A DNA stretch of 64,000 nucleotides, taken from Neolentinus lepideus HHB14362 ss-1 (taxonomy: Eukaryota; Basidiomycota; Agaricomycetes; Gloeophyllales; Gloeophyllaceae). Each line of letters begins with the position of its first letter. The stretch's first letter is position 1. The stretch spans positions 17,151-81,150 of the forward strand of contig KV425618.1 in NCBI GenBank assembly GCA_001632425.1, read 5' to 3'. Positions 1 through 64,000 of this stretch are shown piece after piece. A model generated the notes under the pieces. It was not told the DNA's origin. It worked only from the letters and a program-made list of their open reading frames with translations, and did not search any database. Both the position numbers and the translations under genes were made by a program.

Positions 1-99
1 GACAGTGCGCTATTGAGTCGCTAAGTCGCCGTTCCCACGAAGCACGCGGAATCGCCCTAAGTCGCGTTTTCTGGGGTCAGAAGCCAACGGGGCCTATCA
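1..99 (-). mobile_element. Element B, terminal fragment
   Basis: This is the end of a B-type element, cut by the window edge. It closes with CCTATCA at position 99. The same terminal sequence is seen at 40600-40698 and, in the opposite orientation, from 42083, 37130 and 63452. It abuts a 5'-truncated A element directly, so the junction is a secondary rearrangement or a nested insertion whose other part lies outside the window. Confidence 0.7.
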
Positions 100-1150
100 G
101 CGACGATCCTTGGAACCTCCGGAACTCAGCCTACCCACACCACAGCAACGAATGGCAGCACTCGGTGCATCTATCAAGTGCCGATACACACCGAGTCACT
201 CATATCGGCCTTCCTGACGCATACCAGCTGATCTTATGTTCCGTTTGACCTCGCAATACCTCGGCATTCATTGGCCGCCATACGATAGGATGCTGTGGGC
301 CCCTCGTTCCAGTCCAGCGCCGTCGCAACACTTGGTCATCCCTCCTTATGAAGTGCGAGTTGATTATCATCAAGCACGAGTCGTCAAATCGCACTGATGC
401 ACCATACGAACTCAAGATGGAAGGATCTTTCCTAAGGCGGTGGTTTCTGACCCGCCTAGAGTGCTTCGGAATGAGAATGGTATGCGGCGGATGATTGGCA
501 AGCAGCTTGGGAGCTTAGTGAGACTCGGCGGCGCATTTTTGGTTGTATTTTCTGATTGTAGACACATGGAGCGTAGGATATCTCAGACTTAGCAGTTTCT
601 TAGACATCGGGGTCACTTAGTACTTTAGACGTCCTGTATTTTCATATCCAGCAGCGAATTTTACCTCACAGCTCACGTCTCAAATCCTCCTTGCGTCCAA
701 AATTGCATTCTAAGATGACCTCGGCGTGAGGTCTTGCGTTTATCTCTGCATTTATCATCGCCATTGCATTCTCCCTACGTCTGCTGCGCTAGCATTCCGT
801 CTTACTGCGTTCTCGAAGTCCTCTGACATGGAAGAACCTGTCAAACTATCGTCCGATTACCATCCGAGTCCCCCGAAAGGACAGCTGGTCTAGCCCAGCT
901 CCGAAAACCCACTGAGAAGTGCTGAGTCGGTGCCGAGACGTGTAGAGCAAGGGAATTAGAGAGTCAGGAGTGTTACAGAGCGTCCGGGTCTACTCACAAG
1001 AGATATATGGTGCCATTTAGTGTTCTTTTTTGCCTCCCTCACCTCCCCCGAGCTTTACCTTTCTGCCCTTCAACTACTGACACTATTAGATGGAGTTCCC
1101 TCCGCATTTTCTAGGTGTTTTTGGTGGTTGTTGTGTGCTGTAGCCTGTCA
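100..1150 (+). mobile_element. Element A copy 1, 5'-truncated
   Basis: This is an A-family copy that ends with GCCTGTCA at 1150. It matches the reverse complement of the A copy at 43053-44431 but lacks roughly the first 330 bp of the TGATAGG end. It interrupts the gypsy integrase fragment that lies on the minus strand just downstream (1151-1508). No long open frame is credible. Short ORFs inside it are shared by every A copy and look like chance reading frames in a repeat. Confidence 0.65.
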
Positions 1151-1508
1151 GCAGTGGACATTAGTACTCCAGTACCCAGTAGTTTATGCAGTTCCTTCCA
1201 GAATTTAGCAGTGAACTTGGAGTCACGATCTGATACTATAGTGTCAGGCATGCCATGTAGTCGTACTATTCAATCGTAGTATAGCCATGCCACATCCAAC
1301 GCTTTAGCGGTCGTCTTGGTAGGTATCAAATGTACCATGGATGTGAGACGGCAAATGACCACCCACAGGTAATCATGTCCCTCAGCTGGTGGAAAGGGTC
1401 CCACAAAATCCATCCCAATTGATCCCCATGGACGAGTCAGAATAGGCATCGAATGAAGTAAGCCCATGGGCCGCTTTGGAGAGTCTTTGGTAGTCTGACA
1501 GACTCCGC
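1151..1508 (-). pseudogene. Ty3/gypsy integrase core fragment
   Basis: Read on the minus strand, this fragment encodes part of a retrotransposon integrase (RVE domain). It has the GMDFVGPF motif holding the first catalytic Asp, then a long conserved stretch, then DRDSKF holding the second Asp. It begins in the zinc-finger region, with CQ and TTK just after the position where the second Cys pair should be. It ends at the A element at 1150, so the last catalytic Glu and any chromodomain are missing. The stop after WLYYD is TAG on the minus strand. It is the downstream half of the integrase that stops at 50139. The frame matches across the two sites once A and one GCGG duplication are discounted, as set out in the findings. 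Confidence 0.8.
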
Positions 1509-2875
1509 TGACAGGCTACAACACACAACAACCACCAAAAACACCTAGAGAAACGCGGAGGGAACTCCATCTAATAGTGTTGGTAGTCGAAGGGTAGAAA
1601 GGTAAAGCTTGGGGGAGGTGAGGGATGAAAAACAACACAATGGAAGGCACCGTATATCTCCTGTGAGTCAACCCAGATGCTCTATGCAACTCCTAACTCT
1701 CTAAAACTCTGAAACTACACTTCTCGGTGCCAACTCGGTGCTTCTCGGAGGGTATTCAGTACTGGGCAAGACCAGCTGTCCGTTGGAAGGACTCAGAAGG
1801 GTGAAAGACAATAGCTCGGAAGGTTCCTCCATGCCGGAGGACTCTAGGACACAATAGAACACAATGCGGATGCAGTAAAACACAGTAAGAACACAATGGA
1901 GATGATAAGACACAACGGAAACGCAAGACCTCACGCCAAGGCCGACTAGAACGCAATTTTGAATGCAGCGAGACTTTGAGATGTGAAGGTGAAGTAAATT
2001 CGATGGTGACCCATACAGTGGTCCGGAATGATCTGATCGGGGGTCTGAGAATACAGGGTGTCTAAAGTACTAAGTAACCCAAACGTCCGAAATCTACTAA
2101 GTCCAAAGCTCCTTCGTCTATCAAATCATGCCATATGCAACAAATGAGTATATACATCCGAAAACATACCGCCACAGCACGCCATATGCCTAACTGAGTA
2201 CCGCTATCATTCTGAAATATGCTCGGCACCTTAGAAACAACCGGTCCAAAGGAAAACCTTCCAAAATTGTTCCATCCGAAGTGTCGGCGCCCATGAATGA
2301 CTTGTATGAGCTGACTCGCATCTTGAACATCGTAAGGATAGTCAACAAAGGTCCGCGATGGCATCGGAGTGGCAAGGGAGGTGCCGCATGGTTGAATGGA
2401 GGATAGGATCATCGCAAGTGCATAAGGGAGACTGGATACAGTCAACTCGGCATGGATAAGCTCAGGATAGAGGTGCCGAGAGCGCTGAGTGTGGTGAAAT
2501 CGCTGACGTCGGGGGGTTCTGAAGGTCCTGAATGCTGACTAGCCATGCAACGTCCACATGGTGATGTTCTGGAGCACGTAGGAGGTCCGCCGATAACATT
2601 GGTGCTGCTCTTGAGGTGCATAAGGGTCACTTGGTCATCTCGGCATTCAGTAAAGGCTCCGAGGATCTCCGAGGATGCGGTGATGAAGTACTGAAACTCG
2701 GTGCAATGTCTAAGTGTGTCAGTTGTAGCAGGCGTATGGCTCGGAGCTCAGATATGAAGTACGTCGGAGCATGGAGATGTGTCGGAGGTGAATGGGAGTG
2801 GTGGAGTGCTCCGAGAAGTTGTTAGAAACACCAAAAATGCGTTTTTCAGAGGCTAGCGGTGCCTGAGGCCTATCA
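1509..2875 (-). mobile_element. Element A copy 2 (inversion breakpoint)
   Basis: This is a full-length A-family copy running from TGACAGGC to GCCTATCA. It is preceded by CCGC and followed by GCGT, so its own flanks give no target duplication. It lies in the opposite orientation to the copy at 50140-51545, and the flanks pair crosswise with that copy. Length is about 1.37 kb. No coding capacity is recognised. It may be a solo LTR (TG...CA ends, 4-bp duplications) or a non-autonomous terminal-repeat element. Confidence 0.75.
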
Positions 2876-3285
2876 GCGTGCAGCACTCGGCTGTATGTGC
2901 ATGCAGCACTGTGGTTGGCCGGTGTGCAGCATGGTCGAGAGTGGGAAAGGAGACACTCACCGAGAGCCAGAGCATCTGGTTTATGTCCTGGTATGATGGG
3001 CGGCAAAACCACCACCTTGCTGTCATTGCGATGGCTCTGGGCCCGAGCACTGACATCTGTGATGGTCCACAGGTCAGCGACCATTGGGTTGACTGGAGTC
3101 ACAGGCGGCGGAGGCACAGGAGCCCTGTCAAGGTTAATGTTGGGCCTACCCCCAGCCATATCCCACTGGAATTCTCAGACACGAGCTTGGAAATGGTCAA
3201 GTGTCACATCCGATGCACCCAGAGTGGTTGGCGCCAGGGGTACAGACAAGCTATGAAGTCTCCTAGAAGGCATTTGGTCCCCATC
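2876..3285 (-). pseudogene. DIRS-like retrotransposon gag, 5' part
   Basis: A short proline-rich coding stretch reads on the minus strand from about 3280 down to 2961. Next comes a GTGAGTG splice donor, and then a TGCTGCA-rich intron piece down to 2876. One in-frame TGA (near 3175) breaks it, at a place where the context suggests Trp. The matching acceptor and rest of the gag lie at 51688 on the plus strand. Joining across the donor and that acceptor keeps the frame (phase 1). On its own the fragment has no diagnostic motif; the assignment rests on this pairing. Confidence 0.5.
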
Positions 3286-3529
3286 TCCCAGGTTTAGTCC
3301 AAGATGGCGGTAGGACATTATGTTAAAGCAATACAGTAATGATTAAGTGAATGTAGCTATAGTAGCGAGCAGACTGAGAACTGTGAGCTGTTCGACGAAG
3401 CCGTGGTCAAGGTCAGAAAGAAGCCTGAGGACAAGGAAAGGAAAATTGTCGGTGAGGCTCTCGCTCAGCTGGACATTGCTGCCGGCCATACTCGGCTGCA
3501 CTGGAGTCCTGCCGGCACTGCCACTCAAA

Positions 3530-4465
3530 ATGTGCCAGCCACCCTGGGCTGTACAAATATTTCTGATATTTTTAGCAATTTTCCGATTTTCCTGAGCAGA
3601 AATACCAGCTGTTGGTGACCAATGATGTAAACAGCATGTAAAATCTCACAGGACTTTCATGCCATCTATGTCATGCTCTTTATGGTATCCTATATTCACT
3701 CAATGAGCCAACTAATAAAGCCAGTAGACCAGTATAAGGTAAGAAAGATATATACAACATCAATAATTACCATATTTGGAAGGTGTAAACAAACAAATGG
3801 GTGGGTGCCAGCCACCTTAGGTTGTACAAATTTTTCTGATATTTTTAGCAACTTTTCTGATTTTTCTCAGTGGAAATACCAGTTATTGATGACCAATGAT
3901 GTAAACAGTGTGTAAAATCTTGCGGGACTTTCATGCTGTCATTCTTTTACTGGTATCTCAATGAACCGACTGGTGAAGTCTGTAGACAATTAAAGATTAT
4001 ACTTGAAGCCCTTTATGAAGTGACCCGCGCGAGAAAGCATCTAGCCAATCAGAAGTCGCGCCACCGCGCCACCCACTGCAAACCGTCGTTGAAGTCCGAT
4101 TCCCACGGTAAGAAGTCACTCTGAGAGTGTAGCGGGTATCCCAACCGCAAAGAAAACACTAAAAACACAGAAATATTCACAATAACTCAAAAATATACCA
4201 AAAGCTTATATTGAGAAGCAGGGAGAAAATGGAGCAAGTCTATGAAAGTGAGGAAGAAAATATCGATAAATGAGACTACAAACCGAGTTTGTAGTGATTT
4301 TGTAGTGATGACTACGAACGGACTATCAATCGGGGATTAAAGGTTGTGATTGGTACCACAAAAATTTGAAACACAGATGACTCGGCACAAATTCCCACGA
4401 GGTTAACGTTCGGCACAGCGCTCCTTCTGAGCGTACAAACTCACCTTCGTTCCTCAGGACTCGTA
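3530..4465 (-). mobile_element. Element C copy (inverted relative to 58884-59870)
   Basis: This AT-rich repeat has its reverse complement at 58884-59870. It contains an internal duplication (3534-3670 and 3808-3945) that is also present in the other copy (59400-59540 and 59680-59825). One end carries CTCAGGACTCGTA near 4455, matching the TATGAGTCCTGAGG ends of the other copies. Interspersed TTTGTAGTG and CACTACAAA words could form hairpins. No ORF is credible. The superfamily is unknown to me. Confidence 0.6.
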
Positions 4466-4719
4466 ATTCCGAGATCTGCTAAGATCTGCCAGAGACAATC
4501 GAAAACAGTCGACTCGGACTAGAGTCTATAACATGCATGAGGATGAGCCACACGCAGCAAGTCATTCCACAGTACCTGTATTCGAGCCAACTAGTAGCTG
4601 GTCCGGCGTAGCGGGGATTTTGTACTTGAGTACATAATATGACCAGGAGAAACTCCTCTAAAGTATGTCGAGGGTACAAGAGTTCTGGATGCCGCAAGAG
4701 CACAACAACTCCCCAATCA

Positions 4720-6200
4720 TCACCCAGCCGCCTGCGCCCTCCCAATCATTTTATTGATCGCCATCGGTCTTGCCGTTCCCCCGCCTCCCTTCGCTAAATC
4801 CGCCAACTTCGCCTCCCTCATCTTCAACAACACCTTACTCAAAAACGCCGGCGTAATAACCGGCTTCCCGTCCTCTCCTATCTCCACATCGCCTGCAAGG
4901 TCCATCGGCGTTCCACCGTTGCTCCCGCTGCTCGTGTTGACACTCGTGCTCCGGCTTACGCTGACCCCCGCTGCAGACCGCTTAGTGCCGCTGCCACTGC
5001 TGTTCGTGACAGGCGAGGAGTAGTTCTGGATAAGACTGCCTTTGGGCTGCTCGTTGGAGTCTTCTTTGTACCGGTCCCAGAGCGTGTAGAGGGCAATGAT
5101 TTCTTGCATGATCGTAGCTACTTGCGTCATGTTCACGTTCAAGCTGGCCTGGAAGCTCACTGGGTCTTGCACGGGTTTCTTGGCGTGGTGGCTGGCTTGT
5201 CGAGAGGACCGGCGGGTAGGAGCCGCTTGGGATGCTGGCGGAGGATTTGAGCTTTGGATTGATGCGCGGGTTGGATTGTGCAACACGAGAGTCAGATTGA
5301 TGACCGCGATGGCGATCATATGTGGCGGATATAGGAGGCACAGCTGAGACCGGTAGGTGTCGTTGATGATAAACCTGTGTGCTTCAATAAGGCTGCAATT
5401 ATGCTTCCCGTATACTACGTGCGTACCAGGCCATCTGTAGGGCTGCTTCTTGCAATTCTAGCTTGCCCTCGCCGGTGCCCCAGTACCGGTGCCCTTCGTT
5501 GATACCTACACCCAGTTCTCCCGCCTCTGCATCGAGATCGCTTGAACTTCCTTCTTTACAACACAACGTCATCAATGTTCGGTACGGGTGGAACACCGTA
5601 AGATCACACTCAAGATCGTCGACCAGATAGAATTCCATCTCCGCAAGTTTCGAATTATCTGACGGAAACGTCTTGACGCCGTACATCTCCTCTGTACTGA
5701 CATTCAGCAGGAATTATAAAGCAGAGGCCAATAACTCACGGCTAAAGAGTGATCTGGCTTCGGTCACGACATTCTTGATGTGCACGGGGGACTCTTCCGC
5801 TTTGGCCGCCACGTAGCAGCATGCCGCTATGACCAAGAACGGGTCTGTCTCAGAATACGAGTTCTTAAGATAAAATCGATGAAAGAACACGGTGGCAGTA
5901 GCAATCACGCGCTGCCGGAGTCCCAGTTTCTTCCCTAGCTTCGATATGCCTAGAGCCTACTCCTCGCATCACTACGTAACTCGGAGCAAATGGGTTAACG
6001 TACAGTTGGCGAAGAAAATCGCAAGAAGATCAAGATATTCAGGATCGTCGACAAACTGCCGATCTTCCGCTCGCGCTCTTTGCACCGCCGCGCGGTCCAC
6101 GATCCACCGCTTGCTGGAAGACGCGTCAGCATCAGCTATCATGCGATTCAGACAACTGTTCACCTCACTAATGCGAGCTCGCCCAAAAGTCGGTCGCCAT
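4720..6200 (-). CDS. SSN8: Cyclin C (Mediator CDK8-module cyclin, SSN8/SRB11)
   Basis: This is the cyclin partner of the CDK8/SRB10 kinase in the Mediator kinase module, acting in the nucleus on RNA polymerase II transcription. Five exons fit one frame: 6169-6200, 6004-6113, 5740-5949, 5427-5691 and 4720-5374, giving 423 residues. The ATG at 6200 starts MATDFW, the typical cyclin C opening. The first cyclin box shows LGLRQRVIATATVFFHRFY, then CCYVAAKAEESPVHIKN. The second shows EFYLVDDLECDLTVFHPYR and YWGTGEGKLELQE. The last exon adds a Ser/Gly-rich tail and a C-terminal segment with KVLLKMREAK. The tail makes it longer than animal cyclin C (about 280 residues), which is usual in basidiomycetes. 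Exon 4 could start one AG upstream, adding three bases. Confidence 0.92.
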
Positions 6201-6488
6201 GGCTAAACTCCAGGCCCGAGAAATATCTGAAGTAAGCTGGATGTGCTATTCAAGGCTCTTGTCAACATTTCTTGTGGCTTCTGCGATTGTTTGTCTTTGC
6301 TTGTGGCGCTGGTCTACATCCTTCACGTGGACTTGCGGCATGATTCGAGTCATGTATGAGCCTTCCTATGGTGCACTGTGCTACGATAAATATCATTGCA
6401 CAACGATGCACGCGGCATCGATACGGCATATTACTGACGACTTGGTCCTTTAGTAAGACACGCTCGCAGTAAACAACTCTGTACAATA

Positions 6489-6740
6489 TCATTGAATTGC
6501 GACAATCAGGCCCCAAACCAGGATCGCGAAAAACATCAAAAATACAGCTCGATGAGTAAAATAGAATATTGTGGCCTGCTCGGTTGCGACCGCCACCTCC
6601 GATTGGCCGCCACCAGGCACAATGTGGCTGAAGCTACTGCCGCATCTCGGCGAGCCACCCCCTGCCGTTCTCACACTATATCTCTTCCCCAGCATCACCG
6701 GCACCAGCCACTGCTCTATCGCAGTCATGTTTGCCTTCAA
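6489..6740 (-). CDS. Possible small tail-anchored protein
   Basis: This intact 83-codon frame lies between the cyclin C start and the MDH stop. Its C-terminal 20 residues (VFLMFFAILVWGLIVAIQ) form a good transmembrane segment at the extreme end, and a polar Gly/Ser-rich stretch precedes it. I do not recognise a family. The opposite strand is also open over much of it, so it may be chance. The position downstream of the MDH stop would need its own promoter in 6741-6850. Confidence 0.3.
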   Translation of the reverse strand: MKANMTAIEQWLVPVMLGKRYSVRTAGGGSPRCGSSFSHIVPGGGQSEVAVATEQATIFYFTHRAVFLMFFAILVWGLIVAIQ

Positions 6741-6850
6741 ATGTCACTATAGCAATGATCGCGGTCTAGCATGACAGAACAAAGCTATCTACGACACACC
6801 GCACCGTATCTACATCTCACTACACGTGAATTTTGTAGCTACACGCCATC

Positions 6851-8226
6851 TTACGACTGAGCAACGAAGGCCTTGCCTTTCTCAATGTTCTTCTTGAGGT
6901 CGGGCAGGCAAGCCGCAAGGAGCTTCTCCTCCTCGGGGGAGAGGGAACCGATGGGGTGGATCTTCTCGACGCCATTGACCTGAACAACAGCATAATCAGC
7001 GGCGGGACATCGCTGGGGGGAAAGCAGGACTTACACCGAGCTCGACGTTCGATGAGAAGAAGTCGACGCCCTGGTCAGCGAAGAGCGGGCTCTTGACGAA
7101 TGTGGGGGTGACGACACCCTTCTCGCCGTTCAAACCCCTGAGGACAGCGTTGGCGAAGCGCGCACCGGCGTACGCCATCGAGAGCGTCGCAGACCCAGCG
7201 CCGTCCTTCGCCTTCACTACCTCATCACCACCAAACTGGATCCTGTGCACGAGCTTCTCGTACGTCTCGCCCTGCAGACCCTTGCCCGCCGAGAGCTGCG
7301 AGAGTAGAGGAACGATGGTAGCGCCGGAATGGCCGCCGACGACGGTGACGACGGTCTCTTTGGGGTCGGTGCCGGCGATGCCGCCGAGGAAGCGGGCGGA
7401 GCGGACGACGTCGAGAGTGGTGACACCGAAGAGGCGCTTGGGATCGAAGACGCCTTGCTTCTCGAGGGTGGCGGCGACGATGGGGACAGTGGAGTTAACG
7501 GGGTTGGAAATGACGAGGACGCAGGCTTGAGGGGAGACACGGCCGATTGCGGCTGCGAGGTCACGGACGATGGAAGCGTTCGTCTATAGAGTCTTGTATT
7601 GAGGAATATGTTACATTTGCACAGAAGGTATACACATACGTTGAAAAGGTCGTCACGAGTCATCTTGGTCGGGGTTAGAAGAAAATAAGATAAAAAGTAT
7701 TATGGGCACTTACACCAGGCTGCAAACAAGCGGTTGTGAGATCACATGTTCTGAGCAAGTATTCAAACAACATACCTTCCTGGGGACACCAGCAGGAATG
7801 ACAATGACCTCAGTACCTTCCAAGGCCTCGTCAAGCTTGTCGGCAGCGAAGCCCTTGACCTATGGTGCAGTCAATTAATAAACTGCAGATGAAAACCAGA
7901 GCCTCGGAAACGGGGAGAATTAAAACCCAAGAGAATACCCAAACCGACTGCTACCCTCCGACCGAGCACGCCACACTATCAAGAAATACATGAACACGTA
8001 CCTCGCTGTTCGTGTCAACATGGCTGACATCTGCCGCAACACCAGGAGCACCACGAATATCGTAGAGGTTCAAGGACGAAACGAGGGGGTCGAGCTTGAG
8101 CAGGAGGGAGAGCGGCTGCCCGATTCCTCCTCCGGCACCCAGTACCGCAACCTTGGATTGCCGTGCGGCTGAGGAGGAGAACATGCGGCTCTGGGAGAGC
8201 GTACGGGCAGCAGCGCGGGCGAACAT
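6851..8226 (-). CDS. MDH1: Mitochondrial malate dehydrogenase
   Basis: This enzyme catalyses NAD-dependent interconversion of malate and oxaloacetate in the TCA cycle in the mitochondrial matrix. Six exons, all phase 0, encode 338 residues: 8002-8226, 7776-7859, 7714-7719, 7640-7663, 7035-7583 and 6851-6979. The first 22 residues are an Arg/Ser/Ala-rich targeting peptide. They are followed by [16 protein letters not shown] (NAD-binding loop), [10 protein letters not shown] (active-site loop Arg), [19 protein letters not shown] (substrate Arg) and VVGGHSG (catalytic His). The family length is matched. Exon 3 is only 6 bases (Pro-Gly) and exon 4 only 24. Both are needed to keep the conserved [12 protein letters not shown] loop. 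Confidence 0.95.
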
Positions 8227-9020
8227 CTTGGATGTCGTGTGCGACGGTGACGGTGAAGGTCAAGAGAAAGAGAGGATTAATATCCGCAGTGTTTTCCCCC
8301 AACGCCGGCTTAGCCCGCTGTTTCCCGATTCCACTCCGTCCCGAGGGCGCAATATTGATATTGCATTCCGAGCACAACTAATTATGGACCACGTTTAACT
8401 CTGACCTCAAAAAACATATGCTCGCTGCAACACAGTATATTTGACCTTACCATTTGGCTACCATATATTTTATAATAGAAATCTTGAGGCATACGGGTGG
8501 TAGACTCAAGCGTACATACACTCCGTTCTAGCACCCCCTTCACCGAATTTCAAGTCGCGGTAGACGACACACAGTAAATACATATTACTTAGAGCTAGGT
8601 TACTAGTTTTGCAGAAGACACTGTTAAATCAGGATTATCTGCCCAATTCATACATGCCCGGCTGGTGAGTCTGTTGAATAGTGACCCAGAAGACCTTCTG
8701 CAAATCGGAGTAATCCAAGGGATTGGCCAGTCGACCGAGACAGCGGAAGGGAAAAACGCCTCCTATTTTCAACGTTCTGACTGCCCTCGTAGGCAATACA
8801 GAGGACATTTCGTCGCAGCTTGGATCCAAGTCTCACTTGAATTCGGGATTGATAGGACAAATCAGCGGTCATAGCAGACCGAGATGAACGAACGGGTTTT
8901 GTGACCACATTCGCCCGATGACCTGTTAAGACCACGTCAGGGATTTGCATCCGAATGCCATTAATCATATGAAAACATACAGAAAAGTCGGCTGAGGTTT
9001 AGATCGGCGTACCTGCATTA
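8227..9020. other. Intergenic, MDH start to TSR2 stop
   Basis: This holds the MDH 5' flank and the TSR2 3' flank, since both genes are on the minus strand. Short frames at 8635-8968 lack recognisable motifs and overlap on both strands. I see no gene here. Confidence 0.5.
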
Positions 9021-9605
9021 CTACCGTCGGCCCTTCCGCTTAACCGTAGTGAATCCATCTTCATCGACTTCTGGCTCCTCTCGTGGAGGATGCTGTGAAA
9101 GAAGCTGCTCTTGTGTGTCCACGAGCATTGGGACATCATCTTCCTCCTCATCGTCGTCACTCCACTCTTCCTCAGAATCACTCGCCACTCCTTGCTGCAC
9201 CTGCACGTTCTTCCCCTTGATTTTATCCGCCCGCGCCTCAAATTCCACCACCAATTCACCCTTTCCTGTCGAGATATCTTCCCATATCCTCATAATATCC
9301 TTCGCCACGCTCTCCGCGCTGTCATCTTCCAGCACAGTGTCAAACTCCTCTTCCATAATTTGCAGCAGCATCTCCTCTACGTAGATAGCGTCTGGCAGGG
9401 GTTCTTCCCCGTCGAATGCATCGATTATCTCGGAGGCAAGTAATGAGGGCTTGTCCGCCGCCTCAGAGCCTCCCCAGTTCTCCTTCATCGCGACTCGGAG
9501 GGCAGCCCAGAGTGCTAGGCGGGCGATTACGCCCCGCGCGAAGAGGACTAGTTTCGGAGCGGGGGCTGCTGGGGGAGCGGATCCTGATGCAGCTGGTTCA
9601 GACAT
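9021..9605 (-). CDS. TSR2: Pre-rRNA-processing protein TSR2
   Basis: TSR2 is a 20S pre-rRNA processing factor. In yeast it acts as an escort chaperone for ribosomal protein eS26 (Rps26). This single-exon frame of 194 residues has the hallmark N-terminal segment FARGVIARLALWAALRVA followed by KENWGG. A helical region with DDSAESVAKDIMRIWEDI comes next. An acidic tail (SDSEEEWSDDDEEEDD, residues about 145-160) follows, and the end is basic (TTVKRKGRR). Length and layout match the family. It is divergently paired with GRC3, with 275 bp between the two ATGs. Confidence 0.93.
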   Translation of the reverse strand: MSEPAASGSAPPAAPAPKLVLFARGVIARLALWAALRVAMKENWGGSEAADKPSLLASEIIDAFDGEEPLPDAIYVEEMLLQIMEEEFDTVLEDDSAESVAKDIMRIWEDISTGKGELVVEFEARADKIKGKNVQVQQGVASDSEEEWSDDDEEEDDVPMLVDTQEQLLSQHPPREEPEVDEDGFTTVKRKGRR

Positions 9606-9880
9606 CTTGATGGAATCGTATCTTGCAGGATAATCGATGTAGAAGGAAGCTCAGAAATGCGGAGGTTTGTTTTGAAGTGGGGAAGCGAAGTCAAGTACTT
9701 CAGCCACAATTCCTGTGGCTGAGTTCCAAAATTCTCTTCCCGAGCCACAACTTGTATTTAGCCAAACTACTGACCACAGAAGGTCGGTACTTGGTTTATG
9801 TGGTGCCTACGCATGTTTAAATTATTCTTTCATGCTACGATTTCCGTCCCAGAGCGACATTTCTCCCGGCCAATCTCACG
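9606..9880. promoter_or_regulatory. Shared divergent promoter region TSR2/GRC3
   Basis: The 275 bp between the two start codons must hold the promoters of both ribosome-assembly genes. I see no convincing TATA box at a fixed distance from either ATG. The middle has short palindromic GTGGCTGAG and AGCCACA words around 9700-9755. Confidence 0.5.
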
Positions 9881-12366
9881 ATGTCGAGTGCAATTGCAGC
9901 TCGTAAAGCGCGTCTTGCTCAATCCGGAGAGGCGCAAAACACGCCAGGACCCGCGCCTACTCCTGCTACTGCTCTCAAGCCCACCATCACAACTCCGACG
10001 GCGCCAGAGACTCCAAAGTCTTTGGGGAAATCGTCGTCCAAGCGAAAATCGAACAGTCAAGTCCCACTTCTCTCCCCGGAGAAGCAGAAGAGGGTCAAGC
10101 ACAAGGAGAAAAGGCCACGATATTTTAGTAGCAATGGCGATGCATTCACGAAGCAACAGGACGTCATTGTCATTGAAGACGAGGAATCGTCAAGCTCCGA
10201 GGAAAATGAGCAAATCGTCTCTCTAGCAGCGTCTGTCTCTGAGGATGGAATGCGTACGAAATCAAAGCGAGCATGGTCCCCTAGTAATGCATTCTACGAC
10301 TCTTCCGACGACGAGGCAAAGAACGTGACCATAAACGATCTGCTCGATATCCCTGTGCGGACTCTGCCTCTACAACCGTCTACTAGCGTCGCCTTAAGTA
10401 CTTTCCAAGCCATCCAAGACAAGAATTTCCTCAGACTAACGCGGGAAGATACTATAAAACTAGGGCTCTTGCCCTCGCATAACGAAGACGACGTTTCTGT
10501 GCTACTGGCCCTTGCTCCTGGTGAAACGGTCAGCCTTCTCGGGGTCTATAATCTGACTGTCTTGGCTGGATTTGTCTCATTATGCGGCACCACTTTGTCT
10601 GCCTCGCCGATCGCGCATCGTGTGTTTGCTCCTAGGTCCTCGCCCATTCCTGTCATCAAGAGTATGCCATCAGATTCAAGTGATGTCCGCAGTGACATTC
10701 CGGAGTTCACGCGACAGATTGTGCGCCAGGGTGGCTCGCTAGTCGTGCTGGGAGAGGTTACAAGTCACGTCGAAGGCTTGGGTCGAATATGCCGTACATT
10801 CGATGGTGTATTCACTCCATCTCGATGGCAACACGGTGACACTGACGTCCTGGGTATCAAAGGAGCTTACCTGGTAACGACACTTTCCTATATAACGTGC
10901 GTATTACCCTAATATGTTACTATGTAGATACGCCAGCCAAGTAGGGATATCCAGACTTTTTCCCTCCCGGACTCTTGGGACGCATGTTTATCTTCCGTCA
11001 CCTCAGAAACTACGGAGACGAAGACCCCGGTGTGTCTCGTGAAAGGCCCAAAGAATGCGGGGAAGAGTACGTTCGCAAGAACACTACTCAACCGGCTTCT
11101 GATGAGGTAAAGGCCACTTAATCTAGATATCACACTCGCTGTTGACTGATGTTCTCTAGGTACTCTAAAGTGGCATTCCTAGAATGTGACTTGGGTCAGT
11201 CTGAGTTTACACCCGGAGGTATGGTCGCACTCAACGTCGTCGATACGCCTGTGTTCGGTATGCACTCTCTTAGTAATCGCATTTCAGTCGTGTAACCCTT
11301 ATGGAACGTGTTAGGTCCGCCCTTCACACACCTGTCCATTCCGACTCGAGCACATTATGTCGGCTCGAGCACACCGCGACCGTCTCCATCCCACTACCTC
11401 TCTTCGATCCACGCTCTGCTCCAAACCTACCGTCTAGATATTCAGTTCTCCGCCGATCCCGATGTCGAATCAAAATCCCCAAAAATTGCGGACGTGATTC
11501 CGCTCGTCGTCAATGTGATGGGATGGACGAAGGGTCTCGGCGTAGATATAACACGTAAAATTGAAGAAATGGTCGAGCCGACCGATATCTTTGAGTTCGA
11601 GGTACCCGTCACAGAGTACGTACCTTCTCCTCATCGGCGACCTGCGGAAGGATCGGACGCGCGGTTATACACTCTCGAACCCATCGAGCCTTCCGTGCTG
11701 TCGACGAACTTCAGTGCCTCGGACCACCGCACGATATCGATGCTCTCCTACTTTCACGCTGTCTTTCCGCCGGTCAGTCTTTCATCTGAGACGTCTGTCC
11801 TAGCGTCGCCGATGGTTTCGTCATGGAATGTCTCGCTTCCGTTGTGCGCTCAGATGCCGTACGAAGTCGCCTTGGCGGAGGCGTTCGATCGGGTTTACGT
11901 TACGGGCGCTGGCTCTGAGGACGTCATCCATGCTGAACTACTCCGTGTACTCAATGGTGCTGTTGTTGGCCTACTCACTTGCGATCAGGGGGGTCTCGAC
12001 ATCGATCTCGACATGGACGACACTCCAAACGACGTAATACCCTACACCCGAGGAGCTGCTCCTCCTTCGCCTCTCTCATCACACTGCTGCGGTCTTGCGC
12101 TCATCAGAGGTGTATCTGAAACGAAATCCGGAGTACATCTACACATACTGACATCGGTATCGCCCGTTGCTGATGCGCGGGTGCTGATCAAAGGCGAGCT
12201 AGAGCTCCCCGTGTGGGGAATGCTCGATTTCCGCAGTGAGGAAGGGGGCAGTGTGGCGGGAGTGGAGAAAACTATGGTGCCATATTTAAGATGGGGTAGG
12301 GAGGAGGGCCGGGGTGGGGAACGGAGGAGGGTGAGGAGGAATCTGATGAGGAGGGGGCAGATGTAG
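9881..12366 (+). CDS. GRC3: Polynucleotide 5'-hydroxyl kinase GRC3
   Basis: GRC3 phosphorylates 5'-OH RNA ends and works with the LAS1 nuclease in removing ITS2 during 60S maturation in the nucleolus. Four exons (9881-10873, 10928-11106, 11160-11257, 11315-12366) give 773 residues in one frame. The N-terminus is Lys/Ser-rich and low in complexity, including an acidic DEESSSSEEN stretch. The kinase core has the P-loop GPKNAGKST at about residue 375, then VAFLECDLGQSEF (Walker B with the GQ clamp), then the PP-x-TH-x-S-x-PTRAHY region. MGWTKGLGVDI is the conserved downstream motif. The C-terminal part is less conserved, as usual for the family. It is head-to-head with TSR2. Confidence 0.92.
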
Positions 12367-13415
12367 GGAAAGCTTTTGAAGTCACCGTGACGAGACCAAG
12401 GATTCCATTTGCATGGGTTTCATGTTGTCAGCCAAGCTTTCCTCCTCTGTGGACGAAAGGCATGGTAATAGAAGTCGCGGAAATAAGTCGGAGGCGATGC
12501 TGGCTCAGGACTACAGTCCAGTTGGCTATGCTAGTGCAGAAATCAGTAATTCCTGATGCCGGAAGACTAGGCAATGCACAGGTGTTGTGTGGCGTCACGT
12601 AGAATATACTCAACGGTGGCGGCTTTGCATTTGCTATGTCGTCCGGGACAGCCACAACACGTGAATGGAAGCATTCGTTGGGAAGAGTTGTCCCGCAGAA
12701 GCATCGAGCGCTCACAACAATATTTGGGGCCATCCGCGGTTGCGGAGGATCTGGAACGGTGATCCAGCACACGATGTCGCGTCGTCACTGTGGACCACGC
12801 CGAGGGAAGCACTCGAAGTATCAAGAGGTATTCACTACTTATTTGCAGACCGCTACTTACAAAAGTTACCAAAACAGTTACACCGACTAATTAGGTCTCA
12901 AAGCTGCGACGCACAGGTGGTCTATTTTACCCTGGACCTTATGACGGGTTTGGGAGCAGCCTAGCCATGCATGGTGGTAGCAACTCGACTGATACAATCA
13001 AGGAGGCTATTTTGAGTTTGTATGAATGCGCCCTACACCCGGTGTCGTAACTCATCGGCGCCGAGTACGAGATTAGTGCCTAACTAGTACTATCAGGTCC
13101 GAATCTTCTCATTCATTCATCAGGACTTAGCTTTCATTGAAGAGGATGGCGTCCCTTGGAAACGCGTACTGGAAGTCTCCTGCTCTCCATCCCCAGACTC
13201 TCTCGTTACTCCTTAATATAAACGATATAAGCCCTCCTGCTAGCGGAAACTGCATCCACATCTCTGGTAAACGTGAGATCGTCAGCATCTTCCTGTTTCG
13301 ATATAGTGATGTATCTAATCCCCTAGTTGATCAAGGCGCTGCCACGGTCCCTTTCGGCGGTCATATATAAGACAAGGGTTTGAGTACATTCCTCAGACGC
13401 TCGGACCCACTTCCC
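12367..13415. other. Intergenic, no gene seen
   Basis: Only short frames overlapping on both strands are present, none with a recognisable motif. The stretch holds the GRC3 3' end and the promoter of the NACHT-WD40 gene. Confidence 0.5.
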
Positions 13416-16400
13416 ATGTTTTCCAAATCGCGAAAAAATAATCTTAATGGGGACAACAAACTGGATGTCGCGGTGGGAGCGCTCAAGCGTGTCTTAGAAG
13501 TCACGAAGGAAGCTTCCGTGGTGCTTCCCCCGTTGCAAGCCGTCGTCGGCAGCGTTTTGGTCGTTGTTGATCTGGCGCAAGTGAGTTTTTTTTCTCCCTC
13601 AGCATGTCCTGATGCGATCTATTTCCAGAAAGTTAAGACAAACTCTGAGAACATCGCAAGTTTAACGGTGTATATGTCCAAATTGAATGATATGCTGCAA
13701 AACGCAATACCCAAACCATGTCCAGAGCCCGTGATGCAGCGTGTTGACCGCCTTCAAAGGTCTGTCTGTCTCGTGTCACTTCTTCCTATCAGAAATATGT
13801 AAGGATACTGTATATGTCAGGTCCTTGGAGAAAATTGCCGATGACGCGCGCAAGGCAGGAAATCAGAAATGGTATACTAAAGGGACAAGTGTAGATAATA
13901 ATAGCGACAGTGTAAGCGACTGCTTGCGGGCGATCACCTGGTCCATAAACGATTTCATTGTAGGTTCTGCATTCTAATTTCAAGGAAGTATTACCGGCTA
14001 ATTTCTTGTAGGTCGGTGGTATCATGGCCATCGAGCTCGCTGTGGATGTTAGCTTTACTTATTCATCTCCGGCCTATAAGTTGATTATCTGTGTGTAGAA
14101 CGTGCGGTTGGATATGCAACAAGTCAGGGAAGATATCAAATGGGCAGCTGCTAAAGTCGATGTGGTGCGCGACCATGTAGATAACCTGAGCAATGCCATC
14201 AAGGTGATCCCTCATGTCAAGTATAAGTGAAATTATTCTAACCCTGCTACTATATCTTCAGATGGGTGCAGATTGTGCGTAATTCATCAAAGTGGCATCA
14301 CTTGTCGACTGACTTTCATTACAGCGATTCCAGTGCCATTTCATGTACCTGGAGCTCGACATGACCAGGATGGCTCCCGGCGCATATGTGAAGAAAACAC
14401 CAGAGTGGACACGCTCAACGCGATTCGTCAATGGATTCAATTCGAAGAGCATAACACGTCGGATAGCGGTCCTGGACTTCTTGACAGACAAAGGGTATTC
14501 TGGATCAGCGGTGTCGCGGGCTCGGGGAAGTCGACCGTTGCGCAAACTATGGCTCAGTGGTGCCATAGCCAGGGTGTTCTTGGCGCAAGTTTCTTCTGTT
14601 CAAGGGACGTTGCAGAGCGCAGTAATGTGAAACGGATCTTCCCTACCATAGCTTACCAACTTGGTGCGCAGCATATGGATTTCAAAGCAGAAGTAGGCAA
14701 TGTCCTTCGTGCCGATCCGGATGTGCAAACCACCCTTCCGTCTTTCCAGCTCCAGCACCTAATCGTGGACCCACTCCCATCCATAAAAAATGACCGAAGC
14801 CTTGTTGTTATAATTGACGCACTAGACGAATGCAACGACGAGGAGTCTACATCAGCCATTATCAATGCTCTCTCGTTACACGTGTCACGGTTGACTCCTC
14901 TCAAATTCCTCATTACGAGTCGTCCGGTTCAAAACATCACCGGAGGTTTCCGGGTGACGGGTCTAATCAATTACACTCAACATGTTATTTTGCATGAGAT
15001 TCAATCCACTCGGGATGACATACAAATTTATTTGACAAGAGCGCTCCGCCAAACGGGCGACCTATACAATCTTGCGGTCACTTGGCCGTCTCAGATGGAC
15101 ATCGACACACTCGTGGAGAAAAGCCACGACCTGTTTATCTTTGCTGCTACAGCAGTGAAGTTCATTAGCGACAGGCACACGAGCGATCCCATACGTCAGC
15201 TACAATCTCTCCTTCACGCAGAATTTCCTGTGCGACTTTCCTCCGCTTTTCGAGACCTGGACAGGCTATATCTTCAAGTTCTACAAACGGCATTCCCAGA
15301 GTTCGAGTTTCCTCATAACATGGCAGCTAACTCACGACTCAGACTGATACTTGGTACCCTGGTCATGAGCCGTGACCAGTTTACGCCTAAAGCTTTGGAA
15401 GCGTTGTTGGAGCTTGATGCTGGATCTGTTCGGAGCTCCCTTACACAGATTCAGTCTCTCATCGTCTTGCCGTCATCGGAAACCGAAGTTATCAAGATCA
15501 TTCATCCATCTATCCATGACTTTTTAATCGACAAGAACCGATGCATCGACTCCCATTTCTTTGTGAATGCAAAAATACACCATACTGTGATGGCACTCCG
15601 GTGCTTGCAAACATTACGACTTATGCTCAGAGAGGATATCTGTCGCATTAATGACTATTCCAAGCTGAATACAGAGGTGGTGACCTTCAGCACCGTATTG
15701 ATTTATACATCCCGTTGCAACTGCAATACGCATGCAAGCATTGGGCGTACCATGTTCAACATGCCGAGATACATGAAGAGCTTCTGAAGATGCTGGAAGG
15801 CTTTGCGTTCGCTTACATGCATAAGTGGCTAGAGGCGCTCAGCATCATCGGAGCAGTAGGGGATGCGATCGAAGCTCTGACTTCCGCACGCCGGGCACTA
15901 TTAGTATGTTACTGAGTCCAGCTTCTTTGTCAAACAACACTGAATCTGATTGGCGCGTTGCACAGAAACATCCTCTACCCAAGTCCTCAGCCCCAGAACT
16001 ATTCTACGATTGTCACAGAATTGTTCAACAATTCTTTTCGGGTATCAGTGCATCTTGCTTCCAGATCTACGTTGGGATTGTATCCTTTTGCCCAACGCGG
16101 ATACGGTTTCGAGACGTATATCAACCACAAGTGCGACAAACCCCCATTGTACTGACCGGTTTGAGATCGTCTTGGAGCCCTTGCCTCGGGATCGTCGAAG
16201 GACAGCACGGTATCGTCAACGTGGTTGCGTTTGCTCCGAATGGCAAGTATATTGCCTCCGGGTCCGAGCACAAGACAGTCAGACTGTGGGACGCGCAGAC
16301 TGGCGTACACCTGAATACACTTCACGGCCATTCTGGAGAAGTGAATGCCGTCATATTCTCCCCTGATGGGAGACATCTACTTTCCGCGTCCGACGACAAG

Positions 16401-18221
16401 AGTATCATTATATGGAACCCAGTTACAGGCCAGCTCTTGCTTAAGCTCACCACAGACATGGCAATTACGAAGGCAGCGTATTCTTCCCAGCTCAAATGCA
16501 TTGCATGCATCGGCAAGACCTCACACTGCGATATACTGATGTGGGAGGTTGGCGATACTAACCAGCCTCTGACATCGTCGACCTTTACCACTACTCATCA
16601 GGCTCCTTTGTCTGCAATAGCTTTCTCTCGCGCAGGTTCATTCCTATTTTCGGGATCGGAAGATCACTCTTGTATGGTTTGGGAAGCCGTTAACAGAACG
16701 TGTCTCCATACGTTTCGTCATTCATCGGCCGTTCACTCCATCGAGACCTCGCTCGACGATGAAATTGTTGCATGTGGGTGCGCAGATGGGTCAATTGTGC
16801 TGTGGCGCCTCGAGGAAGGGACTCAATTACGTGTTCTGGCTGGCCACACGGACCGTTCTACATGTCTATCATTTTCCCCGGATGGTGAAACATTGGCCTC
16901 TGGATCGGCCGACTTCACTATTCGCCTTTGGCAGGTCGCCAGTGGCTCCTGTATAGGTATTTTGCACGGTCACTCCGAGAGAGTGTTTGGGCTGCAATAC
17001 TCTCCAGACGCGAGCAGGCTTTGTTCTTGTGGCGCTGATGATACTATCAGAATCTGGGACACAGAAGACGCGGAAGGGTACAAGCTACTTGTGAATGCCA
17101 TAGACAGTGTGAAACCTTCTCGTAGAACTAAAGCTCCCTTGACTCGCCTTCTGAAGGGCGCGGCACCGAAGCCCAAAAGTGACTTAGGGCATCACTCCAA
17201 GGTCATAAGAGCAGTAACATTTTCTCCGAATGGCGACCTAATCGCTACTGGATCATGGGACTACACGGTTCGACTCTGGCAGACGAGCACTGGGGAATGC
17301 GTTAGGTGTTTGGAGGGCCATACACATCTTGTCGCTACTCTGTCCTTTTCTGCCACGGGGAAAAGGCTTGCCTCCGGCGGCAATGGGTGGTCAGATGACG
17401 AGGATAAAACAGTCAGAGCATGGGATGTGAACAATGGTGTATGTTTGGCCACACTTACCGGACACACCAAAGGCATCTGGCAAGTAGCTTTCCGTCATGA
17501 CGAAGAACAACTCATTTCGTGTTCTCATGATGGTAGCATCCGTCGTTGGAATCTGAACCCGTTCTCAACCGAAATCCTCTATCAAGGAGTCGAACATATA
17601 TTTTGCATGGCAATGTCCTCTGACGACAGTCTTGTGATTTTTGGCGCGTCCATGGTCCCCTACGGCAAAGAACGATTCCATCACTTCATGGGTTTACTGG
17701 ACGCGCGCTCGAAAACCCTCCTCTGGAAGGTTTATCCAGACCAAGGTCGATTTCACAGTTTGTCTTTCTCTAGCGATGGCACTAGGGCTATTTCTGGGAC
17801 GAACAGACATATCGTGGCCTTATGGGATACGAGTTTCAGGGCAGTATCTAGTCATAGTTCAGATCAGAAGCTTCTTCAGCAGATTCAAACCGACGCTCCC
17901 ATTGATGACGTTGCGTTCTCTGGTGACGAAACTTATATCCTCGCGAACTCTAGTTATCATATCATTCCTGATGAGTGCTTACCTCGGTCCATCACCCATC
18001 AGGTTGTACCTTCTCCGACTTTATATTTGGATCGGGGATGGATCTGGTGCGCTTCTCCCTCGAGACGCAGGTTATGCTGGATCCCCACAGATTTTAGGCC
18101 TGTCGAGTCTCGTCCTATGATCTTCAAAGGGCGCGTGGCATTCTTGGGATATATTGTAGCATTTGGGACGCAGCATGGATCTCTCGTCGTAGCAGATTTC
18201 TCCGGGTTTATGAAGCAGTAG
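13416..18221 (+). pseudogene. NACHT-WD40 NOD-like protein, one frameshift
   Basis: This is a fungal NOD-like receptor-type STAND protein. Exons 13416-13580, 13629-13759, 13821-13959, 14012-14047, 14099-14203, a 13-base exon 14262-14274 and 14325 onward fit one frame. A helical N-terminal domain covers about residues 1-195. The NACHT domain follows, with Walker A GVAGSGKST, FFCSRD, Walker B VVIIDALDEC and ITSRP. Near 15676-15690 the frame must move by one base, after LNTEV and before DLQHRIDLYIP, to continue the conserved helical region. An intron (15904-15965) then leads to a long WD40 part with about ten blades (for example VAFAPNGKYIASGS and LSFSPDGETLASGSADFTIRLW), ending at 18221. Apart from the frameshift, both halves are intact and conserved. 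It may be a recent mutation, an assembly error, or a gene that makes the NACHT part alone. Confidence 0.85.
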
Positions 18222-18429
18222 CACACTATGATTATGCAATAATTGGCAACATTCGAGAGCATATGGTACTAATGACATATACACAATATAGTACAGATGA
18301 CGAGCAAGGTAAAGCGCAAAACTGATCAAGCATTCCACGGCGCGATTTCATTCTTGAACTAATCCCTCAATCTCTCTACAACACTCATCAGTAAACCAAT
18401 ACTCAATCACGACACAAAACAACTCCATA

Positions 18430-19500
18430 GCAAACAACTATTTCTTCTCAAACTCGTGTAATCTTAATACGGGGCAGATCCAGCCGGTGGCTTCTGGCAA
18501 CTGGCTAGGGTCGCCCGTTTCTCTATCTAAAATCGACGGAGCCTATCCACACACCCCAGGTCCTTGGGTCCTTGAGCCCATTCATGGGCACTCACGGCGC
18601 CCCAGTGGCGAAATGCAGCAGGCGAGACTCGCGCTCGGTCGGTCGCTTGCCCACACACTCCCAGAATTGTAGGAAGACCTGGCTCGTCTTCTGGTAATCG
18701 GTGTACTGAATTAGCGCGAAGTGCTGAATGATAACTCACACGTCGACGTCGGAGATATCATCGATCAACCACTCCAACTCGTCCTCGTTGAAGACGCTGA
18801 ACATCTCCTTAGAGACGATGCACATATCTGGCCACGAAGGCATCAAACTGCTCCTTCAAGTCCGCGGGGACACAATAATCCATGAAGGTCTCCACATACT
18901 ACGCTTATTCTCAGTAACGGGGATGTTCTTGTCTCCAGGGATAAGCAGAACCGTGACGATTTCGTTGAAGCAGTCGTCAGTGGTCGAGAATGTCTCGTCA
19001 AGCACGTCCGTGATGTCGTTCTCACTATGTCATCCATGGTGAATAGGCACCATGTTGTACGATCTGAGAAACTCAAAAGCACTCACAGCATCCAGTTGTG
19101 AGTACTATGAAGATCGGCATCTTCACCTTCCTAGTCAGTTAATGGCAATTTCTTCCTGAGCATCATCTCATAGAAGCTAGTCACGAAGTACGCACCCAAG
19201 GAGCGACGGATGGCAAGGAGGCCGGCACATCGCCCGATGAAGTTGAAGTGGTCAAGATGCTCGGGACTGAGGCTTTGCTGACTAGGAGAATATCGCTGTT
19301 GTGAGTCTAGCATTGGAAGAGATTGTGCTGAACACTTCGCCAGAGCAAGAACCATTCCATAGGTTTCATAAAGCACGTTTCATCAGCAGGGTCGCCACGA
19401 ACATTTTAGGTGACTGCCATACCTGCATACACAACAGAAATCCAGGCCTTCCTCACCGTCAAACTTGATGAATGACCTCTTCTTCAGGACACTCATCTGA
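18430..19500 (-). pseudogene. Decayed HECT-type E3 ubiquitin ligase (NEDD4/RSP5-like)
   Basis: Fragments of a HECT domain follow in order on the minus strand. First is LKKRSFIKFDGEEGLDF (about 19490-19440), then SPEHLDHFNFIGRCAGL and a YFVTSFYEMMLRKK block (19376-19131). Next come DVLDETFSTTDDCFNEI and GDKNIPVTENK (about 19020-18900), then NEDELEWLIDDISDVDV (about 18800-18745). The last are QYTDYQKTSQVFLQFW and RLLHFATG (about 18710-18610). The frame changes several times and contains stops. At the active site the family has SHTCFNR; here SH is followed directly by RLDLP, so the catalytic Cys is gone. No WW or C2 domain is seen upstream. It is a truncated, inactive copy. Confidence 0.8.
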
Positions 19501-20281
19501 ACCTTATAGCCGCGCTGAAACGTACCATAACACCCCGCAATGTAAAGTCACACCTGCTCTCGCAGGCGCGATTTGCGCTGAGCCTAGACATCATTCTTCT
19601 TACAATCCTTGTACTGAAGCGCAACCGCAGATAGCCTCCGGTCGCGTGCTGCTGTTGCTGGTGGCACCCGTGAACGGTATCCGGAAGAAGTAGCTTGTGT
19701 GGTATGCTACTAGTGCGCGAGGTAGGCGCAACAGATGATATTGGTATGTACATATCTTGTGGTCAATTCGTGACAGCTCGTGACTCGTGACTTGTCAGGT
19801 GATTCAACCAGTTGTCACGGCGACAAAACGGAAGAGTAACCTTGTTCTTGTCGAGTCTTGCTCGCATATCCATCTCACGTTACTGCATCGACTGAGAACG
19901 GTCGGACACATGAGTTCCAAAAATGCTGAAATGACGCTCACACGGCCACTCAATTGTTTGTTTACTTTTTCTTCGTGTTCTTGTTCACTGCCGGGCATGA
20001 TAATAGTACCATGGAAACCTATTGTAATGTGTTTTATTCTGGCTAGTGTGCAACAAATACTCGGCTGATCGTGGATAGCCGATGATACAGCAGGACAAAA
20101 CATATTCTCCGGTATGCTGTGGCCCTCACGTATATATGCTGAATCCAGTTTGAATTGTTGCCCAACCATTCTAATCCCCGCAAAATATTTGTAAGTCCTG
20201 TGATGCGCCTCAATCTTTTTAATACTGACACCGCGCACGTCTACAGCCTCTCAAGCAATCCCAAACCCACCGTCGAAGGTT
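19501..20281. other. Intergenic, no gene seen
   Basis: Only short frames are present. A CAG just before 20247 could end a 5'UTR intron of the F-box-like gene, but this cannot be decided from sequence alone. Confidence 0.4.
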
Positions 20282-21715
20282 ATGAGGCCTGGCCATCTAG
20301 TCCACACACTTTTGCGACGGTTTGCCAAGATATCTGTCGACAGTGGACAGGATGCTTTACCTCCAGAGATATTCGGCATTATCCTGAAGCACTCGGCCCC
20401 TTCTTTACCAGAGGTGGACGAGACGGCCTATCAAGAGTACCCTGGGAGCACGGCTCGTGTGGCGCAGAGGAAAGCCCAAGTGCATGAACAGCAATGGTTC
20501 AGCTCGCTGCTCCTCGTTTGTTCACGATGGTACGAGATGGGAACACCGCTGCTCTATCACCAGGTGCACGTCTCGTCTTATGACCAGCTGCGAAAGTTTT
20601 CGCGGACACTAGAGCGCCACCCGGAATATGGAACATTTGTGCGTTGGCTTTTCTTGCCTCACCATACGAGTATACTGTGGTGTATAGCACGGCCTTTCAA
20701 AGCCAATCGTTCCGGCTATACCTATCACAATGATCTAGCTGTGGTATTCTGCACATGCAGGTCCTTACGGCAGTTAGAATTGGAGCCTCCAGCATATTTC
20801 GACCCCCCTCTTCCATGGCTATCAGAAGATACGAAGGGGTACTTGAACATTTCCAATTTTCCTGCTCCGCGCGGAATATGGCCCGAAGAATTCACTGAAC
20901 TGAAGTCCCTTACGCTACATGGGGAGTTCATCACTGCGGCTTTCCTCGGCTATCCAGGGGAACTTCCGTCTCTCGAGGAGCTCTGCCTCATTGGTACCAA
21001 CAGTCTCACCCACCCGGCCAAGAACTTCATGATGCTTGGAGCCTCGGATGTGCAGTTCCAGCTCCCCAAACTCCGTACGCTGCGCCTTCGACGGTGTATA
21101 TTTAAACGTGGCTGGCTTCATCAGCTATCAGTTCCACGACTGCAGACTCTGGAGATAACAGATTGCCAGATCCAGTTCCGGGATGCAGACGACGATTCGT
21201 CCCGACCAACCCTCCTGCCCCTGGGGGCACTGAAAACTGTACAGATGCCAGTGTATCCCAGACTCCTATGGAGTTCATTCTCTGACTTCCACAATCTTCA
21301 GCATCTCATCGTATTGCTTGATCCGCAAGGACCTATCTCATTACCTGCTGGGATAGCGGAGCCTCCCCAGCTGGTGCATCTTGAGCTTGTACTTATGGAG
21401 ATCACGCCAGGAGAAGACCTAAGCATTCTGGCGACGACACGTTCAAAGGGTAATATGGAGGAAGTTATCTGGGACCTGTATCATTTACTTGACCGCGGAC
21501 ATACATTTCCCCTGTTGAGACGGCTGGTAATTCGTGGCGATCTTGATGAGGAGAACCATTGGGTACCGATGAAGCAAGTAGCAAAATCCTGTGCGGCACG
21601 AGGCATCGAATTTGCTTGGCATGGCCAGTATGCACCGTGGCTCGCGCCCAAGCCTCAGCTGCCGCTGACGTTGGAAGAGAGATTGGAAAGAAGGCTACAT
21701 ATTCTCCAGGATTGA
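20282..21715 (+). CDS. F-box-like domain protein
   Basis: This single-exon frame of 477 residues has an F-box-like start near residue 27 (LPPEIFGIILKHS) and the continuing helix SLLLVCSRWYEMGTPLLYH. Such proteins usually bring substrates to SCF ubiquitin ligases through SKP1. The rest is leucine-rich, with irregular repeats such as LKSLTLHGEF, LEELCLIGTN, LPKLRTLRLRRC and LQTLEITDCQ. This fits the degenerate LRR fold of the large Agaricomycete F-box family. The ATG is the first in frame and follows a pyrimidine-rich leader. The substrate is unknown. Confidence 0.8.
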   Translation: MRPGHLVHTLLRRFAKISVDSGQDALPPEIFGIILKHSAPSLPEVDETAYQEYPGSTARVAQRKAQVHEQQWFSSLLLVCSRWYEMGTPLLYHQVHVSSYDQLRKFSRTLERHPEYGTFVRWLFLPHHTSILWCIARPFKANRSGYTYHNDLAVVFCTCRSLRQLELEPPAYFDPPLPWLSEDTKGYLNISNFPAPRGIWPEEFTELKSLTLHGEFITAAFLGYPGELPSLEELCLIGTNSLTHPAKNFMMLGASDVQFQLPKLRTLRLRRCIFKRGWLHQLSVPRLQTLEITDCQIQFRDADDDSSRPTLLPLGALKTVQMPVYPRLLWSSFSDFHNLQHLIVLLDPQGPISLPAGIAEPPQLVHLELVLMEITPGEDLSILATTRSKGNMEEVIWDLYHLLDRGHTFPLLRRLVIRGDLDEENHWVPMKQVAKSCAARGIEFAWHGQYAPWLAPKPQLPLTLEERLERRLHILQD

Positions 21716-22152
21716 TAACAGGGTTTTCTCATTCTTAATGGCACAGCTACCTCCACCAGAAGGTTGTACTTATTCAAAATACAAATGTTTCTGCGTCGTA
21801 CTACAACTGCAATGTAAGATTCATAAAGTTAAATTCAGTTGCACTAATATTGCCTCGGCAGCGTCATTTCCGCGGAGCGTCCAGCGTCCATAAATAATCC
21901 AAATTAAAGCAGGCTGCCAACGTCAGCAAAATGAGCGCTGCTGGGACTGACCTTGAAAAACATCGATTTAGACCTGAACGTACGTACAGAACCGTGAACG
22001 CATTCCTGAAGTATGCTGATTATCGAGATGTTGTTCTCCAAAGGCCTTATCATAATAATTACTGCTGTCCGTGGCTACAGAGAATAAGTTACTACTTTCA
22101 CAACCTTGGTCTGCTCAAAACCCTATCATCAATCTCTTCTTGCTTGACCGCC
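21716..22152. other. Convergent intergenic stretch
   Basis: This lies between the F-box-like stop and the stop of the four-exon minus-strand gene. The short frame starting at 21931 runs antisense into that gene and is not credited. Confidence 0.4.
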
Positions 22153-23387
22153 TTATCTCTGTGCTACCTCTTCCTCCACAGATCTCCTTCCCGCCCTCGG
22201 ATTATCCTTGCCAACCTGTCGACTCCCCACAGCCCTCGCCAGCGCACCTGCCAACTCCTCGTTATACCCTACGCACTCCAACCGTATCTTCACCGCGCGC
22301 AGCATGCCCTTGCCATACATCCGCGCAACGCTCCTCACCATCTCCTCATCCGTCTCGCGGTATATCGCAGTTCTCACCTATCTCGCCATCTTCAGCAACC
22401 TGTCTTTGAATAACTTATATGGAGACACTGCGCACCTCCTCAGCCATGCTGACAAAAGCCCGCGGATCAACCATCCTCGCGTCCCCGACTGCCGCGTACG
22501 TCCCGAGATAGTACCACCTCCCGTTTCTCTCCGTTATCACCTCGCGTTTTTCCGTCGTATCTGCGATCTTCGTCCACCCGGCGCTGGGACGCCACCGCCC
22601 CCTTCGTCGCTGCTGCGTGGGGAGGAAGAGCTCGGCGGAGGCGAGGGAAGCGGTGGGGAGGGTGAGGTTCGTTGAGGTTATGAGGACGCGTGGGGGGGAT
22701 CGCTGCTGTGGGTCCATGCGTTCAGTGGGTGATCGTAACTGTGCATGGGTCACAACTGAGGTTATTACCGGTTGACATGGATCTAAGGACAGCTCACCAT
22801 TCGTAGTCTTCGTAGATACTTCCACGGTGACTCGTCCTGGCAGAACGCTGGAATTTGGATCCCCGTCACCGCACGCTTCTCGTTGAGACGGTATTCACTC
22901 GGCTCTCGTGGAATCGAGTAGAAGCTAAAGGCGCTCTGTCGCGAGGAGGGCGTCTCAGCTCGGTCGCTCTTCGTGTCAATATTAATGTTGTTCTCGTGAG
23001 TCGCGTCGCTGTCATTCTCGCAAACCGTGTCTTCGTCGCTGTCAAAGTCGCCTTCTTGGTCACGGGGGCCCCGAACCTCGTAGATCGGAGTCCGCAGCTC
23101 CAGGTGCTTGCTCGCCAACGCAGGTAAGGAAACACGAATTAATAAAATCGGCAACGACACACCTTCGAATTCGCTGGGCTCAGCTGTCCGAATAGCCAGT
23201 CTACCTCCGGCTGTAGGTGCGTGTTCACTGCCTAAGATCACACCCTTTTGATACAATACACAGTGCGCTATCCATAATCCACGCTCACCTTGACGGAATC
23301 CACTCCCACCGTCGCCTCCCTCACCGACTCTGCATCTCGGTTGTATAGTGACTTGGGGAGCGGACGGGGAGGAGGGTTGAACAGCAT
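22153..23387 (-). CDS. Uncharacterised four-exon protein
   Basis: Exons 23289-23387, 22798-23244, 22436-22738 and 22153-22377 join in phase 0 throughout and encode 357 residues. I do not recognise the family with certainty. The segment NGRWYYLGTYAAV followed by a KIRLECVGYNEEL-type motif near the C-terminus resembles a domain of unknown function found widely in Agaricomycetes (possibly DUF6697). The middle is acidic and low in complexity (DFDSDEDT, then NNINIDTKSD). No signal peptide or membrane segment is visible. The introns between exons 1-2, 2-3 and 3-4 have GTGAGC, GTGAGC and GTGCGC donors. The C-terminal exon is the least certain. Confidence 0.55.
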
Positions 23388-25508
23388 CGTAATCAGGAAA
23401 TCACAGACCATTACTTATTTTATAAGACATTGGTACGTGTTGCTGCATGACCCTGCCACGCTCCTGGCACGAGGCGCGTACTATAAATTGATGGGAGAGG
23501 AGGTGACTAGCATATAATAGGTGTCGTAAGAGAAGAGCACGTTCATCAATCCGGAGCTTGTCAGTATTGTACGTTGGCAGCATCTATACAATTCGATCGG
23601 CAGATGGTCGCGAGAACCTGCATGTCGATCTGAATACAACGGTAGGTACAAGCGCTATCGGCGTAAGTCACTCATGGGGCCTCGACCTTGGGGTTTAATC
23701 GAGCAGGAGGTTACCTTATGGACCACAAAGAACTCGGTCGATCACGTAAAATAAAGAGTAGCGGGGCAAACGCAGATCACTCACCTCTCAGTAAACACGA
23801 TTATATGGTTAGGGGGAAGTAAACGGCTCGCCGCACAAAAAGTAATCTGGCCGGAAGATCGCAGTGTAAGCATAAGCAATCTCCTACCGACCAGGCGAAT
23901 GGACATACGCGTCCACTTGCACTTGGATCCTCGTAACTGCCCGGGTAGAATTGGCCTATCTCCGTAGGACAAACTGCCACGTTAATGAAAGAGCTCACCT
24001 GACATTGAAGGCTCTTAACTATGACTCTTTGGGGGATCAAGCTTCAAGCTTAAGTGCAGCTTCTCCGATCGAGGTCATCAGGGGCTCTTCTAACGTTGCT
24101 CGAACAGTCCAGTTCCTTTCGTCTCTTGTCTCTTCTTTAAATAGAACGAATGCGCAGAGATATGTCGGGACATCTGATAGCAGCAGACGCTAAATCACCG
24201 CGTTGTTGATGGGAGGGTGCACCGAAGCTGAATACGATATACCATCAATGTTCCATTCAAAGGATTGCGCGCTCGTCGGATAGGACTCAGCGTGCGCTCG
24301 ATAGTCAGCGCCTAAGATTTTCGACCGTTTCAGTCTCTTCTCCTAGAGCTGTTAATGACACGCGTACCAGTTCGCATTCGTCTTTTGTCCTGCGCTCCGC
24401 TCATTGGGTCTAGCTGAATGCCCAATTGATCTCTCCGTACGTAGGATGTAGACTGCTTCGGGCTGCACCTACGAGTCCGGGAGCTCGTACTGTGTCATAC
24501 ACTCGCGCCAGACAACAAACTCCTTCTGCACAATGACAATAGAGAGAGTAACGAGACGGACTACTGACATCTGTGTTCTTGATCATACGGACGTTTCCGT
24601 TTCGTGTCGCTCGCAAAAGCTACGAGACACCGGGATTGTTTCTTAGGGGAGTTGAAGACCAGAGGGTTATCAGGAGCACGGCGCGTGTTGTTATGAGCTT
24701 GCGCTCCAACGAGCCAGGACTTATGATCTCCCGATGGGTACATATACATACGTTCTCTACGCCGAAGATCCCAAGGCCGTCTGGATTATTCTCGGGCTAC
24801 GAGCAGATGATCAGTGCCGATAAGCCAAAGGGTTCATGCCAGCCCAAGCGTAGTGCTGACGCCTTCCCTGAAAGCCTGGACACCCCGTCTGTCGGTGAAG
24901 GAAAGCCGAACCAGCCTGTGCGCGCGGAGAACAGAACATTGAGGTCGAGTGGAGACTCAGCTAACGAAGGTTCCTGTTACTTATGCTCCTACCTAGCCTC
25001 CCCGATACACTACTCGACCGTGAATTTGAATCGACCTCTACCTTGCGACTTGGCTGAAAGGGGATACGGCGGGGATGCATTCGCCTTTCGGTGAGCCGCC
25101 CAACGGACTTGGAGAAGTGAAGCTACGTAGACAGTTTGTGCTGTCCTGAAGTTTGGGAGCCATCGCATTACCTTGCATCCTGATTAGAAACTGCTGTGCG
25201 CGTTTTAGCCCAACACGGAGTGCGACCTAGCTATTCAGCATCAATATCATCAGCTTTGAGAGACTCAAAATATCTCGCTTGAATTATAAATCACCTTGTG
25301 TAGAACTACTCGATAGGTGTTCTTACAGATACCAACAGTTCCGCTGCATGATAGGATTCTGACGCATGTCTTCGACTGGTTCAGTTATGTGAGACTGATT
25401 GAGAATACGAAGATAGCGCATGAAGCAAGTGCCACCACCAAATAGAACCAAATAACGCGAGCTTTTTCCCCTCCTAGTCGCCCCTATTGATTCAACCTTA
25501 TACCGAGA
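23388..25508. other. 2.1 kb stretch without a recognised gene
   Basis: The longest open frame (24573-25094, 173 codons) has no motif, no typical codon pattern and overlapping frames on the other strand. Many short frames appear on both strands. It could be a decayed gene or an RNA gene; I cannot support either. Confidence 0.4.
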
Positions 25509-27465
25509 ATGAACAAGACTGTTGGAATACTAGGTGGGAGTGGGTTTTTCTGACTGAAGCTACTCGTTGATCGCCTCTCTCACCTTTTTTACCCCAGGTT
25601 CTGTTATTCGGACTGGCCAATGAAAATGACTTTACTATTTACTCAGGCGGTGGCCAGCTAGGCCGTATGCTAGCCGCATCAGCTTCCGTATCTAACATCA
25701 ACGTCGTGATCCTCGATGTTGGCGAGCACGCACCCGCCAAGCAGGTCATCTCGCCGCGCTCAGCGAGTCTCGCACATATAGACGGTTCCTTCGCGGATCC
25801 AGAAAAGATCAGAGAGCTAGCCGAGCGGGTGGACGTTCTCACCGTGGAGATCGAGCACGTTAACGCAGATGTGCTGGAGGAAGTGCAGCGATCGCGCTCG
25901 GTGCAGGTACACCCTGCCCCCTCGACGATCAGGATTATTCAAGATAAGTTCCTGCAAAAAGAGCACCTGCTGTCGAGAGGCTGCTCGGTTTCGGAGTTTA
26001 TGAGCGTCGAGTCTACTGTGGAATCCGTTCAGGAGGCGGCGCAGGAGCTGGGTCTACCTCTTATGCTGAAGAGCCGCACCCTGGCGTATGACGGTCGAGG
26101 CAACTTTGTCATAAGCCGTATCTCTCAGGCACAAGCTGCCCTGGAATTTCTGGGAAACCGCCCGCTGTACGCGGAGAAATGGGTCCCGTTCGCGGAGGAG
26201 ATCGCCGTCATGGTCGTCCGTAATACATCGGGCGAAGTGTGCTCGTATCCTGCCGTTCAGACTGTACACAAGGAGAGCATCATGCATCTCGTCTTTGTCC
26301 CTCTACGGAACCGTGATCCTGCTGTCCCCGCTCGCGCACAGGTGATTGCGGAAGCCGCGATTGCGACTTTTGAGGGCGCTGGGGTATTCGGTGTTGAGAT
26401 GTTCCTGATGCAAGATGGTATGTGTTGAGGATGTCAGATTGGATGCACCCCCGTGCTAAGCTAATTTATGCTCCACAGGCACGATATATATCAACGAAAT
26501 TGCTCCTAGGCCTCACAATTCCGGGCATTATACGATTGAGGCGTGCGAGACATCTCAATACGAGAACCACCTGCGTGCTATCCTTTCGCTTCCGCTAGGA
26601 TCTACGGCGCTGAAGGTTCCTTCATCAGCCATGTTGAACTTGATTGGCCTCTCCTCAAACATGTCTGACCTCACTCCCGTGATCGAAGCTGCTAATCTGA
26701 CCCCTGGGGCAACGGTGCACCTCTACGGCAAATCAGAGTGCCGCAAAGGGCGAAAGATGGGCCACATCACGCTCGTCGCCGACTCCGACGCCCAGCTCTC
26801 GGACCGCCTACGGCCACTGCTGCACGCCCTCTCATCGCCCCCGGAGGAGATCACCAAGTACGCACCCACATCCATTCCCAGCCACTCGCACGCGTCTCCG
26901 CTCGTGGGCGTGATAATGGGCTCGGACTCTGATCTGCCCGTGATGCTGCCCGCCGCCAGGATCCTGGACCGCTTCGAGATCCCGTACGAGCTCACGATCG
27001 TCTCCGCGCACAGGACGCCCAGCAGGCTGGTCGAGTACTCGCGCAGCGCGGCCTCGCGCGGGCTCCGAGTTGTCATCGCTGGCGCTGGAGGGGCAGCGCA
27101 TTTGCCTGGCATGGTCGCTGCGATGACGGCATTGCCTGTGATCGGCGTGCCTGTCAAGGGCAGCTCCCTTGATGGTGTTGACGCGCTGCATAGCATTGTG
27201 CAGATGCCGGTGAGTGAGACGCTTGTCGGGTTTTGTCACCACCGACGCTTATCATTTCTTTTTCCAGCGAGGTATACCCGTCGCGACGGTGGCCATCAAT
27301 AATGGCACGAATGCTGGACTATTGGCTGTCCGCATGCTAGGAACGGGTATGCCGCACCTCGTTGCGGCGATTGAGGGCTACTTGAAGAGTCTCGAGACAG
27401 AAGTCATGGGGAAGGTGGAGAAATTGGAAGAAATCGGTTGGGAGAAGTATGAAGTGAAATGTTAG
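25509..27465 (+). CDS. ADE2: Phosphoribosylaminoimidazole carboxylase (bifunctional ADE2)
   Basis: This enzyme converts AIR to CAIR in de novo purine synthesis in the cytosol. Four exons (25509-25533, 25647-26417, 26479-27209, 27268-27465) give 574 residues. The N-terminal PurK-like ATP-grasp part starts [11 protein letters not shown] and has [42 protein letters not shown] and the metal-binding [18 protein letters not shown]. The C-terminal PurE part starts [14 protein letters not shown] and has [12 protein letters not shown] and [14 protein letters not shown], with [20 protein letters not shown] in exon 4. Length and order match fungal ADE2. Exon 1 encodes only eight residues plus one base, so the start could easily be missed. 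Confidence 0.95.
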
Positions 27466-27959
27466 GCTAGCACTGGTTGGTTTACTGCAATTTAGATCTC
27501 GCCCGCGATTGTCGGTGTTCATATAGCTTCGAGAATGTAGCAATAACGCCTGTTGTATCGAATAGATTCGTGAGATCTTCTCAGCCAGCATAGATAGATT
27601 GAAATTGCCCCGAGATCTTCCGCTGCATATATATAAATACAGTTTAACACAGCGGCAGCACAGGACCGGACGGAGCGCACGCGGGCGCCTAACTCTGAGT
27701 ACACACAGTAACGTTATAATTCACGAATTTGACCTCATGATGAAGCCCCGGGATAATTTCATCGAGAACGAGTCTAAGCCATGGGTGGCATAGCTGGATT
27801 CAGGAAATGGTTCCTGTTCCATTGCAGTGTTGACGGCACCTCGGATGATGCTGTGGCATTCAGTTTCGCTGAATCACTGCGACCGCTTTGCAGTGTCCCG
27901 AAGTTCTATGAAAGACGGCTTCTGCTGGAGTATGACAGCCATCACCTCAGTTGCCCCTC
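27466..27959. other. Intergenic ADE2 to hydrolase
   Basis: This holds the ADE2 3' flank and the hydrolase 5' flank. The two frames at 27781-28048 overlap the hydrolase start in other frames and are not credited. Confidence 0.4.
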
Positions 27960-29292
27960 ATGCTGCAGGAAGAGGTAGTCTATACTCCTGTATCACCCTC
28001 GTATCGCTTCAAGTTGGCAGCGAAACGATACTGGCTGCGGGAGGCTGAGGCGTATACTCGAGATCCCGAAGCTTTGACTCTCATCTTGCTTCATTCGACG
28101 AGCTTTCACAAAGAGACTTGGGAGCCCACGCTAGAAAAGCTGTTCAGCCTCCTAGTGGCGCAGAAGAGGGTCAAGGTCCGCGAAGCATGGACGATTGACT
28201 GCCCGAATCACGGAGTGGCCGCTGCACTGAACCAAAAGCTCTTCCAAGAACCAGAAAACAGGAGCAAATGTGATATCTTTATGGCTGCTCTGTTGACGTT
28301 GGCTAATGTTCTGCAGTCTCTTGTGAAAAGTATGCGCAAGCTGCTTACGAATTTCTGACCGCTGGCCCGGTCGACTTTCGATCACGAAACCTGGTCGGCA
28401 TCGGCCATTCATTGGGAGGTGTGGCAATGTCAGCGTGCCTCTTGTCTATTGAAGATGGGGTGCTGACATAACATTAGGTCCTTTCTCCAGTGCATGGTAA
28501 AACCGGCCTTCGACTTTCGCTCGGTAATACTCATCGAGCCGATGCTGAGTCCGGACGGGAAACAGCACCTGGCTGAGCTCCGGGAGCGACTAGTACGTGG
28601 CGCGCGAACGCGGAGAGCCTTCTGGCAGACCAAAGAACAGGCACTCGCGTATTATCAGCGAGCTATGAAACGTAAAGACCGCGGGGCCTGGCACCCGAAT
28701 GTAGTGAAGCTGTTCGTGGCAAGTCAACCCGATGCCACTGAATACGGCTAACACCTGACAATGTTTTGGTACAGAAGTACGGTCTACGGCCCTGCGAAGG
28801 TGGCTACACTCTCGCGTGCACCCGCGAGGAAGAAGTGGTACGGTCGTTTTGCCTTTTATTTGTCTTCCCTCTCAAACAGATTTTTGCAGGGTATGTACGA
28901 AGACAACGAAGGATCTACTAAACCTGTCAAATATTTGGATAAGGCATGCAAGCAACTGCCCATCCATCTCATACTTGGTGGAATTAATGACTTTATGTGA
29001 GCTGCGTCTCATTGCCTACTAACGGCATTCTTATCTTGCCACAGCCCAAGACCCGTCCAGGATGCCTTGACACGTCCCTCGTCCGAACGCACATTTGCTT
29101 CCCAGCGCATCATACCCGACGTCGGACATCTCGTACGTCCGCGTCACTGCCCATGCATGACTCACGCATTTCACATCCTCACGCCATGACGACTAGATCC
29201 CGCAGGAAGCCCCAGAAGAACTAGCCAGACACATATTCGAAACGCTTATCACCTATCCACCCGAACCACAGCGCACTAATTCGAGGCTTTGA
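27960..29292 (+). CDS. Alpha/beta hydrolase-fold protein
   Basis: Seven exons fit one frame and give 343 residues: 27960-28269, 28317-28428, 28478-28718, 28775-28842, 28880-28996, 29045-29132 and 29197-29292. The fold is shown by TLILLHSTSFHKETWEP (oxyanion strand region), the nucleophile elbow GIGHSLGG (Ser within GHSLG), VILIEPML after it, and late PDVGHLIPQEAPEELA, which supplies the catalytic His. LPIHLILGGINDFIP is the strand that usually precedes the acid. Substrate and location are unknown. Intron 3 has a GC donor (GCAAGT). Intron 4 has a weak GTCGTT donor and is the least certain junction. The stop is 108 bp from the URB1 stop on the opposite strand. Confidence 0.82.
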
Positions 29293-29400
29293 ATATCACC
29301 GTCTCTTGTTTGTATTCATCCAGACCTGGTCGTTGTACGATTACCATGTATTATACTTTTGTACTATAGTTCGAGATGAACAAAGCACCGTCAGAGTGTG

Positions 29401-32400
29401 TCACGAACCCATGTTGCTGACCGCCTGCCTCCGCGCCCACTCCCCCACCGGACTGACCTCGGGGCCTACCAGTGCTCTCCAAATCAGTAGCCGACTTGTC
29501 AATCCGTCCCAACTACATGACTTCTCATCCAAGGTCATTGATACACGCCACAGCGACTCTACTGACTGTCCCCATACAAGGACAGGATCACGCTCAGGGA
29601 CGGCGTGTAGAGTCTGCGATCGATGTGGAGGCGACGGGACTGGTTGCGCCGACACAGGGTATTTCCATGACTGGTTTATCTCGCTTTGGATGTTCGCCTC
29701 GAAATGCAGCAGCCATTTGAATGTCTTGTCGAGGAGAGAGGGAAGTCCGGCCACGATGACCCCGACCAGTGAAAGACTGACTCTGACGATGGCGGGTACG
29801 AAGAACACGAGAACGTTTGCCGAGAACGCTACGCAGCCGCGATCAGATCAAGCCGAAATTTTTCCAGCCGCTGTGTCAGTGACGTACTTGTCTGATCCAA
29901 GATAGAGCTCAGGCATCTACATAGTGCCGACCGCCATGCACCCTTGGTTGACAACTCAGTTTTGCTGTGATCAGCCCGGCAAACAATGTTCTCAAGTATC
30001 TTGACGAATGCTACAGCCTCTTCTTCTCTCGTGTCTTGTGATATCTGCATGCTTATCCAAGGGAGAATCGCTGACTTGGTAACCAATGTAGTGGCAGCCT
30101 CTGGAATACAAGTGGCGTTGGCAAGGACCTACGTAAATCGCCCTGAGCACCATTCGACCGATTCATGTAAGTAGACTAAACTCACCTCAAGTATACTGTT
30201 TCTGAGGGCACGGTCCTTATTCGAACTTTGGAACAGACTGGCTAGTAGATCCCAGGTATGCCTCCGTCTGAACACCCTCCAGTCCTGGCTATTATGCAGG
30301 CCATCGGCCAGAAACTTGACGATCCACAATCGTTCCTTCTTCCATTCATCAGAGCTGCTGTATAGCATGCCATACAACATCGGCACATCGCTGACATCAA
30401 GTGTAGGTCGCTGAAGGAGGAATCGAGCCGTATGGGGGTAGATGAAGTTGGACGGGTAGAACACAGCTCGAAGGGCGTGTGCAAGGATGAGTGTCGTATA
30501 AGACGGAAGGCGAACCACCTCTCCATCTGCGCAGACGAGCTTGACTCCCCGAATCAAATTCAGCAGATAGACAACATGCGGCTTCTCTTGCAAATCAGCC
30601 GACTACAATAATGCCGGCAACGTCAGATCAAGCGATAGCCGAAGGACGACAGAGATATCTCACCTGCAGGCATTTGTAGAGTGCAACGATCTGACCTAGT
30701 GATATGCGCCGCAACATTGCATCACTGGAAGACAATCCACGAATGATGAGAGAAACCACGTTAGTGCGGAACAACTGAACCCAGGCCAAAGCGCCGTTTG
30801 GCAGAGTATCAAGCAATACTTGTGAAAACAATAAAGTAATATATAGCGGGTCATATAGTTCTGCCCCTGCATGAAGGTTCACATATCCGCGTACATTCAC
30901 GTCTCTTCGCACGGGGAAAGTAAGACATGTTCGGAAGACACGGTTAGCGTCAAGATTTGATATAGCCGCTAGTCCGTTCATGGACACTGTGTCACGGGCA
31001 GAGCACCATCGAGACAGGAGACTACCAAGAGACATTTGCCGGGTTTCTTCAAATAGGCGGAAGATACCAAATAACCTCTGGTCCGGAAGGGAAAGACTAC
31101 CATGATAGACCCGCGCAAGGGGTTCAACATGGCTAGGTTGGCATGTGTTCGCTGGGTGCAAGTGGAATAATGCAGCCACTAAGTTGATTATGGCTTCTCG
31201 GCGTGAGAGCTGTTCTGACTCCGACATCAAGGAGCAAAGCCGGAAGAAATCAGGATGTTGGAGGATGCTCTGGAGATAACGATTGACAGCTACAGGCTAA
31301 AAATATGTCAGCTAATATCCCCCTGCGCAGAAACATGTGCGTACCTTGAAATTTACTTTCGCAACAATGTCGTGCAGGAAACTCAATATATTAGGACTAC
31401 TGAGTCGATGCTTGATAGCCGCGGTGATCAGGGGATCTGCAAGGTGAGGCCTGATATGCGAGGCGTCTCTCATCAACATAGCTATTGGAAAGATATCGTC
31501 ACAGCTTTGTACGGCGCTGTTGATCATGAATTACTCACATAGTCTCCGAAATACCGCATCAATACGATCAGAGCACTTCTCATCGCTGGAAACGAATTCG
31601 ACAGCCCAGCGCATAGCCTGATCGATGACTAACTCAACAACCTCAGGCGATAAGTCAGCCGTAAATGCGGTCCCGAAGATAAGTAGGTAGTCTGGAATAG
31701 ACTCGTCAGGCAAGGATGCCACGTCCTTTCGCAACACTTCTAGCAAGGCAGAGCGATGTTGAGGCAATGTGTGAAGCAGGTTGAAAACAATTCGACCATG
31801 AACCACGGTGGGCTTGTCCGCTCGTGCGTGGTGCAACAGCTTCCGCAGCGTAGTCGACCAAGAAGAGTCGTCGGCCTCAGGTAGGTGTTCGCCGTGGCAG
31901 CTCATCGAATCTTGGAAAGCGTAGAGTAAACTCAAGTCTTCCAAAGAGAAAGCTTCCTCGGATAACCTCTCAGAAATGACTGCCGTGAACTCCACCCGTG
32001 AAGCCGTCGACTGGTACAGGAGGTTCTGCATAGCTGGGCCCTCCTGGTGAGACCATGCCGACTGACCAAGGAACGGTACAATTGATATAGTTTCTGCTAA
32101 CTTGTCCATCCGATGACAAAACCGAGCATCCGTCATGGCAGGCGAGAAGGTCCAGTCTTGGAACTGATCATGTCCGAAGGCAGACATCCATCCACTGTGT
32201 CCCAGGGGAAGCGAAGCTTCAGTCACTGCTGAGATAACTCCGTCTAAAGCAGGGCTGCTGGTGCCAGAATAGCGTAGGGACAGGATGTGGGGCAACCGTT
32301 CTCGCAGAGACAGAGCTACATCTGACGAGGATAATCGGCTTCCAAGCACAGCCAGGACTTTCAGTAAGAAGCTAGACTGAGCAGACGAAAGCACGGTCTC

Positions 32401-35400
32401 GTTCATTATTCCCGCGTCATCCAATAGTACCAAGAGAGATCCACTCCTCATATACGGGATCCACGGAGAAGCGAAGGCAGCCTAGAGCACTGTCAGAACG
32501 TATCTATGCATGGAAGTGGAGGGCATACTTGATCAGGGCTTGAACTGCCATGAAGTTCATGATACCAGTATTCAGCCATATCAGCAGCAAGCTCGCTATC
32601 GACAGCATCGCTGGGGTTCATTAACATGTCGAGCAGTTGACTCAGTGCTAGAGTAGAAGTTAGCAATAGTATTGTTACAGTATGAAAGACTGACAATTAT
32701 GCGCTTCTGGGGTCAATGATGATGTCTGGCAAAGCATCCGGAAAGTATCCGAGAGCTGGAATGCGTATCGCTTGAAGGCTAAGAAGTCGTCTCTAGAGCA
32801 TAGTTGGCGCGCCTTTGCGACGACTTGCACGGCAATGTCGAGACACGCGCGTGTTACACTCCCATTGCTGACTGCTGAACGTACGCGTTGCAATAAAGGA
32901 CACATAGCCCTCTTGAAACTGAGTAATGTATCGGGGCGAACGGCATCGATTAGCACTGTCTTGACCTCGGAACCGACTATCTGCCTATCCGCGAAGTGAA
33001 CCAAGGCCCATTCAAAAGTGAACCTGGGAGCCCCGTCAGCCAATACATGCGGGAGTTAACAAGACCTCTTACTCGGAGATAACATCTGGTACCCATGGCT
33101 GCAGTGATGACTCATTCCATAGAACGCCCTGGTGCGGATGAAAGAATTGACATAGATCGCGTAAGGCCGCAGGATACAAACGCTTCAATCCCAATATGAG
33201 CATAGTAGCATCGCCAGGAAGCACCGGCTCCTCAAGTACACGTAGCCAGTCCACTAACTCATAGGCCGTTCCTTGCCGTGACGTCTCCAAAGACGCTATA
33301 AAGTGAGGGAACAGCTAAATGTCGGTACACCGAGCGTTGTGACTGATCTTCACTCACGAATAGGCAAGGTTTCCACCTGCTCTAGGAACTCTCGGACGGC
33401 CGGATCACTATCCACGAGTTGATGGGTATCGATCGAAATATTCCCCTTCAATCGCCGGAGCGATGTAAGCAGTATGGATGCCTCACGACGGACAGCCTTG
33501 ACCATAACCGGATAATTGCCATCCAATCGGTCCACCGCCAGCACTGCATCAACCCGTTGAGCCACCGGAAGTAAAAGTTCTGAGTCTTCCAGCGTCGTCG
33601 CCACGTTGAAACAGAGTCTGCGAATGAACGTAGCGATAGCCAGAATATCAGAAGCAGATAGTAGGCCCGCGTCCATCTTCGCAGCCAACTGCTCAAGCAC
33701 TGTCGCCATCAGAAGACTAATAACCTGAGAGTGACCGCTAGCTTCATTGCTTGAAGTGGCAAGGAGCTGATCCATTTCTTCCAAGTATTTATACGGTACC
33801 TTCATACAGCGCTGTACGCAATCATCAAGGAAGACTATGACGCTCTCGCCTTCGTCGGTTAACGATGCACCATCCGGTGCTTCCGTTCCTGACTTGCGTC
33901 GAGTAGTGGGGAGTGACGCCAGCCATAGGTAAAACTCATCGGGGTTGTCTTGGAACATGATACTTTGCGACAAGATGTTGCGCAACAAGCTTTCGATCAT
34001 TCTGTGGACAGGCGCCACGTCACTTTTCACGTATGTCTTGAGCAACGCGTACAGGTAGCTGTGAGACGAATCTGTCAAAGGGCATCACTACAACTTCCTT
34101 GTGGAATATTCATAAAGACCCTTACCTAATTTGTTTGTCCAGGAGAACTGGTCAGTTTCGTTGAGCAGCCGGAGAATATGCAGCTGCTGCAAGGTGCAGA
34201 GACCTGTGTCATCTGAAGTGCTCGAATCCTGTCCTTCCACAGAAGCAGGCATAAAATGCTGCAATAGCCTCCCAACATCGAACCGTGCTTCCCCAACCAA
34301 GGATGGAAGACATCGATGGTACAACCACAATAGGCGCTGGGCACTTTCCGCAATCAAAGCCACTTTCGCGGGGTCCGGAGGAGCGCTGGCTTTCTGGGCA
34401 GCGTCGCCATGCGCTTTCTGCTGAGAAAAAGCTACCACAACCTGGAAATCCGGCACACGCCGCCGCACCTCACGCTCCACTTCCTTCCGCCTGCGAGCCC
34501 ACTGTCCATCTTCTTCGTTCTCCTGTAGCGCCTCTTCGACCTTGCGGAAGGTCGTCACAACCTCGTCGTACTTTCTCAAGCATTTCACGAGCGCCAACGC
34601 CGCACAGTGCTGCACAAGCGCAGACGGAGATTGGAGCCCTTTCGAAAGATGGGCTTTGATGCCTACCGATGGCAGGATGTTCTCTATGACAGAGTTCAGC
34701 GGCGGTGGGGAAGGGTGATACAGCGTGCTGTTGGGGAGCTGAAAAGAAGATACAGGGACGGAAAGAGAGATCACGGAGCCGAAGAACGCGATGTTGGCTA
34801 TCCACTTCGAAGTGAGGCGCGGCTCAAGGGTCAGAGCTGCTGCGGGCCAGTACACTGCAACAAGCTCAGGGCATACGCCCAGGATCTTGAGCCCAAGCTC
34901 TTGCTGCCGGGGATCTTCGTTCACCTTCAAGACCTTCAGGACGTTGAGTAGGATCTTGTTGTATATCCTGCTCCCCCGTTGATTGCCTATCTTGCCTTCG
35001 CGATCTTCCGGGTCTTCCTCCTCTGTTTCGCGCGGATACCAGCCTCGGTCTTTGAAGCACACTCCGACTCCGGGACGTGAGCATATCGCTAACATGAAAT
35101 GGTGGACCAAGTCAGCCGGGATCTGGTCAGGCTCGGATCCTTCAGATGTACTGCGGTCGTATAGTTTGAGGAACTACAGCCAAATGTTAATGAAACGCGA
35201 AGCAGTGAAGGTTAAGTCACGAACATGCGATAGGGTGATTTCATTAAAGAGCGTGACCTTCAGCGTACGTTTGACTTTGGCGTCAGAGAATATCCCTGAC
35301 CAACACGTCTCGACGACCTTCCGAACCACGCTGTAGGAGTCCTGGATCAGCCCCTTGAAGATGGCTTGGAAGATACTGCGGTGTTGCTCGAGGAACATCG

Positions 35401-36278
35401 ACTTGATCGAGCTGCTAGCAGAAGGGTCAACGAAGGACAGTATGAACAAAATATACAGAGTCCGGATGTCTGCATGCTGTATGAGCATATTACTGAGCGA
35501 CGCGCTACCGTACGCACCTGGTCTGACGAGTCCGTCCCTACCCTCGGCATCCTTGCCCTTCCGCCGCATATTCAATAGCTTTGGTAAAGACTATCCAAAC
35601 GTTCCGGTCACGCTGAAGTCACGTCCGGGACAAACAACACACCTTGGATTCCCAAGCAAAACTCTCCAAGACAGCCTTCTTCTCCCGACCACCCGCAAAC
35701 GAGGACAGCGCGTTGAAGAGCTTCAATGTCACGAGTATGGACTCCGAGTGTCCACCATTGAGGTACGTATTGAGTCGCTGAGTATACTGGGGTTCAAGCA
35801 GCGTCCGAACAATCGGTTGACCGAGTGCATGGAACGTATATTGTGAACTAAGCAAAGTCAGAAGTCCGGACAGAACAGAAATGATCAAGCATGTGATGGA
35901 AGTCTAGTCCAAAAATCAGTGTCGACAGTTTCATGCACGAGGATGAGCGCGCACCTGTTTCGTTTCGTCCCAAATCTCGAACAACGCTCTCGCCCCCGGT
36001 GCATCCTCCAGCCAACTGTTTGCCAAGACAAGCCTCTGGTCCTCGGGTGATATAGATGTTTCTTCATGATGGATCGTGAACCCATTGCGGAGACTAGTCA
36101 AATCTGCGCAGGGCTTAGCTGCTGTTCCTGAAGACTATGGCTGCAACATACTCTGGACAAGCGTATCATGGTTTCTGTTGGAGAGACGTTTCGCTATATC
36201 TTTCCCATCAACAAAGCTTGCGTTTAGGTCTAGTCTCGCACGCTTGCGTGGAGGCTCAGCTGGAGAATGGGGAGTCAT
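29401..36278 (-). CDS. URB1: Nucleolar pre-ribosomal-associated protein 1 (URB1/NPA1)
   Basis: URB1/Npa1 is a large helical-repeat scaffold of early pre-60S particles in the nucleolus. Fifteen exons keep one frame to about 2025 residues: 36152-36278, 35955-36103, 35643-35903, 35225-35578, 34126-35173, 33358-34071, 33073-33295, 32695-33023, 32529-32647, 31539-32481, 31345-31436, 30664-31296, 30186-30602, 29888-30128 and 29401-29828. Key family stretches are ADIRTLYILFILSFVDP and SIFQAIFKGLIQDSYSVVRK, then VHHFMLAICSRPGVGVCFKD, VNEDPRQQELGLKIL and SKWIANIAFFGSVISL. Near the C-terminus are LWRVSMTLDEKS and GLTSRLLIWRALVG. No catalytic residues are expected. The exon 4 donor (GTTCGT) and the exon 7 acceptor were chosen for frame and are less certain. 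Confidence 0.9.
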
Positions 36279-37129
36279 TGGGAGGGACGCAAGCTCGGAC
36301 CTACTGGGATAGACTTGGTACGCGTCTCCTAAAAAAGACTTAGTAGGCGAGTAACTGTCTTTAAATTTAATGGAGACTTGTACCGGTTTACTTTACGCGC
36401 GTTAGTGGCAACACTACCCTTGACTAGTGTTGGACACGAAGTGAAGCTTTCGAAGTCCTTCGAAGTGTGTTTGTGACACACTTTGTTTTCTCAAAGTCAC
36501 TTTAGGGCGACTCGATTCTTAAATTGCCAGGTCGGTCGCCAGGTTGGTCGGTAGTGTCGGACACCAAGTGAAGTCGAAGTCCTTCAAAGTGTGATTGCGA
36601 CACACTTCGTTTTCTCGAAGTCACTTTAAAAGCACGTCGAAGACTTTGCGAAACTCCCCCAGTAGGATCCGCACATTGCACAATCACGTGATCCATGCGA
36701 CATGCTTGATGTGAGTCAGCACTGAGCAAGTAATAAACACTAAGTCCCATATTTGCGACTAAGTAGGGAATAAGCATCCGAGTCGTGTTTGTACATTGCT
36801 TGTATGATCAAATATATCCTTAGTTTATATATATGGACTTAGTGAGTTACATGGCACAGCTGCTAGAGAATATCAGATTTGTCTAAGTCTCAATTACTGA
36901 TTAATAGTACAATGTATTATAACTCTAGATCGTGGAGTGAAGACCAGGTCCTATCATTGAAAAGGAAGATAGGGAAAACCAAATAAGTGGTAAGGAAGTG
37001 CACCATGACTTGCGATGCACTCTCATCTGAGGCGATAACAAAAATACTGCTAAAGGTCAAGATTGAACCCACACCCTTGTTATCGAGGTATCTGGGTGAC
37101 ACATGACTTGACATATTAAGTGGCACCGA
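36279..37129. other. URB1 5' flank and boundary of the transposon region
   Basis: Upstream of URB1 the sequence becomes AT-rich and shows two copies of a short repeat (listed separately). No gene is seen. An element B copy starts at 37130. Confidence 0.4.
36428..36630. repeat. Two direct copies of a ~78 bp repeat
   Basis: Copies at about 36428-36505 and 36553-36630 share GAAGTCCTTCRAAGTGTG, GACACACTT and TTTTCTCRAAGTCACTTTA in the same order. Each unit contains inverted words (AAGTGTG and CACACTT), so each could fold into a hairpin. The spacing is 125 bp. Confidence 0.7.
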
Positions 37130-37682
37130 TGATAGGCCCCATTGGCTTCTGACCTCAGAAAATGTGATTTAGGGTGATTCTGCATGCTTTGTGGGAATGG
37201 TGACTTAGCAACTCAATAGTGCACTGTCAGTACTCTGCGCACTAGTGACCCTATGCCCCAGCAACAAGGCTCTCAGCTTCTCGGTGCACTTAGGATGGCT
37301 TCTCAATGGTGCGGTCAGCTGAACACCATTCAGTCAAGTCATCGGCATCTCAGCATGCACTGCCTGATGTTGTTACTGCAGTCTGAACCAAGGCGGTGTC
37401 TCAGGGTGCATTTCCATATGGTGTACAGCCTGCTGTTGCTCCAGATCAGCATTAGTACTATTGGTGTGACTTTCCTTATGTGTTGCAGTGCACATCGACA
37501 CATGGCATGACTATGGCTATCATGACACTGCTGCACAATATAGTGGCCCTGCACTTTATCTCTATTTGGCAAGCTCACGCTTGCATCAGCAGCATAGCAT
37601 GCCACCTGATCATCAAGGAGGTGTGCTCTAATGCAAAGTCAAGACAAACCCAACTGGCTCCCATCTGAGGAATGGCACACAT
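37130..37682 (+). mobile_element. Element B copy, interrupted by A
   Basis: It starts TGATAGGCCCC and is colinear with the B copy at 42083 for about 550 bp. It then stops at GGCACACAT, where an A copy begins (TGACAGGC at 37683). The rest of B is absent on the far side, so the locus has lost sequence after the insertion. Confidence 0.7.
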
Positions 37683-37960
37683 TGACAGGCTAAGACACAC
37701 AACAACCACCAAAACACGTAGAAAATGTGGAGGGAACTCCATCTAATAGTGTTAGTAGTCGAAGGGTAGAAAGGTAAAGCTCAGGGGAGGTGAGGGAGGC
37801 AAAACAGAACAATGAATGGCACCGTATATCTCTTGTGAGTGGACCCGGATGCTCTATAATGCTCCTAACTCTCTAAAGCCCTGGCTCTATGCATCTCAGT
37901 GCCGACTCAGCACTTCTCGGAGGGTTTGCGGGGCCGGGCAAGACCAGCTGTCCACTTGAA
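37683..37960 (-). mobile_element. Element A copy, truncated
   Basis: It begins TGACAGGC and follows the A family (ACACACAACAACCACC, then the GAGGGAACTCC region) to about 37960. There it switches to unrelated sequence, so more than 1 kb of A is missing. Confidence 0.65.
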
Positions 37961-38280
37961 GGTCTCTGTAAGGTGGGTGCCACAAAGTGGCACTGAGTTT
38001 GGTTGTGTTTGGTCTTAGAGTAATGGGTGGGACAGAGTGAGCAAGGAGAGACTTAGACTTTACTTCTACACCTAAGGATCTGCTTAGCTTTCTACACATC
38101 TTGTATCTCATGCAATAGGATGAGGTTCTGTTTATTGGTTTGTGTATTACAACTTAAGTGTACTAACTAAGGAGATTCTGCCCTTTTTCAAACGCTCATC
38201 GCGTTCAAAAAATTACTGTTTGTTCACGACTTATTGCATAGGTGCATAGACACCCTGTTATATTAAGACAAGAAACACGA
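37961..38280. other. Possible leader or LTR remnant of the gypsy element
   Basis: This non-coding stretch lies immediately before element B1. Removing B1 with one ACGA duplication makes it contiguous with the gag start at 40699. It may be the 5' leader or LTR end of the gypsy element. I cannot identify a primer-binding site. Confidence 0.3.
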
Positions 38281-40698
38281 TGATATGCACAGACACATGA
38301 CGAAACCCGCAGAAATGAGACCTAAAGTGTAGACACAACCACAAAGCAAACACCAAAGCCCTTGGTGTCAGATGGCTGCGAGGCCCGGGGTAATGAAGGG
38401 TAATATAGTTTGGAGGGGATGGGTGGAGGTGAGACATATAGTTGGGGCTAAAGGGAGGTTGGGGCCAAGTCGCTGATGAACACGAACACACGACGAAACC
38501 CGCAGAAAAGAGACCTAAAGGGTAGACACAACCACAAAGCAAACACCAAAGCCCTTGGTGTCAGATGGCTGCGAGGCCCGGGGTAACGAAGGGTAATAGA
38601 TAGTTCGGAGGGAGTAAATGGAAGGATAGGGCCGAGACCGCAAACCACAAATGCGACGTATATGAAAAAAACCAAAAGAAACTGCAATGCGAAGTGGGAC
38701 GTAGAAAGATGGCGATGGAATAGCGATGGGAGACTAAAAATAGAACACAATCGGAAAGTGACAAGGTGCGACACAGCGCGCCTATTAGCAGTTGGCGAGA
38801 TAGCAATGTAGCGCTCTAGCGATGTATAGCGATGATAGTGACTCAGCGCTCCTATCGTAGGCAGAGAGATAGCGACGCAGGGATCGGAGGAAGGATGCAA
38901 GATACAGGAAGCTCAGAGATAGACGCAGGAATGAGATGGGAACACTAGATTGTGCAGGGAGGACTGACTGGGTTGCCTGTTGCCTGCCTTGTCTGCCTAC
39001 AAGAGGTCCAACTAAAGTACTCTACTGGGTAAACAAATGAACCAAGAGCCATATGCTAACAAAATGAAACTACTCCTGAAACTGATCTATCTCAGACAGG
39101 GGGAACAATCTCCATAAGCTACAGTGTCCATATGCACAGGCCACCGCATACCGAAAGAAGCATGGGAAAGCACACAGCATCGCATCAAAAAGTGCTATTG
39201 CTCCAGGTGGAGGCTGCACAGGTGCCCGCAATGCACGCACAGCCTTGGAATGACTTGAGCTTCATAGAGACCACACTGCCGGACACAGCTGAAGCAGTGC
39301 AACACTGCCGCACTATGCTACTTGTTGGAAGGACACCACGGCACCACCGCTATTGTCGAGATGGGTGCGCTTGCTTACATAATGCAGCAGAGCGCCTGCT
39401 GAACAAGATCAAAGTGTCGAGGAGTGCAGGAAATAGCTGGAAAAATCAATAAAAACTTGAATATTGCTTGCGCCACCAGACCGGGAGCCCTAGCGCTATC
39501 GCACATAGCGTGAGAAATAGCGCAAAAGTGCCGAAAATGCGTTTTCTGAGCCTAGAGACACATAGGGTGTATCATCGCTACTCGGTGGCAGTCTGAGGAT
39601 AGAAGGCGATGCTATGCGCTATGTAGCGCTATGTGCACGGCACTGTGTAGGTGCTATACGATGCTCCTCCTGCTTGGCACTATATGGTCTTCGATGCTCT
39701 ATAGAGGAGCGCTACTTGTAGTCGCTATCTCTAACTCGAACATGTATAGATTCTGGTTAGCACTACGCTACAGCGCACGGGGCTGTCTAGGAGGAAGGAA
39801 CTTATAAGGGATTGCTTACGAACAGCGACGCTACACTGGTGTACTCTGTCGCTATCTCTGGGTGAAGTCGGAGGTTTGCAAGAGTACCTAAATGTGAGTC
39901 GCAAGACGGACTTAGAAGAACCTCTGACGCGAGACTGAAATCTGAAGAGTGTGGTGAAGATAACTTGTTGTACAAACAGTAGAGTAATGGCTTAAATACA
40001 AGAGAGCAACTGCTCTATGTCCGATCCTATCTACCTACTACTGCGAGTTGTGCCTCTGCTCAGCCTCACATCCATACAACTTGTACTGCCTTGCTTCTAA
40101 TCTGCATGTGCTCTTCGACCAGTACCCTATGTGACCAACTCTAGCAAGTGCGCCATTCCACAGACGGGAGCCAGTCGGGTGCGTCTTGACTTTGTGTTAG
40201 AGTGTGCCTCTTTGATAATCCGGGGGCGGGCTATGCTGCCGATGCTAGCGTGATCCTGCCGAAAGAGGGATAAAGGGCGGGGCCACTCTGTGGTGCGGCG
40301 GTGTCGTGATAGCCGTAGTTGTGCCATGTGTCGATACGCACTGCACGCATAAGGAAAGTCGCGCCAATAGAACTAGTGCTGATCTGAAGCAACGGCAGGC
40401 TGTACGCCATATGGAAAGGCGCCCTGAGACACCGCCTCAGTTCGGACCACAGTAACAATGCCGGACGATGTATGCCGAGATGCCGATGACTCAACTGAAT
40501 GACGTTCGGCTGACTGAGCTACCGAGAAGCCGTCCTAAGTGCGCTGAAGAGCCGAGAGCCTTGTTGCTGGTGCGTAGGGTCGCTAGTGTGCAGAGTACCA
40601 ACAGTGTGCTATTGAGTCGCTAAGTCGCCATTCCCACGAAGCTCACGGAATCGCCCTAAATTGCGTTTTCTGGGGTCAGAAGCCAACGGGGCCTATCA
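38281..40698 (-). mobile_element. Element B copy 1 with exact 4-bp target duplication
   Basis: The ends are TGATATGCAC (38281) and GGCCTATCA (40698). ACGA precedes it (38277-38280) and ACGA follows it (40699-40702). Without the nested element D it is about 1.31 kb, close to B2 without its nested A (about 1.30 kb). It is non-coding. It inserted just 5' of the gypsy gag. Confidence 0.85.
38474..39574 (+). mobile_element. Element D nested in B, TSD TCGC
   Basis: D runs from TGATGAACAC to GGGTGTATCA (1101 bp) and is flanked by TCGC at 38470-38473 and 39575-39578. The B copy at 42083-44769 has the uninterrupted site (CCGAGTAGCGACTTGG, minus sense, near 44573), which confirms the insertion. About the first 120 bp of D closely match the first 120 bp of B. 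The two families therefore share one end, which creates an apparent tandem repeat at 38281-38600. Confidence 0.85.
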
Positions 40699-42082
40699 AC
40701 GATAAAAAACCAAATGAAAGAATTACAAATGGATTCTACTGCCCCACAGGAGAACTTTTCGATGCTGCCAGACCCCCCAACATTCGTTGATGGTCGAGCT
40801 GCCAGATTAGACATCCGACCATCATCGACCCCTGCTCAGTTCATATTCCCCATGAGGAGGCAACACAGACTTCCCAACCAGAGGCAGACTAGCCACATAG
40901 AAGAGGAGGCCGAGCGGACGATCCAACGTATCCACAGAGTTCGGACTCGGGCGATGACGCTGAATACGGACGAAGTGTTATCGGAGGTGATCGAGGGGAT
41001 TACGGAGGGGATGGACGCATTGAGGCACTTGATCAGTGAGGAGATTAGCGATCTGGTGAAGGAACTATCTATGGATGAGGGTGATGCTGTTGAGGAGGCG
41101 ATCAGACAAGGTACGAGAACACTTGAGACCCTCAATGCCAATCGCGATATTATAGAGACTCAGCACATAAAGCGTGAGCTCGAGATGATATCACCATCTC
41201 CTAAGTCAGTGTCTCCACATCCGCGAGGAGGATGACCATTGCCGCCTCACCCCTCACACGATTCAAACCCATCAATTGGAGAGATCCCTAGCCCTGTGGA
41301 AGCCCATCAAGCTGCACCGGTACCTATCAGACAAGTAGCTCCAGGAGGAACTAATGTTCCACCCACCCAAGAGGTTGTGCCCCCGAGAGGGATACCAGTA
41401 CCTTTACCACGATTATCGTGCCCCCCGTCTGCAGGACCATATCAAGCGGAATGGGTAAACCCATACTCTAGCGAATTATGGAAGAATGCAGGCCCTATCC
41501 GATACTTTCCCTTGAGTGAACAAGCGAGTGTGACGACTATGCATCAGGACCCAAATGGACAGACGCGAAGCCCGACACTTGGTAACGGAGGAGCCGCCCC
41601 GAGTGATGAGCAAGACTCACACCGGAGAGATGAGCCCCCATCAGTAAATGCGCCATGGGGACAATACCCAGCTCAATGGAGTGGGATTGGATTTCTGCAT
41701 CCCACCGAGTGGATGTGAGACCTTGGAGAGTTAAGTACAACAGTGACCTCGCACACCGATTCATTGATTCAACGATCGATTAACACACTATCTGCACCTC
41801 AGCAGCCTCAGGAAAGCCAGGTAGCCTATGACCGTTGTATGGAAGCATTACGTCAGCTAGTCCATCCATACTCGCAATTACCGATAAAGAACGGGCAGCA
41901 GACTCAGAGTCAGCCCTGTCGACGGCAAAATGAATTCACTGTGGACTATCATGCAGCCCAGAATGGGAGGAATGTAGGTTCAAGCCCTGACCACATACAT
42001 CTCCCAAAGATGGAGAGTATGTCACGAGGGATGCTATCCCCCTCGCAAACTACAGTGTCTAACCGCAGCAAACTGAGTGCGA
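40699..42082 (+). pseudogene. Ty3/gypsy gag, upstream part
   Basis: This open frame continues through two TGA stops (41233 and 41716) to the insertion of B2 at 42083. It reads a helical, charged segment (AERTIQRIHRVRTRAM, then LRHLISEEISDLVKELSMDE), followed by Pro-rich text. It belongs to the gag region of the gypsy element whose pol lies at 46665-50139. By itself it has no diagnostic motif. Confidence 0.6.
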
Positions 42083-44769
42083 TGATAGGCCCCATTGGCT
42101 TCTGACCCCAGAAAACGCGATTTAGGGCAATTACGCACGCTTCGTGGGAACAGCGACTTAGTGACTCAATAGCGCACTGTCGGTACTCTGCGCACTAGCG
42201 ACCCTACACCCCAGAGACAAGACTATTGGCTCCTCGGTGCACTTAGGACAGCTCCTTGGTAGCCTGGTCGGCCGAACGTCATTCAGTCGAGTCATCGGCA
42301 TTTCAGCATGCATTGCCCGACATTGTTACTGCGGTCTGAACCGAGGCGGTGTCTCAGGGCGCCTTTCCATATGGCGTACAGCCCGCCATTGCTTCAGATC
42401 AGTGCTAGTTCTATTGGCGCGACTTTCCTTATGTGTGCAGTGCGCATCGACACATGGCGCGACTACGGCTATCATGACACTGCCGCACAATATAGCGGCC
42501 CCGCCCCTTATCCCTCTTTCAGCAGGATCACGCTAGCATCAGCAGCATGGCCCGACACCAGATCGTCAAGGAGGCACACTCTAACACAAAGTCAAGACAC
42601 ACCCGACTGGCTCCCATCTGTGGAGCGGCACGCGTGCTAGAGTTGGTCGCAAGGGGTACTGGGTGAGGATCGCATGTGGAATAGGAGTAAGGCAGTACAA
42701 GTCGTATGGATGTGAGGCTGAGCAAAGGCACGACTCGCAATAGTAGGTAGATGGGATCAGACATAGAGCAGTTGCTCTCTCGTATTTAAGACATTACTCC
42801 ACTGTTTTGTAAAAACAAGTTATCTTCACCACACTCTTCAGATTTCAGTCTCGCATCAGAGTTTTCTTCTAAGTCTGTCTTGCAATTCACATTTAGGTAC
42901 TCTTGCATACCTCCGACTTCACCGATAGAGCAAACTAGTGTAGCGTCGCTGATCATAAGCAATCCCTTACAGGTCCCTCTCTCTTAGGCAGCCTCATGCG
43001 CTCTAGCGTCATACTGACCAGAGTCCATATACGTCCGAGTTAGAGATAGCGGTGACAGGCTACAACACACAACAACCACCAAAAACACCTAGAGAACGCG
43101 GAGGGAACTCCGTCTAATAGTGTCAGTAGTCGAAGGGCAGAAGGGTAAAGCTCGGGGGAGGTGAGGAAGGCAAAACAGAACACTAAATGGCACCGTATAT
43201 CTCTTTGTGAGTAGACCCGGACGCTCTTCAACTCTTCTAACTCTCTAACTCTCTTACTGTATGCATCTCGGCGCCGACTCAGCGCTTCTCGGAGGGTTCT
43301 CGGAGCCGGGCTAGACCAGCTGTCCTTTTCGGGGACTCGGACAATAATCGGACAATGGATTGACAGGTTCCTCCACGTCGGAGGACTTCGATGACGCGAT
43401 AAGATGGAACGCCGGTGCAGAAGACGCAAGGAGAATGCAATAAAGATGATAAACGCAGAGGTAAATGAGACCTCATGCCGAGGTCTTCTTAGAACGCAAT
43501 TTGGACGCAACGAGACTTTGAGATGTGAGCTGTGAGGTAAAATTCGCTGCTGGAAAGGAATATACAGGACGCCTAAAGTACTAAGTGACCCGAAGTCTAA
43601 GAAACCGCTAAGTCCGAGACCGCCTAACGCTCCATGCATCTACAATCAGAAAATACAACCAGAAATGCGCCGCCGAGTCTCGCTAAACTCCCAAGCCGCT
43701 CGCCAATCGTCCTCCACATACCGCTCTCATTCCGAAGCACTCTAGGCGGGTCAGGAACCGCCGCCCCAGGGAAGATCCTTCCATCTTGAGCCCGTACAGC
43801 GCCTCGGTGCGTTTTGACGACTCGTGCTTGATGACCATCGCCTCGAACTTCATAAGGAGGGCTGACCGAGTGTTGCGACGGCACCGGACCGAAACGGGGG
43901 CCCACGGCATCCTATCGTATGACGACCAATGAACGCCGAGTTATTGCGAGGTCGGATGGAAGGTAAGATCAGCTGGTTTGCGTCAGGAAGGCCGATATGA
44001 GTGACTCAGCGTGTTTCGACACTTGATGGATGCACCGAGTGCTGCGACTTGTTGCCACGGAGAGAGTAGGCTGAGTTCCGGAGGTTCCAAGGATCGTCGT
44101 ATCGTGTGGAAGAGGCAGGGTGTTCAGTAAGCGTCGCCGATGCCATCGGTTCCATCGTCCGAGCGCATAAGCAACATTCGACAACCTCGGCGTATCCTGA
44201 GTCATCAAATTGAGTCCCTGAATAGCACCGACAGGTATGCGGCGCGGCGAAGTGTCCACTGCTCGGCGGTGACGTCAGTATCCGGAGGTGCACGTCCTCG
44301 GGGATCGCCGATGTATTGAGTTGTAGCTCGGTGAACGCTCGGAGATTCATCGGTGATCTCGGCGCTTTCCGCATCGTGTCGAACACACTGAAAACACGTT
44401 TTCAGAGGCTAGCGACGCTGGAGGCCTATCAGCGGCCACAAGTAGCGCTCCCCTATAGAGCACCGAAGACCATACAGCGCTGAACAGGAGGAGTATCATA
44501 TAGTGCTTACACAACGCCGTGCACATAGCACTACATAGCGCATAGTGTCGCTCTCTATCCTCAGACTGCCACCGAGTAGCGACTTGGCGCCAAACTCCCT
44601 TTAGCCCCAACTATATGTCTCACCTCCACCCATCCCCACCAAACTATATTACCCTTCATTACCCCAGGCCTCCCAGCCATCTGACACCAAGGGATTGTTG
44701 TTTGCTTTGTGGTTGTGTCTAGCTTTAGGTCTCATTTCCACGGGTTTCATTGTGTGTCTGTGCATATCA
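42083..44769 (+). mobile_element. Element B copy 2 (contains nested A)
   Basis: The ends are TGATAGGCCCC (42083) and GTGCATATCA (44769). Flanks are GCGA and GTGA, a 4-bp duplication with one difference. It is in inverse orientation to B1 and 1.4 kb from it, the two bracketing the first part of gag. An A element sits at 43053-44431. Confidence 0.8.
43053..44431 (-). mobile_element. Element A nested in B2, TSD GCGG
   Basis: It runs from TGACAGGC to GGCCTATCA (1379 bp) and is flanked by GCGG on both sides (43049-43052 and 44432-44435). B1 shows the corresponding uninterrupted site near 39722, where GTAGTCGCTATCTC reads through. This copy is therefore younger than B2. Confidence 0.88.
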
Positions 44770-44838
44770 GTGACACAGGATGTGAGTCAGACGCGTTCGG
44801 TGATGGCCCCCCCAATGGACATTAACGCATATTGAGCA

Positions 44839-46478
44839 ATGGTGAATGTTGGTCAACCGGAGGACTTAAGGATTAGTCAACCCATGAATCATGGGCAACG
44901 GATCAAAGACAGTACTATTCATCTTGAGTACTCTAACGAGGCCCCAGTGAGCAACCTTCAACAAGTTAACGCGGTAATACCTGATGTGCAAGCCGCACGG
45001 GGTGCCAGCGGCGGACCGCCTGGAGGTGACCCTCCCGGCGACGATGATGGCAATGGTGACAATGGTAGAGATAGACACTATAATGACCAAGACCGACCTC
45101 CACATATACCAGAATGGGGTGGAGGCAGACCTCTGCATCCAGGAGGATGACCTCCTGGGCAAGCACCACCAGATGGAGGGCCGCCAGGAGGGGATGGAGG
45201 TGGAGGTAGAGGCCCATGGGCCCACCAAATCATGATTGACGACAGCATAGAGTGGCCGTAGTGGCACCAGATGATGGTGCTGGAGGAGTACCACCAGATG
45301 GTGGACCCCCAGGAGGAGGACCTCCAGGTGGAGACCCGCCAGGTGGAGATCCCTCAGATGATGAGCAGGATGAGGATGACGAGGATAATCCGATGAACAT
45401 CAGATGCCAGGAATGGCAGCACACCGATACTCCTGCTCACAATTACGAGGATGAGATCATACAGAAGGCACTTAGGACGATCGAATCCATGCGGCATATG
45501 GCCTCAGCGTACTCTCCGGAGACAAGGAGTTTCAAGCCAGCCATCTCAAATAAATATGATGGTTGAACAGACATACAATTTTTCGAGAAATGGCTGTCGG
45601 ATCTGCTAACCAACTTCGACTTGATGGGACTGGGTCGAGCCACATATGATTGGAAGTACATCCTTATTGTGTCTAAGTACCTTGAAGGAGATGCTTCAGA
45701 ATGGTTCTACCAGGAGGTTCAGGACTCTAACTGAGAGAAAATGAGATGGACATTTCCCGAAGTCATAGTAGGACTGATCTGACGTCATTTATACGTTGCG
45801 ACGTCCAAGGACGCTGATACACGGTATGAGAGGGTATCATACTCACTGAAGCAAGGTATATGACGAATGGTGAATGAACTCGAATACTGGGAACAACAAC
45901 GAGCAGCGAAGCCCCAGGATTATGACATCAAGAAATGCATATTAGAAAGTGTTCCTGATTGGATACGATCAGATTGTCTGTTCATAAGGTTACTTACTCC
46001 CGAGGATAGTCCATTGACTACTATAGTGGAGTATATCGAAGCTCTCGAAAAGGCTAGCAAGTATGAGAAGTCGACATACAACACGAGTGGCGTACATAGG
46101 ATAACTTGCCTGAATACGTCATCACGTACTAGCGCATCACAACCGATGAGGCCTCATCAAGGAAACCAACCATCCTCTCAAGCTGCTGTGCTGTCGACTA
46201 ACCATTGTAATGAGCACACAAGCGATAATGTGAGGGGACCGCGCCCTTCTAATGATCAATCACGCCCACGCCCTACTACCCAGCAGATGGGGCAACGGGG
46301 ATTTCAACGCCATCCTACATCAGTGTCCCAGGGACCTAATGTGGACTGTAGGGAAGTGCCTAGGGCAACTACTCCTGGCCTGGCTAGACAAGCTATGAGT
46401 TCAGACTCTTGCTTCCGTTGTGGCCACAAAGGACATTTCAGCAAAGACTGCCCTACTAGGACTAACGAGCGGATGTGA
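44839..46478 (+). pseudogene. Ty3/gypsy gag, downstream part with zinc knuckle
   Basis: Resuming after B2, this part has a Gly/Pro/Asp-rich stretch, then FEKWLSDLLTNFDLMGLG and LEGDASEWFYQEV, typical of the retrotransposon gag domain. A CCHC knuckle follows (CFRCGHKGHFSKDC, near 46408-46449). In-frame stops at 45564, 45732, 45777, 45861 and 46476 are all TGA. One frame change lies between 45150 and 45252 in the repetitive Pro/Gly region. Confidence 0.8.
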
Positions 46479-46664
46479 GCCATGGACAACGATGATGACG
46501 AGAATGTGGCAGAGACTGAAGCTATTGAGAATGAGGAGGAACCCCTAGAGGGTGAAGGGTTGGCTGAACCCTTAGAAGATGAGGACTTTGATTATCAGAA
46601 TTAAGGTTATGATGGTGATCAGTTTGATGATGGTGATGTCGAAGCTGATGACCGAATAGGATTT

Positions 46665-49600
46665 ATGCATACAAAGGATGATATGCACACTGCCGCAGAA
46701 TTTATCCTATCCGACGAAGGCGACGACACCTATGAGCACCTTGCAGCGCTAAGAGACTTGACTGACGATGAAGTACTGCGGCCAGGTCATAGAGATTGGG
46801 TAGCCGACCAACCAGAGAATAGCTTAAGGAATGTCACTCCACCCACTATAGGGGATGCTGAGTTCGAGAACCAGGTACTTTGTGAAGCTAATGAGGCTCT
46901 GGGCCGGGACAATGACCAACTGAAGGAGTTGAATCATACACTATTAGAGAAGGCCTACTTGTGTGAAGCATTCAAGGATGACATTACCCGACTATGCGCA
47001 TGTATACAGGAACTCAAATTAGGGGAAGATATCCCAATTCTCATGGCTATCAAAGAGGTGAAGCCAGGTGCATCTAATAATACCCTGACTACTGATGGTG
47101 ACCTGGTGCCAGTACGTAGTCGTCTAGTACTTCGGGATATGCCCGGCAATCGGCCTGATCGTACAGACTCAGAGCGGCGATGCATGTCAGCATATATACG
47201 CATCAACGGGGTATTAGCACATGCATTATTTGACTCTGGGAGCACACTGGACTGCATAAGCCCGGACTTCGTGTGCATAGCAAATATCACATGCTTTGAA
47301 CTGAGGAATCTCACTTTGCTACAATTGGGAACAGTTGGCAGTCGCTCAAAGGTGAACTATGGTACCAAGCTGAAGCTATCAGTGGGTGGTCAAATGGTGG
47401 ACCATTACTTTGATGTAGCAAATATTGATCGCTATGATATCGTGATTGGTACCCTGTTCTTATGGGCTAGCAGGACAATTATGAACTTCAATGACAATAC
47501 ACTGTCAGTATTTGGGAAGATTGTTCCCTCACCTCCAAAGGGGGAGGGACAGGTGCATATGAACCGAACGAGAAGTGTTAAAACTATTCGGACGGATCAG
47601 CCTAATAAGCTGGAATGAATCCCTGGCACAGCAATGGTCACGCCGTGACCAAAATGATGAGTAACCATCAAAGAGATCCCTGATGAGGAGTTCACCAGGC
47701 CTCGCCAATACTTGTCTGGACCATTACTGGAGTTAGCTGAGGAAAATTCAACTCATCCAAAGGCTAATAATTCACTGGACGGAAAACTACCTGGTAACGG
47801 CAAAGATAATGGACACATTGAGGTTAAATCTCAGCCTAAAGACCCTCCTATAGGTATGGCAAACTTATCGAGTGCGCATCAAGCAGTACCCATCAGGCAG
47901 AAGTGATTCAGAAAATCCCATCCCTGAAGGTAGACTCCACGCCTACTCTTCATTCATTCTATGATGGACCAAGGGATTCCTTTGGCAACAAGGATCCCTT
48001 TGGGCTTAACGAACCTATATTGGACACTTTTGAGGAATGCATTAGACATACCCATGAGCATGGTGATTTCTTCGAGGAAGATATTCCCCACCTTCGGGAA
48101 GGATGGCTGGAACACTGTAAGGACTTAATGGGAGATATACCATTGAAACTACCACCTCTGCGGCCCATTAATCACCATATACCTCTCAAGGACGATAATG
48201 CACAGTACAACTACCACCTGCCGTGTTGTCCTGAGTCGATGCGACCACTACTATCGGCAAAGATTGAACGTTATAAGTCAGCTAATTGGTGGAAGGACAT
48301 TACGGTCAGCCAAGCGGCACTGTTATTATGCATTCCCAAGAAAGATGGTTGACTATGGACAGTTGTGGATTGCAGGCAATGCAATGATAACACCCTCCAT
48401 GATGTCACTCCATTCCCAGATCAAGACCAGATTCGCATGGACGTAGCAAAGGCCAGCTACTGCTCGAAGATAGATATGTCGGATGCATATGAGCAGATTC
48501 ATATTGATCCAAAGGATGTATGGAAAACCGCCTTTGCGACTATCTACGGTACTTTCTTGAGTTACGTTATGCAGCAAGGTGATATGAACGCGCCCGCTAC
48601 ATTCCAATGACTCATGACATTTATATTCCGCGAGTTCAATGGAGCATTTGTACACATCTACCTGGATGATATATTTGTGTTCTCAGAATCCATAGAAGAT
48701 CACGAGAAGCATTTGAGAATGGTATTTGATCACCTTAGGCAATATCAGATGTACTTGAGCAAAACCAAATGTGACCTATATTCAAAAAGGCTGGACTGTC
48801 TTGGACATGTGATCAATGACTGTGGGCTCCATCTGGATTTGGATAAGATGGCGAGGATTCAGGAATGGAGAACACCTCGTAACTTCAATGAAGTCCAACA
48901 ATTTTTGGGTTTAGTGCAATACCTTGCACACTTCATGCCGGATGTCACGGCCTACACTGGGCCATTGGCTAGCATGTGTTGGGATAATTGTTCCTTTATG
49001 TGGCAGCCGATGCACAGCAAGTGCTTCAAATCTATCAAAGCAATGGCATGTCAAGCTCCAATCCTCAAACCTGTGGACGTGAAGGTTAATGAACCCATAT
49101 GGGTGATATGTGATGCCTCAATATCAGGTGTTAGGGCCGTATATGGCCAAGGACCAGATTGGCAGATGTGTCAACCCATTGGATTCATGTTGAAGAAGTT
49201 TACATTGGCACAACAGGCGTACTGCACATTCGAGCACGAAACAATTGCGATACTAGAAGCCTTACTGAAATGGGAGGACAAGCTTATAGGATGCCCCATA
49301 AGCATTGTGACAGACCACAAGGCTTTGGAATTCTTCAAATCTCAGAAATGTCTCTCTCACCGACAGACACGGTTGATGGAATATTTGAGTCGATTCGATT
49401 ATACTATCCACTACATCAAAGGCAAATCAAACAAAGTGGCAGATTGCTTCTCATGCTACTATGAGAGTGACAACATTGATGATTTGCAACCGGAGGATGA
49501 GTACGTTGTCGCGGATAGGTATCTCGACCCTAAGGGGGAGGACTTACCCCCTATACAACTTGAAGAACTCAGAAGTGCTACCGTGGGACCAGGACAGACA

Positions 49601-50139
49601 GGCCCCCCTCTTCCTGGAAGATCCCAGAGACTAAGGGATCTGACCACGCAGGAGTCCCAACGTAAAGAGGCGGCGGAAATGGCACAGGCCATACCCAATC
49701 CGGTCGATCCTTTGTCCGATGTTAAGGAATCATCAAAGGGTGCACACGTAGATAAGGAGGATGATGATCCTTCTATCGCTAAGTCAATAGCGACGCGCCA
49801 ATCACCCCATGCTATTATCAAAGGCAATCGTAATATATTGACCGCTATATCAAAGGGGTACGCTGAAGATGAGTTCTTCTCCAAGCTCAATAAGGACACC
49901 ATGCAGAAAGCTTTCGTGTTCAGAAACAAGTTCATATGGCGTAAATTACAGGACTCTACATTCGCTTTATGCATTCCCCAAACGAAATATGAGAAGTGTC
50001 GACTTAATGAGATTGTATTGGATCAGTGCCACTCGACCATTGGCCACTTGGGTGCAGCACACACCTTCAGCTATATTCATCACTGGTACTGGTGGCCAAG
50101 GCTGGGCGACCAAGTTGAACATTATTGCGCGTCATGCGG
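46665..50139 (+). pseudogene. Ty3/gypsy pol: protease, RT, RNase H, integrase start
   Basis: In order: aspartic protease ALFDSGSTLDCISPDF (near 47215); a linker with clustered TGA codons (47616-47670) and one frame change near 47903; reverse transcriptase with SKIDMSDAYEQI and the YLDDIFVFS active site (near 48659); RNase H with ICDASISG and TDHKALEFF; and the integrase zinc finger (HSTIGHLGAAHT, then YCASCG). It is cut at 50139 by element A copy 3, directly after the second Cys pair begins. Stops at 48350 and 48608 are TGA at positions where the family has Arg (KKDG-R, TFQ-R). The rest of the integrase is at 1508-1151 on the other strand. Confidence 0.88.
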
Positions 50140-51545
50140 TGATAGGCCTCAGGTGCCGCTAGCCTCCGAAAACACATTTTCGGTGTTTTTAACGACTTCT
50201 CGGAGCACTCCACCACTTCCATTCACCTCCGACACATCTCCATGCTCTGATGTACTTCATATCTGAGCTCCAAGCCACATGCCTGCTACAACCGATGCAC
50301 TTGGACATTGTGCCGAGTTTCAGTACTTCACCACCGCATCCTCAGAGATCCTTGGAGCCTTTACTGTATGCCGAGAGGACTGAGTGACCCTTACGCACCT
50401 CAAGAGCAGCTCCGACATTATCAGCAGACCTCCTATGTGCTCCAGAACATCACCATGTGGACATTGCAAGGCTAGTCAGCATTCAGGACCTTCAGAACCC
50501 CCCAACGTCAGCGATTTCACCACACTCGGCGCTCTCAGCACCTCTATCCCAAGCTTATCCATGCCGAGTTGACTGTATCCAGTCTCCCTTATGCACTTGC
50601 GATGATCTTATCCTCCGTTCGACCATGCGGCACCTCTGAGCCAATTGGATGCACCGAGTTCAGGTGCTGCGGACCCTCCTTGCCGCTCTGATGCCATCGC
50701 GGACCTTTGTCGACTATCCTTACGATGTTCAAGATGCGAGTCAACTCATACAAGTCATTCATGGGCGCCGACACTTCGGATGGAGCAATTATGGAAGGTT
50801 TTCCTTCGGACCGGTTGTTTATAAGGCGCCGAGCATATTTCAGAACGATAGCGGTACTCGGTTAGGCATATGGCATGCTGTGGCAGTATGTTTTTGGACG
50901 TATATTCTCATATGTTGCATATGGCACAATTTGATAGACAAAGGAGCTTCGGACTTAGTAGATTTCGGACGTTTGGGTTACTTAGTACCTTAGACACCCT
51001 GTATTCTCAGACCCAGATCAGATCATTCCGGACCACCATATGGGTCACCATCGAATTTAGTTCACCTTTCATATCTCAAAGTCTCGCTGCATTCAAAATT
51101 GCGTTCTAGTCAGCCTCGGCGTGAGGTCTTGCGTTTCCGTTGCGTCTTATTGTCTCCATTGCATTCTTACTGCATTTTACTGTGTCTGCATTGTGTTCTA
51201 TTGCGTCCTAGAGTCCTCCAGCATGGAGGAACCCTCAGAGCTATTGTCTTTCACCCTTCCAAGTCCTTCCGACAGACAGCTGGTCTTGCCCAGTACCGAA
51301 TACCCTCCGAGAAGCGCCGAGTCAGCGCCAAGAAGTGTAGTTTCAGAGTTTTAGAGAGTTAGGAGTTGCATAGAGCATCTGGGTCGACTCACAGGAGATA
51401 TACGGTGCCTTCCATTGTGTTGTTTTTCATCCCTCACCTCCCCCGAGCTTTACCTTTCTACCCTTCGACTGCCGACACTATTAGACAGAGTTCACTCCGC
51501 ATTTTCTAGGTGTTTTTGGTGGTTGTTGTGTGTCTTAGCCTGTCA
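50140..51545 (+). mobile_element. Element A copy 3 (inversion breakpoint)
   Basis: It runs from TGATAGGCCTC to GCCTGTCA (1406 bp). GCGG precedes it and ATGC follows it, so its own flanks do not match. GCGG pairs with the flank of A copy 2 at 1505-1508 (minus strand), and ATGC pairs with ACGC at the other end of copy 2 (2876-2879, minus strand). Confidence 0.85.
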
Positions 51546-51687
51546 ATGCGCCACTGTTCCTGTCCCACGCTGCATGCGCTGTTGCCATAGCGCTGCACGC
51601 ACCCGTTTCTGTATCCATGCTGCATGTGCCATTGCTGTAGTGTTGCACACCCATCTGTCTCACAGTCACTGACTGTATATTCTGCAG

Positions 51688-53113
51688 TTGTTCCACTGAA
51701 GGTGGAGGATGCAATTCGCGAAGGGAAATATGTCCCCCACTCTGCCCTTACGATGAATGCCCGAAAGGCAGCCAGCCACGGTGAGACAATATGGCAGATT
51801 GATGCCTCAACTGGCCAGTTCATATCCAAAGGCCTCAGCAGGGAGGGCGAGTTCTCGATCAAGATCACCGAGTGGCTGGAGGCTGCCCAAGTGGCCGTCG
51901 AGTGGATGAGAGCCCACCACAGCAGTGAGTGGGCAGATGCCCTTGCCTGTCACCATCAGAACGTAACCACGATTGCCCGGACACACAGCTGGAAGATTGC
52001 CCTTCGCTACAATGTCCAGCAGTGGGAGGTGGCGGCCATTGATCTGTGGATGGATCTGGGCCCACTCAACATGAACTCCCTTGTGGCCATTGCTACTGCT
52101 CCCATTACGACCGCACAGGCGGCTACACTCCCGGCCACCCCTAATGCCTTGCCCCACAGTGCAAAGACAGCTGGACCCACCATTTACAATGACAGACAAC
52201 AGGCTAAGTGAGGACATTACCAGGTCAAGCGGAGCAGCCAGTGCTTTTGCTGTGGACTTGATGGACACCTGCCCGCTGCCTGTACCAATGAGAGCACCAC
52301 TGCTGGACATCCTGTCACCGCTCTTAACACGCATGGCATGCGACCTGCTGTCATCACGCAGGATGGGTGCAAATTCTGTTTCAATTGGGCACGTAACTCC
52401 ACCTGCCGCTTCGGAACCCAGTGCGCACTACCATGGGTGCAGCCTGTATCTGGCGCGAGTGACCCATGCCGGGTTGTCTCGCCCTTGGACCCAGACAAGG
52501 TCAAGACCTTGCTTCATGATCTCGAAATCCTCAATTGCTGGCAGCACATTGTTGATGGCCTACGGTCCGGGTTCAACATAGGGATGAATGTCCCGCTACC
52601 CCAGACATTCATCTTCAACAACCATCATTCCTCAGAATTAGACACCAAGTTCATAGACACATACATTGCTGGGGAAGTGGCCGCTGGACGGTATTCCAAA
52701 GGATTCAAGCCTGCAGAGCTCGAACAACTGATTGGACCTTTTCAGACCTCGCTGTTAGGGCTGGTCCCAAAACCTGGTACATCAAAGTTACGACTGGTGC
52801 AGGATATGTCGTATCCACGCAACAATGTATGAGCTAGGGTATAATACATGGTCTCAGTGTGATTCTGATATCTTGGTGTGATTAGCCCAGCATCCGATCA
52901 GTGAATGCCAGCATTGACCCCAATGACTTCCCAACAGAGTGGGGAACGTTCGCGGAAACCTCAAACCTCATTCTCAAGCTCCCATCTGGAACACTGGCAG
53001 CTGCTTTCAACATATCTGCCACATATTGCATAATACCCATCCGACCGGTGATATGCTACGTGCATGGACACACAGGGAATCTGTATGCACGAGACGGGTG
53101 CAAAGGTCGGTAG
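51688..53113 (+). pseudogene. DIRS-like retrotransposon gag and reverse transcriptase
   Basis: It starts after a CAG acceptor at 51687. A gag-like helical region reads to an in-frame TGA (52209). It is followed by a CCHC knuckle (CFCCGLDGHLPAAC) and a second Cys cluster (CKFCFNW and later Cys residues). The RT part has FIDTYIAGEVAAGRY, then IGPFQTSLLGLVPKPG and LVQDMSYPRNN. A 59 bp intron (52827-52885, GTATGAG...TTAG) follows. After it come SVNASID and DFPTEWGTF, characteristic of fungal DIRS-type RTs. It stops near 53113, before the catalytic box and any tyrosine recombinase. The 5' gag exon is on the minus strand at 2961-3280. Confidence 0.7.
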
Positions 53114-54058
53114 GTGATAACAGAGAGAAAGTGATAGGTAGATGTGCTCGACCTCGGGGGCAAACACCTAAACCTATGCTATGATAGATAGATGGGGGAT
53201 GTCATCCGACTAGTGTCGGAAGGGTAGAAAGGCCTACGGACACTTCACTGTAATTTGTGGGGTTGAGGACTGAAGTCGCGCGCACTGAGACACGGACACC
53301 ACTTAGTAAGGTAGGGGGAAGGTGGATGAGATAGACTAGATCGTGGACACACGGGTCCTACTAAATGAAATGTGTACTCGGACACTACTGAGGCTTCTTT
53401 CCTGAATCTAGCACGAAACCACTCAGGGCTGCTAGGGACTCTGATGAACGTTTGTGGACACTCGGGTCGCGAGTACTTCTCTGGCAAAGCGGGGACGATG
53501 TCCACTCGCAAATAGACTAGACTAGACTTGGGTTAGCTTTGCTTGTTAGAGAACAACTCACCGTGGACGAGTCAATAGAACAATTAAATGAGCCGCCTTA
53601 GAGCACGAGAGACGCTCAAAGAGTAAGATGTCTTTTTAGAGGTAAGCACTGAGTTGTACAGAACGAGACTAGATGGAGAGAGTCCCGCTATGAGCTACAT
53701 CCATCGAGGGATCAGTGGTCTCCTGTGTGCCTTCGCAATGCTCGCTACAACATGGATAGCAAACATGCCTTGATGGTGTACTGTGTGCTACTGCCCATTG
53801 GCCCCGCTGAGTCCAATGGCCTGATACCACTTCAGTCATCATCATAGGGTATTCATCGACCTCTGCCATCCATGCGCATTGAGCGGATACATTCCATGTG
53901 ACTTTGTCCATGAGTCATCCATAGATAGGCCTGATGCGTGATACCATCCGCCACACCTTGCTGTCCATATGTCCATGGACACCTCATATCTGTCGCAGAC
54001 GAGGGTAGCTTTAGTTCATCAAAATGCTGTTTCCTCCAGGCAGGATCGTCTGGTGCAT
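53114..54058. other. No gene recognised
   Basis: Short frames only. The last bases before 54059 (GATCGTCTGGTGCAT) read in frame into the Plavaka-like transposase at 55468 once element A and one GCAT are discounted. The end of this stretch therefore probably belongs to that transposon. Confidence 0.4.
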
Positions 54059-55463
54059 TGACAGGCTACAACACACAACAACCACCAAAAACACCTAGAA
54101 AACACGGAGAGCACTCCGTCTAATAGTGTCGGCAGTAGAAGGGTAGAAAGGTAAAGCTCGGGGGAGGTGAGGGATGAAAAACAACACAATGGAAGGCACC
54201 GTATATCTCCTGTGAGTCGACCCAGATGCTCTATGCAACTCCTAACTCTCTAAAACTCTGAAACTACACTTCTTGGCGCTGACTCGGCGCTTCTCGGAGG
54301 GTATTCGGTACTGGGCAAGACCAGCTGTCTGTCGGAAGGACTCGGAAGGGTGAAAGACAATAGCTTGGAAGGTTCCTCCATGCCGGAGGACTCTAGGACC
54401 CAATAGAACACAACACAGACACAGTAAAACACAGTAAGAATGCAATGGAGACAATAAGACACAACACAAATGCAAGACCTCACACCGAGGCCGACTAGAA
54501 CACAATTTTGAATGCAGCAAGACTTTGAGATGTGAAAGGTGAAGTAAATTCGAGGGTGACCCGTACAGTGGTCCAGAATGATCTGATGGGGGTCCGAGAA
54601 TACAGGGTGTCTAAGGTACTAAGTAACCCAAACATCTGAAATCTACTAAGTCCGAAGCTCCTTTGTCTATCAAATTGTGCCATATGCAACAAATGAGAAT
54701 ATACATCCGAAAACATACCGCCACAGCATGCCATACATTTAACTGAGTACCGCTATCATTCTGAAATACACTCGGGACCTTAGAAACAACCAGTCTGAAG
54801 GAAAACCTTCCAAAAATGCTCCATCTGAAGTGTCAGCGCCCATGAATGACTTGTATGAGCTGACTCGCATCATGAACATCGTAAGGATAGTCGACAAAGG
54901 TCTGTGATGGCATCGGAGTGGCAAGGAGGGTCCGCAGCACCTGAACTCAGTGTGTCCAATTGGCTCGGAGGTGCCGCATGGTCAAACGGAGGATAGGATC
55001 ATCGCAAGTGCATAAGGGAGACTGGATACAGTCAACTCGGCCTGGATAAGCTTGGGATAGAGGTGCCGAGAGTGCTGAGTATGGTGAAATCACTGACATC
55101 GGGGGGTTCCAAAGGTCCTGAATGCTGAATAGCCTTGCAATGTCCACATGGTGATGTTCTGGAGCACGTAGGAGGTCTGCCGATAACGTCGGAGCTGCTC
55201 TTGAGGTGCATAAGGGTCACTTGGTCATCTCAGCATACAGTAAAGGCCCCGAGGATCTCTGAGGATGCGGTGGTGAAGTACTGAAACTTGGCACAATGTC
55301 TAAGTGCATCGGTTGTAGCAGGTGTGTGGCTCGGAGCTCAGATATGAAGTACGTCAGAGCATGGAGATGTGTCGGAGGTGAATGGAAGTGGTGGAGTGCT
55401 CCGAGAAGTCATTAGAAACACTGAAAATGCGTTTTCTGAGGCTAGGGCACCTGAGGCCTATCA
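54059..55463 (-). mobile_element. Element A copy 4, TSD GCAT
   Basis: It runs from TGACAGGC to GGCCTATCA (1405 bp) with GCAT on both sides (54055-54058 and 55464-55467). It is inserted in the coding region of a Plavaka-like transposase. It is the cleanest A insertion in the window and nearly identical in layout to copies 2 and 3. Confidence 0.9.
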
Positions 55464-58400
55464 GCATATCAGCAGCGATGGCATATACTGCCGTGTTCAT
55501 CCTATTTTTGCTACATTTGTTGGGGATTATCCAGAGCAGCTGTTAGTTACTGGTGCAAAAACAGGGGAATGCCCGAAATGTCCTGTCTCTCATGACAAGC
55601 TTGGTGAATACGATGATCTGCCAGAGTTCCATGACATCAAGGAAGTCTTGGATGCACTCTCCACTATCACCGATGGCCCTCTTGCCTTTGTGAAATCATG
55701 TGCAGCTGCTGGAATCAAGCCTGTCCAGCATCCATTCTGGGATGAGTTACCTTATGTGAACATCTTCCAATCAATCACACTGGACATCTTACATCAACTG
55801 TATCAAGGGGTTATGAAGCATGTCATTGCCTGGGTCACCAAGGCTTGTGATGCAGATGAGATTGATGCACGCTCTTGCTGCTTCCCTCCAAACCACGGCA
55901 TTCGTCTCTTCACAAAAGGCATCAGCAAGCTATCTATGGTCACAGGGAGGGAGCACGCGCAAATGTGCCAATTGCTCTTGGGGCTGATTGTTGAAATTCA
56001 GTTACCCAACGGTCAGTCAACAGCATGGCTGATTGCAGCAGTAAGAGCAATCCTGGACTTCTGCTACTTGGCTCAGTACCCTGTTCACTCCAATGATATG
56101 CTATCCCAGCTCGACGAAGCACTGCAATGGTTTCACGATGACAAGGATATTTTTGTCCATCTTGGCATCTGGAATGATTTCAATATTCCAAAACTCCATG
56201 CCCTGCTTCACTACCTTATATCTATCAAGTATTTCGGGACAACAGACAACTACAACACAGAGTACACAGAACAGCTACACATTGACTTCGCCAATGATGC
56301 TTATCGCGCAACAAACCATAAAGATGACTAAAGATGAATACCCACAAATGACAAAATGGCTAGCACATCGTGAGAAGGTCCTGCAGCATGAAAAGTACAT
56401 CAACTGGTGTCTCTTGCTGGCTGCCGGCACCTCAGTTGGTGCAATATAGAAGTCCAGTGTCACGTCCCCACCTCTGTATGACCCATCATCCAACACTTAA
56501 AGCAGTAAAAGTGTCAATGCTCAAAACCGACTATGGCACATTGTTTTTTGAAGCAGCTTTTGCTTGGTTTGTAGTTCAATACCATGACCCGAAGCTGAGT
56601 CCTGGTCAAGTAGAACATGCAGCCAAAAATGTTTATCTACTGTTCCAACGGCTGCCCGTCTTCCACAAGATCAAGTTCTGGATCGAAGATCCTTTCAACC
56701 GGGATATAGGTGCTGAAACCTTGGATGCTGTTCATGTAAGGCCTGTGTGGCAGGATTCACAAGGACAAGATGTCCCAGTGCGGTTTGACACGGTCCTGGT
56801 TAATTTAGGCATAGGTTAGGATGCGGGGATCCGAGGTGTGTTTTCCAAGTTTATATCTCTACTGATACTGACATAACCATAGGTTATCGAGTGGCACAAG
56901 TACGAGCAGTATTTTCCCTCCCTCCTGTGGCAGTTACCTCCCTATTCCGTAAGATTCCACTGAAGCACTTGGCATACATTGAGTGGTTTTCACCGTTCCC
57001 TTCCAACTCGGTGATATGCACCGGATGTTTCTGTGCTGGGATTTCGCATTCTTGCTCACATCAGCTAGTCTCAGGGTTCACCTCTATTCTGTTACCTAGA
57101 CCATCACATTTGATTACTGTCCGTGTCCATCCACTTATTGTCCATGTCCACCTCTTACTGTCCGTGTCCACCACTTATGCATTGTGTCTGCCGTCTGCCA
57201 TCCGCTGCTTATGCATCGTGTCTGCCATCTGCAGCACTACATCAGTCACTTGTCTATGCATCCTAGGGGCCCTATATGACTCTACTGGCTATCTATCATC
57301 ACGCTCTAGCCTCCCAGGTCCTGTCCCCTGACCCAGGATAGCAGTCTAGTCCCCTATTCCCTCATAGTCTCCCAGCAGCCACACTACCTCCCATCCATCC
57401 GCTTCAGGGCAAGTCAGGGATCATCCTAGAGCCTCTATGTCATCTCTGGGAAGCTATCCTTAGTCTCTGGGTGCTTCCCACTGTTCGCTTTGGGGTTCCC
57501 AGAAGAGATCATTGATCCATGACCTCTTTGGGAAGCTATCCCTGTATGGTACTTGGATGTCCTGGTATGATGTTCCACTGCTTCCTCCTTTGATACATGC
57601 CTTCATCCTCACTTCTATGGCATCATACTTTGTCCTACATCACTCCGCACTGCTTTCTTTATATTTTATGGTCTAGATTTATGATTCACCTCATATCCAC
57701 ATGCTACTCTCCTTCTATTTATCCTCAGTTCGTCTCCCATCTGTCCAATTGACCCCCTATTCAGTCCCCTACCATTTTCCATGCCTCTGGACACGATCCA
57801 GACCTCAGCATCTTCATCCAATGCACCGTTCTTTAGGTACATAGGTCCCTTTCCCTCCACAAGGAAGGAGAGAGCTACTTTCCCTCCACTTCGTCTCCTG
57901 CCCTCCTCAGTGTAGTAAACATGACCTATACAGTTGCCCTCCATTGTCCTCAGCCCTAAGAAACAGTTCCTAGCTTCACTCTTAGCCTCAGCCTCAGTCC
58001 AGTCCAGCTTCAGCCACAGTTCGACCTTTTCGCAGTTTTCGACTTATCTAGAGTCCTACAGCACTCATACTCATGTTGTCTCATCGTCCGAGGTTACTCA
58101 GTGACTCCACAGACCCGTCCCTGTAATTCCAGCATTATTCTGACCGCTCCATCACCATCCAGCATCCCCTCTAGGCAGTCCTCCTGGCAGTACTTCGACT
58201 TTACAGCACTCTACCTCATCTGGATCAGCCTTTGCTGGCCTCTACTTGTCGTCTAGGGTTCCGTCATAGCCTTACGAGTCCTGTCCATCACCTTGGACCA
58301 CTTCCTGGACATTCCCTTTCGCTTTAGAGTTAGAGGTATCCTCCTTAGTGGTTGGTTAGGTTTACCCCCAAGGGACTCTCTAGGTGTGTGGTATCCATCT

Positions 58401-58870
58401 GGTACTACTTATTCTTCACCTCCCCTTCATTCTCTGTTGCTGGTACACCCTACCTTTGGGTTCTCCACTTATCCACCTTCCACTTCTGCCTCACTTTGCC
58501 TCTCCTTTGTCCCCTTTCTCTCTGGGTTGGTGTTGGTTGTTCCCCTTGGGCACCAGTGACTGCAGACCTTCGAGCCTGTATTCTGTGATCACCCAGCTAC
58601 AGGACTCATCACTGGATCAATCTAGTGGGATGTATAAGATAATGCAGTCTGTACGTGATGGTGAGAGGCTCGCGAGCATCATCCCAGTGACACAGATCTA
58701 CCATATCATACATCATACATCTCTTTCCTAAATTTGGCCCACATGTGCCCCGTGGGTGGAGTAACAGCACCGTCTTGGATGATGCACTGGCATTCTTTGT
58801 AAATCCATTCCTGGACCATGCTACTTATAGCATGATGCTATGAGTCTTGTATCTCAATGTTGTATGTACT
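55464..58870 (+). pseudogene. Plavaka/CACTA-like transposase, C-terminal part, interrupted
   Basis: The frame after element A reads HPIFATFVGDYPEQLLVTG, CPKCPVSHDKLGEYDD, then FNIPKLHALLHYL, GTTDNYNTEYTEQLHIDF and YRATNHKDEYPQM (across a frame change near 56330). These are hallmarks of Agaricomycete Plavaka-type transposases. An intron (about 56818-56883) leads to YRVAQVRAVFSLP and HLAYIEWFSPFP. Coding then stops near 57005. About 1.6 kb of unrelated sequence follows before the next conserved block resumes at 58607 (SGMYKIMQSVRDGERLAS, FPKFGPHVPRGW, FFVNPF). Several frame changes make it non-functional. Confidence 0.75.
57005..58606. mobile_element. 1.6 kb insertion in the transposase
   Basis: This sequence separates two parts of one conserved C-terminal region. 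It is pyrimidine-rich (many TCC, CCT and GTCCATGTCC-like words) with no credible ORF. I could not fix its ends or a target duplication. It may be a non-autonomous transposon or captured sequence. Confidence 0.45.
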
Positions 58871-58883
58871 TCTGGGTCAAACC

Positions 58884-59870
58884 GTTATGAGTCCTGAGGT
58901 ACGAAGGATGAGTTTGTATGCTCAGGATGAGCAGGATGCCGAAACGGGAGTGTCGTGGGAATTCGTGCCGAGTAATCGGTGTTTGAAATATTTGTATTGC
59001 TAGCTACAAAGTTTCATTCCCGATTCATAGTCTGTTTGTAGTAATCACTACAAAGCCACTACAAACTCATTTTGTAGTCTCATTTATCGATATTTTCTTC
59101 CTCACTTTCAGAGACTTGCTCCATTTTCTCCATGCTTCTCAATATAAGCTTATGGTATCCTTGTGTGTTATTCTGAATATTTCTGTATTTTTATTGTTGT
59201 GTTTGCATTCAGGATCACCGGTACACTCTCAGAGTACTTTCTTACCGTGGGAACCTGACTTCAATGACGGTGGCGTGGTGGCACGCTGCGTCAATTCCAA
59301 ATGCAGGCTTCTGATTGGCCAGAGCTCTCTTGTGCGAGTCACTTCATAAAGGTCTAACGTCTTAGCTTGTAATTGCCTACTGACTGTTCAGAGAATGACA
59401 TGGATAGCATGAAAATCTTGTGAGATTTTACACACTGTTTATGTCATTGGTCACCAATATCTGGTATATCTGCTCAGAAAAATCGGTAAAATTGCTAAAA
59501 AAAATATCAGAAAAATTTGTACAACCTAGGGTGGCTGTTGCCCACCCATTCATTCATTTGATTTTTTGGTTATACCTTCCAAATAAGGTAATTACTGATG
59601 TTGTATGTATCTTTCTTACCTTATACCCGGCTTCTGACTTTATCAGTCTGTTCATTGAGTGAGTCCAGGATACCAGCCAGAGAATGACATAGATAGCATA
59701 AAATCTTTTGAGATTTTACACACTGTTCATGTCATTGGTCACCAATAGCTGGTATTTCTGCTCAGAAAAATGGAAAATTTGCCAAAAATATAAGCCAAAA
59801 TTTGTCCAGCTTAGGGTGGCTGGCACATTTGTTTGGGTGATTGTTTGTACATTCTAAATATGGTCATTGT
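58884..59870 (+). mobile_element. Element C copy 1
   Basis: It starts TTATGAGTCCTGAGG and is the reverse-complement match of 3530-4465, including the internal duplication (59400-59540 and 59680-59825). The same TTATGAGTCCTGAGG occurs again at 59871, where a related element starts. The two elements are therefore joined head to tail. Confidence 0.65.
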
Positions 59871-60712
59871 TATGAGTCCTGAGGTTGTTGAACATTTCTG
59901 TACCTGATTGTGATCAAAAAATAGTCTAAAATGGATTAAAATATGATTAACATAGACTTCTCATCCCATTTAAATCCATTTAAAACCTTCTTTCTGCTGG
60001 TAATCCATTATAATGGGGTATGGAAATTTCCAACATGTATGAAGGCATGTTTATATACACTCAGAATGAGTGATCAGTGGAATGTTCTGCAGAGTAATTG
60101 GTGCTTCAAATATTTGTAGTATCAACTGTGAAGTCATTACCAACTCATTTTGTAGTGTCTGTTCTTAGTATTTACTGCTTAACTTTCTTGGACTTGTTCA
60201 ATTTTCTTCCTGCTTCTCAATATAAGCTGATGCTATGTATGAGCATTGTTTTGAATATTTTTGTATGTTTAGAATTTTCTTTGCAATCAGGATACCCAGT
60301 GCACACTCAGAGGGGCTTCTTACTGAGGGAACCTTACTACAACAACAGTTTGTAGTGGGTGGCACAGGGACAGGTTGCATCATCTACAAATGCTGGCTTC
60401 TGATTGGCCAGAAACACTCCCATGTGGGTATGCTGCTTGGGGACCTTTGTTGGGTGTCAGGCCATACTGCTTTAAGATGGTAATATCTACATGATGGTGC
60501 TACAAAACTTGATCTCATGTAGAGGGGAATCAATAGTTACAGTGATATTGTTGGGACTTTCCATACCACATTATAATTGATTACCAGCAGAGAGATGGAT
60601 TAAAATGGGATTAAAAATCCATTTTAGATCATTTTTCAATTATAACGAAGTACAAAAATTTCCGACAATCAATATGCTCAGAAATGTAACAACTGACTTC
60701 AGGACTCGTACC
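59871..60712 (+). mobile_element. Element C-related inverted-repeat element
   Basis: The ends are TTATGAGTCCTGAGG (59871) and its inverse near 60698-60712 (TTCAGGACTCGTA). The first and last 150-180 bp are inverted copies of each other: TAAAATGGATTAAAAT and CTGCTGGTAATC words at 59930-60005, inverted at 60575-60640. The middle matches part of C (60080-60420). It looks like a MITE-like element with long terminal inverted repeats. Confidence 0.6.
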
Positions 60713-62038
60713 CATGCCATGCAGAGCAGTGGCCCTCTTGCCCAAGTCCATTGATATAAGTATAGCATCGGAGTTTGCATGTCACAGTGATGTAAGTCGC
60801 CCCTAGTGACCTCAAATTTGTAGTGCAGAAACTATTTTCTATCTCAAATTGAAGGTATTGTTCATCTAGATGTTTGTATGCACTTGGTGTTCCTTAGCTA
60901 TAGACCCCCCACCTTCTGTGGACTATTGAAGTCTATATGTCACAATGTAACACCATGTGACAGTGATGTGAAGCAGTTGCGTAAAAGTGCCGCATCGTAT
61001 AGCATATGAAACTTGTTCCCTGATATGTCTAGTTCTTTATAACCACAGATAAAAAAAATCACTACCATATAATACTGGATAAAAGTGCGATAATTAGCAT
61101 TACTTATCTAGACTATGTGAGTTACCTGTGACTTTCGCCAATCTTGCAAAAATTATATAAAATTAGATGAGGAGGGTTTTCCTGATGAATCTGCGAGTGG
61201 TCGAGGGACAGGATCAGCGGTGGCACCCGTGTTTGGAATGTGATATGAGAACACTGCTGTATGACATTTAATGAGGAATGTGAGAAGTAAAATACATTTG
61301 GTACGTACCTTCAGGCTCTGCCACCTCGAGCATCACCTTGTCCGTTGGCAGCTTTGAGTTGACTCAGATAATCACATCTCTCGGCCAGGATTTGACATCC
61401 TCTGTGATATCTCAGACTCGATCACACTTGTCTATGTAGTGATTATGAGTACTCTGGAGGCATGAGGAAGGCTAGAGATGTATGTGTGCACAGGTGCTTA
61501 AGCCCAGTCAAAACCGGTGATTTTACCACCATTTGGAAAACCTTCGTAAAACTTTATCACCTTTGTATCCCTTTACTTCCCAATAAATGGCTGATTACCA
61601 TACAAGGACACCGCCACGTGTCCCAATTTGGATGCCAAGCAACTAAGTCGAGCTCCCATCATCAAACAAGTATTATGAAGTACGCAACATATTCTCGCAG
61701 CATGCCAAAGTCTCGTGTTCAGGTTAGTAATGATAGTATTCATCTGCTCCCCGTCTCATACATGTACTGCACCTCTTTGCTTCATTCAAACTCTTCTCTA
61801 ATCAACATATGTTTCAAAACGAGCAAGGAAAAATATTTTGTGACTGCACCGAGCGCTGTGAAGGCGGCAAGTTGGTCTCCGATAGAACCTATTGTGAACA
61901 TAAGAAATTCCGTACAGCTGCCAACCATGCCCATTATGTTCCACTGCACTTTCAGGCCTATCTCGATGATGGGGTACGAGACCCCGGACACTCTGACAAA
62001 TTCGAAGTTAAAGAAACTTATAGTCAGAGCTTGACTAC
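60713..62038. other. No gene recognised
   Basis: AT-rich sequence with short frames only. The 190-codon frame at 61462-62034 has no motif and no support. Confidence 0.4.
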
Positions 62039-62113
62039 CGCACAATAGCTCAGTGGTAAGAGCACCACAGTGCGATTTACGGGAGGACGCTGGTTCAATT
62101 CCAGCTTGTGCCA
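62039..62113 (+). tRNA. tRNA-like sequence (pseudo-tRNA or SINE head)
   Basis: It has a perfect A box (TAGCTCAGTGG) and B box (GGTTCAATTCC). The D stem is GCTC/GAGC, the T stem GCTGG/CCAGC, and the acceptor CGCACAA/TTGTGCC pairs except at its first base. The anticodon arm does not pair (CCACA against TTACG), so no anticodon can be read. This favours a decayed tRNA or a tRNA-derived SINE. The minus strand here yields the ALTTELL-type peptide that antisense tRNA sequence commonly gives. Confidence 0.5.
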
Positions 62114-62149
62114 TTTTCCTGGGTCAGCTCATTCGACTCTATCATCATC

Positions 62150-63451
62150 GCTTCAAGGGGGACTTCATCTGATGATGGACCTCTTGCCGCCAAGAAGCGC
62201 AGACTTGCCTCCGAGAATGACCATGCTATGGTAAGTAAATTGCATTTTCTCGACCAATGATTCCACTCATAAATTATTTAATCTTTGCTAGGCTAATCCT
62301 TCAACCTCCAGCCAACCAAATCAAGACACTGCAGCTGCAAGCTCTGCAAATCTGGATGTGTTCAATGAGGCTCTAAACAATGAGCTCAATGACTACCATG
62401 ACCCCTCTCCCATTCTAGGCCTCTCTGATGACGAAGACGAGCACAATGATGCCCAGGATGAAGCTTCTGAGCATGCCTCAGATATTGATGTGGGGGTAGA
62501 TGAGGATGATGAAGATGTGGGTATGCAGCCTCAGCAAGATTATGGAGTGCAGCACGAGAATGAGGACAATGAAGAAGAATATCTCGGTACTATCAATGAT
62601 ATCATCAGGCTCATCAAGGATGCCACCCTCGATGATGGCCACTCCTGACTTGATGATGATGTTCGTGAGCGTCTACTCAACCCACTGCAAAGTATCCTTG
62701 ACATCGATGACCCCAACATTCATTTCTCTATACACATCTACCTCTCACTGACCGAAGCTTTGGAGGACTGCTACAAAGCAACGCGGAGAGCTATTGCTGA
62801 CTGCTTTGGTGATTCTGTCAATATGCTCTCATACTACGACATCCAGAAACTTGTTGGTGAGCTCTCGGGGGTATATCCAGTTGTCTATGACATGTGCGAG
62901 AGGAGCTGCATGGCATACACTGGGCCATATGCTGATTTTGACTGGTGCCTTTACTGTGACCATGCTCGGTGGGATTTGAAGAAGACAAAGGGTGGCAAAC
63001 TTGTTCCTTACAAGACTTTTTCAACATTTCCTATTGGGCCCCAGCTCCAGGTGCTCTGGTGCTCACTCAAGAGTGCCAAGGCGATGCAATGACGGCAGAC
63101 TCGCACTCAGCAACTTCTTGATCAGCTCGAAGAGGGTCAGCTTCCGTATCTTCAAGAATTTGATGATCTGCTCTGTGGAAATGCCTATCTCTGAGCAGTT
63201 AATGAAGGAGATATTGATAACGATGATGTAGTGCTTATGCTTTCAGCAGATGGAGCCCAACTTTACAAGAATAAGACCTCCAACTTCTGGATTTATATTT
63301 GGGTAATTGTAGACCTCTCTCCTGACAAGCGATACAAAAAGAATCATATCCTTCCTGGCTCCATTATCCCAGGTCCAAACAAGCCAAAGAGCCTTGACTC
63401 TTTCCTCTTCCCAGGACTTCATCACCTCTCAGCTATCTCGAGGCAACCCGG
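62150..63451 (+). pseudogene. Plavaka/CACTA-like transposase, N-terminal part
   Basis: An acidic leader (DDEDEHNDAQDEASEHASDI) is followed by CERSCMAYTGPY, WCLYCDHARWD, STFPIGPQLQVLW and LSADGAQLYKNKTSNFWIYI. Then come WVIVDLSPDKRYKK, LPGSIIPGPNKPKSLDSF and LFPGLHHLSAI. All parts are in one frame. The three stops inside (62646, 63090, 63192) are all TGA. A short intron is likely at about 62230-62291. At 63452 element B interrupts it. It is a different copy from 55464-58870, or a displaced part of it; the two do not overlap in the protein. Confidence 0.75.
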
Positions 63452-63994
63452 TGATAGGCCCCGTTGGCTTCTGACCCCAGAAAACGCGACTTAGGGCGAT
63501 TCCGCGCGCTTCGTGGGAACGGCGACTTAGCGACTCAATAGCGCACTGTCGGTACTCTGCGCACTAGCGATCCTATGCACCAGCGACAAGGCTCTCGGCT
63601 CCTCGGCGGACTTAGGATGGCTCCTCGGTAGCTCGGACGTCGGGCGTCATTCAGTCGAGTCATCGGCATTTCAGCAGGCGTCGGCCGGCATTCTTACTGC
63701 GGTCCGAACCGAGGCGGTGTCTCAGGGTGCCTTTCCATATGGCGTACAGCCCGCCGTCGCCTCGGATCAGCGCGAGTTCTATTGGCGCGACTTTCCTTAT
63801 GCGTGCAGTGCGCATCGACACATGGCGCGACCGCGGCTATCACGACACCGCCGCACCACAGAGCGGCCCCGCCCTTTATCCCTCTTTCGGCAGCACCGCG
63901 CTAGCATCGGCAGCATAGCCCGCCCCCGGATTATCGAAGAGGCACGCCCTAACGCAAAGTCAAGACGCACCCGACTGGCTCCCGTCCGCGGAGC
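63452..63994 (+). mobile_element. Element B copy, truncated by the sequence gap
   Basis: It starts TGATAGGCCCC and is colinear with B2 for the 543 bp available. It then runs into Ns at 63995. It is the most GC-rich B copy here, keeping CGCGACTTAGGG where others have TG or CA changes. It therefore looks the youngest of the B copies. Confidence 0.8.
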
Positions 63995-64000
63995 NNNNNN
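63995..64000. other. Assembly gap (Ns)
   Basis: Six N bases end the window inside an element B copy. The gap coincides with a repeat, as expected for a short-read contig break. Confidence 0.95.

Follow-up and report, generated by a model that had tools for sequence, protein, structure and literature searches.

The stretch of DNA analysed here (64,000 nucleotides of Neolentinus lepideus, referred to below as the window) carries two copies of a 1.4-kb repeat, element A, on either side of a block of host genes, neither of which is bordered by a target duplication of its own. This raises the question of how both copies came to have mismatched flanks, and what happened to the DNA between them. The first-pass annotation had placed copy 2 at 1509-2875 and copy 3 at 50140-51545, in opposite orientation and without matching flanks, all of which is exact. 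Copy 2 lies on the plus strand and is 1367 bases long, and copy 3 lies on the minus strand and is 39 bases longer (1406); in each copy, 0 of the 2 outer positions of the 4-bp flanks agree. It had also proposed a single inversion between these two members of one family, one at each breakpoint, and this proposal is supported, as same-genome relatives of the interrupted elements on three other contigs (C72, C87 and C63) are contiguous where the inversion predicts it. As argued below, it is very likely that the 47,264 bases at 2876-50139 were inverted by ectopic homologous recombination between copies 2 and 3 as independent insertions of A.

Element A and its target sites

The genome (33.8 Mb, 168 contigs) contains at least 41 matches to element A, a lower bound obtained with 40 of 147 candidates scored. 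Of the 38 matches that lie outside the window, sequences were taken for 37 (all except C87:1-661), and the counts given here are confined to the 28 full-length copies, i.e. those in which both ends were reached, of which three lie in the window. Element A has features expected of a non-autonomous DNA transposon, with terminal inverted repeats that are short and imperfect (TGACAGGC / GCCTATCA) as well as a target duplication of a fixed 4 bp, while no transposase was found in it. The only two longer intervals between A ends that were fetched (L077 and L078) proved to be A interrupted by other repeats, with no long reading frame and no autonomous or coding partner of A in either. The TG...CA ends of the element would also fit a solo LTR.

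The central two positions of all 56 flanks read CG (35), CA (12) or TG (9), so that the target of element A looks like NCGN. Single mismatches between the two sides of a duplication are then to be expected, presumably because of CpG decay at such targets. The left and right duplications are identical in 14 of the 28 copies and differ at one position at most in 24, and both outer positions agree in 25 (with L036 read to its second terminus). The three exceptions are copy 2, copy 3 and L027:2903, the last of which agrees at one of the two outer positions. Two further copies that at first sight had no duplication were rejected as such: the CCAC/CTGC of L032 can be read as CCGC that has decayed on either side, and in L036 a terminus of 20 bases is repeated, with CCGT matching CCAT once the repeat is passed. 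Among the four copies seemingly without duplication, copies 2 and 3 are the sole pair whose flanks match crosswise.

Copy 2 is flanked by CCGC (1505-1508) and GCGT (2876-2879), and copy 3, read on its own strand, by GCAT and CCGC. The crosswise match claimed by the first-pass annotation is therefore present at both junctions. On the plus strand, the CCGC at 1505-1508 (GCGG on the minus strand) has its exact complement, GCGG, at 50136-50139, and the ATGC at 51546-51549 has as its partner the ACGC at 2879-2876 on the minus strand, with one C-to-T change of the CpG type (GCAT versus GCGT). Agreement between duplications is weak evidence by itself, because the targets are biased: among 756 ordered pairs made up of a left and a right flank from different copies, 35 agree exactly (instead of 1 in 256) and 79 agree at both outer positions.

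An interrupted gypsy-like element

Stronger evidence comes from the elements into which the two copies of A are inserted. A gypsy-like retroelement runs along the plus strand from 44778 to 50139, with reverse transcriptase, RNase H and the integrase zinc finger (PF00078, PF17917 and PF17921), and is cut at 50139. Its second arm, which begins with the final Cys of that zinc finger and contains an in-frame stop, lies on the minus strand at 1151-1508, i.e. on the far side of copy 2. The first arm is 91% identical to C72:63143-68519 over 5382 bases. On C72, the end of the first arm (49500-50139, plus strand) corresponds to 67881-68519 and adjoins the second arm (1152-1508, minus strand) at 68516-68870. 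On C87, the same two pieces correspond to 114578-113939 and 113942-113586. In both relatives the arms overlap by exactly 4 bases, which are the target GCGG, present there in a single copy. The sequence reads TCATGCGG and AGTCTGTCA on the two sides of the join in both C72 and C87, and these halves, each with its GCGG, are identical to the ends of the arms in the window; single-base differences between the arms and these relatives occur farther from the join. The arms are adjacent in two of the three genomic matches outside the window; the third, on C31, matches the first arm only (71% over 135 bases), with no second-arm match there.

The coding sequence gives the same picture. A 377-residue frame on C87 crosses the join point, its residues 1-173 matching the plus-strand arm up to 50137 (82%) and its residues 175-251 matching the minus-strand arm from 1503 (69 of 77 identical, 90%), so that residue 174 spans the join. 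The claim that the integrase stopping at 50139 continues at 1508 on the minus strand is borne out by this frame, and a 232-residue frame on C72 likewise crosses the join. The Pfam domain Integrase_H2C2 extends to profile position 58 of 59 in the uninterrupted C72 and C87, and only to position 50 in the cut arm of the window. A match to rve was obtained on C87 only and is weak (20.5 bits, below the cut-off of 32.6); the two minus-strand integrase pieces, searched alone against Pfam, gave no match. To the left of the window, C68:7151-17150 consists entirely of N, and the gypsy-like element is not traceable there.

A second interrupted element

At the other junction, copy 3 borders a second mobile element, which is split in the same manner. 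Its first part (exon 1 and the start of an intron) lies on the minus strand at 2876-3527, with a donor GT at 2960 (minus strand), and its second part (the rest of the intron, exon 2 and further coding pieces) lies on the plus strand at 51546-53041, with an acceptor AG that ends at 51687. C63 is the sole other genomic match for either arm, and both arms are collinear there. The similarity to 2876-3330 (minus strand) lies at 72205-71825 of C63 and extends in the window to 3527, while that to 51546-52210 (plus strand) lies at 71764-71735 and 71669-71064, in the same orientation as the first part, and C63:71669-70190 is similar to 51592-53041.

Translation of C63 places exon 1, the intron and exon 2 on a single strand. 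In the window the phase fits, exon 1 leaving one base over and exon 2 taking up two. Given this order on C63, and the donor at 2960 and the acceptor at 51687 in the window, it follows that A sat in an intron of the second element. Divergence of the intron on C63 prevents the empty site from being placed to the base, and the evidence on this side is one of collinearity. The first-pass annotation had described a DIRS-like gag intron; its donor, acceptor and phase hold, whereas the DIRS name is unconfirmed, as two 206-residue pieces of the broken element have no Pfam match at E <= 0.01. The second of these pieces has two unnamed protein relatives, and no solved structure was found below E 0.09 for the part of the element that was searched.

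The concern that the integrase halves or those of the second element might belong to different families was checked, and in the relatives the halves are contiguous. The same annotation counted four independent signs of one recombination event. All four are present, although they form two pairs, one per junction, so that their independence was overstated, and the part that rests on the target duplications is the weaker one. Duplications are exchanged at both junctions, the empty sites are exact to the base at the gypsy-like element, and the second element is collinear with its relative; together this means that the 47,264 bases were inverted after both insertions of A had taken place. The uninverted state is deduced here from same-genome relatives of the split elements, i.e. 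from other loci on C72, C87 and C63.

Two of these observations also bear on the idea that the island arrived as a single large unit with a copy of A at each end, the two copies being inverted. The arrangement itself, a block of host genes between such copies, is what composite transposition would leave behind, but the outer flanks, CCGC and ATGC, are not one duplication, and the split elements join inner to outer flank instead of outer to outer. Composite transposition was rejected on the basis of the flanks and of C72, C87 and C63, and its probability is close to nil.

Divergence between copies 2 and 3

By sequence distance, copies 2 and 3 form an unremarkable pair among the A copies. With gaps left out, they differ at 107 of 1364 sites (7.8%; rank 141 of 378 pairs, median 8.3%), and if the 39 bases deleted from copy 2 are counted as differences the index becomes 289 of 378, which is an ordinary pair either way. 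Their longest exact run in common is 59 bases, against a median of 63.5 over all pairs. They have 16 non-majority states of any frequency in common; the number of derived states private to this pair is 0, where the closest pair by this count has 18.

This bears directly on a second way in which the crosswise flanks could have arisen, namely aberrant transposition, in which a hybrid of the ends of sister A copies would have inserted 47 kb away and thereby inverted the segment with exchanged duplications. The flanks expected are the same, and Delprat et al. (2009, PMC2775673, in the passages concerned) describe the outcome as strikingly similar to that of ectopic recombination, the difference being the identity of the two copies. 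Sister copies should have private changes in common, of which copies 2 and 3 have none, and their distance lies near the median of all pairs. If the event had occurred while the family was spreading, hardly any private changes would have been available to inherit (pairs of copies average only 0.22), which leaves aberrant transposition some room, though it is to be regarded as highly improbable. Since copies 2 and 3 are not sister-like, recombination between two independent copies is favoured.

The exchange itself has left no signature within A. No signal of a crossover point was found in copies 2 and 3, and a crossover model gains only 1.2 log-likelihood units, there being little subfamily structure by which the parents could be separated. 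Since 7.8% of the aligned sites are different today, the exchange probably dates from a time when the two copies resembled each other more closely.

The shortness of the exact runs in common is also relevant to the reliability of the assembly, in which an assembler might have switched between the inverted copies of A and so reversed a segment that has kept its original orientation in the organism. The abundance of the family (at least 41 places in the genome) would lend itself to such an error, as would possible bridge copies, given that the longest exact runs in common with fetched copies outside the window are 102 bases for copy 2 and 114 for copy 3, and that copy 3 has 205 in common with copy 4. 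Copies 2 and 3, on the other hand, have no exact run longer than 59 bases at present, and the same limit would therefore apply to the real copies as they stood before a switch. There is no run of N in the window before 63995, and no second full copy of the island stretches 4650-7650 and 34088-36900 (sampled to a total of 5.8 kb out of 47 kb) was found in the assembly, so that mixed haplotypes are not evident. Short extra matches were seen for these stretches, two of 76% on C39 for one and repeats for the other. With so short an exact identity and no gap nearby, misassembly is unlikely, and an artefact is considered improbable as the source of the inverted arrangement.

Copy 4 of element A (54059-55463, plus strand) is a neighbour, and not a breakpoint of the 47-kb inversion, as it has its own intact GCAT/GCAT duplication; on this ground copies 3 and 4 were dismissed as the recombining pair. 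A small flip of 51546-54058 was considered as well, the left flank of copy 3 also being GCAT, but the continuity of the second element from 2876 to 51546 fits the present orientation. In this nearby inverted pair, a stretch of 203 aligned sites shows no difference, which may reflect conversion between copies 3 and 4. A pair on C20 (L026 and L032, with 545 identical bases, rank 1 of 378) was dropped as a second example of conversion, since an overall difference of only 2.3% may mean no more than that they are close sisters. Three copies on different contigs (L031, L033 and L034) are about as close to each other as this pair.

The island and the proposed course of events

The inverted segment contains host genes and the front part of the gypsy-like element, and its ends show the crosswise continuity described above. 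Pfam recognises NOL9/CLP1-type pieces at 9881-12366, where CLP1_P scores above its cut-off and the two NOL9 models stay below theirs. It also finds NACHT and WD40 frames at 14273-18221, an ADE2-type ATP-grasp frame at 25667-26428 and, on the minus strand, Npa1 at 34088-35110. The NOL9-like, ATP-grasp and Npa1 frames are GRC3-like, ADE2-like and URB1-like, respectively. For the URB1-like frame, the ten best relatives are 56-60% identical (among the best 120 of 238), and those named are from Laetiporus and Hydnum. Both breakpoints lie inside older mobile elements, so that neither is seen to disrupt a host gene.

The following course of events would account for the locus. Two copies of A would have inserted independently and in opposite orientation, one in the integrase of the gypsy-like retroelement (target GCGG) and the other in the intron of a gene of the second mobile element (target ACGC). 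Later crossing over between these inverted homologues (i.e. ectopic, non-allelic homologous recombination) would have flipped about 47.3 kb together with the host genes, and would have left each copy of A with one flank from each insertion site. The crosswise flanks and the crosswise continuity of the elements are as observed; from these we infer crossing over within A as the route, and a single event.

Whether the orientation of the island is fixed is a separate matter. Because both 1.4-kb inverted arms remain, renewed flipping is conceivable, and the island could be polymorphic between nuclei or strains with the A copies as standing points of exchange, although this is rather unlikely. The two junctions provide ready-made tests for strains of Neolentinus lepideus.

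In a wider sense, the locus provides a record, near base resolution and within one genome, of a dispersed repeat that reordered host genes. The NCGN rule combined with CpG decay makes target duplications readable even after mutation, and the remaining copies of A could therefore be screened for further rearrangements.

Comparison with known inversions

Among the literature matches listed (open-licence papers), no fungal inversion described with exchanged target duplications was found, and an exact-phrase search matched two papers, both on Drosophila. In Drosophila buzzatii, the transposon Galileo produced inversion 2z3 (Delprat et al. 2009, PMC2775673), and the passages concerned describe opposite-facing copies at both breakpoints, exchanged target duplications and a single target in the uninterrupted sites, as is the case here. 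The two cases differ in that sequences of non-inverted chromosomes were obtained there and the copies were described as chimeric, whereas here the uninverted state is deduced from relatives of the interrupted elements, the gain of the crossover model is only 1.2, and the system is fungal, with an unnamed element and a segment of 47 kb.

Short non-autonomous repeats have also been proposed as substrates of ectopic recombination in Atlantic cod, where tandem hAT MITEs occur at inversion breakpoints (PMC12368964); these form tandem arrays, while the copies of A are single and dispersed. A fungal parallel is Leptosphaeria maculans, with 30 intrachromosomal inversions of 1.3 to 355 kb, of which 70%, as counted in that study, are bordered by transposable elements (PMC4210507). 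Those inversions were derived from genome alignments, and the passages concerned mention no exchanged target duplications, whereas the evidence presented here is of base resolution and comes from within one genome. The process is already known from such systems, and what is new is a clean instance of it with unusually clear traces.

Results and discussion

Copies 3 (50140-51545) and 4 (54059-55463) of element A form an inverted pair with 2.5 kb between them, and the longest run over which they are identical, which was chosen as such (alignment columns 81-285), contains no differences at 203 aligned sites, compared to 103 differences at 1202 sites outside it. Across these columns they are the only difference-free pair among all 378 pairs of A copies (mean of 18 differences). 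The run is likely a gene conversion tract.

On its left, copy 4 is abutted by a separate repeat (53044-54058). The final 359 bases of this repeat match 36 places across the genome, its own locus among them; judging from the match positions on two other contigs (C26 and C145), the repeat appears to stop there at roughly the point that corresponds to the start of copy 4. Directly to the right lies a Plavaka transposase fragment (55464-56331; PF18759), with six further matches in the genome.

Elsewhere in the window, a 249-base repeat (36652-36900) has copies on other contigs that are up to 97% identical, and it is therefore probably younger than A. ARAGORN reports a tRNA-like sequence of uncertain anticodon ('tRNA-???') at 62039-62113; a stretch near it resembles, by eye, transposase-like coding sequence, and one 68-aa piece of that stretch is without Pfam match.

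Element A has 4-bp duplications and targets that appear to be of the form NCGN (56 flanks of 28 copies). The gypsy-like element on contig C87 holds an insertion of another repeat (of the type at 38806-39574 in the window) with a 4-base overlap (C87:117803-119438), and such an overlap also accompanies the A-related repeat that interrupts A on contig C135 (interval L077). A mobilising enzyme for repeats with TGAYAGGC-type ends was not found in the two longer A intervals inspected (L077 and L078). Given the 4-base overlaps at both insertions, one such enzyme may be common to a whole clan of these repeats.
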